Shown piece by piece: positions 1-64,000 of a DNA stretch of 64,000 bases. The notes beneath the pieces are model-generated. The model had not been told where the DNA came from, did not search any database, and saw only the letters and a list, made by a program, of their open reading frames with translations. Every line of letters begins with the position of its first letter. Position 1 is the stretch's first letter. The translations under genes were made by a program, and so were the position numbers. This DNA comes from Parabacteroides sp. (lineage in GTDB: Bacteria; Bacteroidota; Bacteroidia; Bacteroidales; Tannerellaceae), in contig JAGBDR010000049.1 in NCBI GenBank assembly GCA_017937385.1, positions 1-64,000 of the forward strand, given 5' to 3'.

Positions 1-16
1 CTATTTTTACATCCAT

Positions 17-96
17 ATAACAAGTGATTTTGAAATTGTTGTAATTCAGTTTTTTGGTACATCTAAGTTACAATTTTTTTTCGTATCACTTGTTAT
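17..96. repeat. Long inverted repeat near the window edge
   Basis: Positions 17-28 (ATAACAAGTGAT) are the exact reverse complement of 85-96, and an inner AATTGTTGTAA-type segment near 34-44 pairs imperfectly with 68-77. A T-rich run follows at 97-110. It could terminate a rightward gene lying left of the window or be the end of a mobile element. The window edge prevents a decision. Confidence 0.5.
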
Positions 97-144
97 TTTT
101 TTTACTTTTTAGGGGAAGTAAAGAGGGTGCGAAACTTCAGACCG

Positions 145-333
145 ACAATATCCCCATCAAAAGCACATTATCCTATTATAACACTGAATAACAAATCATT
201 ACATCAAAACCATGTTTGTTAAAAAATATTACCCTTGCGGGTAATTTCATTTATATGGGGTACAAAATCCAATTTTATGGGGTAGTAGTTTCGATTTGGA
301 CCAATGGCAAATAAAAGAAAATGACAATAAGGC
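145..333 (+). repeat. Dispersed ~190-bp intergenic element, copy 1
   Basis: This stretch aligns along its length with 10734-10920 and in part with 61348-61446. Shared blocks, in order, are ACAATATCCCCA, a TTAAAAAATATTACCCTTG block at 219-248 containing the dyad ATTACCC-TTGC-GGGTAAT, a GATTTGGACCAAT block near 291-305, and a final GACAATAAGG. Two ATGGGGTA words lie 22 bp apart inside it. No convincing reading frame is present. Together with the inverted repeat at 17-96 and the terminator at 371-406 it accounts for the gene-free stretch 1-426. Function unknown. Confidence 0.6.
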
Positions 334-370
334 AGTGTAAAGGCAACGTGAATGAAAGAACCAGACCTAC

Positions 371-406
371 AAAAAAAGAGCTGCCCTTTCGACCAGGACA
401 ACTCTT
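371..406 (-). terminator. Terminator of the thioredoxin-fold gene
   Basis: On the minus strand 406-395 pairs with 387-376 through 12 positions, with G-U wobbles permitted, and is followed by a run of seven U. It lies 21 bp past the stop codon of the leftward gene at 427-927. The pairing is complete only in minus-strand RNA, which fixes the orientation. Confidence 0.75.
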
Positions 407-426
407 CTTTGCAAATAATCTACTGA

Positions 427-927
427 TTAACTTTTCTTCAATACTTTGGCCAGTTCCTCCGGAGCCACATTGGCGGCGATAATGACTCCCTTGTCGTCGA
501 TCAGGAAGTTACGGAATCCTTTTTGCAAATCATACTTCCCAAACACTTCCGACTTTCTGCCGAGTTCTTCATGAAATTGCTTCGTACCATCCAGCTTGTC
601 GGCTTTCACCGTTTCGGCAAAGATGGATTCTTTCTCGTCCAAAGAAACCGAATACATCACAATCTTGTCTGAACTCAACTTTTTGACTTCATTCCATAAT
701 TGAACGTTACGGACCCGCGATTCAGCATCGTAAGCTGCCCAGAAATTCAGCAAAGTGTAACGTCCTGCATGATTCCGGAAACTGAAATTGCTTTCATTTC
801 CTAAAAACTCTATTCCCGGAGCAAGGTCGCCAGGGTTACTACCGACTGTCGGCTTTGCGTTTTTAGTCCCGGCAGACACTGCAAGCAGCGCAACCGCAAC
901 AAAGAGAACATAAGCTCTTACTTTCAT
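427..927 (-). CDS. Exported cysteine-free thioredoxin-fold (redoxin/TlpA-like) protein
   Basis: A 166-residue protein with an N-terminal hydrophobic export signal (residues about 4-19) followed by a TlpA/AhpC-like thioredoxin fold. The strand before the active site reads LLNFWAAYDAES (59-70). In redox-active relatives the same place is WAxWCxxC, so both catalytic cysteines are replaced, by D67 and S70. The protein contains no cysteine at all, and the usual cis-proline loop before FLID is replaced by KGFRN. It therefore cannot do thiol-disulfide exchange by the normal mechanism; a structural, chaperone-like or binding role is an inference. It is monocistronic, with its own promoter (1058-1090) and terminator (371-406). 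Confidence 0.85.
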   Translation of the reverse strand: MKVRAYVLFVAVALLAVSAGTKNAKPTVGSNPGDLAPGIEFLGNESNFSFRNHAGRYTLLNFWAAYDAESRVRNVQLWNEVKKLSSDKIVMYSVSLDEKESIFAETVKADKLDGTKQFHEELGRKSEVFGKYDLQKGFRNFLIDDKGVIIAANVAPEELAKVLKKS

Positions 928-1057
928 ATCATCATTTTTATGTTAAACTTAATCGGAGCATTGTTTCATCGTCTTCCCTCCTCCGACTCCTGATTTTCAG
1001 GAAATAAACAAGAGCTCCGCCTTCGCTAAGGCATTGCATCCCTGTTCTTAACGGCTG

Positions 1058-1090
1058 CAAATATACAGGCAAAAGAGTTATTCGACCAAA
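1058..1090 (-). promoter_or_regulatory. Bacteroidetes-type promoter for the thioredoxin-fold gene
   Basis: Read leftward, TTTG at 1090-1087 (-33 element) is followed after 21 bp by TATATTTG at 1065-1058 (-7 element). This matches the TTTG-N19-21-TAnnTTTG consensus of the Bacteroidetes primary sigma factor well. Confidence 0.7.
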
Positions 1091-1276
1091 CGATATAACA
1101 CTTTTCACTCAAAAAGCAAGATTTTTTATATGTTTTATTGCATCAATAGAACGAAAATAGTATGTTTTACAGCATATCATTAATTTTATTTCACATATTC
1201 CCGAAATATAGATAAAACAACAAACAAATTTTCCGCCTTTGTCCGATTATTTTCTTTTAAGGAATAATGGCACGGA

Positions 1277-1312
1277 TTTTGTTAAGTATGTAACGAGAGT
1301 TTATTACATTTG
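1277..1312 (+). promoter_or_regulatory. Promoter of clpC
   Basis: TACATTTG at 1305-1312 is a perfect -7 element, with TTTTG at 1277-1281 as a possible -33 at slightly long spacing. The in-frame TTG codon at 1310 lies inside the -7 box, so it cannot be the translation start. This supports the ATG at 1337. Confidence 0.65.
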
Positions 1313-1336
1313 CATTATCAAGTACATGATTGTAAT

Positions 1337-3928
1337 ATGAAAAATAACTATTCAAAGAGATTAATGGACGTTATTGAATATAGCCGCGAAGAAGCTGCAA
1401 GGCTTCAGAACAGTTATATCGGACCGGAACACTTAATGCTTGGTATTATCCGTGACGGCGAAGGAAAGGCAGTGCAGGCCCTGCACGAACTGAATGTCGA
1501 CGAGTGGGATATCAAAAGAAAAATCGAACAGGAAATTAAAAATACAATCGATGCCGAGGATGCGATCCAACATGACATCGCGATCAGTAAAACAACCGAG
1601 CGCGTATTGCGCATGAGTATGCTTGAATCACGCTTGTTCAAAAAGGATGAAACCGGAACGGAACACTTACTTTTGGCCATTCTGAAAGAAGAGTTCAATG
1701 TTGCGGCAAAAGTCCTGAACGAAGCGGGCATAACGTATCGCAATATCTATAATTATCTGATGAGCGGTACCGGTTTGAAACGTATGGACGATTTTGAAGA
1801 AAAAGAAAATGCCGGACATTTTGAAGAAATCAGCGACGGTTATACCGACGATGACGAAGAGGATGAAGAGGATTTCTCTCCCCGTCGGGAAGCGCCCCGC
1901 CCCTCTTCATCCGGAACCGGTTCTGCACAACCCAAGTCACCCAACGACACACCTGTACTGGATAACTTCGGTACGGACATGACACGTGCGGCGGCAGAAA
2001 ACCGTCTTGACCCGATTGTCGGACGCGAAAAAGAGATCGAACGGCTGGCGCAGATATTGAGCCGCCGCAAGAAAAACAATCCGGTCCTGATCGGTGAGCC
2101 GGGCGTCGGCAAATCGGCGATTGTGGAAGGGTTGGCCCTGCGTATCATCCAACGCAAAGTATCACGCGTTTTGTTTGACAAACGGGTAATCAGCTTGGAT
2201 ATGGCGTCGATTGTGGCCGGAACGAAATATCGCGGCCAGTTTGAAGAACGTATCAAAGCGATTCTGAACGAACTGTCGAAGAACCCGAATATCATCCTGT
2301 TTATCGATGAAATCCATACGATTGTCGGTGCAGGTTCGGCTTCCGGCTCGATGGATGCCGCCAATATGCTGAAGCCGGCTCTGGCCCGTGGCGAAATACA
2401 ATGTATAGGCGCTACGACACTGGATGAATATCGAAAGAATATCGAGAAAGACGGAGCATTGGAACGTCGCTTCCAGAAAGTGATCGTCGATCCGACAACA
2501 GCGGAAGAGACGTTGCAGATCCTGCAAAACATCAAAGCACGCTACGAAGAGCATCACAACGTAATCTACACGCCCGAAGCTTTGCAGGCTTGTGTAAAAC
2601 TGACAGAACGTTACATCAGCGACCGCAATTTCCCCGATAAGGCAATCGATGCGTTGGATGAAGCCGGTTCGCGCGTACATATATCTAATATAACCGTTCC
2701 GAAGAGTATCGAAGAATTAGAGGCGAAGATCGAGGCAACCAAAGCCGAGAAGCTTGCTGCCGTCAAATCACAAAATTTCGAGCTGGCTGCCAGCTTCCGC
2801 GACCAGGAACGTCAGTTCCTTTTGCAGTTGGAGGCTGCCAAATCCAAATGGGAACAGGAGTTGCAGGAGCACCGCGAGACAGTGGATGAAGAAAAGGTGG
2901 CAGAAGTGGTAGCCATGATGTCAGGTGTCCCTGTCCAGCGTATCGCAAAAACGGAAAACCTGAAATTGCTTGAAATGGCCGAGAACCTGAAGAAAAAAGT
3001 CATCGGCCAGGATGATGCCGTCCAGAAGATCGTAAAAGCCATCCAGCGTAACCGCGTCGGACTGAAGGACCCGAACAAACCGATCGGGACATTCATGTTC
3101 TTAGGACCGACTGGTGTCGGCAAGACGCATTTGGCAAAGAAGTTGGCGGAATACCTGTTTGACTCGGCCGACGCTCTGATCCGTATTGATATGAGCGAGT
3201 ACCTCGAAAAGTTTGCAGTGTCTCGCCTGATCGGTGCGCCTCCGGGATATGTAGGATATGAAGAAGGCGGCCAGTTGACCGAAAAGGTGCGCCGGAAGCC
3301 CTACTCGGTTGTCCTGTTGGATGAAATCGAGAAAGCGCATCCGGACGTGTTCAACCTGTTGCTGCAAGTCTTGGACGAAGGACGTCTGACTGACAGTCTT
3401 GGCAGACGGATTGACTTTAAGAACACGATTCTGATCATGACGTCCAATATCGGTACACGTCAGTTGAAAGACTTCGGCCGCGGTGTCGGTTTCAGTTCGC
3501 AGGCAGCCGGTGAACCGGATAAGGACTTCTCCCGCAGTGTTATCCAGAAAGCGTTGAACAAGGCGTTTGCTCCGGAATTCCTGAACCGCGTGGACGACAT
3601 CATCATGTTCGACCAGCTGGATAAGGAAGCGATCCATAAGATCATCGACATCGAGTTGCAAGGTCTTTACAAGCGTGTGGCCGGTTTAGGTTATTCCCTG
3701 AAACTGACCGATGCCGCCAAAGATTTTGTCGCGACCAAAGGTTATGATATCCAGTTCGGTGCACGTCCGTTGAAACGGGCCATCCAGAAATACCTGGAAG
3801 ACGAAATGGCAGAAATGATTATCCGTGCGTCTGTCGGCGAAGGCGACACAATCGTCGTCGATTTCGACACGGATAAACAGGAGATCATCACCCACGTAAC
3901 CAAAAGCAACCCGGCAGCGGAGGATTAA
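1337..3928 (+). CDS. clpC: ATP-dependent Clp protease ATPase subunit ClpC
   Basis: An 863-residue Hsp100 unfoldase that feeds substrates to ClpP in the cytoplasm. The order is: two N-terminal Clp-N repeats (about 1-145), an acidic then proline/serine-rich linker (about 155-205), a first AAA+ module with Walker A GEPGVGKS (253-260) and FIDEIHT Walker B, a UVR-type middle domain around 470-500, a second AAA+ module with GPTGVGKT (590-597), and a ClpB D2-small C-terminal domain. Length and order match ClpC rather than ClpA or ClpB. The start is the ATG at 1337, because the upstream in-frame TTG falls inside the promoter. tex follows after a single base, so the two are probably cotranscribed. Confidence 0.95.
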
Positions 3929-3929
3929 G

Positions 3930-6059
3930 ATGAGAACAGTATCATTCAACACCCTGATATCCGACATCCTGAATATCCCTGCCGGACAGGTGGGGCGGAC
4001 GATCGGGCTATTGGGAGAAGGGGCGACCATCCCTTTCATCAGCCGGTACCGCAAGGAGGTGACCGGAGGGCTGGATGAAGTCCAGATCGGTAACATCAAA
4101 GACCAGCTGGACAAACTGACCGAACTGAAGAAACGGAAAGAAAGCATCTTATCCTCCATAGAAGAACAAGGCAAACTGACTCCTGAGCTGAAAAAGCGAA
4201 TCGAAGATTCATGGGACAGCAGCAAAATAGAAGACCTCTATCTGCCTTACAAGCCCAAACGGGTCACCAAAGCGGAGATTGCCCGGCGGAAAGGACTCGA
4301 ACCGCTTGCCAACATCCTGATGATACAGAACGAAAGAGATTTATCCGCCCGCGCAGCCGCTTTCGTCAAAGGGGAAGTGAAGAACGCAGAAGAGGCATTA
4401 CAAGGGGCACGCGACATCATCGCCGAATGGGTAAATGAAAACGAAAGTGCCCGCAATGCCGTCCGGAACTCGTTCGCACACACAGCGATCATCACCTCCA
4501 AAGTCGTCAAAGGAAAAGAGGAAGAGGGCGCCAAGTACCGCGATTATTTCGAGTTCAGCGAGCCGTTGAACCGTACGAGTTCACACCGCCTCTTGGCCCT
4601 GCGCCGGGGAGAAGCGGAAGGTTTCCTGCGCGTAAGCATTTCTCCCGACACAGACAACTGCCTGGACCGCCTGAAACGCCGCTTCATAAAAGGGCGGGGC
4701 GAAGCATCCGACCAGGTCTCGACAGCTGTGGACGACTCGTTCAAACGCCTGTTGAAACCCTCCATCGAAACCGAATTTGCCAACCAGAGCAAAGCGAAAG
4801 CCGATGAAGAGGCGATCCGTGTATTTGCCGAAAACCTGCGTCAACTTTTACTGGCTCCGCCATTGGGACAGAAGCGCGTGTTGGGTGTCGATCCCGGCTA
4901 TCGGACCGGTTGCAAGCTGGTCTGCCTTGACGCGCAGGGAACGTTGCTGCACAACGAAGCCATCTATCCCCATCCGCCCCAGAACGAAAAAGGCAAGGCG
5001 GCTGCCAAAGTGGCGCACCTGGTCGCTACATACGCCATCGACGCCATTGCGATCGGGAACGGGACGGCAAGCCGCGAGACGGAACAGTTCATTGCCAATA
5101 TCCGCTACGACCGCAAGGTACAAGTGTTTGTGGTCAGCGAAAACGGGGCGTCCATCTACTCCGCCTCCAAGATCGCCCGCGATGAGTTTCCCGAATATGA
5201 CGTGACAGTCCGTGGCGCCGTCAGTATCGGCCGACGTCTGATGGACCCGCTTGCCGAACTGGTCAAGATCGACCCGAAAAGCATCGGAGTCGGGCAATAC
5301 CAGCATGACGTCGATCAGGTTGCCCTGAAAAAAAGCCTCGATCAGACGGTAGAAAGTTGCGTCAATCTGGTCGGCGTGAATGTCAATACGGCAAGCAAAC
5401 ATTTGCTGACCTATGTTTCCGGATTAGGTCCGACGTTAGCCCAGAACATTGTCGACTACCGCACTGAACACGGTCCTTTCCAATCCCGCCGCGAACTGCT
5501 GAAAGTGCCTCGCATGGGAGAAAAAGCGTTCGAGCAAAGCGCCGGTTTCCTTCGCATACAAGGAGGCAAGAACCCATTGGACAACTCGGCTGTCCATCCG
5601 GAAAGTTATCCGATTGTCGAACAGATGGCAAAAGACTTGGAATGTACCGTCGCCGAACTGATCAGCCATAAGGAACTGAGGAAAAAGCTCGACCTGAAGA
5701 AATATGTAACGGATCAGGTAGGAATGCCGACCTTATCAGACATCCTGGAAGAGTTAGACAAGCCGGGACGTGATCCGCGCCAAGCCATCCAGGTGTTTTC
5801 ATTCGACCCGACGGTCAAAACGATCGAAGACCTGAAAGAGGGACAAGTGCTGCCTGGCATTGTCACCAACATCACGAATTTCGGCTGTTTCGTCGATGTC
5901 GGCATCAAGGAGAACGGACTGGTCCACATTTCCGAGCTTGCCGACCGCTTTATCAGCGACCCGGCCCAGGTTGTTTCTATCCACCAACATGTGAAGGTAA
6001 AAGTGTTGAACGTCGACCTCGTGCGTAAACGGGTCGGACTTTCCATAAAAGGAGTATAA
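3930..6059 (+). CDS. tex: Tex-family RNA-binding transcription accessory protein
   Basis: A 709-residue protein with the full Tex arrangement: an N-terminal helical region, a YqgF/RNase H-like domain starting at GVDPGYRTG (319-327), helix-hairpin-helix segments (about 480-570), and a C-terminal S1 RNA-binding domain (about 638-709, with ITNFGCFVDVGIKENGLVH). Tex proteins bind nucleic acid and the transcription machinery; the precise role in Bacteroidetes is not established. The start codon lies one base after the clpC stop, which implies coupled translation in a clpC-tex-ybaK unit. Confidence 0.93.
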   Translation: MRTVSFNTLISDILNIPAGQVGRTIGLLGEGATIPFISRYRKEVTGGLDEVQIGNIKDQLDKLTELKKRKESILSSIEEQGKLTPELKKRIEDSWDSSKIEDLYLPYKPKRVTKAEIARRKGLEPLANILMIQNERDLSARAAAFVKGEVKNAEEALQGARDIIAEWVNENESARNAVRNSFAHTAIITSKVVKGKEEEGAKYRDYFEFSEPLNRTSSHRLLALRRGEAEGFLRVSISPDTDNCLDRLKRRFIKGRGEASDQVSTAVDDSFKRLLKPSIETEFANQSKAKADEEAIRVFAENLRQLLLAPPLGQKRVLGVDPGYRTGCKLVCLDAQGTLLHNEAIYPHPPQNEKGKAAAKVAHLVATYAIDAIAIGNGTASRETEQFIANIRYDRKVQVFVVSENGASIYSASKIARDEFPEYDVTVRGAVSIGRRLMDPLAELVKIDPKSIGVGQYQHDVDQVALKKSLDQTVESCVNLVGVNVNTASKHLLTYVSGLGPTLAQNIVDYRTEHGPFQSRRELLKVPRMGEKAFEQSAGFLRIQGGKNPLDNSAVHPESYPIVEQMAKDLECTVAELISHKELRKKLDLKKYVTDQVGMPTLSDILEELDKPGRDPRQAIQVFSFDPTVKTIEDLKEGQVLPGIVTNITNFGCFVDVGIKENGLVHISELADRFISDPAQVVSIHQHVKVKVLNVDLVRKRVGLSIKGV

Positions 6060-6081
6060 AAAACAGTTTTCTACAATAGCG

Positions 6082-6567
6082 ATGAAAATCAACAAAACAA
6101 ACGTAGCGCGTCTATTAGACAAAGCCAAAGTAACGTACCAACTGGTTCCTTACGAAGTAGATGAAAACGATCTGAGCGCGACACACGTTGCCGACCAGTT
6201 GGGCGAAAACGTCGCGCAGGTATTCAAAACGCTTGTCCTGCACGGTGACAAAAACGGATATTTCGTCTGTGTCATTCCCGGAGCCGACGAAGTTGACCTG
6301 AAAAAGGCCGCTAAAGTCTCCGGCAACAAAAACTGTGAAATGATTCCGGTCAAGGAACTCCTTCCCCTCACCGGCTACATCCGCGGCGGCTGTTCCCCGA
6401 TCGGCATGAAAAAACATTTCCCGACCTACATCCACCACACCGCCCGAGAGTTCGAACACATCTACGTAAGCGCCGGACAACGAGGCCTACAGATCCGAAT
6501 CGCCCCTGACGACTTGATCCGGGAGGCACGGGCAGAAGTGGCGGATGTGATACGGGAAGCCCTCTAA
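6082..6567 (+). CDS. ybaK: Cys-tRNA(Pro) deacylase, YbaK/EbsC type
   Basis: A 161-residue trans-editing enzyme that hydrolyses Cys-tRNA(Pro) mischarged by prolyl-tRNA synthetase. The conserved lysine of the family is in QVFKTL (K49) and the GGCSPIG loop is at 102-108. Length is typical. It begins 22 bp after tex and ends 8 bp before the convergent ispE stop, with no obvious terminator between them. Confidence 0.93.
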   Translation: MKINKTNVARLLDKAKVTYQLVPYEVDENDLSATHVADQLGENVAQVFKTLVLHGDKNGYFVCVIPGADEVDLKKAAKVSGNKNCEMIPVKELLPLTGYIRGGCSPIGMKKHFPTYIHHTAREFEHIYVSAGQRGLQIRIAPDDLIREARAEVADVIREAL

Positions 6568-6575
6568 ACTTCCCG

Positions 6576-7385
6576 TTACCGGAGCGCCCCTTCCCAGACG
6601 AAACAACCGGGAAATTCTTCCTTGAGGCCGGTTGCCTCTTTGAACAGCCCGAAGACGGAAGAACCGGAGCCGGACATAGAGGCGTAGACGGCTCCTTTCT
6701 CGTATAATCGTTCTTTGATCTTTGCGATTTCCGGATGTTTCGGGAAGACACTTGTTTCAAAATCGTTTATCATCAACGATTTCCATTCCTCGACCGGTTT
6801 TCGGGCAATCTCTTTTAAGGAGATGGACGGAGTTGCAGGCGTTACCATCGAATAGGCTTCGGGAGTGGAAACCGCAATGTCCGGCTTGACCAGGCAAAGG
6901 TGGTAATCAGCCAATGACAACGCTATCGGCTCGAAAATATTCCCCGTTCCGGATGCGAATACCGGTGTATTGCGGATAAAGAACGGACAATCCGCACCGA
7001 TGAAGGCGGCAAGTTCTTCCAGGTTATCTTCCGGAATATGAAGCTCGCAATAGTCGTTCAGCAATTTCAGCATAAAAGCCGCGTCGGCCGACCCGCCGCC
7101 AAGTCCGGCCCCGAAAGGAATGGCTTTCAGCAAATGGACCTCCAGCTCCGGGATTTCATAGCGTGACTTCAACAGATCCAGCGCTTTGACAACCAAGTTT
7201 TTTTCCACCGGAGCATCGACCAAGATACCGCTTTGCGTAAAAGAAAAAGTATCAGCCTTGACTATTTCCAGCGCATCTCTCACTGGAACCGGATAGAAGA
7301 TCGTTTCAATATTATGGTAGCCGTCCGGACGCTTGCTTACGATATTCAGGCCCAGATTTATTTTGGCATTAGGAAAGCAAATCAT
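6576..7385 (-). CDS. ispE: 4-diphosphocytidyl-2-C-methyl-D-erythritol kinase
   Basis: A 269-residue GHMP kinase of the non-mevalonate isoprenoid pathway that phosphorylates CDP-ME. It shows the N-terminal PNAKINLGL motif with the conserved lysine (K8), the ATP-binding glycine loop PFGAGLGGGSADAA (90-103), the conserved aspartate in GADCPFF (D132) and the C-terminal MSGSGSSVFGLF loop. It lies downstream of folC and the MFS gene on the same strand, separated from the MFS stop by a 212-bp gap containing a 22-bp palindromic array. Confidence 0.95.
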   Translation of the reverse strand: MICFPNAKINLGLNIVSKRPDGYHNIETIFYPVPVRDALEIVKADTFSFTQSGILVDAPVEKNLVVKALDLLKSRYEIPELEVHLLKAIPFGAGLGGGSADAAFMLKLLNDYCELHIPEDNLEELAAFIGADCPFFIRNTPVFASGTGNIFEPIALSLADYHLCLVKPDIAVSTPEAYSMVTPATPSISLKEIARKPVEEWKSLMINDFETSVFPKHPEIAKIKERLYEKGAVYASMSGSGSSVFGLFKEATGLKEEFPGCFVWEGALR

Positions 7386-7447
7386 ATAGAGCGTATGTTT
7401 ATCAAATTTGTTTTATCCGTTTGGAGTTTTATGGGAAGCTCCATTTA

Positions 7448-7573
7448 TTTCATGGCTATGAAACAAAAGTTCCATAGGCATGGAATTGAAATTCCATAAG
7501 CATGAAATTAGAATTCCATAGGCACGGAACAAAAGTTTCCCGCTGATGGAACAAATGTTTCATAGGCGGGAAA
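7448..7573. repeat. 22-bp periodic palindromic array (six units)
   Basis: Six 16-bp units begin exactly every 22 bp, at 7448, 7470, 7492, 7514, 7536 and 7558, separated by 6-bp spacers (CAAAAG, TTGAAA, TTAGAA, CAAAAG, CAAATG). The best unit is TTCCATAGGCATGGAA, a near-palindrome with consensus TTYCATRRGCATGRAA. The last two units differ in a compensatory way: the left half of unit 5 (TTTCCCGC) is the exact complement of the right half of unit 6 (GCGGGAAA), giving a cross-unit hairpin. The array starts 24 bp downstream of the leftward MFS stop codon. Confidence 0.85.
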
Positions 7574-7597
7574 CAGATGACGAGAAAAAGGAGGAAT

Positions 7598-9004
7598 TTA
7601 GTTTTTCCCCTCTCCCTTTATGTTCGGAAGTTCCAAGCCGTAACCTTTGATTTTGTCTTCCCGTTTCAGCAACAAGGAGATCACAAGTGCCAAGATACCG
7701 AAACAGGTAAAAATCAACATCGGGATCGTATAATCATAGGTCGGTTTACCATTGATTTCTCCGGAAATGCAATACTGGTCCAATACGATGCCGATCATAT
7801 AGGGAACGCCCATCAATCCCCAGTTCTGCACCCAGAATATCAGTGCGTATGCCGTTCCCAATTTGTTTTCCGGAATGATTTTCGGAACAGAAGGCCACAT
7901 GGCGGAAGGAACCAGCGAAAAAGCAATACCCAACAACAGGATCAGCGCCAAAGCGACCAGCCAGTTGTCCAGCATCGGGATTGAGAATGTGAAGTGAATG
8001 AATATCAGCATGATGGAACCGATAACCATGATGGTCGCCCCTTTTCCCTTGCGGTCGTACAAGTTTCCGAAGAACGGAGTCAGCAGAATATTGCCGAACG
8101 GCAACAGAGCCGGAATGACACCGGACCATTCCGGGTCGATACCGAACTTGTTAATCATCAGGTTCGGAGCATATTTCAGGAAGGGAAAGACTGCCGAATA
8201 GAACAGCACACAAAGGAGCGCCATATACCAAAAGCCCCGTAACGTAATGATATCCAGGATATCGCCAAAACGGAACGGTTCTTCCGATTCTTCTTCTCCG
8301 GTCGCACTGGCCGCATCTTCCGCATCCCGTTTCTTATCCATGATGACGAATACGACAAAGGACAACAGACCGATACAAAGCAGAATCAGACCGATGAAGA
8401 TCGGCATACTGATGGAATTGCCGAACGCACGGCTCAACAAAGGGGTCACACCGATTGCCAACCCCGTACCGATACGGGCACAAGCCATTTCCAGTCCCAT
8501 TGCCAAGGCCATCTCCTTGCCTTTGAACCATTTTACGATGATCTTCGAAACGGTGATGCCGGCAATCTCGACTCCAACCCCGAACAGGGCATATCCCAAC
8601 GAAGCGATGAGCAACGGATAGCCATATTCCGTGCCGAAAAGGGTAACGGTCGCGCCGTCAAAGTTATGCGAAATGCCGAACCATTTGATGAAGACACCGA
8701 TAAGCATAATACTGGTCGCCATCAAACCGGTGAAACGTACGCCCATCTTATCCAAGATCATACCTCCGAAAATCAACATCAGGAAGAATACGTTGAACCA
8801 GCCGTAGGCACTGGTGAACTTGCCGTATTCATTGGCGGTCCATCCCAATCCGCCTCCTTCGACGGGCGTTTGCAGTAAGTCTTGTAGCGGAGCCATCATA
8901 TCTGTGATGAAGTATCCGCAAAGCATTGTAAATGCGACGAGCGCCAGTACAGACCATCTTGCGGTCTTCGATTCGCTCAATTTTCTCTGAATTTGTTCTG
9001 TCAT
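7598..9004 (-). CDS. Major facilitator superfamily transporter
   Basis: A 468-residue integral membrane protein with about twelve hydrophobic segments and an MFS A-motif-like loop after helix 2 (GGMILDKMGVRFTG, near 80-93). A charged cytoplasmic loop with acidic stretch (KKRDAEDAASATGEEESEE) separates the two six-helix halves. The substrate cannot be read from the sequence. It starts 23 bp downstream of folC on the same strand, so the two are probably cotranscribed. The start ATG is preceded by no better in-frame candidate. Confidence 0.88.
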   Translation of the reverse strand: MTEQIQRKLSESKTARWSVLALVAFTMLCGYFITDMMAPLQDLLQTPVEGGGLGWTANEYGKFTSAYGWFNVFFLMLIFGGMILDKMGVRFTGLMATSIMLIGVFIKWFGISHNFDGATVTLFGTEYGYPLLIASLGYALFGVGVEIAGITVSKIIVKWFKGKEMALAMGLEMACARIGTGLAIGVTPLLSRAFGNSISMPIFIGLILLCIGLLSFVVFVIMDKKRDAEDAASATGEEESEEPFRFGDILDIITLRGFWYMALLCVLFYSAVFPFLKYAPNLMINKFGIDPEWSGVIPALLPFGNILLTPFFGNLYDRKGKGATIMVIGSIMLIFIHFTFSIPMLDNWLVALALILLLGIAFSLVPSAMWPSVPKIIPENKLGTAYALIFWVQNWGLMGVPYMIGIVLDQYCISGEINGKPTYDYTIPMLIFTCFGILALVISLLLKREDKIKGYGLELPNIKGEGKN

Positions 9005-9027
9005 GATATTTGTTTTTAAGTTTTATG

Positions 9028-10335
9028 TTATTTGTTTTCTTTCAGAAACAAAGGCAAGGCGTCTGCCACGATGAAAGTGCTGCCGCCGATGAAGACGATG
9101 TCGTCTTGTCCGGCACGTGCCAACGCTTTTTCCACAGCTTCCGGCACGGAATCGCAGGTCATGCCCGACAAACCGTGCCGTGCCGCCTTCTCTGCAAACT
9201 TTTCCGCCGGCATTGCCCGTTGGACGGAGGCTTGTGTGAAGAAATAGAATGCCTCTTTCGGCATGAGTTCCAACACGCCGTCAATATCTTTGTCGTTGAC
9301 CATGCCGACGATCATGAAGAGGTGTTGATGCTGTTTCCGCTCTTCTTCCAGCTGGATGTTCAGATATTGCCACCCTCCTACGTTGTGCCCGGTGTCGCAT
9401 ACGACTTTCGGGTGCTTCTGCAAAACCTGCCAACGCCCCATCAGCCCGGTCAGTTCGACTACCTGTTTGAACCCTTCCCGTACCGCTTCAGCCGGAATGT
9501 CCACACCGGCCGCTTTCAACAAACGAATAGCACCCAATACGGTCGTGGCATTTCTGAACTGCACGAGGCCGCCCAGTTCGCCGAACAGCTGCCCATATTC
9601 CGTAGCCTCCAGACACCATTCACCCGTATCCGTCAGATACGATTCTTTCAGCAACCCTTCGTCTTGGGCAAAATAAACCGTAGTGCCGACTTTGTCGGCT
9701 GCGTCCGTAAACACTTGTGCCACACTATGCCGGTCCGCTTCGCCGATCAATGCCGGAACCGCTTTCTTGATGATACCGGCTTTTTCAGAAGCGATCTTTT
9801 CGACCGTATCTCCTAAGAACTGGGTGTGATCCAAGCTGATGTTTGTGATGACACTCAGGATGGGAGTAATAATATTGGTACTGTCCAGACGGCCGCCCAA
9901 GCCAACTTCGATAATGGCATAATCCACCTTCTCGGCACGGAAATAGTCAAATGCCAAGCTGGATGTCAGTTCGAAGAAAGAGGGATCGAGCGTTTCAAAA
10001 AAGGGACGATGGCGTTCTACGAAATCAACGACATATTCCTTCGGTATCTTTTCACCGTTTACCCGTATCCGTTCGCGGAAATCGATCAGGTGCGGAGAGG
10101 TATAAAGCCCGACTTTATAACCCGACTGACGTAGGATGGCTGCCAGCAAATGGCTGACGGAGCCTTTCCCGTTCGTGCCGGCTATATGTATCGTTTTGTA
10201 TGCTTTATGCGGATTGCCTAAATGATCGTCCAGTGCAATGCTGGTCCCTAATCCGGGTTTGTATGCCGAAGGTCCGGCATTCTGAAAAACAGGAATACTG
10301 GTATATAAATAGTGTAGCGTTTCTTCGTATGTCAT
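9028..10335 (-). CDS. folC: Bifunctional folylpolyglutamate/dihydrofolate synthase
   Basis: A Mur-ligase-fold enzyme that adds glutamate to folates. From the chosen start it has 435 residues. The P-loop GTNGKGSVSH is at 53-62, the family signature ISLDHTQFLGDT lies mid-protein, and the C-terminal domain carries DTGHNVGGW. An in-frame ATG exists 12 codons upstream (10371), but a -7 box for this gene sits at 10359-10366, so that codon would not be transcribed. I therefore choose the ATG at 10335. Confidence 0.93.
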   Translation of the reverse strand: MTYEETLHYLYTSIPVFQNAGPSAYKPGLGTSIALDDHLGNPHKAYKTIHIAGTNGKGSVSHLLAAILRQSGYKVGLYTSPHLIDFRERIRVNGEKIPKEYVVDFVERHRPFFETLDPSFFELTSSLAFDYFRAEKVDYAIIEVGLGGRLDSTNIITPILSVITNISLDHTQFLGDTVEKIASEKAGIIKKAVPALIGEADRHSVAQVFTDAADKVGTTVYFAQDEGLLKESYLTDTGEWCLEATEYGQLFGELGGLVQFRNATTVLGAIRLLKAAGVDIPAEAVREGFKQVVELTGLMGRWQVLQKHPKVVCDTGHNVGGWQYLNIQLEEERKQHQHLFMIVGMVNDKDIDGVLELMPKEAFYFFTQASVQRAMPAEKFAEKAARHGLSGMTCDSVPEAVEKALARAGQDDIVFIGGSTFIVADALPLFLKENK

Positions 10336-10358
10336 GCTGTTTGGTAATTTATGTTTCG

Positions 10359-10388
10359 CAAAAGTAGTCATTTTTATTTATACCTTTG
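10359..10388. promoter_or_regulatory. Two facing promoter -7 boxes for folC (-) and the TSCPD gene (+)
   Basis: TACTTTTG reads leftward at 10366-10359 and TACCTTTG reads rightward at 10381-10388. The two -7 elements are only 14 bp apart back to back, so the -33 region of each overlaps the other promoter and simultaneous polymerase binding looks sterically difficult. Confidence 0.6.
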
Positions 10389-10424
10389 CACATCGTTAAT
10401 AGAAATAAAAAGAAAGGAACAGAA

Positions 10425-10682
10425 ATGAATAAGCAACGTGTTACTTACACTCCGACCGGCGGGGTATGTTCTAAAATGATGATTATCGACTCGGAGGACA
10501 ACGTAATTAAAGAGGTACAGATCATTGGCGGCTGCCAAGGAAACACACAAGGTTTATCCAAACTGTTGGTCGGCATGGAAGTCGGCGAGGCAATCCGGCG
10601 TTTGGAAGGCATCGATTGCCGCGAGCGCGGAACGTCGTGCCCGGACCAGTTGGCACAGGCTCTGAAACAGATCAGGCGGTAA
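10425..10682 (+). CDS. TSCPD domain protein (TIGR03905 family)
   Basis: An 85-residue protein ending with the family signature TSCPD (70-74) and carrying four cysteines (15, 37, 65, 72), a pattern consistent with metal binding. The domain also occurs at the C-terminus of some vitamin B12-dependent ribonucleotide reductases; the role of the stand-alone form is unknown. An in-frame TTG at 10386 overlaps the -7 box, so the ATG at 10425 is the credible start. Confidence 0.88.
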   Translation: MNKQRVTYTPTGGVCSKMMIIDSEDNVIKEVQIIGGCQGNTQGLSKLLVGMEVGEAIRRLEGIDCRERGTSCPDQLAQALKQIRR

Positions 10683-10733
10683 TAAACCGTCTGTTCTGTC
10701 CCGAAAAACCATACTTTGCAAATGTTAAAACAT

Positions 10734-10920
10734 ACAATATCCCCACCTAAAAACCACTTATCCCATATTCACCTGATTAATAGGCTATTTCCAAAAATCT
10801 TGTTTCTTAAAGAATATTACTCTTGCGGGAAATTTTAGTTTCATGGGTATAAAACTTGATTTTCATGCCGAGGAGTTTCAATTTGGACCAATAGGCATTT
10901 TGAAAAATCAGACAATAAGG
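10734..10920 (+). repeat. Dispersed ~190-bp intergenic element, copy 2
   Basis: Same order of conserved blocks as 145-333 and nearly the same length (187 against 189 bp): ACAATATCCCCA at the start, AATATTACTCTTGCGGG near 10813, AATTTGGACCAAT near 10880 and GACAATAAGG at the end. Matching word order with substitutions spread throughout indicates old common ancestry. It fills most of the 344-bp gap between the TSCPD gene and the first barrel gene. The remaining 10921-11026 is AT-rich with no promoter I can assign firmly. Confidence 0.6.
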
Positions 10921-11026
10921 GTACGATCAAATCCATTCTGTAATAATTTGTGTAATATTTATTGCATTTTGTCGTAGAATAACGATTATCTTTATCATTG
11001 TTTTTTGCTTTTTAAAGTCTAATGAT

Positions 11027-11707
11027 ATGAAAAAGAGAGTTTTTCTATTGTTCAGCCTCTTTCTAATCTCCCATTCATTCAGTTTTGGGCAGACGTTGGA
11101 TAAGGAGTGTTTTCTTCACAAATGGAGTGTGGGAGCTGGTTATAACTTTTTGAATGATCCGGAAAACCCATTTGACAAGCGGACGTTTGAATTGTCAGTG
11201 AAGTATCGGTTGACGGACAAGCATTCGTTTTACTTGATGGTTCCACTTTATGTGGAAAACAGCAAGAGAATACGAAAAAAATATAGCTTTGAGAATGTGA
11301 TCCCTTGGTTACATCGTATTTGGGGAACGGAACTTGGATACAATTATACGATGTTTGATTGGAAAAGGCTCTGTCTATTTGGTGGAATAGGCTTAAGCTA
11401 TTTACATGCATGCCAAGACGTTAAATATCCTACAGATTGGGTTGGAGAATGGGGGAATAAACATCCTACTGACTATTTTATGATAAAGAAGAAGTATAAT
11501 GGTTATGGTTTATCGCCACAAGTTGGCATATCGTATCAATTTCAGCATATAGGATGTGAATTGAAATATAAATATAGCCTATATCGGATGAAGAGAGATG
11601 TACGTTGGATAGAATCAGATGGGAGTATAAGTGACGCATATGGAGGAAAACGGTATTACTTTGAATCATTGCATGGTTTGTCGATAGGATTGTTTTACTA
11701 CTTTTAA
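11027..11707 (+). CDS. Outer-membrane beta-barrel protein, paralogue 1
   Basis: A 226-residue protein with a Sec signal peptide (about 1-21, cut after SFSFGQ). The rest alternates aromatic and polar residues and ends in LFYYF, the C-terminal phenylalanine typical of outer-membrane barrels; its size suits 8-10 strands. The mature part is roughly 75% identical to the product of 12143-12841, but the signal peptides are unrelated. It is followed 12 bp later by a truncated copy of the cargo gene that also follows paralogue 2, so a two-gene unit was duplicated. No known family recognised; AT-rich compared with dnaB downstream. Confidence 0.75.
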   Translation: MKKRVFLLFSLFLISHSFSFGQTLDKECFLHKWSVGAGYNFLNDPENPFDKRTFELSVKYRLTDKHSFYLMVPLYVENSKRIRKKYSFENVIPWLHRIWGTELGYNYTMFDWKRLCLFGGIGLSYLHACQDVKYPTDWVGEWGNKHPTDYFMIKKKYNGYGLSPQVGISYQFQHIGCELKYKYSLYRMKRDVRWIESDGSISDAYGGKRYYFESLHGLSIGLFYYF

Positions 11708-11719
11708 ATTCTAAAAATC

Positions 11720-11929
11720 ATGAAAACGAAATTATTAGGTATTTTATTAGGACTGTGTACAATATTGTCCGCTGTCCATGCACAATCAATTGCAGAAGAT
11801 GGACAACATAAAGAGTTGGCTTGGCCTACGGAACAAACATGCTATATTGCATGGAAACCAACTAACGGAACAATCAATTTCATAACTTGGCATGTTACGA
11901 ATGGTTTGTGCAGCCATAGGAAAAGGTAA
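11720..11929 (+). pseudogene. Truncated copy of the T9SS cargo gene (5' end only)
   Basis: The 69-residue frame matches the first 62 residues of the 662-residue protein at 12854 almost exactly, including signal peptide and start of the mature protein, then diverges after HVTNG and stops. Nucleotide identity over the shared ~190 bp is about 94%, and about 97% after the first 45 bp, higher than between the two upstream barrel genes. The rest of the cargo gene, including its C-terminal sorting domain, is missing. It is probably a remnant of tandem duplication; whether the 69-residue product is made is unknown. Confidence 0.8.
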
Positions 11930-12079
11930 TTTATGTTATGAAACATATATTCACATTGTATTTTTTCCTCCGACAATTACATTTGCAACATTATTATCAA
12001 TATATTTACAATCAGTAATCATCAATTGCAGGCATAAAAAAAGGAAAAACCGCCTGCCAGAAATTTGTCATGATCCCAA

Positions 12080-12100
12080 CGACCCTTCGGTCGGTCTTTT
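12080..12100 (+). terminator. Small hairpin terminator between duplicated units
   Basis: CGACC (12080-12084), loop CTTC, GGTCG (12089-12093), followed by GTCTTTT. The stem is short but has a stable tetraloop and a T-run, and it sits in the 213-bp gap between the truncated cargo copy and the second barrel gene. Confidence 0.55.
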
Positions 12101-12142
12101 TAGAATATCTATTTTGAAATATCAATATCAAAGCAAAAGAGT

Positions 12143-12841
12143 ATGAATAGACAAAAGAAAAAACATTGGCTTTTGCCCTTACTATTGTTACTACTCCCCC
12201 TATCTGCTTTTTCCCAAGAGGAGAAGGGTAAATTTTTAGACAAATGGGCAATCGGAGCAGGGTATAACTTTTTGAATGATCCGGATGATCCGGAAGATCC
12301 ATTTGACAAGCGAATATTTGAGTTGTCGGTAAAGTATCGACTTACAGACAAACATTCGTTTTATCTTATGATTCCCCTCTATGTGGAAAACAGCAAAAAA
12401 AAGCGAAAAAAATGGAACTCATCCAATGCTATTCCTTGTTTACATCGCATTTGGGGTACGGAACTTGGATATAATTACACCGTGTTTGATTGGAAAAATC
12501 TTCGTGCATTTGGCGGTATAGGTTTAAGCTATTTACATTCAAGGAGAGATTCTAAATATCTTACAGAGTGGGTTGGAGAATGGGGTAACAAACGACCTAC
12601 CGACTATTATATATTTAATAGAAAGTATAATGCCTTTGGTTTGTCTCCACAAGTTGGCATTGCATATCAATTCCGGCATATAGGATGTGAATTAAAATAC
12701 AAATATAGCTTATGTCGGATGGAAAGTGATGTGCGCTGGATAGAATCCGACGGGAGCGTAAATGAAGGATATATTTTCCGATTTAGACAATATTTCGAAT
12801 CATTACATGGTTTGTCAATAGGTTTGTTTTATCACTTTTAA
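12143..12841 (+). CDS. Outer-membrane beta-barrel protein, paralogue 2
   Basis: A 232-residue paralogue of the product of 11027-11707. It has a different signal peptide (hydrophobic LLPLLLLLLPLSAFSQ) and an inserted Asp/Pro-rich turn (NDPDDPEDPFDK) where paralogue 1 has NDPENPFDK. The C-terminus LFYHF again fits an outer-membrane barrel. It is followed 12 bp downstream by the full-length T9SS cargo gene, so barrel and cargo are probably cotranscribed. A functional link, such as display or anchoring of the cargo, is an inference from the conserved pairing. Confidence 0.75.
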   Translation: MNRQKKKHWLLPLLLLLLPLSAFSQEEKGKFLDKWAIGAGYNFLNDPDDPEDPFDKRIFELSVKYRLTDKHSFYLMIPLYVENSKKKRKKWNSSNAIPCLHRIWGTELGYNYTVFDWKNLRAFGGIGLSYLHSRRDSKYLTEWVGEWGNKRPTDYYIFNRKYNAFGLSPQVGIAYQFRHIGCELKYKYSLCRMESDVRWIESDGSVNEGYIFRFRQYFESLHGLSIGLFYHF

Positions 12842-12853
12842 TACTGAAATATC

Positions 12854-14842
12854 ATGAAAACAAAATTAGCAGGAATTTTATTTGGATTTTGTACAATATT
12901 GTCCGCTGTACATGCACAATCAATTGCAGAAGATGGACAACATAAAGAGTTGGCTTGGCCTACGGAACAAACATGTTATATTGCATTGGAACCAACTAAC
13001 GGAACAATCAATTTCATAACTTGGCATGTTACAAATGGTTCTTTTTCTCCAACATCTGATGAGAGTTCTGTTCAAGGAAATAATTTAAGACAGGTTTGTG
13101 TATATTGGAAAAATCCGAAAGTAACGGGTACAACAGCTCCAAAAGGTTCTGTATATGCAGATATAACTTATACACAAGCTGGTCATACAACAACAGAAAA
13201 AACAACGACAATTTATCAAGGAATAAAGAGTTATAATGGAGTAACTCCACCCAGTTTAACTAAAGATGGTGGAACAACGATTCCATTTGGAGTACAATCT
13301 TTTGAAGTCTATTTTTCAAAAGCTTTTAATCTCCCTTACAAAGACGGTACTAATATAATTCAAGTCCAAAAATTAGAATGGACCTTACCTTCCGTGTGGA
13401 GCTCCGGAAATAATATTGTAAATACTAATACGCAAAAAATAGCTATTACTACTGATTATTTCAGCGAGGGAACAATAAAAGTACGTGGAGTCAGTGACTT
13501 TTACCCGGAAGATAAGACTAACTACTCGGAAATAACGATCAAGCGGCAATTTAGTTTTGAAGAGTATCCTTCTTCTGTTAAGTATGGGGAATCAAATACT
13601 TACAGATATACCGTTCCTTTGATTTCCGGAGTTTCTTATGAATGGTCTGTTCCTTCCGGCTGGACAATAGTGTCGGGAGGAAATACGCATTCCGTAATGC
13701 TTGCTAAAAATCCTTGTGCAAGCAATACAGATATTAAAGTTCGAATGAAAGCGGGAACACAGCAATCCAGTTGGTATACAGCTCCAAAGGCGACTGTATT
13801 ACCTCCGGATATGACAATTCCTTCGATCGAACAATTTAGAGACATTCCTATTACTATAGGTATTCCTAATGAACGAATCCAATCGTTCTCTATTTCCGGT
13901 AATGGTGTTGAGACAATCAGTGGTCAAGGAACAAACAGTTTGTTATGTCGTTTTAAAGAAGCTGGAAGCCAAGAAATAAATGTATCGGTGTTATTGAATG
14001 GTTGTGGAACTCCTTTTACGTTTAAAAAACAAATAGAGGTATCAAAAATCCAGTTAGATATTGATGGACCGAATGCGATTTGCTCATCTGATCCTTTGGT
14101 TACTTATCATATTGACAATTTACCATATTATGCGACTGTAACCTGGTCTTGCAGTGGTGGTATTGAAGTTTTAGACAGTAATTCGGGGGAAAGTTGTAAC
14201 TTCCGGGGGAAAACTGCTGGTAATGCACAAGTACAAGCGGTGATAAACTTTAATGGGGCAACATTAGAACTTCTGAAAAACATTGAAGTAGCTTCCAGTA
14301 CGGGCAGTCCCTATATGACTTATACTACGAATGGTAATTATATCAATTTGACTTGCCACACGCCTAATATTTATGGCATTCGTGAATTTATATGGAATGC
14401 TACAGCGACAGGTAGTAGTGGTTCTTCCCAGAGTTCGCATACGGGACCGGGAGGTTATTATTGGACGCTTCCACAAGGACAATATATGGTGGAATGCATA
14501 GTCGTTACGCAATGTGCCCGCTTGGTTACCTCTACGACAATAGGCGGTTATCGTTCAAGCGCTTATCCAAATCCGGTAGATCATACCCTGTATGTTAATA
14601 TATCGGATATGCTATCGGTTGAAAATGAAACTTCTACTGCATCGTTAAAGCAAAATCAATTGAGTAAATCGTATGAATTACGTTTATTTAATTTCAAAGG
14701 AATACTGGTGCGGAATTTGCATATACAGGAAAACGAGACCTCCATTGATGTGTCGGGGTTACCGGAGGGGAACTATTTCCTTCATATTCTTTTGGAAGAA
14801 GGGAAAGAACCGGAAGTGCATAAAGTCGTGATCGCTCATTAA
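12854..14842 (+). CDS. Large secreted protein with type IX secretion C-terminal sorting domain
   Basis: A 662-residue surface or secreted protein. The N-terminus is a Sec signal peptide ending VHAQ (about residue 22). The body is beta-rich with several Ig/PKD-like segments (for example GVSYEWSVPSGWTIVSGG and YYATVTWSCSGGIEV). Residues about 570-662 form a type A T9SS sorting domain: YPNPVDHTLYVNI near the start, LRLFNFKGILVRN in the middle, then IDVSGLPEGNYFLHI and a basic terminal strand. Such proteins cross the outer membrane by the type IX system, and the domain is normally removed during attachment. The gene is AT-rich compared with dnaB beside it, suggesting horizontal gain. Ligand or activity unknown. 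Confidence 0.85.
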   Translation: MKTKLAGILFGFCTILSAVHAQSIAEDGQHKELAWPTEQTCYIALEPTNGTINFITWHVTNGSFSPTSDESSVQGNNLRQVCVYWKNPKVTGTTAPKGSVYADITYTQAGHTTTEKTTTIYQGIKSYNGVTPPSLTKDGGTTIPFGVQSFEVYFSKAFNLPYKDGTNIIQVQKLEWTLPSVWSSGNNIVNTNTQKIAITTDYFSEGTIKVRGVSDFYPEDKTNYSEITIKRQFSFEEYPSSVKYGESNTYRYTVPLISGVSYEWSVPSGWTIVSGGNTHSVMLAKNPCASNTDIKVRMKAGTQQSSWYTAPKATVLPPDMTIPSIEQFRDIPITIGIPNERIQSFSISGNGVETISGQGTNSLLCRFKEAGSQEINVSVLLNGCGTPFTFKKQIEVSKIQLDIDGPNAICSSDPLVTYHIDNLPYYATVTWSCSGGIEVLDSNSGESCNFRGKTAGNAQVQAVINFNGATLELLKNIEVASSTGSPYMTYTTNGNYINLTCHTPNIYGIREFIWNATATGSSGSSQSSHTGPGGYYWTLPQGQYMVECIVVTQCARLVTSTTIGGYRSSAYPNPVDHTLYVNISDMLSVENETSTASLKQNQLSKSYELRLFNFKGILVRNLHIQENETSIDVSGLPEGNYFLHILLEEGKEPEVHKVVIAH

Positions 14843-14890
14843 TCAATTCGGATTCTTTTGGCAGGGTTCGGAGAAACCGATAAAAAATAT

Positions 14891-14898
14891 TACTTTTG
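14891..14898 (+). promoter_or_regulatory. -7 promoter element of dnaB
   Basis: TACTTTTG lies 23 bp before the dnaB ATG. A clear -33 TTTG at the right distance is absent; only a GTTCGG word is present 20 bp upstream. Confidence 0.5.
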
Positions 14899-14921
14899 GT
14901 GCCCGATAATCACTTTGAACC

Positions 14922-16451
14922 ATGTCAGAAAGAGAAAAAAGTACAGGAGGGAAAGGTAGGCGGAAGCCGGTAGTCGTGCCCGATATGGGACGTTTGCAAC
15001 CACAAGCCCGTGAGTTGGAAGAGGCGGTGTTAGGCGCTCTGATGCTTGAGAAGGATGCCTACTCCATCGTGAGTGAAATATTGAAACCGGAGAGTTTCTA
15101 TGAGAAAGCGCATGAGAAAATTTATGCAGCTATCGTAGATCTGGCTATCAGCCAGCGTCCGGTGGATATGCTGACCGTCACTGAGCAACTGAAGAAGCGC
15201 GGCGAACTGGAAGAGGTTGGCGGCCCGTTCTATATTTCCCAGCTGACCAGCAAGGTGGCCAGTAGCGCCCACATCGAATACCACGCCCGTATCATCGCCC
15301 AGAAATATCTGGCGCGTGAGTTGATCTCTTTCACGGCTATGATACAGGGCAAGGCTTTTGATGAATCGATCGATGTGGAAGACCTGATGCAGGAAGCGGA
15401 AGGAAAGCTTTTTGAGATTTCCCAGCGCAACGTGAAAAAAGACGTTACCCAGATCAATCCTGTCATCAAGGAAGCGATGGTTATGCTTGAGAAAGCCGCC
15501 AATCAGAAAGAAGGGTTGAGCGGTCTGCGCACCGGTTTCGAAGGCTTGGACAAGATGACATCCGGATGGCAGAACTCCGACCTGATCATCATCGCCGCCC
15601 GTCCTGCGATGGGTAAAACGGCTTTCGTCCTCTCGATGGCCAAGAATATGGCGGTGAATTACAACACACCCGTAGCGTTGTTCTCTCTTGAAATGAGCAA
15701 CGTCCAGTTGGTGAATCGTCTGATTGTGAACGTATGCGAGATACCAGGCGAGAAAATCAAGAGCGGACGTTTGGAAAACTATGAATGGGAACAGTTGGAC
15801 TTCAAGATAAAGGAGTTGTATGACGCTCCGATCTATGTAGACGATACGCCGAGCCTTTCGGTGTTTGAACTGCGCACGAAAGCCCGCCGCTTAGTGCGTG
15901 AACATGGCATCAAGGTGATCATCATCGACTACCTTCAATTGATGAATGCAAGCGGTATGAGTTTCGGCAGCCGCGAACAGGAGGTCAGTACCATTTCACG
16001 TTCACTGAAAGGGTTGGCAAAGGAACTGAACATCCCGATCATCGCCCTGTCACAGTTGAACCGTGGTGTCGAGGCACGCCAAGGAGCGGAAGGGAAACGC
16101 CCGCAGTTGGCTGACTTGCGTGAATCAGGTGCGATCGAACAGGATGCGGATATGGTTTGTTTCATCCATCGTCCGGAATATTATAAAATAACGGAAGACG
16201 AGCGTGGCAATTCCTTGATCGGTCTGGCTGAGATTATCATTGCCAAGCATCGTAACGGTGCGGTCGGAGATGTGCGCCTCCGTTTCAAGAGCGAATTTGC
16301 CAAGTTCATGAATATTGACGAAGATGTCCCTGTCCGCGAGTTCTCCTCCAACATGAACGTTTCAGGACTGCAGGATGCCATGCCGCCCATACCGCCGGCA
16401 GGTGCCGATTTCTTAGCTCCGCCTTCGGGGAATAATGAGGTGCCGTTCTAA
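14922..16451 (+). CDS. dnaB: Replicative DNA helicase DnaB
   Basis: A 509-residue hexameric helicase that unwinds DNA at the replication fork. The N-terminal helical domain (about 20-130) is followed by the RecA-like motor with Walker A RPAMGKT (227-233), the VIIIDYLQLM Walker B strand and the QLNRGVEAR arginine-finger region. No intein is present. The C-terminal proline-rich tail is short. It stands alone with its own -7 box and lies next to the AT-rich cargo island. Confidence 0.96.
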   Translation: MSEREKSTGGKGRRKPVVVPDMGRLQPQARELEEAVLGALMLEKDAYSIVSEILKPESFYEKAHEKIYAAIVDLAISQRPVDMLTVTEQLKKRGELEEVGGPFYISQLTSKVASSAHIEYHARIIAQKYLARELISFTAMIQGKAFDESIDVEDLMQEAEGKLFEISQRNVKKDVTQINPVIKEAMVMLEKAANQKEGLSGLRTGFEGLDKMTSGWQNSDLIIIAARPAMGKTAFVLSMAKNMAVNYNTPVALFSLEMSNVQLVNRLIVNVCEIPGEKIKSGRLENYEWEQLDFKIKELYDAPIYVDDTPSLSVFELRTKARRLVREHGIKVIIIDYLQLMNASGMSFGSREQEVSTISRSLKGLAKELNIPIIALSQLNRGVEARQGAEGKRPQLADLRESGAIEQDADMVCFIHRPEYYKITEDERGNSLIGLAEIIIAKHRNGAVGDVRLRFKSEFAKFMNIDEDVPVREFSSNMNVSGLQDAMPPIPPAGADFLAPPSGNNEVPF

Positions 16452-16480
16452 GTAAAAGAAGAGGATATTCAAGAGGACGC

Positions 16481-16525
16481 AGAGTAACACAGAATAGGGA
16501 TAATACAACAAATCTGTGTTACTCT
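16481..16525. terminator. 13-bp inverted repeat after dnaB
   Basis: AGAGTAACACAGA (16481-16493) is the exact reverse complement of 16513-16525, with a 19-nt loop, starting 30 bp after the dnaB stop. There is no long T-run after it, so it may be a weak terminator or a 3'-end stabilising hairpin rather than a standard intrinsic terminator. Confidence 0.5.
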
Positions 16526-16585
16526 CCTTTAGGAATCCGTTTTCTTTCAGTAACCAGCCTCTCCATTTTGCGGTAACAACAAAAA

Positions 16586-16661
16586 ATGGAAATTCTTTCC
16601 ATGTATCCTGATTTTTTTGAAGTCAAATAGACGTTTTATTAGGAGAGATTCCCTATCTTTG
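16586..16661 (+). promoter_or_regulatory. Dyad and -7 box before the DUF362/NapHG operon
   Basis: ATGGAAA-TTC-TTTCCAT (16586-16602) is a perfect 7-bp dyad. TATCTTTG (16654-16661) is a consensus -7 element 41 bp before the ATG. The dyad lies about 50 bp upstream of the -7 box, a reasonable place for an activator or repressor; no regulator is identified. Confidence 0.5.
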
Positions 16662-16702
16662 TTAAAACTTTCATAAACTACATAAAAACCAATAGAACAA
16701 AG

Positions 16703-17635
16703 ATGAAACGTCGCGATTTCCTAAAAACCAGTGTTGCTGCCGGTGCAGCATTATCTCTGAATTTCGAAAAGTTACAGGCTGCTCTCGCTTCAAATACAGT
16801 TGCCGTAGAACAAGCACCCGATCTGGTAGCCGTAATGGGCGGAGAACCTGAAGTTATGCTCGACAAGGCATTAGAAGCCCTTGGCGGTATCGGCAAATAT
16901 ATCAAGAAAGGACAAAAAGTCGTTATCAAACCCAACATCGGATGGGACCGTACGCCGGAACTGGCCGGCAACACGAACCCGGAATTGATAAAAGCCCTCG
17001 TGAAGAAGTGCCTTCAAGCCGGAGCCGAAAAGGTAACGGTGTTTGACCATACGTGCGACAACTGGCAGAAATGCTATGAGACAAGCGGTATCGCCGCAGC
17101 CGTAAAAGAAGCTGGCGGTATCATCATGCCGGGCAACGACGAGAAGTATTTCAAAGAGGTGGACATTCCCGGCGGCGTGACACTGAAAAAGGCCAAGATA
17201 CATGAATCGCTGATCGAGGCGGATGCTTGGATCAATGTCCCCATCCTGAAGAATCATGGAGGTGCCAAGTTGTCATGTGCAATGAAGAATCTGATGGGAA
17301 TCGTCTGGGACCGTCGCTTCTTCCACCAGAACGACTTGCAGCAATGTATCGCCGATATCTGCACTTGGCAGAAGAAACCGGTGTTGAACATCGTGGATGC
17401 TTACCGCATGATGCACCAAAACGGTCCGCAGGGAAAAAGCGCGGCCGACGTGGCCACATTGAAGTCCATGATCGTTTCTCCGAATATCGTAGCCGTCGAT
17501 ACGGCCGCTCTCGCCTTATTCAACCAGGTAAAGAAATTGGATATGGAAACCGTCGGGCATCTGAGCAAAGGGGAAGCGCTCAAATTAGGCTCTACCGATC
17601 TGAAAAAAATAAACATCAAACGTATTAAGATCTGA
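16703..17635 (+). CDS. DUF362 protein with twin-arginine-type signal
   Basis: A 310-residue protein beginning MKRRDFLKTSVAAGAALSL, a twin-arginine (Tat) signal motif. The rest is a DUF362 domain with the conserved VVIKPNIGW strand and VPILKNHGGAKLSCAMKNLMGI region. Many DUF362 proteins are linked to or fused with ferredoxin domains; here the ferredoxin modules are in the next gene, whose ATG overlaps this stop codon by one base. The pair is probably one redox unit at the cytoplasmic membrane. Substrate unknown. Confidence 0.85.
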   Translation: MKRRDFLKTSVAAGAALSLNFEKLQAALASNTVAVEQAPDLVAVMGGEPEVMLDKALEALGGIGKYIKKGQKVVIKPNIGWDRTPELAGNTNPELIKALVKKCLQAGAEKVTVFDHTCDNWQKCYETSGIAAAVKEAGGIIMPGNDEKYFKEVDIPGGVTLKKAKIHESLIEADAWINVPILKNHGGAKLSCAMKNLMGIVWDRRFFHQNDLQQCIADICTWQKKPVLNIVDAYRMMHQNGPQGKSAADVATLKSMIVSPNIVAVDTAALALFNQVKKLDMETVGHLSKGEALKLGSTDLKKINIKRIKI

Positions 17636-19188
17636 TGAAGAAACGGAATTATCTAAAGGGATTGAGGGTTCTGCTCGCAATCCTCTTTTTTGTCCCCATA
17701 CTTTTGTTTTTCGTAGACTTTTCGAGGGTTTTGCCGGATAGCGCACATCGTTTGCTACACCTGCAACTGATGCCGGCTTTGCTGGGGGGAATGGTCGGCC
17801 TGATCGTGTTCCAGTTTTTGCTGGCATTGGTATTCGGGCGTATTTATTGTTCCACGATATGTCCGGCTGGTGTGTTCCAGGACATCATCAACCGGCTGTT
17901 TTGCATCGGCAAGAAAAAGAAGAAAGGAAGCCGCCGTTTTAGTTACCACAAGCCTCAGAACCGGCTCCGTTACGTGCTGTTGGCCATTACGGTGCTCACA
18001 GCTGTTTTCGGTTTCAGCGGGTTATGCCTGCTTTTGGACCCGTACAGCAATTTCGGCCGTATTGCGGCAAGCCTGTTCCGACCGGTCGTGATGTGGGGAA
18101 ACAATCTTCTCGCAGACTTGCTGATGAAAGTTGACAACTACTCGCTGTTTCATGTGACAATCAGCACGGTAACAGTATCCGGCCTGATTGCGGCAACTGT
18201 TGCGTTGCTTGTTTTCATTATCATGACTATTTTCCGCGGACGACTGTTCTGTAATACGATCTGCCCTGTCGGAGCGATGTTGAGTATTTTCTCGCGCTAC
18301 TCGTTCTTTCGTATATCTTTCGACAAGGAAACCTGTACGCATTGCGGCAACTGCGAGCATACCTGCAAGGCGGAAGCGATCGACAGTAAAAACCTGACAG
18401 TCGATACATCGCGTTGCGTAGATTGTTTCAATTGCGTTTCTTCCTGTGCCAAAGGTAGCCTGCAATACCGTTTGCAACTTCCAACCACATCCTCTTCCGC
18501 CCAGCCGGCAGAGACCAACGGCCGTCGTGCATTCCTGGCCACAGGGGCAACAGTCGCTGCCTCATTGCCTATCGCTTCAGCCATTGCCGGTGGCAAAGGG
18601 GAAAAGAAGATGAACAGAAAAGGCAGAAAAAAATGGCCTCCCCTCACACCTCCGGGATCTATCAGCCTGGAACGTTTCAAAGATAAATGTACGGGATGCC
18701 AGATCTGTGTTGTCCGCTGTCCGAGCCAAGTTTTGCGCCCGACGGGATTGGAATATGGATTGGATTATATGTTGAAACCCCGTTTGGCCTACATCAGTAG
18801 TTATTGCAATTACGAGTGCACGGTCTGTTCCGATGTCTGCCCGACTGGCGCGATCAAACCGCTGACTGTCGAAGAGAAGACGACGACGCAGGTCGGTATC
18901 GCCACTTTCTTCAAAAGCCGTTGTGTCGTCAATACGGAAGAGAAAGACTGTGGAGCCTGTGCCGAGCATTGTCCGACTCAAGCCGTACACATGGTCCCAT
19001 ACAAAGGGACGCTGACGATCCCGCAAGTCAATCCCGACCTCTGTATAGGATGCGGCGGATGCGAATCGATCTGCCCCGTACGTCCGATGCGTGCCATTAT
19101 CGTCAAACCGAACGTCGAACATAAATTCGTTGAAAGACCCAAAGAAGAGGAAGTCAAAGAGGTCGAAGTAGACGATTTCGGTTTTTAA
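17635..19188 (+). CDS. Membrane polyferredoxin resembling a NapH-NapG fusion
   Basis: A 517-residue iron-sulfur protein. The first half resembles NapH: about four membrane helices, two CxxxCP motifs (CSTICPAG, CNTICPVG) and two ferredoxin clusters (CTHCGNCEHTC, CVDCFNCVSSC). At residues 297-298 there is an internal twin-arginine followed by a hydrophobic stretch (RRAFLATGATVAASLPIA), then a second half resembling NapG with an LTPPGSI segment and four more cysteine clusters (CTGCQICVVRC, CNYECTVCSDVC, CGACAEHC, CIGCGGCESIC). NapH is about 287 and NapG about 231 residues, so the total matches a head-to-tail fusion. It probably passes quinol electrons to a periplasmic or membrane partner. No nap reductase gene is nearby. 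Confidence 0.85.
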   Translation: MKKRNYLKGLRVLLAILFFVPILLFFVDFSRVLPDSAHRLLHLQLMPALLGGMVGLIVFQFLLALVFGRIYCSTICPAGVFQDIINRLFCIGKKKKKGSRRFSYHKPQNRLRYVLLAITVLTAVFGFSGLCLLLDPYSNFGRIAASLFRPVVMWGNNLLADLLMKVDNYSLFHVTISTVTVSGLIAATVALLVFIIMTIFRGRLFCNTICPVGAMLSIFSRYSFFRISFDKETCTHCGNCEHTCKAEAIDSKNLTVDTSRCVDCFNCVSSCAKGSLQYRLQLPTTSSSAQPAETNGRRAFLATGATVAASLPIASAIAGGKGEKKMNRKGRKKWPPLTPPGSISLERFKDKCTGCQICVVRCPSQVLRPTGLEYGLDYMLKPRLAYISSYCNYECTVCSDVCPTGAIKPLTVEEKTTTQVGIATFFKSRCVVNTEEKDCGACAEHCPTQAVHMVPYKGTLTIPQVNPDLCIGCGGCESICPVRPMRAIIVKPNVEHKFVERPKEEEVKEVEVDDFGF

Positions 19189-19204
19189 GGAAAGAGGAAG
19201 ATAC

Positions 19205-19267
19205 AATAAAGAGCGAAGGTGAAAGTCTGACTTGCTATGCAGCGGACTTTCACCTTCGCTCTTTATT
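19205..19267. terminator. Bidirectional terminator, 23-bp perfect stem
   Basis: Positions 19205-19227 are the exact reverse complement of 19245-19267, with a 17-nt loop. The arms begin AATAAAGAGCG and end CGCTCTTTATT, so a U-rich tail is available on both strands. It separates the convergent NapHG-like and DUF5686 genes. Confidence 0.85.
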
Positions 19268-19283
19268 ATCCTCGCAGGCCCGA

Positions 19284-21842
19284 TCAGAATGACATTCTCA
19301 TCATAAACCGGACTCCCTTCGTCTGAATACCTGGATTATCGCGATAGTTCAAACGCCAGACATAATCCAGGCGAAGGAACTTAAAGATGTTTTCAATGCC
19401 GACACTGGCTTCCATATAAGGAGCATTGCCTAATGTGTACGAACCGGCAGGGAAAAGATACAAGCCCTCTCCTCTATTCATCGGATTGTTCTTATCTGTC
19501 AGATGTCCCCACAGGCCACGGAAGCAAAAGACTTCTCTCCACTTCAATTTCTTGACAAGCGGCAGACGGTTCAGCAAGTTTCCGTTCATGTAATACGTCA
19601 AATCCCAAGAGGCATATTCATCGTTGATAAACTCCATCGCATTCATATTCGTATAGGACTCCGGCTGGATCGTATAAGAAAGATTGGCATTCGGCAGGAT
19701 CAACAAAGGATATGGCACCTTATTCCACACTTTTCCGGCTTTCGTGATCAAGTCGATATAGCCGAAAGCCGAAAACCAAAAACGTTTCTGGATACCGATA
19801 TCCGTACGATGATAGTCATACGCCGAACCCAGCAAATCCTTTTTCGCCATCACGTGACTGAAGTTGAAGATCAATGCATCGAATGTAATCGGATAGCGGA
19901 TATTACGTGTCTGGTAGAACTTTTCATCCTTTGCATACCTGAACTTCAGCTCCAGTTCCGTCATATCATAATGATTGACCGGCTTGATGCTTCCATCCGG
20001 TCCGATCCGGTCAAACAGGGCATATTGGGTCGCATATTCACGGCGGTTACGGACAACGGCTCCGTATGCTATACCATTATAATGTTCATGATAGTAGGTC
20101 AGCTCAGCCTGTCGCAGATAAGTCGCCCGCGTATCTTTCTGGCGTTTCCATGCCAGGAACATATTATCCTTGCTGGCATACATATATTGTTGTCCCAACT
20201 GGTTGATATCGTACATATATTCCAGGCGGATCGAGTTTAGCGGAAACTCCTTGCGATATTGTTTGCGCTCGTTGAACGAATACTCGACAAGCGCGTCATA
20301 TTTCAACTCCCTGTCTTTTGTTCCATACGCCATATATCCGTCGAAGAACAGGTTCTTGCTGAATGCTGTCGTTGTCGTTCCTCCCACACGGAAACGGGCT
20401 CCTTCGATCGCATTACCACTGATCGCCGTATTCATGGGACCGAACTCGAATTTGCTTTTCAACGGGTCCTTATTCGTCGGGATATAGCCGGACACAAGGA
20501 TTGAAACCACTTTTTCCGTTACATAGAAGATCGGAATAGAACGGAACTTTGCCATCAGCTTCTCGACCGAATTCGGATTTTTCTTTACCGCCTCTTCCGG
20601 ACGGTTGCTTGTCCAGAAATCTTCCGATTGCTGATAGGCATCCTTCAGGGTAATGACCGGTGCGCTCTCCTTGAAGACAAGTGCACGCTCGGCATCGGGT
20701 TCATCAAAAGAATGGTTGCTGTAAATATTCAACCGGCGAGCATACATGCCTTTTGACTTCTCGCTTAATTTGAAGTTGACATTGATGTCGTCTTTCGTAA
20801 TGATCCGGGTACTGTCGGGCGTACGCTCAAATGTCTGCTCGATCGTCATTCCGGAAACGAAGTTCAGGTTGATATCTTTCGGGACATTCAGAATGGCCCT
20901 CTGCACAAAAAATGTGGAATCGAGCGTAACAAACAGATGACCGGTAAAACCGAATGTTTCCGAGTTGAAAGGGACAAAGCCCAAATCCACGCATTTCTGT
21001 CCGTTCACCTGCAACGTGTCAAGCAAATAATACTTGTAGTAACTCGGTCCGATAGAGGACAACGGACTGACAAACCGCTGCAAGAACAACGGAATGTCAT
21101 TCTTGAAAATATCGACTTCCCGAAAAACCTCACTTAAAAGTTGCTGAATACCGTCACGCGAGAATATCTCATCCACACCGGATGATTTGTTTCCTTTTAC
21201 AATCCGTTTCTCCGACTTCGGATCTTTACGGTAATAGACAGATTCCACCTTTTCCTTTTCCGATACCGGAAGAATAGTCGTGCCGACATCAAGCGTATCG
21301 ACAAAATCAACCAGGAAATCGAATTTACCCGGCTTTCCGTTCTTCTTCGGTTTGGGCTGATAGTCATTCATCGCAAAGACCATCTTCTCATATTGGTCGT
21401 ATTGGAAATAATCATGGTTGCGCGGGTCATTACTTTCCCGTGAAGCGATAACCTGCTTGACAAACTTGACTGCCGGATTCTCTTTCTTACTGTATTTTTC
21501 CTTCTTGGGTTTTACGACCACTTCATTCAGCGCAATCCCGTTCGGTGCCAATTTTATGTTCAGCGTATTCGTTTTACCCGGAATGATTTTTATTACCTTT
21601 GTGTCGTATCCTAAATAAGATACTTCCAGATTTCGGGCATCGGTCGATGCGGTAAAAGAAAAATTGCCATCCCCATCAGTCGCTGTTCCTATTGTCGTTC
21701 CTTTAAATATAAGGGAAACATAAGGTAATCCCTCTCCCGTAATCGAATCGGTTACAACTCCCTTTATAATCGTATTCTGTCCGTTTGCTATCCATATCGT
21801 AAACAAGGATGCCAGCAAAAAAACAATCTTCTTTCGTATCAC
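19284..21842 (-). CDS. DUF5686 family outer-membrane protein with carboxypeptidase-like domain
   Basis: An 852-residue protein. A signal peptide (about 1-21) is followed by a carboxypeptidase-regulatory-like domain (about 26-110, GVVTDSITGEGLPYVSL, then SYLGYDTKVI) of the kind seen at the N-termini of TonB-dependent receptors and relatives. The rest is DUF5686, with many amphipathic beta strands in the C-terminal third and a terminal MRMSF consistent with a barrel. No plug domain or TonB box is apparent, so it is not a standard SusC. The start codon is GTG. It is monocistronic, and its upstream region is shared with the thiamine operon. Confidence 0.8.
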   Translation of the reverse strand: MIRKKIVFLLASLFTIWIANGQNTIIKGVVTDSITGEGLPYVSLIFKGTTIGTATDGDGNFSFTASTDARNLEVSYLGYDTKVIKIIPGKTNTLNIKLAPNGIALNEVVVKPKKEKYSKKENPAVKFVKQVIASRESNDPRNHDYFQYDQYEKMVFAMNDYQPKPKKNGKPGKFDFLVDFVDTLDVGTTILPVSEKEKVESVYYRKDPKSEKRIVKGNKSSGVDEIFSRDGIQQLLSEVFREVDIFKNDIPLFLQRFVSPLSSIGPSYYKYYLLDTLQVNGQKCVDLGFVPFNSETFGFTGHLFVTLDSTFFVQRAILNVPKDINLNFVSGMTIEQTFERTPDSTRIITKDDINVNFKLSEKSKGMYARRLNIYSNHSFDEPDAERALVFKESAPVITLKDAYQQSEDFWTSNRPEEAVKKNPNSVEKLMAKFRSIPIFYVTEKVVSILVSGYIPTNKDPLKSKFEFGPMNTAISGNAIEGARFRVGGTTTTAFSKNLFFDGYMAYGTKDRELKYDALVEYSFNERKQYRKEFPLNSIRLEYMYDINQLGQQYMYASKDNMFLAWKRQKDTRATYLRQAELTYYHEHYNGIAYGAVVRNRREYATQYALFDRIGPDGSIKPVNHYDMTELELKFRYAKDEKFYQTRNIRYPITFDALIFNFSHVMAKKDLLGSAYDYHRTDIGIQKRFWFSAFGYIDLITKAGKVWNKVPYPLLILPNANLSYTIQPESYTNMNAMEFINDEYASWDLTYYMNGNLLNRLPLVKKLKWREVFCFRGLWGHLTDKNNPMNRGEGLYLFPAGSYTLGNAPYMEASVGIENIFKFLRLDYVWRLNYRDNPGIQTKGVRFMMRMSF

Positions 21843-21904
21843 AATCTTTTATCCTTTTATTTTTACTTTGCCTTACAATAAACTCTATTCCTAATAAACC
21901 GCTG

Positions 21905-21912
21905 CAAAAGTA
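21905..21912 (-). promoter_or_regulatory. -7 promoter element of the DUF5686 gene
   Basis: TACTTTTG read leftward, 63 bp before the GTG start. The -33 element is not clear. Confidence 0.5.
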
Positions 21913-21978
21913 TAACAGATTCTCTTTATAGAGTGTTCCAAAACGCAAACATTATATTCCAATTACAAAAAATCTTCC

Positions 21979-21986
21979 TACCTTTG
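21979..21986 (+). promoter_or_regulatory. -7 promoter element of the thiamine operon
   Basis: TACCTTTG just upstream of the riboswitch. Transcription would begin around 21993, close to the 5' end of the aptamer. Confidence 0.6.
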
Positions 21987-22070
21987 TCTCCTGAAAGGGG
22001 TGCCATACTGTTAACGGGCTGAGATTATACCCTCACGAACCTGATGCGGGTAATGCCGCCGTAGGAAAAG
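21987..22070 (+). promoter_or_regulatory. TPP riboswitch (THI box)
   Basis: The conserved aptamer blocks are present in order: GGGGTGCC (21997-22004), GGGCTGAGA (22016-22024), ACCCTC, GAACCTGAT (22038-22046), CGGGTAATGCCGCCGTAGG (22047-22065). Thiamine pyrophosphate binding normally shuts off expression. It lies about 40 bp before thiD and, with the following HMP-branch genes, makes the assignment secure. I see no obvious T-run terminator between aptamer and thiD, so control may be translational. Confidence 0.93.
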
Positions 22071-22107
22071 AACAGACAAGGCTTTTTCCCTCCTTTTGTA
22101 TGTAGAA

Positions 22108-22947
22108 ATGAAAATAAACACAACATTTCGCTATCCGGTAGCACTGACAATTGCCGGTTCGGACAGTGGCGGTGGTGCCGGAATACAAGCGGACCTGAAA
22201 ACATTTTCGGCTTTAGGAGTTTTCGGAGCCTCTGCCATCACATCAGTCACGGCCCAGAACACGCAAGGAGTAAGAGGCATACAAGCCCTCTCTCCGGAAA
22301 TCGTCGAGGGACAAATCCATGCCGTATTTGAAGACCTGACAGTCGATGCCGTTAAGATCGGGATGTTGCATAATCGGGAAGTTGCCCGGATTGTTGCTGG
22401 CTCGATCGACCGTTTCTCCCCGTCTAACATCATTCTTGATCCGGTTATGATTTCGACAAGCGGCAGCAAATTGATAGAAGACGAAGCGATCGAAGTCATA
22501 GTGGAAGAACTTTTTCCCCGCGTCACACTGATTACCCCGAATATCGACGAGGCGGTATTCCTTTCCGGCATGCCGATACGCAACGAGGAAGAAATGGGTA
22601 TTGCCGCACAAAAACTGTTGGCTTCGGGTTGCCGTTCCGTATTGATGAAAGGCGGGCACTTGGAAGGTAAAGAAATGGCCGACATTTTGTTTACGCGCGA
22701 TGAAGCTCCGCTCCGACTGGCCGTACCGACTATCCATACTCAAAACACGCATGGTACAGGTTGCACGCTCTCATCTGCCATTGCCGCTTATATGGCTTTA
22801 GGGAAAGAGATGCCGGACGCCGTACAAGCGGCAAAAGATTACATAACGGCAGCCCTTCACGCCGGAGCCGATGTCAAGACCGGGCATGGGTACGGGCCTC
22901 TCAATCACTTCTTCGATCCGGTTCCTCTCATAAAAATGGAAGTATGA
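22108..22947 (+). CDS. thiD: Bifunctional hydroxymethylpyrimidine/phosphomethylpyrimidine kinase
   Basis: A 279-residue ribokinase-fold enzyme that phosphorylates HMP to HMP-PP for thiamine synthesis. It shows the N-terminal [19 protein letters not shown] signature, the [12 protein letters not shown] strand and the anion-hole [10 protein letters not shown] near the C-terminus. An in-frame TTG lies four codons upstream, but the ATG at 22108 gives the family start. Its stop overlaps the next start (ATGA), showing translational coupling. Confidence 0.95.
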
Positions 22948-23543
22948 AAAGATTGATCGTCATCACTTCACCCCACTTTTTCCCGGGAGAAGATTCCATC
23001 CTGTCACATCTGTTTAAGGAGGGAATGCAACATCTTCATCTGCGCAAACCGGATAGTAGTGCAGATGAATTGCGTCAATTGTTGGACCGGATTCCGGATA
23101 TCTACTATCCGAAAATCGTGCTTCATGACTGTTTCGGGCTGGTGGCAGAATATGGCCTGGGAGGAATACATTTAAACAGACGCAATAGCCAGATCCCCGA
23201 CGGTTTTACAGGTACGATCAGCCGTTCATGCCATTCGATCGAAGAGCTCGGACAGTTCGACAAACTCGACTATCTGTTTTTAAGCCCTATTTTTCAAAGC
23301 ATATCCAAAGAAGGGTATGGAAGCGGTTTCGAGATGGAAACACTCAGACAAGCTTCCATAGCCGGAATCATCCACGATAAAGTTATCGCCTTAGGTGGCA
23401 TAGACCTGACAACCCTTCCACTGCTACGCCCTTTCCACTTCGGAGGAGTTGCCGTGTTGGGAGCACTTTGGGGAAATCATCCTTCGGCGGATAAAGAGAA
23501 TTTTATTATCACACAATATAAAAAGCTACAAACATGGAATTAG
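22944..23543 (+). CDS. ThiE/TenI-like protein (thiamine phosphate synthase family)
   Basis: A 199-residue TIM-barrel protein of the ThiE/TenI superfamily. It has the LRKP strand, the GIHLNRR and SRSCHS segments corresponding to the HLG and SxHS motifs, and YLFLSPIFQSISKEG in place of the ThiE GPIFxTxTK phosphate loop. It is shorter and more diverged than the ThiE encoded next, so it may be a TenI-like thiazole tautomerase or a second synthase. The ATG overlaps the thiD stop by four bases and its 3' end abuts thiE. Confidence 0.8.
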   Translation: MKRLIVITSPHFFPGEDSILSHLFKEGMQHLHLRKPDSSADELRQLLDRIPDIYYPKIVLHDCFGLVAEYGLGGIHLNRRNSQIPDGFTGTISRSCHSIEELGQFDKLDYLFLSPIFQSISKEGYGSGFEMETLRQASIAGIIHDKVIALGGIDLTTLPLLRPFHFGGVAVLGALWGNHPSADKENFIITQYKKLQTWN

Positions 23544-23608
23544 ACGATTTCTTATATAGGAGCGCTGGCAGATCCAGATATGCCTGTTTGGTTGATTCGA
23601 ACCGGTTG

Positions 23609-25997
<2,389 letters not shown>

Positions 25998-26006
25998 GCA
26001 GGAAAG

Positions 26007-26085
26007 AATGCCCATTATAAGGTCGTTACAATGCCTATTCTAACAACCTAACAATGCCCATCCAAAGGACCTTACGATGGGCATT
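26007..26085. repeat. 23-bp periodic array (three units plus inverted end)
   Basis: Units begin at 26007, 26030 and 26053, exactly 23 bp apart, each starting AATGCCYAT and ending near TAAC or TTAC. The third unit is followed by GATGGGCATT (26076-26085), the exact complement of AATGCCCATC (26053-26062). Unit 1 shares AAGGTCGTTAC with the array at 49480. It starts 9 bp after the thiC stop. The 300-bp gap to htpG holds this array, the dyads at 26118-26174 and AT-rich sequence with a possible -7 box (TATATTTG, 26189-26196). Confidence 0.8.
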
Positions 26086-26117
26086 GTTGCTCTATCATCG
26101 TCAAATCGTACGGCTGG

Positions 26118-26174
26118 AAGGGACCACAATGACAATGTGTCATTTGTCCGACAAAAATACAGGTAAGGTCCCTA
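26118..26174. other. Nested dyads upstream of htpG
   Basis: GGGACC (26120-26125) pairs with GGTCCC (26167-26172), and inside lies the 15-bp dyad ATGACA-ATG-TGTCAT (26129-26143). This is a plausible operator or hairpin region upstream of the heat-shock gene. No known consensus (for example CIRCE) is matched. Confidence 0.35.
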
Positions 26175-26297
26175 AATATGCATATATTTATATTTGGCAT
26201 TCATTTTGTATAAGCCTACGTGATTGTAAAACTTAAATGCTACACGTTTTGCAATTGTTTTACTTTTAATTAAAAAACAAAATATAAGATATTGGTT

Positions 26298-28349
26298 ATG
26301 AGCGCAAATGGAAAGATTGGTGTTACAAGTGAGAACATCTTCCCTATCATCAAGAAGTTTTTGTACAGTGATCATGAGATTTTTCTTCGTGAATTAGTAT
26401 CCAATGCTGTCGATGCGACACAGAAATTGAAAACATTGTCTTCTGTCGGCGAATTCAAAGGGGAACTGGGCGACTTGGCTGTCCACGTCAGTTTCGATAC
26501 CGATACCATCCGAATTTCCGACCGTGGTATCGGTATGACTGCCGAAGAAATAGACAAATATATCAACCAGATCGCTTTCTCCGGTGCCGAAGAATTTGTT
26601 GAAAAATACAAGAACGATGCCGCCGCCATCATCGGTCATTTCGGACTGGGCTTCTATTCTTCTTTCATGGTTTCCAAGAAGGTGGAGATTGTCACCAAAT
26701 CCTACAAAGAAGGAGCCGTTCCTATGAAATGGAGTTGCGACGGCACGCCCGAATATACGTTGGAAGAAACGGAAAAAGAAGACCGTGGAACAGATATCAT
26801 CCTCTATATCGACGACGAAAACAAAGATTTCCTGAACAAAGACAAGATCAACGGCCTCTTGACCAAATACTGCCGTTATCTGCCGGTTCCTATCGCTTTC
26901 GGAAAAAAACAGGAATGGAAAGATGGTAAATATGTCGATACCGATGAAGACAATATCATCAACGATATCCAACCGGCATGGGTCCGCAAACCGGCTGATA
27001 TGAAAGAGGAAGACTATAAGAAATTCTATCAGGACCTGTATCCGATGTCCGATGAACCGCTGTTCTGGATTCACTTGAATGTAGACTATCCGTTCCATCT
27101 GACCGGTATCTTATATTTCCCGCGTATCAAAAACAACATCGACCTGCATCGCAACAAGATCCAATTATACTGCAACCAGGTATTCGTTACCGATTCGGTA
27201 GAGGGTATCGTCCCCGAATTCCTGACATTGTTACATGGCGTGCTCGATTCTCCGGATATCCCGCTAAACGTATCCCGTTCTTACTTGCAGAGCGACCAGA
27301 ATGTGAAAAAGATCTCCAACCACATTATGAAAAAGGTGGCCGACCGTCTGGAAGAAATGTTCAAGAACGACCGTGCCCAATTTGAAGAAAAGTGGGACAG
27401 CCTGAAACTCTTCATCCAGTATGGTATGCTGAGCGAAGAAAAATTCTACGACCGTGCGGCCAAGTTCGCCCTCTTGAAGGATGTAGACAGCAAATATTAT
27501 ACATTTGAAGAATATAAGACTTTGACAGAAGCCAACCAGACAGACAAGGAAGGCAATCTCGTCTACCTCTACACGACAAATGCCAATGACCAATACAGCT
27601 ACATCCAGGCTGCAAAAGACAAAGGCTACAGCGTGCTGATTATGGACGGCCAACTGGATATCCACGCCATCAGCCAGATGGAGCAGAAGTTCGAGAAGAC
27701 CCGCTTCGTCCGTGTAGACAGCGACACGATCGATAACCTGATCCGCAAGGAAAATGCCGGCAAAGTCACATTGGACGAAGACCAAAAGAACGCCCTGCAG
27801 GAAATGTTCAAGAGCCAGTTACCAAAGATCGAGAAAGCCGACTTCATGGTCACATTCGAAGCGTTGGGCGAAAACGCCAATCCGGTCATGCTGACACAAA
27901 GCGAGTATATGCGCCGTATGCGTGAAATGTCGGCTATGCAACCCGGTATGTCGTTCTACGGAGAAATGCCGGACAGCTACAACCTCGTGCTCAACACAGA
28001 CCACGAGCTGGTCAAGAGAATCCTGACCGAAGAAACAGCTGCTTGTTCCGAGAAGTTGAACCCGATCCTTGCCGACCTGAAAGGCTGGAAAGCACGTCAG
28101 TCCGACCTACGCGAAAACCAAAGCAAGAAGAAAGAAGAAGAAATTACTTCTGAAGAAAAAGAAGACATGACAAATACGAACAAGAAGATTGACGAGCTGG
28201 TAGAACAGCGCAACCAGATCCTGTCCGAATATGCCGGCGAGAACAAACTGGTCAGCCAGTTGATCGACCTTGCCTTGTTAGCAAACGGCATGTTGAAAGG
28301 AGAAGCCTTGAGCCAGTTTATCAAACGAAGTGTTCAAATGATCGGCTAA
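26298..28349 (+). CDS. htpG: Molecular chaperone HtpG (Hsp90)
   Basis: A 683-residue ATP-dependent cytoplasmic chaperone. The N-terminal GHKL ATPase domain shows ELVSNAVDA, the DRGIGM box and GHFGLGFYSSFMV. The middle domain carries the catalytic-loop arginine region (NVSRSYLQSD), and the C-terminal dimerisation domain contains a charged insertion around 605-640 (KKKEEEITSEEKED). An in-frame TTG lies two codons upstream; the ATG at 26298 is the family start (MSANGKIGVTSENIF). Confidence 0.96.
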   Translation: MSANGKIGVTSENIFPIIKKFLYSDHEIFLRELVSNAVDATQKLKTLSSVGEFKGELGDLAVHVSFDTDTIRISDRGIGMTAEEIDKYINQIAFSGAEEFVEKYKNDAAAIIGHFGLGFYSSFMVSKKVEIVTKSYKEGAVPMKWSCDGTPEYTLEETEKEDRGTDIILYIDDENKDFLNKDKINGLLTKYCRYLPVPIAFGKKQEWKDGKYVDTDEDNIINDIQPAWVRKPADMKEEDYKKFYQDLYPMSDEPLFWIHLNVDYPFHLTGILYFPRIKNNIDLHRNKIQLYCNQVFVTDSVEGIVPEFLTLLHGVLDSPDIPLNVSRSYLQSDQNVKKISNHIMKKVADRLEEMFKNDRAQFEEKWDSLKLFIQYGMLSEEKFYDRAAKFALLKDVDSKYYTFEEYKTLTEANQTDKEGNLVYLYTTNANDQYSYIQAAKDKGYSVLIMDGQLDIHAISQMEQKFEKTRFVRVDSDTIDNLIRKENAGKVTLDEDQKNALQEMFKSQLPKIEKADFMVTFEALGENANPVMLTQSEYMRRMREMSAMQPGMSFYGEMPDSYNLVLNTDHELVKRILTEETAACSEKLNPILADLKGWKARQSDLRENQSKKKEEEITSEEKEDMTNTNKKIDELVEQRNQILSEYAGENKLVSQLIDLALLANGMLKGEALSQFIKRSVQMIG

Positions 28350-28379
28350 ACGAGAATCGGAAAAGAGGATTGTTTTTGA

Positions 28380-28439
28380 TTCCATGCCCATCCCTTTTCC
28401 ATTCCATGCCCATGCAATCAAAAACGCATGGGCATGGAA
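28380..28439. repeat. 22-bp periodic array with 14-bp hairpin
   Basis: Three 16-bp units start at 28380, 28402 and 28424, exactly 22 bp apart, with 6-bp spacers. Units 1 and 2 start TTCCATGCCCAT; unit 3 is the inverted form ending GGGCATGGAA. TTCCATGCCCATGC (28402-28415) is the exact complement of 28426-28439, giving a 14-bp hairpin. The architecture matches the arrays at 7448 and 55397, but the core is ATGCCCAT rather than ATAGGCAT. It starts 30 bp after the htpG stop and may serve as its 3' end. Confidence 0.8.
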
Positions 28440-28509
28440 TTTAGCCCAATTTCCTCTATGAAAGCCAAGACTTTCTTATGTGCCTGACATAAAGAATCTC
28501 GTTTTTACG

Positions 28510-28517
28510 TATCTTTG
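28510..28517 (+). promoter_or_regulatory. -7 promoter element of the amidase gene
   Basis: TATCTTTG, a consensus -7 element 39 bp before the ATG at 28557. Confidence 0.6.
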
Positions 28518-28556
28518 CAGTCGGAAAAACAAAAAACTAACGAACGATCGACATTC

Positions 28557-29570
28557 ATGAAGCCCAAGTTGAGCATCTTATTCACACTTTTTCTTATTTT
28601 GTTTTGTACCAGTTCGCTTCAGGCACAAGAAAAATCTTTTCCTAAAAAAGGGGAAGGCATCGAACTTTTTCTGAAACGGCATAACCGTGTGGGAATTTCC
28701 TATCAAAAACAATTCATCGAGTTGAACAAAACAAAACTCGGCAAAAACAATACGCTTCGGATGGGAGTCAAATATACGCTTCCTCCTTTGCAGGGAAAAG
28801 AAGCTGCCACGGCAACTGCCAAACGGACAAATTATGAACCGTTGTTCGGTAAAGAGTTAGCATCCTATAAAGTGACTTCGTCCGAATTGAAAGGCGCTTG
28901 TTTTTACCTGGTGAGCGGGCATGGCGGTCCCGATCCCGGTGCCATCGGGCGAATTGGCAAAACCGAGTTGCACGAAGATGAATATGCCTACGACATCGTA
29001 CTCCGCCTGGCCCGTAACCTAATGATGAAAGGCGCCAAAGTACACATCATCATTCAGGATGCCAAAGACGGAATCCGGAACGACCGGTACCTGAACAACA
29101 GCAAACGTGAAACTTGTATGGGCAGTCCGATTCCTTTCAACCAGATCCGCCGCCTACAACAACGGAGTGATAAGATAAACAGCCTGTTCAAACAAGACAA
29201 ATATGCCTATAAACGGGCTATTTTCGTCCATGTGGACAGCCGAAGCAAAAGCCGGCAACTCGATGTGTTTTTTTATCATCAAGACAAAAATTCCGAAAGC
29301 AAGCAATTGGCAAAGACCATGCGATCGACCTTTGCCAACAAATACAAGAAGCATCAGCCGGGACGCGGTTTTTCAGGGACTGTAAGCAAGCGTGATTTAT
29401 ATGTACTGCGGCATACGACACCGGCGTCTTTATTTGTCGAGTTGGGTAATATCCAAAACAGTTCCGACCAGCAACGGTTCATCCCAAGCGACAATCGACA
29501 GGCCCTTGCAAACTGGATCTGCGATGGTTTTATTGCCGATTACAACCGTTACAAGAAAAAAACACAATAA
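28557..29570 (+). CDS. Exported N-acetylmuramoyl-L-alanine amidase
   Basis: A 337-residue periplasmic or surface peptidoglycan hydrolase that cleaves the bond between N-acetylmuramic acid and the stem peptide. It has a signal peptide (about 1-22, SSLQAQ) and an Amidase_3 domain from about 115. Zinc ligands are visible as H122 in SGHGG, a glutamate in ELHEDEYAYDIVLRLA and the histidine in FVHVDSR; the catalytic glutamate is in LFVELGN. The 90 residues before the domain have no motif I recognise. Single gene with its own promoter. Confidence 0.9.
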   Translation: MKPKLSILFTLFLILFCTSSLQAQEKSFPKKGEGIELFLKRHNRVGISYQKQFIELNKTKLGKNNTLRMGVKYTLPPLQGKEAATATAKRTNYEPLFGKELASYKVTSSELKGACFYLVSGHGGPDPGAIGRIGKTELHEDEYAYDIVLRLARNLMMKGAKVHIIIQDAKDGIRNDRYLNNSKRETCMGSPIPFNQIRRLQQRSDKINSLFKQDKYAYKRAIFVHVDSRSKSRQLDVFFYHQDKNSESKQLAKTMRSTFANKYKKHQPGRGFSGTVSKRDLYVLRHTTPASLFVELGNIQNSSDQQRFIPSDNRQALANWICDGFIADYNRYKKKTQ

Positions 29571-29597
29571 AAAATAACATCCGGTCATTAAATAAAC

Positions 29598-29605
29598 TAC
29601 ATTTG
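29598..29605 (+). promoter_or_regulatory. -7 promoter element of the radical SAM gene
   Basis: TACATTTG, 38 bp before the ATG. It would drive the maturase-TldD-TldE unit. Confidence 0.6.
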
Positions 29606-29643
29606 CATAAGAAACAACATAAAACATCGTTTTAGACATACCT

Positions 29644-30885
29644 ATGAGTAATCCGTATATATATCCGTTTGCGAAGCCCGTATATGTAATGTTGAAGCCT
29701 GTCGGTTCTGTATGCAACTTGGCATGTGAATACTGTTATTATCTGGAGAAAGGGAAACTTTATCCGGAAGTGAAGAATCATATCATGAGCGAACAGTTAC
29801 TGGAAAAATTCATCAAAGAATACTTGGAGTGTCAAACGATGCCGCAGGTGCTTTTTACCTGGCACGGAGGTGAAACGCTGATGCGCCCGATCAGTTTCTA
29901 CAAAAAAGCACTGGAATTGCAAAGCAAGTACGGTCGTGGCCGCCAGATCGACAACTGCATTCAGACAAACGGGACACTACTGAACGACGATTGGTGCCGT
30001 TTCTTCAAAGAGAATAATTTCCTGGTGGGAGTTTCGATAGACGGTCCGCAAGAGTTCCATGACGAATATCGCCGTAACAAGCAAGGACTTCCCTCCTTTT
30101 ATAAAGTCATGAAAGGAATCGAGTTGATGAAAAAACATGGTGTGGAATACAATGCAATGGCAGTTGTCAATGATTACAATGTGGATTATCCATTGGAATT
30201 CTATCGTTTTTTCAAGGAAATCGATTGTCATTATATCCAATTCACCCCCATAGTGGAACGTCTCGGATTCCATCAGGACGGAACACAGCTCACCTCGCCG
30301 GAGCAACAAGATGCCCAGATCAAACTGGCTCCTTTCACAGTCGATGCCGAAAAATGGGGGGATTTTCTTTGTGCCGTCTTCGACGAATGGCTGAAAGAGG
30401 ATGTCGGGAACTATTATATCCAGCTTTTCGACTCCACATTGGCAAACTGGGTCGGCGAGCAACCGGGTGTCTGTACGTTGGCACGTACTTGCGGACATGC
30501 TGGAGTGATGGAATTCAACGGCGACGTATATGCCTGCGACCACTTTGTATTCCCTGAATACAAGTTAGGCAACATCTATACCCAGACGCTTACCGAAATG
30601 ATGTACAGCCAGCGTCAACTGACGTTCGGAGCAGACAAATATGAAAAACTCCCCACCCAATGCAAGGAGTGTGATTTTCTGTTTGCCTGCAATGGCGAAT
30701 GTCCCAAGAACCGTTTCCTCCATACGGCGAACGGTGAACCCGGCTTGAATTATCTATGTAAAGGTTACAAGAAATTCTTCAAACACGTAGCCCCTTACAT
30801 GGATTTCATGAAAAAAGAACTATTGGCCCAACGCCCACCGGCAAACGTGATGGAATGGGCGAAAGGGAGAAAGGGAGATAATTGA
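29644..30885 (+). CDS. Anaerobic sulfatase-maturating radical SAM/SPASM enzyme
   Basis: A 413-residue radical SAM enzyme. The CNLACEYC motif (C24, C28, C31) binds the SAM cluster. GGETLM and SIDGP segments and the C-terminal SPASM cysteines (CTLARTCGHAGVM, CDHF, CKECDFLFACNGECPKNRF, CKGYKKFF) match anaerobic sulfatase-maturating enzymes, which convert a sulfatase cysteine or serine to formylglycine. No sulfatase lies in this window. It is followed by a TldD/TldE protease pair, so a role on another peptide substrate is possible but unproven. Confidence 0.9.
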   Translation: MSNPYIYPFAKPVYVMLKPVGSVCNLACEYCYYLEKGKLYPEVKNHIMSEQLLEKFIKEYLECQTMPQVLFTWHGGETLMRPISFYKKALELQSKYGRGRQIDNCIQTNGTLLNDDWCRFFKENNFLVGVSIDGPQEFHDEYRRNKQGLPSFYKVMKGIELMKKHGVEYNAMAVVNDYNVDYPLEFYRFFKEIDCHYIQFTPIVERLGFHQDGTQLTSPEQQDAQIKLAPFTVDAEKWGDFLCAVFDEWLKEDVGNYYIQLFDSTLANWVGEQPGVCTLARTCGHAGVMEFNGDVYACDHFVFPEYKLGNIYTQTLTEMMYSQRQLTFGADKYEKLPTQCKECDFLFACNGECPKNRFLHTANGEPGLNYLCKGYKKFFKHVAPYMDFMKKELLAQRPPANVMEWAKGRKGDN

Positions 30886-30925
30886 CAATTAAATCATAAA
30901 TTATAAATCATAAATCATAAATCAT
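30878..30925. repeat. 7-bp tandem repeats spanning the gene junction
   Basis: ATAATTGACAATT (30878-30890), which contains the radical SAM stop codon, is followed by five 7-bp units AAATCAT, AAATTAT and AAATCAT three times (30891-30925). The array ends 3 bp before the GTG start of the next gene. Similar 7-bp arrays occur at 32463, 41545 and 61515. Confidence 0.75.
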
Positions 30926-30928
30926 CAA

Positions 30929-32461
30929 GTGAACTTCAACAGACGTGATTTTATCAAGACAGGAGGTATGGTTATGCTTGGCTCATTAGCAGTACCCTCA
31001 TTTTTGGGAAGTTGTACCGGAAACGGTTCTGACCAGGCTACCGGTATCTCATTCGCTCAGAACCATTTTGGTGTCAGCGAAAGCGACATGAAGAAAGTGC
31101 TGGCAGCAGCACTTGAAAAAGGTGGCGACTATGCCGATCTTTTCTTTGAACACTCCTACCGAAACAGCATCGGGCTACAGGATGGAGCTGTAAACCGCGC
31201 GTCTTCCAATATCGATTTCGGTATGGGCGTACGAGTGTTAGCCGGCGACCAAACCGGCTATGCGTATGTAGAAAACGTAACGCTTGACGAGATGCTGAAA
31301 GCAGCCCGCACAGCAGCCCGTATCGCAAACGGCTCGGCAGGAACAACTCCGGCAAACTTGACAGAGGAACCGATTACCCATAACTATTACGGGGTACAGA
31401 CTCCTTGGGATGAACTTGCCGTAAACGCAAAGACCCCGTACCTTCAGAAACTGAATGACCGGATCTTCGCGCTTGACAAACGGGTTCACAAGGTGATGGC
31501 TTCATTAGGAGACACGACTTCCCATATCTTGTTCTGCAATTCCGAAGGACAGATGTATTACGACTATCGTCCGATGGTGACACTGAGTGCAGTCTGCATC
31601 ATGGAGGACAACGGGAAGATCGAAAATTCGTATGCCTCCCGCGCTTTCCGTATGGGAGCCGAATTCCTGACAGACGACATCATTGACGAAGTAGCCAAGG
31701 AAGCGGTGGAAAAGACGTCCATCCTGTTCCAGGCTATCAAGCCTAAAGGAGGTGAAATGCCGGTCGTAATGGGTGCCGGAGGTTCCGGAATCTTGTTGCA
31801 CGAAGCTATCGGCCATGCTTTCGAAGCCGACTTCAATCGCAAGAATACCTCTATCTTCTCCGACCAACTGAACAAGAAAGTTTGCAACGAGCATATCAAT
31901 GTGGTGGACGACGGCACGATACCATTCAATCGCGGTTCTGTCAATATCGATGACGAAGGTATCGCCGGACAGAAGACCTACATCGTGAAAGAGGGTATTC
32001 TCACCAGCTACCTGCATGACCGTATCAGTGCCAAACACTATGGTATCCCGTCGACAGGCAACGGCCGCCGCGAATCTTTCCGCCAGATGCCGATACCGCG
32101 TATGCGTGCCACTTATATGGAAGCCGGAAACGTAACGGAAGAAGAAATGATCTCAACCGTGAAGAAAGGAATCTACGCCTCCAGCTTCACCAACGGACAA
32201 GTACAGATCGGCGCAGGCGACTTCACTTTCTTCGTGAAAGACGGCTACTTGATTGAAAATGGCAAACTGACGCAGCCGATCAAAGACATCAACATCATCG
32301 GTAACGGCCCACGTGCATTGGCCGATATCACGATGGTCGGAAATAATTACAAGATGGACAACGGAACCTGGACATGTGGTAAGGATGGACAGTCTTGTCC
32401 GGTAACCTGCGGTATGCCATCCGCCTTAGTCAGCAAACTTACTGTAGGAGGAGAAAACTAA
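30929..32461 (+). CDS. TldD-type metalloprotease with Tat-like signal and lipobox
   Basis: A 510-residue catalytic-subunit homologue of the TldD/TldE heterodimeric protease. The zinc motif HEAIGHAFEAD (H291, E292, H296) is intact. Unlike the cytoplasmic E. coli protein, it begins with a twin-arginine motif and hydrophobic core (NRRDFIKTGGMVMLGSLAV) ending in a lipobox (LGSC), so it looks like an exported lipoprotein. The start is GTG, with no ATG upstream in frame. The next gene encodes the partner subunit. Confidence 0.88.
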   Translation: MNFNRRDFIKTGGMVMLGSLAVPSFLGSCTGNGSDQATGISFAQNHFGVSESDMKKVLAAALEKGGDYADLFFEHSYRNSIGLQDGAVNRASSNIDFGMGVRVLAGDQTGYAYVENVTLDEMLKAARTAARIANGSAGTTPANLTEEPITHNYYGVQTPWDELAVNAKTPYLQKLNDRIFALDKRVHKVMASLGDTTSHILFCNSEGQMYYDYRPMVTLSAVCIMEDNGKIENSYASRAFRMGAEFLTDDIIDEVAKEAVEKTSILFQAIKPKGGEMPVVMGAGGSGILLHEAIGHAFEADFNRKNTSIFSDQLNKKVCNEHINVVDDGTIPFNRGSVNIDDEGIAGQKTYIVKEGILTSYLHDRISAKHYGIPSTGNGRRESFRQMPIPRMRATYMEAGNVTEEEMISTVKKGIYASSFTNGQVQIGAGDFTFFVKDGYLIENGKLTQPIKDINIIGNGPRALADITMVGNNYKMDNGTWTCGKDGQSCPVTCGMPSALVSKLTVGGEN

Positions 32462-32462
32462 G

Positions 32463-32497
32463 CAATTGACAATTGATAATTGACAATTGACAATTTA
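32463..32497. repeat. 7-bp tandem repeats after the TldD stop
   Basis: Five consecutive 7-bp units: CAATTGA, CAATTGA, TAATTGA, CAATTGA, CAATTTA. The array starts 2 bp after the stop codon and ends 14 bp before the next start. Confidence 0.8.
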
Positions 32498-32511
32498 AAG
32501 AGATTACAATT

Positions 32512-33831
32512 ATGATAACAAACGAAAATAAAAAGCTGGCTCAGTGGGCTATGGAATTTGCCCTGAAAAACGGTTGCCAGGCCTCACGTGTAAGTATCTA
32601 TAACGGATCGAGCAGTTCTTTCGAAATACGCGACATGAAAATGGACCGCCTGCAACAGGCATCGGAAAACAGCTTAGTGATCCATCTGTATGTGGACGGA
32701 CGTTTCGGTTCTTTCTCTACAAACCGATTGGATAAAAAGGAGTTGGAAGGATTTATTCGCAACGGTATCGCTTCCACCCGCTTTTTGGCGGAAGACAAGG
32801 CGCGTACGTTACCCGATGCTTCCCTCTATTATAAAGGCGGAGGTGCCGACCTGCAACTGATCGATCCGAAGTTCGACTCGATCCAGCCGGACGACAAAGT
32901 TGCACTCGCCATGAACGTTTGCAACGAGATGATGGGAAAAGACGCCCGTATCATCTCTGCCAATTCATCCTACAGCGACGAAAAGGATTTCAAATATATG
33001 GTTGCCAGCAACGGTTTCGAAGGGGAAGCATCCGGTTCTTCTTTCAGCTTGGTTGCCAGTGTAAGCATCAAAGGAGAGGGAGATGCCCGTCCGGAATCTT
33101 ACTGGTATGATTCTTCCCTTTACTATGATACGCTGATTAAGGAAGGCTTGGGGACAAAGGCTTTGGAGCGTGTAATGCGTAAACTGGGACAGCAAAAGGT
33201 TGCATCCGGCAAGTACCAGATGGTAGTGGACAACATGAACTCATCTCGATTGCTCTCTCCGGTGATCGATGCCCTATATGGTTCTTCCATCCAACAGAAG
33301 AACTCTTTCCTGTTGGATAAAATCGACCAAAAAGTATTGGGCGAAAAACTGACGCTCACCGACGAACCACACATGATCAAAACGTCCGGTGCCCGTTATT
33401 TCGATGGTGAAGGGGTAGCGACAAAACGTATGCCGGTGTTTGAAAACGGTGTCTTAAAAACCTATTATATCGATACCTATTCAGCCAACAAAATGGGGAT
33501 GAAACAAACAATCGCCTCCCCTTCTATCCTGACCATGCAGATGGGAAACAAAGATACGGCTGGCTTGGTCGCTTCTGTCGATAAAGGTATTTTAGTAACA
33601 GGATTCAACGGCGGCAACAGCAACAGCACAACCGGAGACTTCTCCTACGGCGTGGAAGGTTTCCTGATAGAAAAAGGCAAACTGACACAGCCTATCTCCG
33701 AAATGAACGCAACAGGCAATATGATTTCCTTATGGAGCAATTTAGCTGAAATCGGCAACGACCCACGCACATTCTCCAGCTGGCGTGTTCCTTCGTTATT
33801 GTTTGACGGAGTAGATTTCAGCGGATTATAA
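32512..33831 (+). CDS. TldE/PmbA-type partner subunit
   Basis: A 439-residue TldD/PmbA-family protein lacking the HExxxH zinc motif, as expected of the TldE (PmbA) half. The C-terminal region GVEGFLIEKGKLTQPISEMNATGN matches the family. It has no signal peptide (MITNENKKLAQWAMEFALK), although its likely partner upstream carries one. Either the heterodimer is exported folded as a unit, or the subunits are in different compartments. It follows TldD by 50 bp. Confidence 0.88.
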   Translation: MITNENKKLAQWAMEFALKNGCQASRVSIYNGSSSSFEIRDMKMDRLQQASENSLVIHLYVDGRFGSFSTNRLDKKELEGFIRNGIASTRFLAEDKARTLPDASLYYKGGGADLQLIDPKFDSIQPDDKVALAMNVCNEMMGKDARIISANSSYSDEKDFKYMVASNGFEGEASGSSFSLVASVSIKGEGDARPESYWYDSSLYYDTLIKEGLGTKALERVMRKLGQQKVASGKYQMVVDNMNSSRLLSPVIDALYGSSIQQKNSFLLDKIDQKVLGEKLTLTDEPHMIKTSGARYFDGEGVATKRMPVFENGVLKTYYIDTYSANKMGMKQTIASPSILTMQMGNKDTAGLVASVDKGILVTGFNGGNSNSTTGDFSYGVEGFLIEKGKLTQPISEMNATGNMISLWSNLAEIGNDPRTFSSWRVPSLLFDGVDFSGL

Positions 33832-33855
33832 AAAAGATATAAACTATTATATGTA

Positions 33856-33887
33856 AAAAGGCGAGCTAATCATAAAGTTCGCCTTTT
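33856..33887. terminator. Bidirectional terminator
   Basis: AAAAGGCGA (33856-33864) pairs perfectly with TCGCCTTTT (33879-33887) around a 14-nt loop, between the convergent TldE and Rpn genes. Confidence 0.8.
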
Positions 33888-33919
33888 GCTTTCTGACAGA
33901 CATAGTAACTGCTTTTCAG

Positions 33920-34966
33920 TTACTGCTTTAACCGACGTACCTCTTCTACGCTTAACCCTGTAAGTTGCATAATATCTTCTTCTTGCATTCCTTGCTGCAT
34001 CATTTTTCGGATCATAGTACTCATTTTGGTTTCTTGCTCGGCTATGACTGCTTCCTGTTCGGTTATAACAGCGTCTTTCTTAGTTATGACTGCATCCTTT
34101 TCAGCTATGACCGTTTCCTTTTCAGCTATGACCGTTTCCTTTTCGGCTATGACTGTTTCTTTCTCAGCTATGACCGTTTCTTTCTCAGCTATAATCTTAT
34201 CGCGATTCATTATTGCTGTGTCGCGGTCTTCAAGAGCCATGAAATATTCTTCTTCCACATTCATGTCTTGGCGGAGTTTTGAATCGGCTGCTGCGGCCAA
34301 CAGACGGTGGAGGATATATTCCATCTCCTTATCGCCAGCATAAAGATCTTCCTCTACCAATAATACCTGGTTGTTGGTTTTATCTTTCATCGTCTGATCA
34401 AACACACTCAGTACTTTATCCAAACGGTTGTTGACTTGACCACGAAGAAGCGGGATCTGAACGATAATACTATCATGCGTCAGGCTTTCCACGAACGGGT
34501 TGGGAAGGCCTTTGGTCACCTCAACACCGGCATAATCATGTGATTTATGATTGACATACAAAACCGGTTCTTCTATATCACCTACCCGATGTCCCAACAA
34601 ATAAACGGCTACCATAGGCAAAGCCGACGTTTTACGTCGCTCTTCGCCCACCATATTTTCCGGATTGGCATACTGGGCTCCAAGATATTGACGGAAACGC
34701 AACGTTTCCGTCTCAAGCCAAGTCTTTTGGAGTTCTATCAGGATAAGGCGTTCTCTTCCGTCCGATTCTTTCACACGCGCGGCAAAATCTATACGGAACA
34801 TTGATATATTATCGCGCTGTCCGTTGGTGTATTCATGACGGCGTGTCTCAACGCTCAGGACTTCCTTTTTCAGCAATGCAGAAAGAAGTGTTTTGGCGAT
34901 CCGTTCATCTTCCATCAGATACTTGAACACAGAATCGTAAATCGGATTGGCTATGTGTATAATCAT
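33920..34966 (-). CDS. Rpn-family recombination-promoting nuclease (PD-(D/E)XK)
   Basis: A 348-residue protein. Residues about 1-230 are the Rpn/PD-(D/E)XK family nuclease domain: NPIYDSVFKYLMED at the N-terminus and the catalytic strand pair FRIDFAARV ... LILIELQKTW (D then ExQ). The C-terminal part has a tandem heptad repeat (AEKETVI and variants, about 255-310) predicted to form a coiled coil, then MMQQGMQEEDIMQLTGLSVEEVRRLK, the usual Rpn tail. Such proteins are often annotated as putative transposases, but no terminal repeats or insertion-sequence features flank it. Function in the host is unknown. Confidence 0.85.
   Translation of the reverse strand: MIIHIANPIYDSVFKYLMEDERIAKTLLSALLKKEVLSVETRRHEYTNGQRDNISMFRIDFAARVKESDGRERLILIELQKTWLETETLRFRQYLGAQYANPENMVGEERRKTSALPMVAVYLLGHRVGDIEEPVLYVNHKSHDYAGVEVTKGLPNPFVESLTHDSIIVQIPLLRGQVNNRLDKVLSVFDQTMKDKTNNQVLLVEEDLYAGDKEMEYILHRLLAAAADSKLRQDMNVEEEYFMALEDRDTAIMNRDKIIAEKETVIAEKETVIAEKETVIAEKETVIAEKDAVITKKDAVITEQEAVIAEQETKMSTMIRKMMQQGMQEEDIMQLTGLSVEEVRRLKQ
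34030..34204 (-). repeat. 21-bp coding tandem repeat in the Rpn gene
   Basis: About eight 21-bp units, each coding seven residues. The units around 34096-34180 are almost identical; those toward the 3' end of the gene (coding EKDAVIT, EQEAVIA) have diverged. Because 21 is a multiple of three, gain or loss of units changes coiled-coil length without a frameshift. Confidence 0.85.
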
Positions 34967-35045
34967 AAATCTGTTTTCCCTTTGTTTTGCCGTAAAGATA
35001 CGGCTTTATTTCCATTTGCGAAAACATTCAGAAGATTATTCAAGA

Positions 35046-36257
35046 CTACCTCTTCAACGGCTGCCACTTCATATAAGTGCCGGTTCGCCACAACCACTCC
35101 AGTGGGCCATAACGGAAACTCTTCAGCCAATAATGGCTAAAGCCTATCTGCACGCAAGTATAAGTAAGACAGAGCAGGACGCTTAAAGTGATACCCAAAT
35201 AGCTCAAGTCTAAACCGAAACCGGAAAAGATAAAGACTCCGACAACAGACTGCACGATATAGTTCGTCAATCCCATACGGCCGTAGCTGACCAACGGGGC
35301 CATCGACCGCTGTACTTTTTGGAAACGATAGGCTTCCATCACGACAATCACCCATAAATAAGCGGTCAAGAGGTTTATCAGGTTGGTCGAAGTCGAATTC
35401 ATCCAAGAGTTGAACGAAACTTCTCCCCAGGCGACCGGCGGAAGATAAGAACGTGCCACATACAACAACCCTACTCCTGCCAATGCCAACAAAGCCCAAC
35501 GGTTCATCCGATTGCGGAACTCATCCAAGCGTTCAAACAAACGAATGCGTCCTACAATGAATCCTAAAATGAAAAGCCCTAAAGTCAGATAAAGACGTCC
35601 GCTTGACACCTGGAAGCTCATTTTTCCGACCAGCCCGTCCCAAGCATTATTCTTGACCGTCTCAGAGAATGTCGGGACCCGACGGGGACCAGCTTGACGG
35701 GGCACAACTCTTTCAGGAGCGCGTTGCACCTGTTCTACCGCCGGTGCCGGTTCTGACAGGCTTTTATACACCACCGGAACAAGCGAAGCACCTCCCAAGA
35801 AAAGGAACAACGTAATCCCGACCAAAATCTTGGTCGGCCATTTATACATCAACACCAGAATGAAACCCAGCAAAGCATAAATCAGCAAAATATCCACCCG
35901 GACAATCAGACCGTGTACATAGCCGATCACCAGCAACAGTACCAACCGCCACAGGAAACGGGGACGGAAGTCAAGCCCTTTTTGGGCTGCCCGGTCCATC
36001 TGGATGAAGAAGCTCAATCCGAAAAGGCAGGAGAAAATAATGAAGAATTTCCCGAAAACCAGATAATTGATCAGCCAACGGAAAACTTCATCCAGCGGCC
36101 CTTCCCACGGGAACATCGCCTGAGGCGCCATCGTACCCATCGCCCCAAAATGTTGCATCGCATGAATCAGGCAAATGCCGATAAGTGAAAAACCGCGCAA
36201 AGCGTCGATTACTGTAATACGCCCACCGGAAGCAGGCATTGTCGTTGTCGTTCCCAT
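35046..36257 (-). CDS. DUF418 integral membrane protein
   Basis: A 403-residue protein with about ten membrane helices. It begins with the family pattern ITVIDALRGFSLIGICLIH and ends with the DUF418 signature YGPLEWLWRTGTYMKW. A loop of about 60 residues near 140-200 is rich in Pro, Arg and Val. The family is widespread but its substrate is not established. It follows no gene closely and has a good promoter at 36296-36328. Confidence 0.85.
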   Translation of the reverse strand: MGTTTTMPASGGRITVIDALRGFSLIGICLIHAMQHFGAMGTMAPQAMFPWEGPLDEVFRWLINYLVFGKFFIIFSCLFGLSFFIQMDRAAQKGLDFRPRFLWRLVLLLVIGYVHGLIVRVDILLIYALLGFILVLMYKWPTKILVGITLFLFLGGASLVPVVYKSLSEPAPAVEQVQRAPERVVPRQAGPRRVPTFSETVKNNAWDGLVGKMSFQVSSGRLYLTLGLFILGFIVGRIRLFERLDEFRNRMNRWALLALAGVGLLYVARSYLPPVAWGEVSFNSWMNSTSTNLINLLTAYLWVIVVMEAYRFQKVQRSMAPLVSYGRMGLTNYIVQSVVGVFIFSGFGLDLSYLGITLSVLLCLTYTCVQIGFSHYWLKSFRYGPLEWLWRTGTYMKWQPLKR

Positions 36258-36295
36258 AATCTCAAACTATTTATCCGTTAATTTTCTTTCGGGTA

Positions 36296-36328
36296 CAAAT
36301 TTATGTATCATAAAGGAATCCAAACAAA
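36296..36328 (-). promoter_or_regulatory. Promoter of the DUF418 gene
   Basis: Read leftward, TTTG at 36328-36325 and TAAATTTG at 36303-36296 with a 21-bp spacer, matching the Bacteroidetes consensus. Confidence 0.65.
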
Positions 36329-36408
36329 TACAAATTACAGTTTGAATTACACTTTTTACGGTTACAAACACGACAAAAACAACCAAAGGCTAAAAAAGTA
36401 AAAACCGG

Positions 36409-36439
36409 TTGGTTAGCATGACTTATATGCCTACTTTTG
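36409..36439 (+). promoter_or_regulatory. Promoter of the PagL-like gene
   Basis: TTG at 36409-36411 and TACTTTTG at 36432-36439 with a 20-bp spacer. It ends 20 bp before the chosen ATG at 36460, which argues against the earlier in-frame starts. Confidence 0.65.
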
Positions 36440-36459
36440 TTTTCTCTATGCAAATAATC

Positions 36460-37653
36460 ATGAAACGAATCATACTACAAATTCTATTATCAGGATTGAT
36501 TTCCCTGAATCTTTCCGCAGAAACTCCAAAAGATTCGGCCCTGATCCATCTTATCGGGGTAGACATCAAACCGGCATACGTCTTTCCGTCCCACCCGTTT
36601 TTCAAAGGAGAGAACCTGGCACAGAAGAACCTTAACTCCACATTGTCGGGACACCTGAAATACGGTTTCAAGTTTTCGCCTGCCACAAAAACCGGACAGT
36701 TGTATCCACACGCCATACAAGGAATCGGTATCGGCTACAACACCTTCTTCAATGGCAATGAGGTCGGAAACCCGCTTGCCCTCTATGTCTTCCAGACTTC
36801 TCGGATTGCCAACCTGACCCAGAGAGTGTCTTTGGACTACGAATGGGACTTCGGTGCCTCTTTCGGCTGGAAGAAATACGACATGTCGGCCAATCCGAAG
36901 AACACAGTGGTCGGCTCCAAAGTCAATGCCTACATTCATTTGGGCTTCCTCTTCAACTGGGAAGTCGCGCCGAAAACACATCTGCGTGCCGGAATCGGAA
37001 TCACGCACTTCTCCAACGGGAACACGAGCTACCCGAATGCCGGGGTGAACACGCTTGGGGCATCGGTGGGTATCACACGCTATTTCGGCAGGAACGAATT
37101 TCCTACTAAGGGGTCGAACCTGCCACCCAAGCCCTTGTTCCACCCACACGTGACATACGATCTGATCGTTTACGGAGCCTTGAAAAAGAAAGGGGTGTTG
37201 CCGGAAGAGCCGAGCCCGGTCCTCGTGCCGGGAACTTTCGGGGTCATGGGAGTGAACATCAACCCGCTCTACAACTTCAACCGCTATTTCCGTGCCGGCG
37301 TGTCGCTCGACATGCAATATGACGAGAGTGCCAACATCGGCCGGCACATAGCCAACGACTTTATCCCGTCGGACCCGGAAGAGATACGGTTTTACAGGCC
37401 GCCTTTCAAGGAACAATTCTCCGCCGGGCTTTCCATAAGGGCGGAATTTGTCATGCCGGTATTCTCCATCAACGTCGGCATCGGGAAGAACTTCCTCTGC
37501 AAAGGGGAAGACACGAACGGGTTCTACCAGACATTTGTGTTGAAGACCAACCTGGCAAAAAACATCTTCCTGCATACCGGATACCAACTTTATCGGTTCA
37601 AGGACCCGAACCACCTGATGTTAGGTGTGGGTTACCGGTTCAATGCCCAATAA
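36460..37653 (+). CDS. PagL-like lipid A deacylase / acyloxyacyl hydrolase family outer-membrane protein
   Basis: A 397-residue protein with a signal peptide (about 1-20, SLNLSA) and a beta-barrel. The motif GITHFSNGN matches the H-x-S-N segment of PagL, in which His and Ser are catalytic. PagL is about 150 residues, so this is a much larger relative; the first ~210 residues contain the PagL-like core and the remaining ~190 form further barrel strands, ending in a YRFNAQ terminus. Activity on lipid A is predicted, not shown. A lipoprotein gene follows 22 bp later. Confidence 0.75.
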   Translation: MKRIILQILLSGLISLNLSAETPKDSALIHLIGVDIKPAYVFPSHPFFKGENLAQKNLNSTLSGHLKYGFKFSPATKTGQLYPHAIQGIGIGYNTFFNGNEVGNPLALYVFQTSRIANLTQRVSLDYEWDFGASFGWKKYDMSANPKNTVVGSKVNAYIHLGFLFNWEVAPKTHLRAGIGITHFSNGNTSYPNAGVNTLGASVGITRYFGRNEFPTKGSNLPPKPLFHPHVTYDLIVYGALKKKGVLPEEPSPVLVPGTFGVMGVNINPLYNFNRYFRAGVSLDMQYDESANIGRHIANDFIPSDPEEIRFYRPPFKEQFSAGLSIRAEFVMPVFSINVGIGKNFLCKGEDTNGFYQTFVLKTNLAKNIFLHTGYQLYRFKDPNHLMLGVGYRFNAQ

Positions 37654-37675
37654 ACAATCCAAATCACATTACAGC

Positions 37676-38680
37676 ATGAAAGTTTCCAATTCCATCATCC
37701 TATCCCTTGCGGTCCTCGCCACCCTGCTTTGCGGGTGCAACGACGAAGTGTTCATCCGCGATTACGCACCCTCGACCGGCGAAATAAAGTTGTCGGAAAC
37801 CGACACCACCTCCATCATCAGCTTTGAAGGCGCCAACTGGGAGGTAAGATCGCTATCGATCAGGAGCAAGGACGGTTTTCACGAAATGCTCCAAGGGAAC
37901 ATTTACGGGAAAGACGGGAATCTGCTATTCGAGAACACCGACCTGTACTCCAAAGGGGAAGAACTGGTCAAAATGACGATCACCCATCCCACCCTCAAGC
38001 TGACCCTCGAACGGACCGACGGCAAACATCTCCGCCTCTCGCGACCGGAAAACATGGACTACGAAACGCACCGGCTCTATCTGAGCGTAGGCAACGACTA
38101 CAATTTCAGGGAAATCAACATCGACATCGAGCCCTTCACCCCATACCGGCTCGACAGTATCGCCTATACCTTAAACTCGTATTTCATAAAAGACAGTATG
38201 GCACATAAAACGATAGTACAGAATTTCACGAACCTCACGTCAGACGTCTACACCTACACGCTCTATCCTTACACCTATTTCAAACAGGAGTATGATTTCA
38301 CAAACGAAGACCTATGGTACCCGACATTAGACAAGGATAAGCTGAAGATATTCGGCAATGAACCGCCGCCAGTCCCCGTCCCGACCCTTGACAAATACGG
38401 AAGCCCTGAAATGGCTGGCGCAACCTTGCCCCTGTCCGCCTCCACGGAATCGCTCGACTTGCCGGACAAAATGCTGGCGATACAGGAAACCGTCCGAGTC
38501 AATCCCAACAAGCGGATGTCATGCCGGATTACCTGCTGGTACCAATACCGGGGAATCCGCTTCAAGGTCTACGCCAGCCATCCGAAAACAGAAGAAAAAC
38601 GGCTCTTAGAAGGATTATTGGAGATACTGATACCACAGTTCTATTCGCTCCAGACAGAGGAACGGGACGTGAATAACTGA
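37676..38680 (+). CDS. Lipoprotein of unknown function
   Basis: A 334-residue protein with a lipoprotein signal (lipobox LLCGC, cysteine near residue 20). The rest has no domain I recognise; it looks beta-rich and lacks further cysteine clusters. An in-frame start 17 codons upstream lies inside the previous gene, so the ATG at 37676 is chosen because it places the signal peptide at the N-terminus. It is probably cotranscribed with the PagL-like gene and may act with it at the outer membrane. Confidence 0.75.
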   Translation: MKVSNSIILSLAVLATLLCGCNDEVFIRDYAPSTGEIKLSETDTTSIISFEGANWEVRSLSIRSKDGFHEMLQGNIYGKDGNLLFENTDLYSKGEELVKMTITHPTLKLTLERTDGKHLRLSRPENMDYETHRLYLSVGNDYNFREINIDIEPFTPYRLDSIAYTLNSYFIKDSMAHKTIVQNFTNLTSDVYTYTLYPYTYFKQEYDFTNEDLWYPTLDKDKLKIFGNEPPPVPVPTLDKYGSPEMAGATLPLSASTESLDLPDKMLAIQETVRVNPNKRMSCRITCWYQYRGIRFKVYASHPKTEEKRLLEGLLEILIPQFYSLQTEERDVNN

Positions 38681-38713
38681 TCTTGAAAAGAACGTACCTA
38701 TCATATTTATTTG

Positions 38714-38721
38714 TATGTTTG
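38714..38721 (+). promoter_or_regulatory. -7 promoter element of lemA
   Basis: TATGTTTG, 33 bp before the lemA ATG. Confidence 0.55.
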
Positions 38722-38754
38722 CACCCATTACAAATCTATAAACAGTAAAACGAC

Positions 38755-39312
38755 ATGACAACAATCCTTGTAATTGCGGCGATCGCCATACTGGCCATCT
38801 GGGTCGCCTCCCTGTATAACACATTGGTGAAACTGCGCAACAACCGCGAGAACGCGTTTGCCGACATCGACGTGCAACTCAAGCAACGCCATGACTTGGT
38901 GCCCCAACTGGTCGAGACGGTCAAAGGATATGCCTCCCACGAGAAAGAAACCTTGGAGCGCGTCATCAACGCTCGTAACGGAGCCGTCAGCGCAAAGACA
39001 ATCGACGACAAGATCGTGGCTGAAAACGCGTTAAGCTCCGCCTTGTCCGGTTTAAAGATCACGCTTGAAGCCTATCCCGACCTGAAAGCCAACCAGAACT
39101 TCTTGCAGTTGCAGGAAGAGATCTCCGACCTGGAAAACAAGTTAGCCGCCGTACACCGCTACTTCAATTCCGCCACAAAAGAGCTGAACAACGCCGTCGA
39201 GACCTTCCCGTCCAACCTGATCGCCGGCATGTTCGGTTTCAAGAAAGAGATCATGTTCGACCTCGGCGAACAACGCGCGACACTCGAAGAGGCACCTAAA
39301 TTCAAGTTCTGA
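38755..39312 (+). CDS. lemA: LemA family protein
   Basis: A 185-residue protein with one N-terminal membrane helix (about 2-22) and a LemA helical domain starting NNRENAFADIDVQLKQRHDLVPQLVETVKGY. The family is widespread; the role is unclear, but LemA is very often encoded next to an M48 peptidase, as here (4-bp gap). Confidence 0.92.
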   Translation: MTTILVIAAIAILAIWVASLYNTLVKLRNNRENAFADIDVQLKQRHDLVPQLVETVKGYASHEKETLERVINARNGAVSAKTIDDKIVAENALSSALSGLKITLEAYPDLKANQNFLQLQEEISDLENKLAAVHRYFNSATKELNNAVETFPSNLIAGMFGFKKEIMFDLGEQRATLEEAPKFKF

Positions 39313-39316
39313 AAAA

Positions 39317-40276
39317 ATGCAATACGTCGGAATACAAACCCAACAGAGCCGGAACAACTTCCGTTCCTTGCTCCTGTTATTTCTGTTTCCCTGCCTCGTC
39401 TTGGCCCTGACCTACCTGTTCTGTTTCCTCCTGAACGGGATTACCTTTGCCGATGAAGGGATTCCCCTGGCGGCCTACACGAACGCGATGTTCATCCAGG
39501 TCCTGCCCTACGTCGTCGGGGCCGTAGGGCTATGGTTTGTCATCGCCTATTTCGCCAACACGAGTATCATCAAGGCGGCAACCGGTTCCCAATCGCTGGC
39601 ACGCAAAGACAACAAGCGCGTCTATAACATCGTGGAGAACCTCTGCATGAGCCAGGGAATGAAGATGCCCAAGATCAACATCATCTACGACGACTCGCTC
39701 AATGCGTTTGCCAGCGGCATCAACGAACGGACCTACACCGTCACATTCTCGAAAGGGATCATCGAAAAATTGGACGACGAAGAGCTGGAAGCAGTCGCCG
39801 CGCATGAACTCTCGCACATCCGCAACCACGACGTGCGGCTGCTCATCATCTCAATCGTCTTTGTCGGTATCTTCTCCATGCTGGCGCAGATGGCATCGCG
39901 CACGCTCTACTACTCGTCCTTCAACCAGCGACGGGATGAGAAGAACAACACGGCGTTGCTAATGGTCGTCATGATGATCGTGGCAGCCATCGGGTACTTC
40001 TTCGCTCTGTTGATGCGTTTCGCCATCTCACGCAAACGGGAATACCTCGCTGACGCAGGTTCGGCCGAAATGACTAAAAACCCGCTCGCCCTTGCCCGTG
40101 CGCTCCGGAAAATATCGGCCGACCCGGACATCGAAGCCGTCCGCCGCGAAGATGTCGCCCAACTGTTCATCCAGCATCCGGGCGAACAGGCGAAAAGCGC
40201 ATTAAGCGGCCTGCACGGACTTTTCGCCACCCATCCACCCATCGAGAAACGGATCCGGATACTGGAGCAGTTCTGA
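39317..40276 (+). CDS. M48 family zinc metalloprotease (HtpX-like)
   Basis: A 319-residue membrane protease. Two N-terminal membrane helices (about 15-40 and 60-80) precede the catalytic domain with HELSH (H163, E164, H167) and the third-ligand region REYLADAGSAEM. Two further hydrophobic segments follow the zinc site. HtpX-type enzymes take part in membrane protein quality control. It starts 4 bp after lemA, so the two form an operon. Confidence 0.92.
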   Translation: MQYVGIQTQQSRNNFRSLLLLFLFPCLVLALTYLFCFLLNGITFADEGIPLAAYTNAMFIQVLPYVVGAVGLWFVIAYFANTSIIKAATGSQSLARKDNKRVYNIVENLCMSQGMKMPKINIIYDDSLNAFASGINERTYTVTFSKGIIEKLDDEELEAVAAHELSHIRNHDVRLLIISIVFVGIFSMLAQMASRTLYYSSFNQRRDEKNNTALLMVVMMIVAAIGYFFALLMRFAISRKREYLADAGSAEMTKNPLALARALRKISADPDIEAVRREDVAQLFIQHPGEQAKSALSGLHGLFATHPPIEKRIRILEQF

Positions 40277-40335
40277 ATCGGGAATTTTAACCAAGATTTA
40301 ATCCCCCGAACGCTTCCTACCCCGGCTGAATTTAA

Positions 40336-40343
40336 TATCTTTG
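40336..40343 (+). promoter_or_regulatory. -7 promoter element of the Xaa-Pro peptidase gene
   Basis: TATCTTTG, 26 bp before the ATG. Confidence 0.6.
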
Positions 40344-40369
40344 ATGCCGGAAAAAATGAAGCATTAAAG

Positions 40370-41548
40370 ATGATACAAAAAGAATTGATCGACGATCTCA
40401 AGCTGAAATGGGATCGTTTGCAGCAAGCCATGCGACAAATAAACGCCGATGGCTGCCTGCTCGCCGTAGATGTAAATCTGTATTATACGACCGGACGTAT
40501 CTATAGCGGTTACTTTTATCTTCCTGCGGAAGGTGCCCCCTGGTTCTTCGTGAAACGACCGAACGGTTTGGACGGCGACCAGGTGGAATACATACGGAAA
40601 CCGGAACAGATGGCAGAGCTCTTTGCCGCGCACGGCTTGAAAATGCCGGAAAAGTTGCTGCTCGAAGCGGACGAACTGACCTACAACGAATACATCCGCC
40701 TGCAAACCATCTTCCATCCGAAAGAAACAGCCAACGCAACCGCCGTGATACGCGGACTGCGCCGGATCAAGACACCTCACGAGATTGAAATGTTCCGCCT
40801 ATCGGCCGAACGCCATGCCCGGACATACGCCGAGATTCCCGAATGCTTCCGTCCCGGAATGACAGACCTCGAATTCCAATATGAAATAGAAAAGCGGATG
40901 CGCAAGAACGGTTCCATCGGGCTGTTCCGCGCGTTCGGTGCCAATATGGATATTTTTATGGGAAGCATTCTGGCGGGAGAAAATGCCGAAACGCCCTCTC
41001 CTTTCGACTTCGCCTTAGGGGGCGGCGGTATCGACGCTTCCTGCCCGTTGGGTGCGAACAGGACGGTCCTGAGAGAGGGAACGGCCGTCATGGTGGATAT
41101 GGCAGGCAACTACACGGCTTATATGACCGATATGACGCGCGTCTTCTCAGTCGGCTGGCTGACGGACCTCGCCTACCGGGCACACCAGACCGCCCTCTCT
41201 ATCCAAAACGAAATCGAACGTGTCGCACGGCCGGGAACCCCTTGCGCCGACCTCTACAACATAGCCGCCCGGATTACCGAAGAACAAGGACTCAGCCCCT
41301 ATTTCATGGGGACCAAGCAACAGGCGAAGTTCGTCGGACACGGCATCGGCATCCAGATCAACGAACTCCCCGTACTTACACCCCGCTCAAAAGAGGTGCT
41401 GGAGCCGAACATGGTATTCGCCCTCGAACCCAAATACGTGATACCGGGCGTAGGTGCCGTCGGCATCGAAAACAGTTTCTTAGTCACAGAAAACGGTCTG
41501 GAGAAAATCACCCATTTCCCAGAAAACATCATCCCATTAGACAAATAA
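40370..41548 (+). CDS. M24 family Xaa-Pro aminopeptidase
   Basis: A 392-residue cytoplasmic peptidase with an N-terminal creatinase-like domain (about 1-155) and a pita-bread M24 domain. Metal ligands are visible in VDMAGNYTAYMTDMTRVF (two Asp), GHGIG (His) and FALEPKY ... GIEN (two Glu). No signal peptide. The gene ends in a 7-bp repeat array leading directly into phoA. Confidence 0.9.
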   Translation: MIQKELIDDLKLKWDRLQQAMRQINADGCLLAVDVNLYYTTGRIYSGYFYLPAEGAPWFFVKRPNGLDGDQVEYIRKPEQMAELFAAHGLKMPEKLLLEADELTYNEYIRLQTIFHPKETANATAVIRGLRRIKTPHEIEMFRLSAERHARTYAEIPECFRPGMTDLEFQYEIEKRMRKNGSIGLFRAFGANMDIFMGSILAGENAETPSPFDFALGGGGIDASCPLGANRTVLREGTAVMVDMAGNYTAYMTDMTRVFSVGWLTDLAYRAHQTALSIQNEIERVARPGTPCADLYNIAARITEEQGLSPYFMGTKQQAKFVGHGIGIQINELPVLTPRSKEVLEPNMVFALEPKYVIPGVGAVGIENSFLVTENGLEKITHFPENIIPLDK

Positions 41549-41567
41549 ATCATAAATCATAAATCAT
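41545..41567. repeat. 7-bp tandem repeats at the pepP-phoA junction
   Basis: Three 7-bp units ATAAATC plus AT, overlapping the stop codon of the peptidase gene (41546-41548) and ending 1 bp before the phoA ATG at 41569. It therefore forms the whole 20-bp intercistronic spacer. Confidence 0.75.
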
Positions 41568-41568
41568 A

Positions 41569-43263
41569 ATGAAAAAGACAATCACTCTTCTCCTGCTACT
41601 GGCAATCATCTTCGCGCCGGTAAAAGCCCAGGAAACAAAAAACGTCAAGCCGGTAAAGAATGTCATCCTTCTGATTCCGGACGGTACATCCATCGGTACA
41701 GTCTCCATGGCACGTTGGCTGCAATGGTACACCAACCCCGACAAGCCGAAATTGAACATCGACCCGTATCTCTGCGGAACCGTTCGCACGCATTCTTCGA
41801 ATGCCCCGATCGGCGACTCGGCCCCTACGACCTCTTGCTACATGACTGGACAGCCCAGCCGTACAGGTTATGTTTCCACCTATCCGGAGAACGACGGTAA
41901 CAACGACATCTACCCGACCGATCCGGCACGTGCTTTCCAACCCTTGACAACCGTCCTGGAAGCCGCCAAGATCAAACAGGGCAAATCGACCGGATTGGTT
42001 TTCACCTGCGAGTTCCCGCATGCGACACCGGCCGACTGTTCCGCCCACAGCTACAACCGGGGCAAATATGAATGGATCGCCCCGCAGATGGCCCACAATG
42101 ACCTGAACGTCGTGATCGGCGGTGGTGCCGGCTTGCTTCCCGAAGAGAGCGAAGCCTACCTGAAAGGCAACGGATACGGCGTCTTCAAGAATGACATCAA
42201 CGGTATGCGTAACTATAAAGGCGACAAGATGTGGGCCCTGTTCGGCGACCGGGAAATGGCTTACGACCTCGACCGCGACCCTGCCCAGCAACCCTCTTTG
42301 GAAGAAATGACACGCAAAGCGATTGAAAAACTTTCCCAGAACCCGAACGGCTTCTTCCTGATGGTGGAAGGCAGTAAGGTAGACTGGGCGGCCCACGCCA
42401 ACGACCCGGTCGGCATGGCAACCGATTTCCTGGCTTACGACCGTGCTTGCGGCGCCGCGCTCGAATTTGCCCGCCGGAATGGGGAAACAGCCGTTATCAT
42501 GGTTCCCGACCACGGCAACAGCGGGATCAGCATCGGCCGTCGCGACTGTACCGGCTACGACAAGCTGAGCAAGGAACAGCTGTTCCACCAGTTCTCCCTG
42601 TACAAGCTGACTGCCGAAGGTTTCGCACAAAAGGTGAACAGCGTCCCGGCTTCTGAAGTGCAGAACGTGTTCCGCACCTATGCCGGTTTCGAACTGACCC
42701 CGGAAGAGCTGGATGCCTTGAACCATTGCAAAGATTACAAGAACAGCCCGATACCGGAAAGCGAACGTTCGATCAAAGGCAAAGGTTCCTTGTATAGCGG
42801 CTCGCTGACCTCTTTCATGTCCAAATTGCTGACCTCCCGCACTTGCTTCGGCTTTACGACAGGCGGCCATACCGGTGAAGAGGTATTCCTCGCCGCCTAC
42901 CATCCGGACCTTGCCAGCCTGCCACTGGGTATGCACACCAACATCGAGCTGAACCAGTATCTCTGCGCCCTGTTCGGCATGACGCACGATACGCTGGAAG
43001 AACTGACAGCCGCCAACTTCGTCCCTCACACGGAAGTATTCAAGAACTTCAAATGTGAAATCGTCCCGGCTGCGGACGAAAAAGGGTCTCCTTCATTGGT
43101 GGTAAAGAACAAGAAGAAACAAATCAACATCACACCGTTCAGCAACATCGTGACAATCGGAAAGAAAGGCCAGGAGGAAATCCGCCTGAACTCGGTAGTC
43201 GTGTATGTAGACAAGAACAACACATTCTATTTACCCTCTAAATTAGCGGATTACCTGCAATAA
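41569..43263 (+). CDS. phoA: Periplasmic alkaline phosphatase
   Basis: A 564-residue metal-dependent phosphatase with a signal peptide (about 1-20, FAPVKAQ). The N-terminal metal ligand is in LLIPDGTSIG, the catalytic serine is S84 in GDSAPTTS, and the other metal-binding regions are HANDPVG, MVPDHGNSG and TGGHTGEEV. A C-terminal extension of about 90 residues (about 475-564) lies past the catalytic core. Probably cotranscribed with the peptidase gene (20-bp gap). Confidence 0.93.
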   Translation: MKKTITLLLLLAIIFAPVKAQETKNVKPVKNVILLIPDGTSIGTVSMARWLQWYTNPDKPKLNIDPYLCGTVRTHSSNAPIGDSAPTTSCYMTGQPSRTGYVSTYPENDGNNDIYPTDPARAFQPLTTVLEAAKIKQGKSTGLVFTCEFPHATPADCSAHSYNRGKYEWIAPQMAHNDLNVVIGGGAGLLPEESEAYLKGNGYGVFKNDINGMRNYKGDKMWALFGDREMAYDLDRDPAQQPSLEEMTRKAIEKLSQNPNGFFLMVEGSKVDWAAHANDPVGMATDFLAYDRACGAALEFARRNGETAVIMVPDHGNSGISIGRRDCTGYDKLSKEQLFHQFSLYKLTAEGFAQKVNSVPASEVQNVFRTYAGFELTPEELDALNHCKDYKNSPIPESERSIKGKGSLYSGSLTSFMSKLLTSRTCFGFTTGGHTGEEVFLAAYHPDLASLPLGMHTNIELNQYLCALFGMTHDTLEELTAANFVPHTEVFKNFKCEIVPAADEKGSPSLVVKNKKKQINITPFSNIVTIGKKGQEEIRLNSVVVYVDKNNTFYLPSKLADYLQ

Positions 43264-43302
43264 GCACCCCTGTCTGCAAAGGTGCCGCACACCCCTCCCG
43301 AC

Positions 43303-43440
43303 ATCTGCTGCAGATCTCCTCCGAGGACTGCTGCAGATGTCTTCCGAGGACTGCAGCAGATGTCCCCCGACGACTGCAGCAGATGTCGGAGGACGACTGC
43401 AGCAGATGTCGGAAGGGTACTGCAGCAGATGTCAGAAAGG
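43303..43440. repeat. 23-bp periodic array (six units), GACTGCAGCAGATGTC core
   Basis: Six units start every 23 bp, at 43303, 43326, 43349, 43372, 43395 and 43418. Each has a 16-bp core (consensus GACTGCAGCAGATGTC) and a 7-bp variable spacer (CTCCGAG, TTCCGAG, CCCCGAC, GGAGGAC, GGAAGGG, AGAAAGG). The first unit is preceded by GAC so that it also reads as the inverted core. The array begins 40 bp after the phoA stop. The remainder of the 361-bp gap (43441-43624) is AT-rich and contains only the promoter of the efflux operon. Confidence 0.85.
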
Positions 43441-43589
43441 GATTTTCTATATGCTTCCATACACACCCCAAAACAAGCTCCTTATCTATTTATAAATTCA
43501 TTAAGAACTCTTTTCTTAAATTCTCCAAACAGTATCAATCTGGCAAACATATAATGTAATCCAGACAAATTGCACTTTTCCTTTTTTTG

Positions 43590-43597
43590 TACATTTG
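43590..43597 (+). promoter_or_regulatory. -7 promoter element of the RND efflux operon
   Basis: TACATTTG, 27 bp before the ATG of the adaptor gene. A TTG at 43570-43572 is a possible -33 element with a short 17-bp spacer. Confidence 0.6.
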
Positions 43598-43624
43598 CGT
43601 CGTTTTTAAAGAAATAGGACAAAT

Positions 43625-44731
43625 ATGACAAGAACAAATGCAAAATGGATACGGCTGATGGCAGTTATCGGCTGTACGACTATGTGGATGGCATCGTGCA
43701 AACACGCACCGGATGCGCAGATGAAAGCGACTTATGAAACAATGAAAGTTTCAACAGCAGACAGAGAGCTGACAACATCTTACTCTGCCACAATCCGTGG
43801 ACGCCAGGATATAGACATTTATCCGCAAGTATCAGGAACGATCGAACGGCTCTGCGTGACAGAAGGACAGGCCGTACGCAAAGGCCAACTCCTGTTCGTC
43901 ATCGACCAGGTCCCCTATAAAGCAGCCTTGAAGACGGCACAGGCAAACGTGGAAGTAGCAAAAGCGTCCTTGGCCACTGCCGAACTGAACTACAACTCAT
44001 CCAAAGAGTTGCATGCCAAAAAGGTCATTTCCGCTTTCAACCTGAAAACAAGCGAAAACAGCTACCTGACCGCCAAAGCGCAATTGGCACAGGCCGAAGC
44101 CCAGGAGCTGAACGCACGCAACAGCCTCTCCTATACGGAAGTCAAGAGCCCGACCGACGGGGTTATCGGCATGTTGCCGTACCGCGCCGGCGCATTGGTC
44201 AGCCCCTCCATCCCGCAGCCGCTGACAACTGTTTCCGACAATTCCAACATGTATGTCTATTTCTCCATGACCGAGAACCAGCTGTTGGCCATGAGCCGCC
44301 AATACCCGACCATGAACGAAGCGATGGAAAACATGCCGGAAGTATCGCTGAAGTTGAACGACCAGTCCCTCTACGACCAGAAAGGAAAGATCGAATCCAT
44401 CAGCGGAGTGATCGACCGGCAGACCGGGACAGTCGGCGTACGTGCCGTGTTCCCCAACGAATCCCGCCTGCTCCATAGCGGAGCCGCCGGCAACGTGCTC
44501 ATCCCGCAGACATACAAGGACTGCATCGTCATCCCGCAGGGCGCAACCGTCCGTTTGCAGGACCAGACTCTTGTCTATAAGGTGGTGGACGGCAAAGCCG
44601 TTTCCGCATTAATCTCCGTGGCTGAAATCAACGACGGCCGCGAATATATCGTACTGGACGGCCTGAAGGTTGGCGAAGAGATCATTGCCAAAGGAGCCGG
44701 TTTGGTACGCGAAGGAACGCAAGTTAAATAA
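43625..44731 (+). CDS. RND efflux periplasmic adaptor (AcrA-like lipoprotein)
   Basis: A 368-residue membrane fusion protein. It has a lipoprotein-type signal (MWMASC) and then the standard order: beta-barrel start, lipoyl half-motif GTIERLCVTEGQAVRKGQLLF, an alpha-helical hairpin (about 100-165), the second lipoyl half SPTDGVIGML and a C-terminal membrane-proximal domain. It links the inner-membrane pump to the outer-membrane channel. First gene of a three-gene operon; no regulator gene adjoins it. Confidence 0.92.
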   Translation: MTRTNAKWIRLMAVIGCTTMWMASCKHAPDAQMKATYETMKVSTADRELTTSYSATIRGRQDIDIYPQVSGTIERLCVTEGQAVRKGQLLFVIDQVPYKAALKTAQANVEVAKASLATAELNYNSSKELHAKKVISAFNLKTSENSYLTAKAQLAQAEAQELNARNSLSYTEVKSPTDGVIGMLPYRAGALVSPSIPQPLTTVSDNSNMYVYFSMTENQLLAMSRQYPTMNEAMENMPEVSLKLNDQSLYDQKGKIESISGVIDRQTGTVGVRAVFPNESRLLHSGAAGNVLIPQTYKDCIVIPQGATVRLQDQTLVYKVVDGKAVSALISVAEINDGREYIVLDGLKVGEEIIAKGAGLVREGTQVK

Positions 44732-44742
44732 AGAATCGACGT

Positions 44743-47700
44743 ATGAAAGGAAATATATTTATCAAACGGCCAGTTATGGCCATCTCCATCTCCATCCTTA
44801 TTTTGGCGATCGGATTGATTTCGCTCTTCACCTTGCCGGTTGAGCAGTATCCTGATATTGCTCCTCCTACCGTCAATGTAAGGGCGACCTACACCGGAGC
44901 GGATGCCGATGCCGTGATGAACAGTGTCATCATGCCACTGGAAGAGAGCATCAACGGTGTGGAAAACATGATGTACATGACCTCCACGGCGACCAATGCC
45001 GGTTCGGCCACCATCGAAATCTACTTCAAGCAAGGGACGAACCCCGATATGGCGGCCGTCAACGTGCAGAACCGCGTGACGAAAGCACAGGGGTTGTTGC
45101 CCGCCGAAGTAACCCGTATCGGTGTCAGCACCCAGAAACGACAGACCAGTTTCTTGCAGATCGACGCCTTGGTTTGTAACAATGGCCGGTATGACAAGAC
45201 CTTCCTTGGAAACTACCTCGACATCAACGTCGTCCCGCGTATCAAGCGTATCGAAGGTGTGGGCGACGTAATGGAGTTGGGCGACACCTACAGTATGCGT
45301 ATCTGGCTGAACCCCGAACGGATGGCCCAATACGGATTAGTTCCTTCTGACGTGACTGCCATATTGGGTGAACAGAATATCGAGGCACCGACCGGTTCGC
45401 TGGGCGAGAACTCCAAGAACGTGTTCCAATATACGATGAAATACCGCGGCCGTCTGAAAAGCGTGGAAGAGTTCCAGAACATCGTGGTCCGTGCCCAGGC
45501 AGACGGTTCCGTATTGCGCCTGAAAGACGTGGCCAAAGTGGAATTGGGAACCTTGAGCTACGGTTTCGACAGCCAGATGGACGGCAAGCCGGCCGTTACG
45601 TTCATGATCTACCAGGTGGCCGGTTCCAATGCAACGGAAGTAAACGAACGCATTGCCGCCGAGTTGGAAAAGATGAAAGAGGAATTGCCGACCGGAACGG
45701 AATTCATCACGATGATGAGCTCCAACGACTTCCTCTTCGCCTCTATATATAATGTAGTAGAAACGTTGATCGTGGCGATCCTCCTTGTCATCCTGGTCGT
45801 GTATTTCTTCTTGCAGGACTTCAAGAGTACGTTGATCCCGTCTATTTCCATTATTGTATCGTTGATCGGTACGTTCGCCTGCCTGACTGCCGCCGGATTT
45901 ACCATCAACATCCTGACGCTGTTTGCCTTGGTGCTTGCCATCGGTACGGTGGTGGACGACGCGATCGTGGTGGTGGAAGCCGTGCAAGCCAAATTCGACT
46001 CGGGCTACACCTCCTCCTACCAGGCAACCAAAGACGCGATGGGCGACGTGACGATGGCCGTTATCTCCTGTACCTGCGTGTTCATGGCGGTGTTTATCCC
46101 GGTAACGTTCATGGGCGGTACTTCCGGTATCTTCTATACGCAGTTCGGTGTGACGATGGCGACTTCCGTCGGTCTTTCCATGATCTGTGCCTTGACGCTC
46201 TGCCCCGCCTTGTGTGCCATGATGATGCGCCCGAGCGACGGGACGAAGAGTGCCAAGAGTATCAACGGCCGTGTACGTGCCGCTTATAACGCCTCCTTCA
46301 ATGCCGTATTGGGCAAATACAAGAAAGGGGTCATGTTCTTCATCCACCACCGCTGGATGGTGTGGGTCGGACTGGTTGCCTCCGTCATCCTGTTGGCTTG
46401 GTTGATCAACAACACAAAGACCGGTCTTGTCCCGCAGGAAGACACAGGTACCGTCATGGCAAACATCGCGATCGCTCCGGGTAGTACACTGGAAGAGACC
46501 GGTAAAGTATTGGACGAGGTAGAAGAGATCCTGCGGAACACGCCGGAGATCGAACACTACTCGCGCGTAGCCGGTTACGGCTTCTTGGCCGGCCAGGGTA
46601 CCTCTTACGGTATGGCCATCATCCGTTTGAAGAACTGGGATGAACGAAAAGGAGCCGAACATGTTTCCAGCACCGTCATCGCTCGCCTGAACGCCCAATT
46701 CGCCCAAATCAAGGAGGCGCAGATCTTCTGCTTCGAGCCGGGTATGATTCCCGGGTACGGTTTGGGTAACTCCATCGAGCTGAACTTGCAGGACCGTACA
46801 GGTGGAGAGATGAGCGTGTTCTACGGCAATGCCATGCAATACATCATGGCGTTGAACCAGCGTCCGGAAGTAGCAATGGCGTATACCTCTTATGCCATGA
46901 ACTTCCCGCAGATCTCGGTAGAAGTCGATGCCGCCAAATGTAAACGTGCCGGCATTTCGCCTTCGACGGTTCTTGACGTATTGGGCAGCTACTGTGGTGG
47001 TGCATACGTCTCCAACTACAACCAGTTCGGTAAAGTATACCGTGTGATGTCGCAAGCCTCGCCGGAATACCGCCTTGACGAACAGTCACTGAACAATATG
47101 TTTGTCCGCAACGGGGCGGAAATGGCTCCGATCAGCCAGTTTGTCACCTTGAAACGGGTACTCGGTCCTGAAGTGGCCAACCGTTTCAACCTCTTCAGCT
47201 GTATCACGGTCAATGTGAACCCGGCTCCGGGCTACTCTACCGGTGAAGTACAGCAGGCGATTAAAGAGGTAGCCGACCAAATGCTGCCGGCAGGATACGG
47301 GTACGAATATGGCGGTATGGCACGTGAAGAAGCCAATAGCGGAGGTGCACAGACCCTGTTCATCTATGCCGTCTGTATCTTGCTTATCTACTTGATCTTG
47401 GCCTGCTTGTACGAGAGCTTCCTCGTGCCTTGGGCTGTTATCCTGTCTGTTCCGTTCGGTTTGATGGGTTCATTCCTGTTCGCCAAGGTGTTCGGGTTGG
47501 AAAACAACATCTACCTGCAGACCGGTGTGATCATGTTGATCGGTCTGTTGGCCAAGACTGCCATCTTGATTACCGAGTTCGCCATCGAACGCCGCCGCAA
47601 AGGGATGGGTATCGTCGAATCGGCCTACTCAGCCGCACAAGCCCGTCTGCGTCCGATCCTGATGACCGTGCTCACGATGATCTTCGGTATGCTCCCGTTG

Positions 47701-47937
47701 ATGTTCGCTTCCGGTGCCGGTGCCAACGGTAATAGTTCGTTGGGAACAGGTGTCGTCGGAGGTATGGCAATCGGAACGTTGGCATTGCTGTTCGTCGTAC
47801 CGGTATTCTACATCATATTTGAATATGTACAAGAAAAAATCCGTCCGCCGATGGAAGTGGAAACCGATCTGCAAGTCGCGTTGGAAAAGCAAAAGAGCCA
47901 GACCGAACGTGAAGGTTTAAACAATGAAAATAAGTAA
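44743..47937 (+). CDS. RND multidrug efflux permease (HAE1, AcrB-like)
   Basis: A 1064-residue proton-driven pump with twelve membrane helices and two large periplasmic loops. The paired aspartates of helix 4 are in GTVVDDAIVVVEA and the lysine of helix 10 is in GLLAKTAILITEFA. Both are needed for proton relay in AcrB. Length matches the family and no frameshift is seen. It starts 11 bp after the adaptor gene. Substrates cannot be told from sequence. Confidence 0.95.
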   Translation: MKGNIFIKRPVMAISISILILAIGLISLFTLPVEQYPDIAPPTVNVRATYTGADADAVMNSVIMPLEESINGVENMMYMTSTATNAGSATIEIYFKQGTNPDMAAVNVQNRVTKAQGLLPAEVTRIGVSTQKRQTSFLQIDALVCNNGRYDKTFLGNYLDINVVPRIKRIEGVGDVMELGDTYSMRIWLNPERMAQYGLVPSDVTAILGEQNIEAPTGSLGENSKNVFQYTMKYRGRLKSVEEFQNIVVRAQADGSVLRLKDVAKVELGTLSYGFDSQMDGKPAVTFMIYQVAGSNATEVNERIAAELEKMKEELPTGTEFITMMSSNDFLFASIYNVVETLIVAILLVILVVYFFLQDFKSTLIPSISIIVSLIGTFACLTAAGFTINILTLFALVLAIGTVVDDAIVVVEAVQAKFDSGYTSSYQATKDAMGDVTMAVISCTCVFMAVFIPVTFMGGTSGIFYTQFGVTMATSVGLSMICALTLCPALCAMMMRPSDGTKSAKSINGRVRAAYNASFNAVLGKYKKGVMFFIHHRWMVWVGLVASVILLAWLINNTKTGLVPQEDTGTVMANIAIAPGSTLEETGKVLDEVEEILRNTPEIEHYSRVAGYGFLAGQGTSYGMAIIRLKNWDERKGAEHVSSTVIARLNAQFAQIKEAQIFCFEPGMIPGYGLGNSIELNLQDRTGGEMSVFYGNAMQYIMALNQRPEVAMAYTSYAMNFPQISVEVDAAKCKRAGISPSTVLDVLGSYCGGAYVSNYNQFGKVYRVMSQASPEYRLDEQSLNNMFVRNGAEMAPISQFVTLKRVLGPEVANRFNLFSCITVNVNPAPGYSTGEVQQAIKEVADQMLPAGYGYEYGGMAREEANSGGAQTLFIYAVCILLIYLILACLYESFLVPWAVILSVPFGLMGSFLFAKVFGLENNIYLQTGVIMLIGLLAKTAILITEFAIERRRKGMGIVESAYSAAQARLRPILMTVLTMIFGMLPLMFASGAGANGNSSLGTGVVGGMAIGTLALLFVVPVFYIIFEYVQEKIRPPMEVETDLQVALEKQKSQTEREGLNNENK

Positions 47938-47940
47938 GGT

Positions 47941-49302
47941 ATGAAAAGAACAATCATATTATTGACAACCGCAACTGCCCTACTGAGCAGTTGCGGCATC
48001 TACACCAAATATCAACCGGCCGAGACCACTCCGGACAACCTGTACGGAGAAGAGGTGGCAGTCGATGACACGACCAACTTCGGGAACGTGAACTGGCGGG
48101 AACTGTTTACAGACCCGCAGTTGCAGGTCCTGATCGAACAAGGGTTGCAAAACAACACCGACCTCCGGTCCGCCCAATTGAAGATCGAGGAAGCGGAAGC
48201 GGCACTGATGTCGGCCAAACTCGCCTTTCTACCTTCGTTTGCCCTTTCTCCGCAAGGAACCGTCAGCAGTTTCGACGGTGGGAAAGCGACCCAGACATAC
48301 ACACTGCCGGTCACAGCCAGTTGGGAATTGGACATTTTCGGACGTCTGCGCAATGCCAAGCAACAGGCCAAAGCGTTGTATGCCCAAAGCAAAGACTACA
48401 AGCAAGCCGTGCGTACCCAGTTGATAGCCGGGATCGCCAACATCTACTATACATTATTGATGTTGGATGAACAACTCGCCGTCTCACAACAAACCGAGGA
48501 ATCCTGGAAAGAGACAGTGGCTTCAACCCGCGCCTTGATGGATGCCGGATTAGCCAACGAGACTGCCGTTTCTCAAATGGAAGCAGCTTACTACAGCGTG
48601 CAGACTTCCATCCTCAACCTGAAGGAACAGATCAACCAGGTCGAAAACAGTCTTGCCCTGTTGCTTGCGGAAACCCCGCGCCACTACGAACGCGGAAATC
48701 TGGCCGACCAACGGTTCCCGGAAGACATGGCAGTCGGCGTACCGATGCAACTATTGTCGAACCGTCCTGATGTGCGTGCCGCCGAACGTTCGCTGGAACA
48801 GGCTTTCTACGCAACCAATCAGGCGCGTGCAGCCTTCTACCCGTCCATCGTATTGAGCGGAAGCGCCGGATGGACCAATTCGGCCGGGATCATCGTCAAT
48901 CCGGGTAAATTCTTAGCTTCGGCAGTCGGCTCGCTTACCCAGCCGCTGTTCAACAAAGGACAAATCATGGCCCAATACCGCATCACGAAAGCGCAGCAGG
49001 AAGAAGCAAGCTTGGCTTTCCAGCAAGCTTTGCTGAATGCCGGTAGCGAAGTCAACGACGCTTTGGTTGCCTGCCAGACAAGCAAGGCTAAAACCGTCCT
49101 GTTTGAAAAGCAAATCCAATCTTTGGAAAAAGCATTGGAAAGCACCTCATGGTTGATGGAATACAGTACGACCACCTATCTGGAAGTACTGACCGCCCGC
49201 CAGTCCTTGTTGAACGCACAGTTGTCACAAACGGCCAACCGGTTCAGCGAAATACAAAGTATGATAAACCTTTATCAGGCTTTGGGCGGTGGTAGAGAAT
49301 AA
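47941..49302 (+). CDS. Outer-membrane efflux channel lipoprotein (OprM/NodT type)
   Basis: A 453-residue TolC-family channel with a lipobox (LLSSCG). Two repeated OEP domains are visible (about 60-250 and 265-450), including the family segment ELDIFGRLRNAKQQA and LLSNRPDVRAAER. It begins 3 bp after the permease stop, completing the tripartite pump, and a strong terminator follows. Confidence 0.94.
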   Translation: MKRTIILLTTATALLSSCGIYTKYQPAETTPDNLYGEEVAVDDTTNFGNVNWRELFTDPQLQVLIEQGLQNNTDLRSAQLKIEEAEAALMSAKLAFLPSFALSPQGTVSSFDGGKATQTYTLPVTASWELDIFGRLRNAKQQAKALYAQSKDYKQAVRTQLIAGIANIYYTLLMLDEQLAVSQQTEESWKETVASTRALMDAGLANETAVSQMEAAYYSVQTSILNLKEQINQVENSLALLLAETPRHYERGNLADQRFPEDMAVGVPMQLLSNRPDVRAAERSLEQAFYATNQARAAFYPSIVLSGSAGWTNSAGIIVNPGKFLASAVGSLTQPLFNKGQIMAQYRITKAQQEEASLAFQQALLNAGSEVNDALVACQTSKAKTVLFEKQIQSLEKALESTSWLMEYSTTTYLEVLTARQSLLNAQLSQTANRFSEIQSMINLYQALGGGRE

Positions 49303-49361
49303 GAAAACATTTTTTATCCATAAAAGCCCCAAAACCTTTTAAACCGGACTTTATCTATTTC

Positions 49362-49410
49362 AAAAGGACCTGTTTCAGAGAAGCAACTTCAACGAAACAG
49401 GTCCTTTTTT
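49362..49410 (+). terminator. Terminator of the RND efflux operon
   Basis: AAAAGGACCTGTTTC (49362-49376) pairs with GAAACAGGTCCTTTT (49394-49408) around a 17-nt loop, ending in a run of six T, 60 bp after the operon. Confidence 0.9.
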
Positions 49411-49479
49411 AGTGCTGATTCACGCACAATACGAACAGGAGAACGCGCAAAAGCTTCTTCCCAGTCGACAGGATATACG

Positions 49480-49534
49480 AATGCCCATTGTAAGGTCGTT
49501 ACAATACCTATTCAAACGACCTTACAATGGGCAT
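49480..49534. repeat. 23-bp periodic array folding into a 20-bp perfect hairpin
   Basis: Two 23-bp units (from 49480 and 49503) and an inverted end. Positions 49481-49500 are the exact complement of 49515-49534, a 20-bp stem with a 14-nt loop. The left arm (ATGCCCATTGTAAGGTCGTT) closely matches the first unit of the array at 26007. It lies 73 bp downstream of the leftward ridA stop. With the terminator at 49362-49410 it explains most of the 305-bp gap 49303-49607; the rest holds nothing I recognise. Confidence 0.85.
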
Positions 49535-49607
49535 CATAAGACTGTACCCGTCCCTATCGGCAAATCCATGTCCAGAACGGGCAGTTCCCGCATCTACTGC
49601 AATAGCT

Positions 49608-49988
49608 TTATCCCTTTACGGCAATCACTTCAATCTCTACCAAACCATTCTTAGGCAATGTCTTGACTGCAATGGCAGAACGGGCAGGGAAAGCACCTTC
49701 AAACTGGGTAACATACACTTCGTTCATAGCGGCGAAATCACTCATATCAGCCAGGAATACAGTAGTCTTCACGACATCGTCGATACTGAATCCGGCTTCT
49801 TCCAGAATGGCATGTACATTTTTGAATGCCTGCACGGTCTGTTCTTTCACTCCGCCTTCGGCGAAATTGCCTGTTGCAGGATCAAGCCCCAACTGGCCGG
49901 AAGCAAACAACATATTCCCGACTTGTACAGCCTGACTGTACGGACCGATAGCGGCCGGTGCATTTTGGGTTGCGATAACTTTCTTCAT
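49608..49988 (-). CDS. ridA: RidA family enamine/imine deaminase
   Basis: A 126-residue trimeric enzyme that hydrolyses reactive enamines and imines formed by PLP enzymes. The conserved segments are AIGPYSQAVQVG near residue 17, FASGQLGLDPATG and the catalytic arginine in FEGAFPARSAIAVKTLPKNGLVEIEVIA. Length is typical. It lies 21 bp downstream of rlmB and is probably cotranscribed. Confidence 0.95.
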   Translation of the reverse strand: MKKVIATQNAPAAIGPYSQAVQVGNMLFASGQLGLDPATGNFAEGGVKEQTVQAFKNVHAILEEAGFSIDDVVKTTVFLADMSDFAAMNEVYVTQFEGAFPARSAIAVKTLPKNGLVEIEVIAVKG

Positions 49989-50009
49989 TGTTTCTTTATT
50001 TTAATAACA

Positions 50010-50759
50010 TTACTGTGCTTGCTCATTCATCCGCTGGCGGACCACTTCGTAAATCAGGATGGAAGAGGCGACCGAGACGTTCAGCGAACCGATCGTACCG
50101 AACTGCGGGATCTTCACCATGCTGTCGCAAAGACGAAGGTTATCCATCGAAACACCCGTATCTTCCGCCCCCATTACGATAGCGACAGGCCCGTCATATC
50201 GGATAGCCGTATAATTCTCATGCGCTTTTTCACTGGCGGCATAGACTTTTACACCAGAGGCCTGTAAGAAACGGATGGCCTCCGTGATGCTCTTTTCCTT
50301 GCAGACAGGCAATACATGGAGCGCACCGGCCGAAGTCTTTATCGCATCGGCATTCACCGTCACACTTCCCTTTGAAGGAATCACGATCGCATCCACACCG
50401 GCACATTCGCAGGTACGGGCAATCGCACCGAAGTTGCGGACATCCGTAATACCATCCAACAACACGATAAACGGATTTTTCCCCTGTTCATATACAAACG
50501 GAATTATATTTTCCAGCCGTTCGTACATGATAGCCGGGATGAAAGCGATTACTCCCTGATGATTCTTACGCGTCAAACGGTCGAGACGTTCAGCCGGCAC
50601 ACGCTGTACAGGGATGTCACGCCCTTTCAGAACCCCAAACAGTTCACGGGACAACTCTCCCTGCAATTCACGTTTCACCAATATTTTATCAATCTCTTTA
50701 CCGGCCTGGACTGCCTCAATCACGGCACGGATGCCGAACACCATTTCGTTTTCTTTCAT
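50010..50759 (-). CDS. rlmB: 23S rRNA 2'-O-methyltransferase RlmB (TrmH family)
   Basis: A 249-residue SPOUT methyltransferase that methylates G2251 of 23S rRNA in E. coli. It has an N-terminal substrate-binding domain (VFGIRAVIEAVQAG) and the SPOUT motifs DGITDVRNFGAIARTCEC, VMGAEDTGVS and IPQFGTIGSLNVSVASSI with the trefoil knot. It has its own -7 box at 50782-50789. Confidence 0.93.
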   Translation of the reverse strand: MKENEMVFGIRAVIEAVQAGKEIDKILVKRELQGELSRELFGVLKGRDIPVQRVPAERLDRLTRKNHQGVIAFIPAIMYERLENIIPFVYEQGKNPFIVLLDGITDVRNFGAIARTCECAGVDAIVIPSKGSVTVNADAIKTSAGALHVLPVCKEKSITEAIRFLQASGVKVYAASEKAHENYTAIRYDGPVAIVMGAEDTGVSMDNLRLCDSMVKIPQFGTIGSLNVSVASSILIYEVVRQRMNEQAQ

Positions 50760-50781
50760 TATTCTATATCTTTTCGCAGCA

Positions 50782-50789
50782 CAAAGATA
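50782..50789 (-). promoter_or_regulatory. -7 promoter element of rlmB-ridA
   Basis: TATCTTTG read leftward, 23 bp before the rlmB ATG. Confidence 0.6.
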
Positions 50790-50807
50790 ACAAGATTTGC
50801 GCTTCTA

Positions 50808-51524
50808 TTACATACTTTTCTCGATGTTCCGCCTGTCGCCCGTACGCGGACGGTCATTCATACGTCCCTTGTCAGAACGCTTGTCCTCCTTTTTGCCTTT
50901 ATTGTAACGGCTGTCCTGATTCCGGTCCGGGCGTTTCCGGTCATATTGGCCCCTATCACTTTTTTCCTTACGCTTATCGGGACCGGGACGGCTTCCCTGA
51001 AGGTTCGGACGATCGTATTTGCCTGGATACCATTTGCCGTCGTCGAAACGGTCGAACCATCTGTTATTCGTATATTCCCACCGGCAATGCCAGTAATGAT
51101 CCTCATAACGATGGCATGCAGCGGACGGACGATAGTGCGGATAATGCGGGTTGTTATACCAACCTCTCCAGTCATGAATGCGCGTCGGTGTCTCGCGGAC
51201 GAAACGCACATACAAACGGAACTGCGAAGGTGAAAGAAGACGCTGCAACTTCCGGTCCCGTTCCATACGCAACTTATATATCTTCTGCGCAGACTGGTCC
51301 CAATAGCGATAATGCCTACGTGCCTCCCGCTCGATCTTCTCTCCGTACCGATGAATGATCTTATGATACTCGGCAGCCTGACGGTTCGTCATACGGATTG
51401 CCTGTTCCATCCAAAGACAGTTCTGGCAATGAGGTTCATTCCATCCGAAACGGATCCAAAACTGTGCATGTCCCTGCAAACTGCAAAAAAGGACGGCCAA
51501 CAATAGAATACTCAATCTCTTCAT
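50808..51524 (-). CDS. Secreted, strongly basic protein of unknown function
   Basis: A 238-residue protein with a signal peptide (about 1-20, SLQGHAQ). The mature N-terminal half is helical and rich in Arg, Tyr and Trp, with a single CQNC; the last ~70 residues are low-complexity Lys/Arg/Asp/Gly (for example DKRKEKSDRGQYDRKRPDR). The composition suggests nucleic-acid or surface binding, but no family is recognised. The frame opens with TTG at 51533; the ATG at 51524 puts the signal peptide at the N-terminus. It lies 65 bp downstream of recN. Confidence 0.75.
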   Translation of the reverse strand: MKRLSILLLAVLFCSLQGHAQFWIRFGWNEPHCQNCLWMEQAIRMTNRQAAEYHKIIHRYGEKIEREARRHYRYWDQSAQKIYKLRMERDRKLQRLLSPSQFRLYVRFVRETPTRIHDWRGWYNNPHYPHYRPSAACHRYEDHYWHCRWEYTNNRWFDRFDDGKWYPGKYDRPNLQGSRPGPDKRKEKSDRGQYDRKRPDRNQDSRYNKGKKEDKRSDKGRMNDRPRTGDRRNIEKSM

Positions 51525-51589
51525 GTCACTCAATTTTTAGTTAGCACTTACAATCTGTTACTATTATGACCGGATAGCGATGAAAAGGT

Positions 51590-53254
51590 TTAATTCTTAG
51601 CTTTCAACAGTTCTTTTGCATTGGCAATAGAGGCACTCGTCAACGAAGCACCGCTCAACATACGCGCAATCTCTTTCACGCGCTCTTCCTTATTCAGTTT
51701 CCGGATACGGGTAACGGTCCGTTCGTCCGTATCTTCCTTGTAAACAAAATAATGGTCTTTTCCTTTTGCCGCGATCTGGGGAAGATGGGTAATGGCGAAG
51801 ACCTGCATCTTCGTCCCCAACTCCTGCATGATATCCCCCATTTTATCGGCAATATCACCGGAAACACCCGTGTCCACTTCGTCAAAGATGATGGCAGGCA
51901 ACGCTGTAAATCCGGCAATCATCGCCTTGATGCATAACATCAGGCGGGAAATCTCACCTCCGGAAGCGGTCTGGGCCACCGGTTGCAGTTCCGCACTCTT
52001 ATTGGCGGAAAACATGAACCGGATTTCGTCCATTCCATCGCTTTCCGGCTCCGGTTTGGGCACAAAGTCGATCGTAAAACGCGTATTCGGCATACCGAGC
52101 GGAACAACCATCTCCACCAACTGGGAAGCGATGGCTCTTGAGGCGATCTTACGCTGTTCACTCAACACGGCTGCCTGTTGCAACAATTCCTGATGGGAAA
52201 TCTCCAACTGTTTCTTCAACGATTCGATCTGCTCGTCAAAAGAATCGATCTCCTTCAGCTGTTCACTATATTTTTCCTGCAAGGCGATCAGCTCTTCGAC
52301 CTTGGAAACCCGGTGTTTCTGTTCTAAAGTATATAAAGTATTAAGACGTTCGTTCACCCAATCCAAACGTTCCGGATTAAACTCGATATCCTCTTTCAGT
52401 ACTTCCGTTTCGGAAGCCAAGTCATTCATGTCGATATAGGCAGAACGCAAACGCTCGGCAATTTCTTTCGCTTTCGGATAATACCGCTCCAGACTGTCTG
52501 CGGTGGAAAGGGCCTCTTTCATCAGTTGGACGGCTCCCTGTTCCTCCCCGTCCAACAGTTGGGTGACCTTATAAAGAGAACCTTTTATCTCTTCGGCATG
52601 GGAAAGGGTTTCCAGTTCCTGCTCCAGTTCTTCCTGTTCACCGGCCACCAGAGCGGCATCTGTCAGTTGCTCCAGCTGGAAACGTACGTAATCTTCCTCC
52701 TGTTTGGTCTGGAGCGCTTTCTCGGTCAGCACTTTCAGTTCCTTTTTCAAAGACTGGTAACGACTGTACTCCTTTCGGTAAAGGATCAACAAGATATCGT
52801 TTTCGGCCATTACATCGATCACTTTCAACTGAAACCGATTGTCGCCCAACAAAAGATTCTGGTGTTGCGAATGGATGTCAATCAACCGGCTCCCCAATTC
52901 TTTCACCACAGAAAGCGGGACAGGCGAATCGTTGACAAAAGCACGGGACTTTCCCGAAGCAAACAGTTCCCGGCGAAGAATACAAACCTCCGCATCATAC
53001 TCCAGATCGTTCGTAAGAAAAAATTCTTCCAACTTATAACGGGAAACATCGAAAACGGCTTCTATCACACATTTCTCGGAGCCATTCTTAATGCTCTTTC
53101 CATCTGCACGCTGTCCCAAGACCAAGGAAAGGGCCCCTAATATGATGGACTTTCCTGCGCCCGTCTCGCCGGTGATCACAGAAAAGCCCTTGTCGAACTG
53201 GATATCCAGGCTGTCTATCAGAACAAAGTTCCGTATAAATAAAGATTTCAGCAT
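51590..53254 (-). CDS. recN: DNA repair protein RecN
   Basis: A 554-residue SMC-like ATPase of recombinational repair. Walker A GETGAGKS is at about 31-38, long coiled-coil arms fill about 160-370, and the C-terminal ABC half has ASGGEISRLMLCIKA (signature) and AIIFDEVDTGVSGD (Walker B). It starts 12 bp after the porD stop in a leftward cluster. Confidence 0.95.
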   Translation of the reverse strand: MLKSLFIRNFVLIDSLDIQFDKGFSVITGETGAGKSIILGALSLVLGQRADGKSIKNGSEKCVIEAVFDVSRYKLEEFFLTNDLEYDAEVCILRRELFASGKSRAFVNDSPVPLSVVKELGSRLIDIHSQHQNLLLGDNRFQLKVIDVMAENDILLILYRKEYSRYQSLKKELKVLTEKALQTKQEEDYVRFQLEQLTDAALVAGEQEELEQELETLSHAEEIKGSLYKVTQLLDGEEQGAVQLMKEALSTADSLERYYPKAKEIAERLRSAYIDMNDLASETEVLKEDIEFNPERLDWVNERLNTLYTLEQKHRVSKVEELIALQEKYSEQLKEIDSFDEQIESLKKQLEISHQELLQQAAVLSEQRKIASRAIASQLVEMVVPLGMPNTRFTIDFVPKPEPESDGMDEIRFMFSANKSAELQPVAQTASGGEISRLMLCIKAMIAGFTALPAIIFDEVDTGVSGDIADKMGDIMQELGTKMQVFAITHLPQIAAKGKDHYFVYKEDTDERTVTRIRKLNKEERVKEIARMLSGASLTSASIANAKELLKAKN

Positions 53255-53266
53255 AGCGATTCCTGA

Positions 53267-54175
53267 TTACTTTTTAAGCGACTCCATCCGCGTCGTGAGA
53301 GCTGGATACAGGTTGGACAACATCTTGTATCCCTCCTGTTTCTCCGGCGCAGTAGCTTTCGAATAAATCAAAACGACCTCATCCAACTTGGAGTCGGCAA
53401 ACATCTGAAGCAAGGGCGATGTCGGCCGGGCACTCTTCACCTGTTCCAAGACCGGAAGCAAACCAATGATAGTCGTACGTCCACGATCCGGGTTTGCCGC
53501 CATTTCATCGAGTCCTTTACGATGATAATTATACCACATATCCCGGAACAGCTCCGAAGTATTATTGTCCGTCAGAGCCGTCGCCAACGCATGACGGTTA
53601 CGGTCGTTTTCAAAAGCTTTCCAGCCGGTCCATGCCGGCTGTGCCTGTGCCAGGCTCACGATCTGCATGGCCTGCCCGAAGAAAGCCGTGCCTCCTTTCG
53701 GGGAAAAACTGTCGAAATCCAACCCGAGGATCGTATAGATATAGAAAACAACCGTTGCGATCAGATTGTTGCTCAACGTGTTTTCCGTATATTCCAACGG
53801 TTCGAATTCGGTATAGTCGAAAGCGAGTTCCGTATCACGATAGTTCAGCAACGTAGTCGTATAACTGGAATTATAGACCGGACGGCGGGCCTGTACCTGT
53901 ATCTCGCCCTTAAAACTGTTGTCCGACACGATTTCGCTGATGATGAGCGTCATGGAACAGTCGATACGCTCGTTGATGGCAAAAGTGGCATCCGTCCACT
54001 TCTTATTATTGACGAAATCATTCAATGCATCCTGCAAGGTCTTGAATACCTGTTTATTCGTACTCTGCACCTTATCACTGTTGATGGTGATGCGGGCATT
54101 CAATTCCTGCGCCTTCCCGATAAAAGGCGCAACCCCCAACAAGCACATACATAACAATTTCTTCATCATTCTCAT
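53267..54175 (-). CDS. porD: DUF4835 / PorD-type protein
   Basis: A 302-residue exported protein with a signal peptide (about 1-22, FIGKAQ) starting with the ELNARITINSDKVQSTNKQVFKTLQ segment typical of DUF4835. The family is named PorD and linked to type IX secretion in some Bacteroidetes, but members also occur in species without a full type IX system, so the role here is uncertain. Its ATG overlaps the coaBC stop by four bases (ATGA), which sets the start. Confidence 0.88.
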   Translation of the reverse strand: MRMMKKLLCMCLLGVAPFIGKAQELNARITINSDKVQSTNKQVFKTLQDALNDFVNNKKWTDATFAINERIDCSMTLIISEIVSDNSFKGEIQVQARRPVYNSSYTTTLLNYRDTELAFDYTEFEPLEYTENTLSNNLIATVVFYIYTILGLDFDSFSPKGGTAFFGQAMQIVSLAQAQPAWTGWKAFENDRNRHALATALTDNNTSELFRDMWYNYHRKGLDEMAANPDRGRTTIIGLLPVLEQVKSARPTSPLLQMFADSKLDEVVLIYSKATAPEKQEGYKMLSNLYPALTTRMESLKK

Positions 54176-55383
54176 TTTAATATCGTTGCCAATTTGTTTA
54201 CAATATCGACGGCCACTCCCAGTTTGCTCTTCAACGGATAAGCGGTCGTCCCGCCCTCCTTGTCGATGATCGTGATCTTATTCGTGTCGCAACGGAAACC
54301 GGCACCTGCATCCCGCAAGGAGTTCAGCACGATGAAATCGAGGTTTTTCCGCTTCAGTTTCCCCTCCGCATGAGCCGTCTCATCGTTGGTTTCCAATGCG
54401 AACCCCACCAAGACCTGGTTATCCCGCTTGATTGCGCCCAACGCGGCAGCGATATCCTTGTTCGGCACCAGACGGAGCGTCATCTCTCCTTTCGTCTCCC
54501 GCTTGATCTTTTCGCTTGCCTGCTCTTCCGGGCGATAATCCGCCACGGCCGCACAGAGAATGCCGGCATCCGCTTCCGGGAAAACCGCTATGGCAGCCTG
54601 ATACATCTCTTCAGCCGATTCGACATCGATCCGTCTGATATTCGGATGAACCACCTTCAAGGACACCGGTCCCGCGATCAATGTCACCTCGGCTCCCTGC
54701 TCCGCACAAGCTTCCGCCAAAGCAAATCCCATCTTTCCGGAGGAATAGTTACCGATAAAACGTACGGGGTCTATCTTTTCATACGTCGGACCCGCCGTTA
54801 TGACAATCTTTTTTTTTTCAAGCCGGGTTCGGGAAGCGAAGAAATCTTCCAGGACCGCCACGATCCGATCCGGTTCCTCCATGCGCCCCTTGCCCACCAG
54901 ATGGCTGGCAAGCTCTCCTTCGGCCGGTTCGATGATCCGGTTCCCGAACGAACGAAGCCGGTCCAGGTTCTGTTGCGTGGAGGGATGTGCGAACATATCC
55001 AGGTCCATTGCCGGTGCGACAAAAACCGGCGCTTTGCATGACAGATAGGTCGTGACCAGCATATTGTCGGCAATGCCGTTCGCCATCTTCCCGATGGTCG
55101 AAGCGGTGGCCGGCGCGACCAGCATGGCATCGGCCCAGAGGCCCAGATCGACATGGCTGTTCCACGTCCCGTCGCGGTTCGAGAAAAACTCGCTGATCAC
55201 CGGATGGCAACTCAACGTCGATAGGGTGAGCGGCGTGATGAATTCTTTCCCTGCCGGAGTAATGACAACTTGGACCTCCGCCCCTTTCTTCACTAAGGCA
55301 CGGATGATATAGGCGGCTTTATAGGCAGCGATGCTCCCTGTTATCCCCAATATGATATGTTTACCTTTCAGACTATTCTCCAT
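54172..55383 (-). CDS. coaBC: Bifunctional phosphopantothenoylcysteine decarboxylase/phosphopantothenate-cysteine ligase
   Basis: A 403-residue coenzyme A synthesis enzyme. The N-terminal flavoprotein CoaC half (about 1-180) has GITGSIAAYKAA, the catalytic histidine in NSHVDLG and PAMDLDMF; the C-terminal CoaB half begins near ITAGPTYEKIDPVRFIGNYSSGKMG. The frame is open 23 codons further upstream, but that stretch is the palindromic repeat array at 55397-55478 and would code repeat-derived residues. The ATG at 55383 gives the family start. Confidence 0.95.
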   Translation of the reverse strand: MENSLKGKHIILGITGSIAAYKAAYIIRALVKKGAEVQVVITPAGKEFITPLTLSTLSCHPVISEFFSNRDGTWNSHVDLGLWADAMLVAPATASTIGKMANGIADNMLVTTYLSCKAPVFVAPAMDLDMFAHPSTQQNLDRLRSFGNRIIEPAEGELASHLVGKGRMEEPDRIVAVLEDFFASRTRLEKKKIVITAGPTYEKIDPVRFIGNYSSGKMGFALAEACAEQGAEVTLIAGPVSLKVVHPNIRRIDVESAEEMYQAAIAVFPEADAGILCAAVADYRPEEQASEKIKRETKGEMTLRLVPNKDIAAALGAIKRDNQVLVGFALETNDETAHAEGKLKRKNLDFIVLNSLRDAGAGFRCDTNKITIIDKEGGTTAYPLKSKLGVAVDIVNKLATILK

Positions 55384-55396
55384 AATCAATTCTATA

Positions 55397-55478
55397 TTCC
55401 ATAAGCATGGAACTTTCGTTTCATAAGCATGGAATTCTTGTTCCATAGGCATGAAACTTTAGTTCCATAAGCATGAAA
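55397..55478. repeat. 22-bp periodic palindromic array (four units)
   Basis: Four 16-bp units start at 55397, 55419, 55441 and 55463, exactly 22 bp apart, with 6-bp spacers CTTTCG, TTCTTG and CTTTAG. Units read TTCCATAAGCATGGAA, TTTCATAAGCATGGAA, TTCCATAGGCATGAAA and TTCCATAAGCATGAAA. Same consensus as at 7448. It starts 8 bp downstream of the exonuclease stop and lies inside a leftward operon, before coaBC. Confidence 0.88.
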
Positions 55479-55486
55479 GTCTGTCC

Positions 55487-56257
55487 CTACTTCGAATTAA
55501 AACCTCTCAGCTTTATTTCCGTCAGCTTTTTCTTCGTATTCAACGGGAAATCGCCCTTCATCATCCAATCATAATATCCCAAATCGGTCTTCAATACCTC
55601 CTCGACCAAACGGCCTTTGTGCTTGCCGAAATTGATCACCTCTTGTCCTTTGTCGTTATAGACCATCCGTCCGGCAAAGTCCACATTGTTATTGTAGCTG
55701 GAATATTTGGAAAGGAAATCGATATCATTCTGCAACTCCGGATAACGGTCCAACTGTGCTTTCAGTACCTCGTAAGTTGCCATTGTATCCGCCTCCGCCG
55801 TATGGGCGTTTTCAAGGCACTTGTCGCAATAGAACTTATAGGCGGCTGCCAGCGTGCGCTGTTCCATCTTATGGAAAATGGTCTGCACGTCCACAAACTT
55901 GCGCCGGTTCAAATCGATATCTACTCCTGCCCGCAAAAACTCTTCCGCCAGCAAAGGAATATCGAAACGGTTGGAGTTATATCCCGCCAGGTCGCACCCC
56001 TCGATCTGGGCTGCCAGCGACTTAGCTATTTCCTTAAAAGTAGGACAGTCTTTCACATCTTCATCGGTGATGCCATGAATGGCAGTCGATTCCGGTGGGA
56101 TAGGCATTCCGGGATTGATCCGTCTTGTTTTGGATTCTTCTTTTCCATTCGGGTAAACCTTGACAAAAGAGATTTCCACGATACGGTCTTTAACGATATT
56201 GACACCCGTAGTTTCCAAATCGAAGAAGACCAACGGGTTTTTCAGGTTCAACTGCAT
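55487..56257 (-). CDS. DEDDh 3'-5' exonuclease (DnaQ/epsilon-like)
   Basis: A 256-residue exonuclease. Exo I is FFDLETTG (about 12-19), Exo II is in LAGYNSNRFDIPLL and Exo III with the catalytic histidine is AHTAEADT. The ~85-residue C-terminal extension (NFGKHKGRLVEEVLK) resembles the segment seen in Bacteroidetes epsilon-like proteins. It begins 10 bp after dnaN, so it may act with the clamp in replication proofreading or repair. Confidence 0.9.
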   Translation of the reverse strand: MQLNLKNPLVFFDLETTGVNIVKDRIVEISFVKVYPNGKEESKTRRINPGMPIPPESTAIHGITDEDVKDCPTFKEIAKSLAAQIEGCDLAGYNSNRFDIPLLAEEFLRAGVDIDLNRRKFVDVQTIFHKMEQRTLAAAYKFYCDKCLENAHTAEADTMATYEVLKAQLDRYPELQNDIDFLSKYSSYNNNVDFAGRMVYNDKGQEVINFGKHKGRLVEEVLKTDLGYYDWMMKGDFPLNTKKKLTEIKLRGFNSK

Positions 56258-56267
56258 TTCTTATATT

Positions 56268-57392
56268 TTAATCATTCAACATCATAGGCATCAACAACAT
56301 CAGCAAATCCTCGTTCTCTTCGTTTTCAGCAGGAACGATCAAGCCGGCACGCGAAGGATCGGCCAATTCGAATATCACCTCTTCCGAATTGATGTTACTC
56401 AGTATTTCAATCAGATAAGTGGCCTTGAAACCGATGCTCAATTCGGTTCCGTCAAAACTGCAGGCAATCTTTTCTTCCGCAGAGGTAGAGAAATCGATAT
56501 CCTGTGCGGAAACCAGCATCTCACTCCCTTTCAACTGCAACTTGACCAAGCTGCTCGCCGGATTGGAGAACACGGATACGCGCTTCAAGGCGTTCAGGAA
56601 AGAGATGCGGTCAATCGTCACCTTGAACGGGTTCTCCTGCGGGATCACACTGTTGTAGTTCGGGTAACGGCCCTCGATCAGACGGCAGACCATTTCAAAA
56701 TTGGTACAGTTGATATAAGCATTGTTATCATCAAACTTGACGCTGACCATCTCTTCTTCCTTTGCCAAAAGGCCTTTCAACAGGTTCGCGGGTTTCTTCG
56801 GCAAAATGAAAGAAGCCCTTTCCTGTGATTTCACCGAAAGATTACGCAAGCGTACCAACTTGTGACCGTCGGAAGCCACGAAAGTCAGATCGTCCGTATG
56901 AATATCAAAATAGATACCGTTCATGACCGGGCGAAGTTCGTCGTCGGCCGTTGCAAACAGCGAGCGGCTGATGCCGTTCAGCAACATCTGCGCCTCCATC
57001 CTGATAGAGATGGCATTTTCGCTCAACGGCTTCTGCTGCGGGTAAGTATCTCCTTTTTGTCCAATGAAATTATATTTACCATTCTGGAAATGGATAAAGA
57101 TTTCCAGGTTATCGTCATTAATGTCGAAAGTCAGCGGTTGCTCGGGCAGTTCTTTCAGCGGATCGAGCAAGATCTTTGCAGAAACGGCAAAAAGCCCGCT
57201 TCCCTGTGCATTCATCACGTCAACGGATGTAACCAAACGTGTTTCAGCATCCGAAGCTGTTATAGTAAGTTTATCACCTTCCAGGTTGAAAAGAAAATTG
57301 TCCAGGATAGGCAACGAATTCTTAGAAGCAATAACTTTGCTAATCGATTGCAAACGTGATAACAGCGCTGTGCTGGATACATCAAATCTCAT
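56268..57392 (-). CDS. dnaN: DNA polymerase III beta subunit (sliding clamp)
   Basis: A 374-residue ring-forming processivity factor with three clamp domains. N-terminal MRFDVSSTALLSRLQSISKVI and C-terminal FELADPSRAGLIVPAENEE ... LMPMMLND match. It is the first gene of the leftward dnaN-exonuclease-coaBC-porD-recN group, with a -7 box at 57436-57443. It is not next to dnaA here. Confidence 0.96.
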   Translation of the reverse strand: MRFDVSSTALLSRLQSISKVIASKNSLPILDNFLFNLEGDKLTITASDAETRLVTSVDVMNAQGSGLFAVSAKILLDPLKELPEQPLTFDINDDNLEIFIHFQNGKYNFIGQKGDTYPQQKPLSENAISIRMEAQMLLNGISRSLFATADDELRPVMNGIYFDIHTDDLTFVASDGHKLVRLRNLSVKSQERASFILPKKPANLLKGLLAKEEEMVSVKFDDNNAYINCTNFEMVCRLIEGRYPNYNSVIPQENPFKVTIDRISFLNALKRVSVFSNPASSLVKLQLKGSEMLVSAQDIDFSTSAEEKIACSFDGTELSIGFKATYLIEILSNINSEEVIFELADPSRAGLIVPAENEENEDLLMLLMPMMLND

Positions 57393-57435
57393 GGTTCTTA
57401 ACTATTTTATTTGTTTTTGTTTTTATTCATCTACA

Positions 57436-57443
57436 CAAAGGTA
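57436..57443 (-). promoter_or_regulatory. -7 promoter element of dnaN
   Basis: TACCTTTG read leftward, 44 bp before the dnaN ATG. -33 element not clear. Confidence 0.55.
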
Positions 57444-57498
57444 CGCAAAAAACGCGACTTTTCACTTCCGATACAGACAAAGATCGCTTTTTTTACAC

Positions 57499-60339
57499 CT
57501 ACTTCTCATATTTCATAACAAACCGGTAACTGCCTGAACCGACCGTAGCGGCGATACGCCCGTCGGGACGAGCCCGGAACGCCTGCCCGTCCGATACGGT
57601 CAAGCGGTTCACATCGGCTATCGGCAAGATAACAGTCGCGGTCGTATTGACCGGAACAGACACGTCCAACGTAAGGTTCCCGTCCTCCAGTCTCCAGGAA
57701 GAGACAATCTTTCCGTAAAGCGAGTCATAGGAACCCTCCGCCCAAGTCAAAGAGCCTCCCGGAACCGGAGCGATGAAGAAATGCTTATATCCCGGATGCT
57801 CAATATCCGGATTGATTCCCAATATATGCCGGAACATCCATTCCGACACAGAACCGAAAGCCACATGGTCAAGCGAGTTCATCCCGGCGCTCTGAAAACC
57901 GCGGCCGGGTATCCAGGTATCCCAACGTTCCCACACGGTAGTCGCCCCGTTCTTGACCAAATAGAGCCAGGAGGGGAAACGGACCGATTCCAACAAGCGG
58001 TAAGCAATATCCGCCCGCCCGAAATCAACCAGCAACCGCATCATCAGTGGTGTAGAAATAAAACCGGTCGACAGGCGGTAGTCATATTCCCGAATACAAT
58101 CCACCAAATGCCCGAACGCCTTTTCCCGCAACCCTTCCGGAATCAAATCATAGAACAAGGCCAAGGAATAGGCTCCCTGCGTATCACCTTCCACCCGGCC
58201 GTCCTCATCGACATATTCTTGTATGAACTTGTTTTTGATATCGGCGGCAAGCCGGCCATAGTAAGCCTTGTCATCCGGCTGCTGCAACACATCGGCTATT
58301 TCCGACAACAGGCGGGCAGCATAAGCAAAGAATGCGGTGGCAAACACATCGTCCGGCGTTTCTCCCCGGGTTGTGCAGAAAGTGGTATCCGCCGAAGGGG
58401 AAACCGTATTGGCATTGAGCCAGTCGCCGTTATGGTTATGCCGGACTTTCCAGATAAGCGTCGGGTTCTCTTTCCATGTCACATCGACATGATGCTTCAT
58501 CTTGTCGTAGAGGACTTTCAAAATACGGGTATCGGCATAGTTTTCATACAAACGCCACGGGACAATAAGGCTGGCCTCGCACCAGCCCGGCGCACCGACC
58601 CAGCCGCCCCATACCCCTTGCTGGCGCAAGGATGGGAGCATGGAAAAGAATTGCCCGTTTTCTGCCACGTCTTCCGAATCGTAAACAAACTTGCTGAGGA
58701 AAGCCGCCATGTTCATATTGAAAATTGCGCTCTGGGCAAAGATCTGGATATCACCGCTGGCACCCGTACGTTCGTCGCGCGAAGGGTTATCGTGCAGCAC
58801 ACTGAACATATTGTTGCGTTGCGTCCAGACGATGTTCCGGTACAACTGGTTCAGGTCCGGATTGGAACAGGCAAACGTGCCGGCAACAGCCGAAGCCGAT
58901 GAAACCGCCTTTGCCGTAATCATATCGGAAGTAAGCGGAGCCGTCAGTCCGCCGACCTCGACATATTGAAAACCATGGTACGTAAAAGAGGGATCGAAAT
59001 AGTCTTCTTTGCCGGACAGGATGAACGTATCGGTCGCTTTGGCATGTCCCAAACTCTGCGTATAGAGGCTGCCATCGTCATTCAGCCATTCCCCATGTCG
59101 GATCGTGACGGTCTGTCCGGGCTTGCCCTTTATTTTCAAAGCGCAATGTCCGGCGATGTTTTGCCCGAAATCGACCATTGTGACGTTGCCCCGTTGCCAG
59201 ATCCGAACCGGTTTAAGTTCGGTATGCACACGGATCGGCTCGTTTCTTTGAGCCGTCAGGTTGCGTTTCTCATCCGCATCCACATACACCGGTTCCCAGG
59301 AAGCATCGTCGAAGCCAACTTGGTTCCAACCCTCCTCTATCTTGTTTGCATCAATGGTTTCTCCCGCAAAATTATCAGCCATCCGGATATATCCGTCAGG
59401 ATTGATCTTCCAGCTGCCGTCTGTCGGTACGACCTGAACGGAACCGTCTTCCATCTCCAACGTCAATTGGGCAAACAGCCTCCGGTCCAAGGCATAAAAC
59501 CCGCGATGAGGGAAACAGTGCATCCACTTGATACCGGCCAAGCGGCCCAAAGCCCATCCATCCGCCAAAGTAGCGGCCCATACATTCTGCCCACCGTTCA
59601 ACAGGGAGGTAACGTCGTATGTCTGATATTGGAGACAATCGGCATAATTCGTCCACTCGGGAGCCTGCAACTGGTCGCCGACCCGCTTGCCATTCATCCA
59701 CATTTCATAGTATCCCAAAGCGGAAGCGTATAAGATCGCCCGTTTGACCGGCGCATGAAGGGTAAACGTTTTGCGCAACAAGGGAGACGGCGGCGACGGC
59801 GGATTGGTCCAATAGGAATAGTCAAAGTCCGCGTTATCGGCATTCTTTGCGACATATTCCCGGTATTTGCGCAATTCCAGATCAGGCCGGTCTCCGATCC
59901 ATTCCGCCTGCCAATTTTTAACTCCTGTTCCCCAATAACCGGGTTCGCTCCACGGAGAAACCTCTTTCTTGTTGCTCCAGATACGGACTTTCCACCAGCA
60001 ATGGCGCACTTGTTCCAGACTTTTACCACCGTATACGACCTGTACGGATTGCCCGGATCTGACCTGTCCGCTATCCCAAAGATCGCCCTCATCCGCATTC
60101 AGCTTCTCAAGCGAAGAGGCGACGAGAATCCGGTACGCTTCCTGAAGCCCGCCCCTTGAAGAGTCATTCAAGTACCGGATCTTCCAAGCAAGCCGCGGGT
60201 TCGGTTCATCGACACTTAACGGATCAACCAGATATTCGCAAGTCAATCCGTCTATTTTCATGTCATCACATTCCGTATTGCCCTTGCAGCCGGCCAAAAG
60301 AAGAAGAAATGACAGGGATAAGAATAATAAGTCTTTCAT
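57499..60339 (-). CDS. GH78 alpha-L-rhamnosidase lipoprotein
   Basis: A 946-residue glycoside hydrolase that removes terminal alpha-L-rhamnose from plant or microbial glycans. It has a lipoprotein signal (LLLLAGC), an N-terminal Ig-like domain (about 30-130), Bac_rhamnosid_N and CBM67-like beta domains (about 150-430), an (alpha/alpha)6 catalytic barrel with the NPSRDERTGASGD signature that holds catalytic acid residues, and a C-terminal beta-sandwich. The frame extends 25 codons upstream, but that stretch runs through the -7 box (60364-60371) and terminator, so the ATG at 60339 is chosen. No SusC/SusD pair or other carbohydrate gene lies beside it. Confidence 0.92.
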   Translation of the reverse strand: MKDLLFLSLSFLLLLAGCKGNTECDDMKIDGLTCEYLVDPLSVDEPNPRLAWKIRYLNDSSRGGLQEAYRILVASSLEKLNADEGDLWDSGQVRSGQSVQVVYGGKSLEQVRHCWWKVRIWSNKKEVSPWSEPGYWGTGVKNWQAEWIGDRPDLELRKYREYVAKNADNADFDYSYWTNPPSPPSPLLRKTFTLHAPVKRAILYASALGYYEMWMNGKRVGDQLQAPEWTNYADCLQYQTYDVTSLLNGGQNVWAATLADGWALGRLAGIKWMHCFPHRGFYALDRRLFAQLTLEMEDGSVQVVPTDGSWKINPDGYIRMADNFAGETIDANKIEEGWNQVGFDDASWEPVYVDADEKRNLTAQRNEPIRVHTELKPVRIWQRGNVTMVDFGQNIAGHCALKIKGKPGQTVTIRHGEWLNDDGSLYTQSLGHAKATDTFILSGKEDYFDPSFTYHGFQYVEVGGLTAPLTSDMITAKAVSSASAVAGTFACSNPDLNQLYRNIVWTQRNNMFSVLHDNPSRDERTGASGDIQIFAQSAIFNMNMAAFLSKFVYDSEDVAENGQFFSMLPSLRQQGVWGGWVGAPGWCEASLIVPWRLYENYADTRILKVLYDKMKHHVDVTWKENPTLIWKVRHNHNGDWLNANTVSPSADTTFCTTRGETPDDVFATAFFAYAARLLSEIADVLQQPDDKAYYGRLAADIKNKFIQEYVDEDGRVEGDTQGAYSLALFYDLIPEGLREKAFGHLVDCIREYDYRLSTGFISTPLMMRLLVDFGRADIAYRLLESVRFPSWLYLVKNGATTVWERWDTWIPGRGFQSAGMNSLDHVAFGSVSEWMFRHILGINPDIEHPGYKHFFIAPVPGGSLTWAEGSYDSLYGKIVSSWRLEDGNLTLDVSVPVNTTATVILPIADVNRLTVSDGQAFRARPDGRIAATVGSGSYRFVMKYEK

Positions 60340-60363
60340 CTGGAGAATTTTATCTGTTTGGAG

Positions 60364-60371
60364 GCAAAGAT
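60364..60371 (-). promoter_or_regulatory. -7 promoter element of the rhamnosidase gene
   Basis: TATCTTTG read leftward, 24 bp before the ATG. Its expected -33 position falls inside the ribosomal operon terminator, which leaves no TTTG. Confidence 0.55.
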
Positions 60372-60372
60372 A

Positions 60373-60410
60373 CAAAAAAGGCTCTTCCCCGGAAAGGGAA
60401 GAGCCTTTTT
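60373..60410 (-). terminator. Terminator of the L28-L33-DUF4295 operon
   Basis: AAAAAAGGCTCTTCCC (60373-60388) is the exact complement of 60395-60410, with a 6-nt loop and T-runs on both strands. It lies 23 bp after the DUF4295 stop. Confidence 0.92.
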
Positions 60411-60433
60411 TCATATCGTGAGATTATACGCTC

Positions 60434-60586
60434 TTATTTTGCGAAATAATCTTTAACAGCTTCGTTCGGAATCATTTCTTCCTGGAAGATGTAAGCACCG
60501 GTCTTCGGGGACTTAACCATCTTGATTACTTTAGAATAGGTACGACCGTCACCTTTCTTAAATGTTGCAACCGCTTTTTTTGCCAT
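60434..60586 (-). CDS. DUF4295 small basic protein
   Basis: A 50-residue lysine-rich protein (MAKKAVATFKKGDGRTYSKV start, VKDYFAK end) encoded directly after rpmG. The family occurs in Bacteroidetes next to L28 and L33 genes, and size, charge and position suggest a ribosome-associated protein, though this is an inference. It lies 14 bp after the rpmG stop and is the last gene before the terminator. Confidence 0.9.
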   Translation of the reverse strand: MAKKAVATFKKGDGRTYSKVIKMVKSPKTGAYIFQEEMIPNEAVKDYFAK

Positions 60587-60600
60587 TGTTTAATCTCCTC

Positions 60601-60789
60601 TTACTTAATTTCTTTGTGTAACGTCATCTTCTTCAGGATAGGATTGTACTTCATCAGCTCCAATCTCTGAGTTGTATTCTTTCTATTCTTTGTAGTAATA
60701 TAACGAGAAGTACCCGGCATACCACTATCTTTGTGTTCTGTGCATTCAAGAATTACCTGAACTCTGTTACCTTTTGCTTTCTTTGCCAT
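60601..60789 (-). CDS. rpmG: 50S ribosomal protein L33
   Basis: A 62-residue L33 with the segments [33 protein letters not shown] and a C-terminal lysine-rich end. The zinc cysteine pairs of C+ forms are absent, so this is a zinc-independent type. It lies 19 bp after rpmB. Confidence 0.95.
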
Positions 60790-60808
60790 TTCTTATTTCC
60801 TCCTCGAA

Positions 60809-61048
60809 TTAAGCGTTTAAATAACCTTTTTCGGCAGCTCTTTTGATCGCTGCATCCAAACCAAGTTTATTGATAGTACGCAAGCCAGCGGCTGAAATAT
60901 TCAGGCTAACCCAACAATCCTGTTCTACCCAGTAGAACTTCTTAGTAAACAGGTTCACATCAAACTTACGTTTCGTTCTTCTCTTAGAGTGAGAAACGTT
61001 GTTGCCAACCATTGCTTTTTTTCCGGTAATTTGACAAATTTTCGACAT
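60809..61048 (-). CDS. rpmB: 50S ribosomal protein L28
   Basis: A 79-residue L28 with [21 protein letters not shown] at the start, the [11 protein letters not shown] segment and a C-terminal [21 protein letters not shown]. First gene of the operon, with a promoter at 61172-61203 and thus a leader of about 115 nt. Confidence 0.96.
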
Positions 61049-61171
61049 TGCTAATTTTACTTTTTAATATTACGAAATTAAGTCAACTCCTGCTATGTGT
61101 CTTCCCTTTTTGAACTGCATCACGAACAAAAACAAAGATTCTAATAGAGTTTCTCTTTCTTTTACGGGGCA

Positions 61172-61203
61172 CAAAGGTACAAATTATTTTGATTCGCCAA
61201 CAA
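61172..61203 (-). promoter_or_regulatory. Promoter of the L28-L33-DUF4295 operon
   Basis: Read leftward, TTG at 61203-61201 and TACCTTTG at 61179-61172 with a 21-bp spacer. Confidence 0.65.
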
Positions 61204-61347
61204 GAAATCGACAAATAAATCTGTACTTTTTACTATTTTCGTCTCAATTCATACTACATGATCCGCCCCATCCGACGATATTCCCCCAATCCCGTCAAAC
61301 ATCCGGAACCAGCGGCAGCGGCACAGCAGAAAATATCACTTTGCCAC

Positions 61348-61446
61348 ACAATACCGCTAAAACCCGATCATATTGATATGTTAAAAAATATTAGCCTTAC
61401 GTGTAATTCCAAAAATATAGGCTACTAATCCGATTTAGACGGGATG
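61348..61446 (+). repeat. Dispersed intergenic element, shorter copy 3
   Basis: TTAAAAAATATTAGCCTTACGTGTAATT (first part of 61381-61410) differs at few positions from 219-248, and CCGATTTAGAC follows at about 61430 where copy 1 has TCGATTTGGAC. An ACAATACC block lies upstream at 61348. It is about 90 bp shorter than copies 1 and 2. The 487-bp gap 61049-61535 holds the L28 promoter, this element, the tolC terminator and a 7-bp repeat array; 61204-61347 shows nothing I recognise. Confidence 0.5.
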
Positions 61447-61466
61447 ACGTGACATTTTGCTACAAA

Positions 61467-61514
61467 CAAAAAGGCTTCGCCTGCCGAAAAAATCCGACAA
61501 GCGAAGCCTTTTTG
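61467..61514 (-). terminator. Terminator of the second TolC/RND operon
   Basis: CAAAAAGGCTTCGC (61467-61480) is the exact complement of 61501-61514 around a 20-nt loop. It lies 22 bp past the leftward tolC-like stop. Confidence 0.85.
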
Positions 61515-61542
61515 TCCATTGTCAATTATCCATTGTCAATTG
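61515..61542. repeat. 7-bp tandem repeats at the tolC-like stop
   Basis: Four 7-bp units TCCATTG, TCAATTA, TCCATTG, TCAATTG, the last overlapping the leftward stop codon (61536-61538). In the gene's own direction the units read CAATTGA and variants, like the array at 32463. Confidence 0.7.
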
Positions 61543-62816
61543 CCCACCGCCTTATTATACTGGGCAAGCGACGCCTTCTGCTGGTACCAGGTCTGGATCA
61601 GGCTGCTGTACGACTGAATCCAGGAAAGCTGGGCGGAAAGCACATCAAGAATCGGCAATTTTCCTTCATTATAACTAAAGGTATTCAAATCGAGATTCTC
61701 TTCAGCAATCTTGCAGGCCTCTTCGGCCACCTTGATTTGCTTTGTGTATTCCGTCAGGCTGGTCCAGGAGTTGGCGACCTCCTTGGATATCTGGTCGCGT
61801 GTTTGCTCCATCGCATATTCCTTGCTGCGCAAAAGTGCTTTCTGCGAATTGACCTCCTTGAAACGGGCCCCCCAACGGAACAAGGGGATCTTGAGGGAGG
61901 CGAATACGGCTGGCGTCCAAAGCTGGTCGGACCCTTTCACGTTCAACATCGGAGTTCCCCAAGTTCCTTGGAAACCGATCGCCAATGTCGGATTATATTT
62001 GGCTTTCGACAAATTGATCTGCCGTTTCTGATACTCCACATTCAGTCGGGAGATCATGAAGTCCGGCCGGTTCTGCAAGGCGGCCTCTTCCCCGATGTGC
62101 ATAGGCAACGGCTGGACCATAGTGATAGCATCGGCAATCGCTACCGGTGTCATGGGCGGAACGCCCATCAGCACGTTCAGGTTCTGCAAGGCGATCTGAT
62201 AATCCTTGTAGGCTGCGCTTTTGTTCAATTCCGCCTCTTTCAAACGGGACTGCACTTGCAAAAGGTCGGTCTTGCTGATCTGCCCGTCGTTAAAACGGGT
62301 GGCCAGCACGTTTGCCAGCTGCTGCACGATCTCGACATATTGGCACATGATGTCATACATTCCCTTACGGGCAGCGGCCGACCAGTAGTTCAGGTCGGCG
62401 GCATAGATGATATTGTCCGTCGTCAGTTCTTCCGCCTCGGAAGCGATCTGTCCCTGTATCTGGGCAGCCTTGTAGTTGTTATAGATTTTCCCTCCGGCAT
62501 AGACCGGCTGGTTGACAGAGGCTCCTAAGCTATAGGTGTTATGGTCCATCTCGACCGCCATGCCGGGACCGAAGTCCAGATCGTACTTATTGATACGGTA
62601 CTGGTAGCTGCCGGAAAAATCAACCGCGGGGAAGAATGCGGTCTTGGCTGCCTTGATGGCATGTTGCATCGCGATACGCTCTTCCTCACTCTGTTTGATC
62701 TGGCGGCTATATGCAAGCACTTTCTGCTTGTAGTCCGCAGCCGTGACGGGCTTTTCCTGCGCACCCGCAGACAAAGCCCCCAACAGCATACAACCGATAA
62801 TTATTTTATTTCTCAT
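61536..62816 (-). CDS. TolC family outer-membrane efflux protein
   Basis: A 426-residue outer-membrane channel with a signal peptide (about 1-19, LSAGAQ) and two OEP repeats (about 30-220 and 230-415). Unlike the channel at 47941 it has no lipobox. It follows the second RND permease by 5 bp. Confidence 0.9.
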   Translation of the reverse strand: MRNKIIIGCMLLGALSAGAQEKPVTAADYKQKVLAYSRQIKQSEEERIAMQHAIKAAKTAFFPAVDFSGSYQYRINKYDLDFGPGMAVEMDHNTYSLGASVNQPVYAGGKIYNNYKAAQIQGQIASEAEELTTDNIIYAADLNYWSAAARKGMYDIMCQYVEIVQQLANVLATRFNDGQISKTDLLQVQSRLKEAELNKSAAYKDYQIALQNLNVLMGVPPMTPVAIADAITMVQPLPMHIGEEAALQNRPDFMISRLNVEYQKRQINLSKAKYNPTLAIGFQGTWGTPMLNVKGSDQLWTPAVFASLKIPLFRWGARFKEVNSQKALLRSKEYAMEQTRDQISKEVANSWTSLTEYTKQIKVAEEACKIAEENLDLNTFSYNEGKLPILDVLSAQLSWIQSYSSLIQTWYQQKASLAQYNKAVGN

Positions 62817-62821
62817 ACTTA

Positions 62822-64000
62822 TTATACCGATTTAATCTTAAAGAATATACAATAGGTCACCGGAAGCACGAAAATGGTCAGGATGGTCGAGACGAACAGA
62901 CCGCCCATAATCGTCGCCGCCATACCGGCGAACATGGCATCGGCTAACAACGGCAGCATACCCAAGATGGTCGTCCCCGAAGCCATCGTCACCGGGACGA
63001 TACGGGTCTTGGTAGCTTCAATCACCGCCTTCACCGGGTCCAGCCCGCTGTTGAGCTGTAATCCGATTTCATCTACCAGCACGATCGCATTCTTGATATT
63101 CATGCCGATCAGCCCTAACAGGCCCAGCATGGCAAAGAAGTCGAGCGACTTGCCAAAGACCAGCAATCCCAACACGACCCCGATGAAAATCAGCGGCAAC
63201 ATACACATGATGAGGACCGGTTTCCGATAGTATTTCGGGAAGAGGAACAACAGCGTGACGTAAATCAGGCCGAACATCAGCGGAATATTGGCGGCAATCG
63301 CCCGGTTTCCTTTATCCTGTTCGGACTGTTCACCGAAATATTGCAGCTTATACCCTTCAGGCACCTGTACCTCCTCCTCGATCTGGTGGAGCAACTGGCT
63401 GAAAGCGGCCATCGTGTTGGCACCGCGTTTTGGCTCGCACTGCATCATCATGTAGCGCTGGCGGTTGTAACGCCGGATCACGCTATATTCGTAATCGAGC
63501 GAGAAGTCGTCGATCACCTGTTCCACCTTCACAGAATTGCCTTTGGCGCTGTAGACCGGCAGTGTCTTGAGATCGTTCAGGTTCATCGAGTCGCGGTCGG
63601 CATCTTTCAACAAGATAGGCATGAAGACATCGCCTTCCCGATATTCGCCAAGCGGCACACCGTTGGTCGCCGTGCGAAGCGAATAGGCCATCTGCTGGCG
63701 GGTAATCCCCAAACGGAGCCCTTTCTCTTGCGAATAGAGCGGTTTCCATACCGGAACCTTGTTGCCCCAGCTGTTGCGCACCTCCATCACCTGGCCGTTC
63801 CTGCGGGCGATCTCCTTGGCTCGTTCCGTCAAGGCGACCAACGTGTCGATATTATCGCCGATAAAGCCGATCTCTATCGCCGCATCGGGCACGGGCGACA
63901 AGGCAAACAGGGCGGAGCGCGTCAGAATGTCCGGATAATTGGACACCATGTATTCATAGAACCTGCTCTCTTCCGCCTGTGCGTCTTTCGCCTCCTTCGT
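62822..64000 (-). CDS. RND efflux permease, C-terminal part (cut by window edge)
   Basis: The last 392 residues of a second RND permease; the frame is open to the right edge with no stop, so the gene continues beyond 64000. It contains part of the second periplasmic loop (VPEGYKLQYFGEQSEQ) and the last membrane helices with GLIGMNIKNAIVLVDEI, where the helix-10 lysine stands in the NIKN context. It differs clearly from the AcrB-like pump at 44743, and the following TolC-like gene completes the system. Confidence 0.9.
   Translation of the reverse strand, partial: TKEAKDAQAEESRFYEYMVSNYPDILTRSALFALSPVPDAAIEIGFIGDNIDTLVALTERAKEIARRNGQVMEVRNSWGNKVPVWKPLYSQEKGLRLGITRQQMAYSLRTATNGVPLGEYREGDVFMPILLKDADRDSMNLNDLKTLPVYSAKGNSVKVEQVIDDFSLDYEYSVIRRYNRQRYMMMQCEPKRGANTMAAFSQLLHQIEEEVQVPEGYKLQYFGEQSEQDKGNRAIAANIPLMFGLIYVTLLFLFPKYYRKPVLIMCMLPLIFIGVVLGLLVFGKSLDFFAMLGLLGLIGMNIKNAIVLVDEIGLQLNSGLDPVKAVIEATKTRIVPVTMASGTTILGMLPLLADAMFAGMAATIMGGLFVSTILTIFVLPVTYCIFFKIKSV

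Follow-up and report, generated by a model that had tools for sequence, protein, structure and literature searches.

Why should six intergenic loci in one stretch of bacterial DNA carry near-palindromic units repeated at exactly 22 or 23 bp, and why should they lie beside stop codons? The window analyzed here is the whole of that stretch, 64,000 nucleotides from Parabacteroides sp. (GCA_017937385.1, contig JAGBDR010000049.1, forward strand, 1–64,000). Its six arrays belong to a genome-wide class.

RESULTS

Periodic Arrays in the Window

All six loci reported in the initial annotation were present with exact 22- or 23-bp spacing, at coordinates that were right or off by a few bases, and they fall into three families (A, three loci; B, two loci; C, one locus). 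The first A array (7448–7573) comprises six units of 16 + 6 = 22 bp with the core TTYCAT-NNGC-ATGRAA, some of them degenerate, and lies 24 bp past the stop codon of an MFS transporter gene on the minus strand (7598–9004). A dispersed 60-bp element of the A type (28380–28439, three units of 22 bp) is found 30 bp past the stop codon of an HSP90-family gene, and the third A array (55397–55478, four units of 22 bp) occupies the gap from an exonuclease stop codon (55487, minus strand), 8 bp away, to the coaBC/dfp start (taken as 55383, minus strand). Family B is represented by a 79-bp element of four 23-bp units (26007–26085), 9 bp past the thiC stop codon (25997, plus strand), and by a 56-bp element with one unit fewer, three in all (49480–49535), which sits between convergent genes for an outer membrane efflux protein and a Ribonuc_L-PSP family protein, 72 bp from the stop codon. 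The C array (43300–43433), downstream of an alkaline phosphatase gene (41569–43263, plus strand), consists of one inverted unit (43300–43315) followed by five units with a GACTGCAGCAGATGTC-type core at 23-bp spacing; its distance from the stop codon is 31–39 bp. The measured distances (8–39 bp at five loci, 72 bp at the sixth) bear out the original estimates of less than 40 and less than 75 bp. The accompanying claim that cores are unlike between loci was borne out across families but not within A (7448, 28380, and 55397) or within B (26007 and 49480).

TRF (minimum score 30) returned the stated period at 7466–7529 (22 bp), 26007–26079 (23 bp), 43305–43433 (23 bp), and 55397–55475 (22 bp). At 28379–28413 it returned a period of 11 bp and at 49480–49534 it made no call; at both loci the 22/23-bp register is visible on alignment of the units. 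No Rfam match above the gathering score was found in the window.

Period Spectrum

The draft genome comprises 128 contigs and is 90.5% complete. The period spectrum was obtained solely from 864 kb, or 23% of the 3.73-Mb draft, consisting of the window and 40 stretches of 20 kb on contigs chosen for pattern hits; 40 further, shorter stretches, also chosen on pattern hits, lie outside the spectrum. Genes were called with a simple script of our own and were left uncurated. In 92,214 intergenic bases, 16 matches were observed at a period of 22 bp, 12 at 23 bp, and four at 21 bp, and five dinucleotide-preserving shuffles gave none at periods 21–23. The sole other period with more than four matches before removal of low-complexity repeats was 14 bp (six matches, put down to 7-bp repeats). 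After removal, the spectrum from 12 to 60 bp retained 16 matches at 22 bp, 12 at 23 bp, four at 44 bp, and three each at 21 and 46 bp, with two or fewer at every other period. Chance and simple repeats are thus ruled out as the source of the 22/23-bp peak by the shuffles and the low-complexity filter. A period match is not always a separate array; merging and filtering at a slightly looser threshold gave 42 arrays of period 21–23, 37 of them 22 or 23, after 11 of 53 rows had been dropped (seven coding, three simple repeats, and one of period 24) and one array called coding (L007:6399) had been retained by hand.

The peak recurs, mostly with other cores, elsewhere in the Bacteroidales (12 arrays in the 136 kb sampled). 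No 22/23-bp array was found in 103 kb sampled from other orders or classes, where the comparison set of 40 stretches from 21 genomes was taken as other orders because it was labeled “same class.” An Escherichia coli control, at 50 kb too small to weigh, gave zero repeats at periods 12–60.

Families and Their Copies

Within 1.02 Mb of the genome's own sequence, chosen partly for pattern hits, family A comprised 53 arrays with 212 units and family B 32 arrays, counts that describe the sampled places only because of this choice and that include weak members (an A “array” of a single unit, one in a called gene, and one B array with two units). Both families are dispersed repeats, usually of 3–5 units. 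The 60-bp element at 28380 has copies matching at 59/60 positions (L026:7988) and 58/60 positions (L022:11000); their flanks are unrelated, they diverge at the element ends, and no consistent target duplication was seen by eye. Similarly, 22 B elements have a common positional consensus over 79 bp, which is lost within a few bases when they are aligned with 15-bp flanks. In view of these copies, the part of the earlier suggestion that set aside one copied mobile element is not supported. The copies are also what would be expected of selfish or neutral elements of a REP/MITE-like kind, persisting mainly where they are least harmful, at gene 3′ ends, any terminator effect being incidental.

The B consensus is a dyad, TTAnRATGSSCATYnTAA, recurring each 23 bp, with near-invariant positions separated by free ones. 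The octamer ATRGGCAT is common to A and B, and the A center has GC on a single side in 124 of 129 units, while no unit has it on both. Units had been described as alike within a locus; in A the description is weak for the cores (77% identity within arrays versus 75% between them), and for the spacers within-array identity is higher (52% versus 36%). Core orientation shows no strand bias (77:64 in A; six sense to seven antisense in B), and a strand-specific RNA was accordingly rejected as the array product. A minor 21-bp family, GAAGACGGTCGTC, contains CGTC.

Position Relative to Genes

Of 77 A and B arrays, 4 lie in divergent gaps, whereas such gaps make up 57 of the 234 in the background (p = 1e-4). 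Among 37 codirectional A arrays, 32 begin no more than 44 bp past the upstream stop codon, five of these overlapping the called gene end, and in the unbiased set 21 of 26 codirectional arrays lie nearer the 3′ end (p = 0.0025). The avoidance of divergent gaps would also follow from purging of selfish elements. The initial annotation had named two outcomes that would count against it, arrays no commoner than in shuffled intergenic sequence or no preference for gene 3′ ends. Given that the class is genome-wide (28 matches against none in shuffles), its 22/23-bp period sharp, and its 3′-end preference evident, neither outcome was found.

Terminator Signals

Terminator-like signals were located with a simple script of our own based on a hairpin-plus-T rule. 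In 61 codirectional gaps with arrays, a set that includes, like those for the convergent- and divergent-gap terminator counts, a few 21-bp low-complexity repeats, sense-strand signals overlapped the array in 26 and antisense-strand signals in 10 (discordant gaps 18:2, p = 0.0004). The 220 array-free gaps showed no bias (64 sense versus 70 antisense). The sense signals inside arrays (26/61) were not significantly commoner than those in array-free gaps (64/220, p = 0.06), and the finder is unspecific, signals being present also in 22–30% of array-free divergent gaps. For the 37 codirectional A arrays alone, 20 sense and nine antisense signals were counted (p = 0.027); sense-strand signals were observed in 4 of 18 B arrays and 2 of 10 others. 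Of the convergent gaps, 7 of 18 with arrays carried a terminator-like signal beyond the array, compared with 38 of 54 without arrays (p = 0.025), and when in-array signals were included (13 of 18) the two rates matched.

Folding and Covariation

Both families fold more stably than expected, with mean z values of about −4.5 (A) and −4.1 (B), and whole A arrays reach −28.2 kcal/mol versus −6.4 kcal/mol for their summed single units (46 arrays). The suggested hairpin-templated homogenization was not seen at the unit level: in an A unit, changes in one arm are independent of those in the other (odds ratio 0.98). With independent arms and small unit energies, the local unit hairpin was rejected as a selected structure, and mirror pairing of units in A was not above the null. 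The pairing combination across the A spacer was rarer than under unit permutation (0.421 versus 0.537), and sense-strand G·U was not clearly favored over C·A (33 versus 23). In B, a whole-array long hairpin (73.4% of cells paired versus 74.5% in shuffles) and spacer-centered hairpins (76.9% versus 78.0%) were both ruled out for want of covariation; RNAalifold gave −3.4 kcal/mol, and mutual information was discarded as a structure signal, its top pairs being scattered and many lying in unconserved flanks.

A nearly invariant B dyad each 23 bp that does not covary, independent A arms, a shared octamer, a one-sided GC center, and a period that is constant whatever the core could all be explained by operator arrays, in which each unit would bind a putative dimeric protein, for instance a nucleoid or boundary protein where transcription units end, and the two-turn spacing would allow cooperative binding on one face. 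However, the octamer is not clearly enriched in 85 kb of intergenic sequence outside arrays (ATGGGCAT, 0; ATAGGCAT, 5; permuted octamers, mean 1.8, 95th percentile 5), and a role for ATRGGCAT as an isolated binding site in other places was rejected. The sense-strand terminator bias and the unlike cores that one slot can hold across sister species (below) also tell against operators. We consider a protein-binding array less likely than not, but still a serious rival.

The Same Slots in Related Species

In orthologous slots of relatives, which were cut by hand, 22/23 bp was the top period in 11 of 27 (two of them ties with 44 bp), compared with 6 of 68 control gaps of equal score in those relatives (p = 0.0006); two B slots, 26007 and L034:693, were omitted from this count because their flanks did not align. 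Slots in sister species often contain a 22/23-bp array again, sometimes with another core, and some hold ordinary hairpins (by eye). In one slot compared between G014 and G015, the cores are inverted in two of three units while the intervening stretches are nearly unchanged. In the L034:5422 slot, the left arm of unit 1 and a later right arm differ at three pairs among four species, yet remain complementary in each. Growth by unit length, as initially proposed, is apparent from seven consecutive identical cores at L152:1947 and from an exact 22-bp duplication at the L007:16301 slot in one relative, G015. The arrays are thus dispersed, gain whole 22-bp units, and recur in the slots of sister species with drifting, flipped, or replaced cores.

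Such inversions and exact unit duplications could be produced by hairpin-templated replication errors (template switching or slippage), which might alone create and homogenize functionless arrays. Errors alone, however, would neither place arrays at 3′ ends nor fix the period. The wide period spread and gene-indifferent placement to be expected were not seen, the unit arms are neither homogenized nor covarying, and the copies are dispersed, making this account highly improbable.

The patchy occurrence of B, found by an exact 18-bp pattern in 7 of 36 genus genomes, absent from the close relatives G012, G014, and G015, and present in more distant genomes, is again compatible with selfish elements. 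Against them stand the retention of arrays in slots across species, one with a compensated stem, the sense-strand bias, the lack of a consistent target duplication by eye at copies of the 28380 element, and the lack of a REP transposase domain. Y1_Tnp (PF01797) gave no match in the source genome (90.5% complete), G012, or G015, the E. coli control being positive; it was found in 7 of 36 genus genomes, four times in G014, with G001 outside the search. RAYT-driven REPs were rejected on this absence from the source genome, and selfish or neutral elements in general appear a rather doubtful explanation.

DISCUSSION

Our preferred reading, which we hold tentatively and at somewhat less than even probability, is that the arrays may be REP-like 3′-end hairpin clusters of the Bacteroidales that often act as terminators, lengthen in whole-unit steps, and disperse with no REP transposase of the usual kind. 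We infer that their main work is at the transcript 3′ end; the terminator role is suggested by the sense-strand bias and the replacement of ordinary terminators. Left and right halves of neighboring units would pair into strong hairpins followed by T-rich tracts, such that the array could end or protect the upstream mRNA and stand in for an ordinary terminator. Repeated units would offer many alternative hairpins and hence tolerance of core change. The 22/23-bp period lies outside what termination explains; a guess is that unit-length slippage combined with selection for in-phase units sets it. Alternatively, although we judge this improbable, a Bacteroidales-dedicated enzyme or binding protein might build or keep two-turn, near-palindromic 22/23-bp arrays at 3′ ends independently of the core, with slot and period kept, cores rewritten, and core families swapped between species.

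The Bacteroidales, a dominant order of the human gut, appear to carry little-known periodic extragenic elements where transcripts end, with several dozen arrays present in this genome. Should the arrays terminate or protect mRNAs, they would be relevant to expression maps and to the building of genetic circuits in the order. A protein or enzyme that sets the period, if there is one, would point to an unknown repeat-making or repeat-binding system that works independently of sequence. Two contigs start inside arrays of six identical units, and the arrays may plausibly also cause breaks in assemblies.

The arrays resemble REP/BIME elements: both are short palindromes in extragenic DNA that bear an asymmetric mark, occur in many dispersed copies, lie near stop codons, and can fold in RNA. 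They differ in being tandem at a fixed 22/23 bp and in combining several cores with one architecture. The sections of PMC3733652 that treat REPs define them by a GTAG or CGTC tag and report CGTC repeats in Bacteroidetes; neither tag occurs in the A and B consensus units. For E. coli, earlier work as summarized in part of PMC12306157 placed a significant proportion of REPs 1–20 nt from the nearest open reading frame end and found a translation effect at less than 16 nt.

A second comparison is provided by Porphyromonas gingivalis, which belongs to the same order as the source genome. Its BrickBuilt element, according to the portions of PMC4596501 that describe it, is a 23-nt minisatellite inside a MITE at 19 loci, with intergenic direct repeats, a predicted fold, and a unit number that differs among strains and reaches 22.8; it forms one sequence family, most copies have a leader and/or tail with terminal inverted repeats, and those portions report no BLASTn match outside P. 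gingivalis. Compared by description, families B and C share the 23-nt intergenic tandem repeat (A units are 22 bp), whereas the present arrays fall into many families of usually 3–5 units with period 22 as often as 23, and neither B nor the 28380 element showed a leader or tail with terminal inverted repeats.

Finally, ordinary intrinsic terminators are single hairpins, whereas the arrays are periodic, dispersed, and built on common cores, and B rarely satisfies the hairpin-plus-T rule (4/18). A possible likeness lies in the predicted sense-strand hairpin and T-tract of 20 of 37 codirectional A arrays, as scored by an unspecific finder, and the arrays occupy terminator slots.

Periodic arrays in the window and the genome

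The initial annotation had described six intergenic loci with units repeated at exactly 22 or 23 bp, beginning within 40 bp of a stop codon at five loci and within 75 bp at the sixth; direct reading of the sequence bore out both statements. By their cores the loci form three families: A (7448, 28380 and 55397), with the core TTYCAT-NNGC-ATGRAA and a 6-bp spacer; B (26007 and 49480), with a core of about TTAnRATGSSCATYnTAA at a 23-bp period; and C (43300-43433), of the GACTGCAGCAGATGTC type at 23 bp. The octamer ATRGGCAT is common to families A and B. Ten neighbouring genes were scanned and proved ordinary, with functions unrelated to one another, and an Rfam search of the window returned no matches. 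A 21/42-bp tandem repeat at 34029-34192 lies within a coding gene (33920-34966, minus strand) and is distinct from the intergenic arrays. Heptad tandem repeats (CAATTGA/TTGTCAA, TAAATCA) were also observed in short intergenic gaps, at 30890-30925, 32463-32495, 41545-41569 and 61512-61542 of the window and in two other stretches of the assembly (L007:8060-8110 and L034:13759-13790).

In whole-genome pattern searches, TTCCATARGCATGRAA gave 31 strand-hits against 0 for its reversed control, a looser A pattern 225 against 7, the B pattern 89 against 6 and the C pattern 14 against 0, with 6 of these 14 at the window locus. An unbiased scan, in which every period from 8 to 60 was scored over the 92,214 intergenic bases in a sample of 864 kb, gave 16 hits at period 22, 12 at 23 and 4 at 21, with none in five shuffles; the next highest period was 14 (6 hits, no low-complexity filter). 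Once low-complexity repeats had been taken out, periods 22 and 23 still accounted for 28 hits, and the highest other periods were 44 (4), 46 (3) and 21 (3), of which 44 and 46 are harmonics of 22 and 23. Merging and filtering at a slightly looser threshold left 42 arrays, of which 37 repeat every 22 or 23 bp and 5 every 21 bp. Coding DNA (770 kb) contained 3 hits at period 22 and 1 at period 23.

Anatomy, growth and dispersal

Within 1.02 Mb of own sequence, partly picked on pattern hits, family A comprised 53 arrays and 212 units, with 3-5 units in 47 of the arrays, and family B comprised 32 arrays, of which 22 span 79 bp and hold exactly four units. These 22 have a common positional consensus and, as judged from their sequence, look like copies of one element. 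The element at 28380 recurs in two further copies that match it at 59/60 and 58/60 positions and have unrelated flanks, and seven identical cores at L152:1947 (family A) make unit-length growth visible; the arrays both disperse and grow stepwise. At the centre of the A unit, GC is found on one side only in 124/129 units and on both sides in none, a count in which the seed pattern disfavours "neither" and not "both", and from which an array within a called gene, holding one perfect palindrome, was left out.

Contigs C112 and C120 each start within an A array of six identical units (L160:13-138 and L161:15-162), with matching spacers on opposite strands; the two are possibly one longer array split by assembly. 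Arrays with core TTTCACAGCTGTGAAA (L013:722-812, L034:11237-11317 and L039:127-194) have a downstream ACTGTCGGTTTCTTC segment in common and so seem to belong to a longer repeated leader. A 21/22-bp family with core GAAGACGGTCGTC or close variants was found at four sample sites (L003:19463, L011:2347, L015:5813 and L036:15201). Stretches resembling AATTGACAATGGACAATTGACAATT, noted alongside the heptad repeats, were matched 50 times across 864 kb of the own genome, with some matches overlapping, and are numerous in the close relatives G012, G014 and G015.

Position relative to genes and possible role at transcript ends

Neighbouring genes are known for 77 A and B arrays, of which 4 lie in divergent gaps; among background gaps 100 bp or longer, 57/234 are divergent (p=1e-4). 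In the unbiased set this depletion was not significant (4/37, p=0.16). In convergent gaps, family B alone was over-represented (10/29, p=0.02), and A and B together were not (p=0.17). Of 37 codirectional A arrays, 32 begin no more than 44 bp past the upstream stop (five of these 32 overlap the called gene end) and 25 are closer to the 3' than to the 5' neighbour, as are 15/18 B arrays. The proposed preference for gene 3' ends held in the unbiased set, where 21/26 arrays were closer to the 3' end (p=0.0025).

The arrays could act as terminators in RNA or as binding arrays for a protein on DNA. They fold far better than shuffles, both strands alike, and this folding comes mostly from pairing between units and less from pairing within them. 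Terminator-like signals (hairpin plus T tract) were called, like the genes, with a simple script. Of 61 codirectional gaps, 26 have such a signal overlapping the array in sense orientation and 10 in antisense orientation (discordant pairs 18:2, p=0.0004); the counts in 220 gaps without arrays are 64 and 70. Sense signals in arrays were not significantly commoner than in array-free gaps (p=0.06), and the finder also fires in 22-30% of divergent gaps without arrays. Separate terminator-like signals were found in 7/18 convergent gaps with arrays versus 38/54 without (p=0.025); the arrays there appear to replace terminators of the separate kind.

Against an RNA function, the arms within an A unit vary independently (odds ratio 0.98), family B displays no covariation under the two structures tested, the cores have no strand bias and only 4/18 B arrays carry a terminator-like signal. 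In family A, permuting the units slightly lowers the pairing between the arms of units j and j+1 (0.767, sd 0.010, against 0.801 observed); this excess of observed pairing is absent at the single most variable position (0.554 versus 0.538). The pairing combination across the spacer is avoided in this family (0.421 versus 0.537 under permutation). In summary, several moderate signals support a role at transcript ends, and termination does not account for the constant 22/23 period. Binding by a protein fits family B and the independence of the arms better, termination fits family A and the strand bias better, and each may be true of different families.

Turnover and distribution among relatives

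For ten intergenic slots that hold an array here, 27 orthologous slots in the relatives G001, G012, G014 and G015 were examined, one of the 27 being too short for scoring. A period of 22 or 23 was the top period among 12-45 in 11/27 (two tied with 44), compared with 6/68 non-divergent gaps of the same relatives at equal score (p=0.0006), a background that includes some of the slots themselves. By our reading, the core is unlike our own in five of these 11: at the coaBC slot in G014 and G015, where CATAGG alone is in common; at the 49480 slot in G001, with GTTTC...GAAAC in place of B; at L034:11237 in G014; and at L007:6399 in G015, with two units. At the coaBC slot a single core is inverted between G014 and G015 in two of three units. 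The interval between coaBC and the exonuclease is about 1.1 kb longer in G012, G014 and G015, apparently a gene; in our genome (55383-55487) it holds the array only. The slot at L034:5422 carries a 22-bp array in all four species compared (own, G012, G014 and G015), weakest in G014; its outer stem is maintained via three compensated pairs, and G012 has an extra unit inside. Elsewhere, slots in the relatives are empty or hold a lone hairpin or an ordinary terminator.

More widely, 80 named loci around coaBC in related species were grouped by record title and passed through the same low-complexity filter. At period 22/23, the 23 kb of intergenic DNA from other Parabacteroides yielded 5 hits (4 arrays, one matched twice), the 29 kb from other Tannerellaceae 1, and the 84 kb from Bacteroidaceae with other Bacteroidales 7, with cores that mostly differ from ours. 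No array at 22/23 was found in 71 kb from genomes labelled as the same class (40 stretches, 21 genomes) or in 32 kb from other classes (20 stretches), where one had period 21. Under equal rates, the probability of finding 12 arrays in 136 kb and none in 103 kb is about 0.001. The core families are patchily distributed: the A core is present in 12/38 genus genomes, and B in 7/36 and in none of G012, G014 and G015.

Comparison with known systems

Membership in the RAYT-type REP elements was rejected on the transposase, of which no Y1_Tnp domain was found in this 90.5% complete genome, and, for families A and B, also on the tag. The excerpted text of PMC3733652 gives CGTC as the tag of one known REP superfamily, and the 21/22-bp GAAGACGGTCGTC family resembles that superfamily in containing CGTC. 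Open-access full texts described no such Bacteroidales arrays besides BrickBuilt among the matches listed. Among described elements of the order, BrickBuilt (PMC4596501) comes closest, but it is one family with MITE ends.
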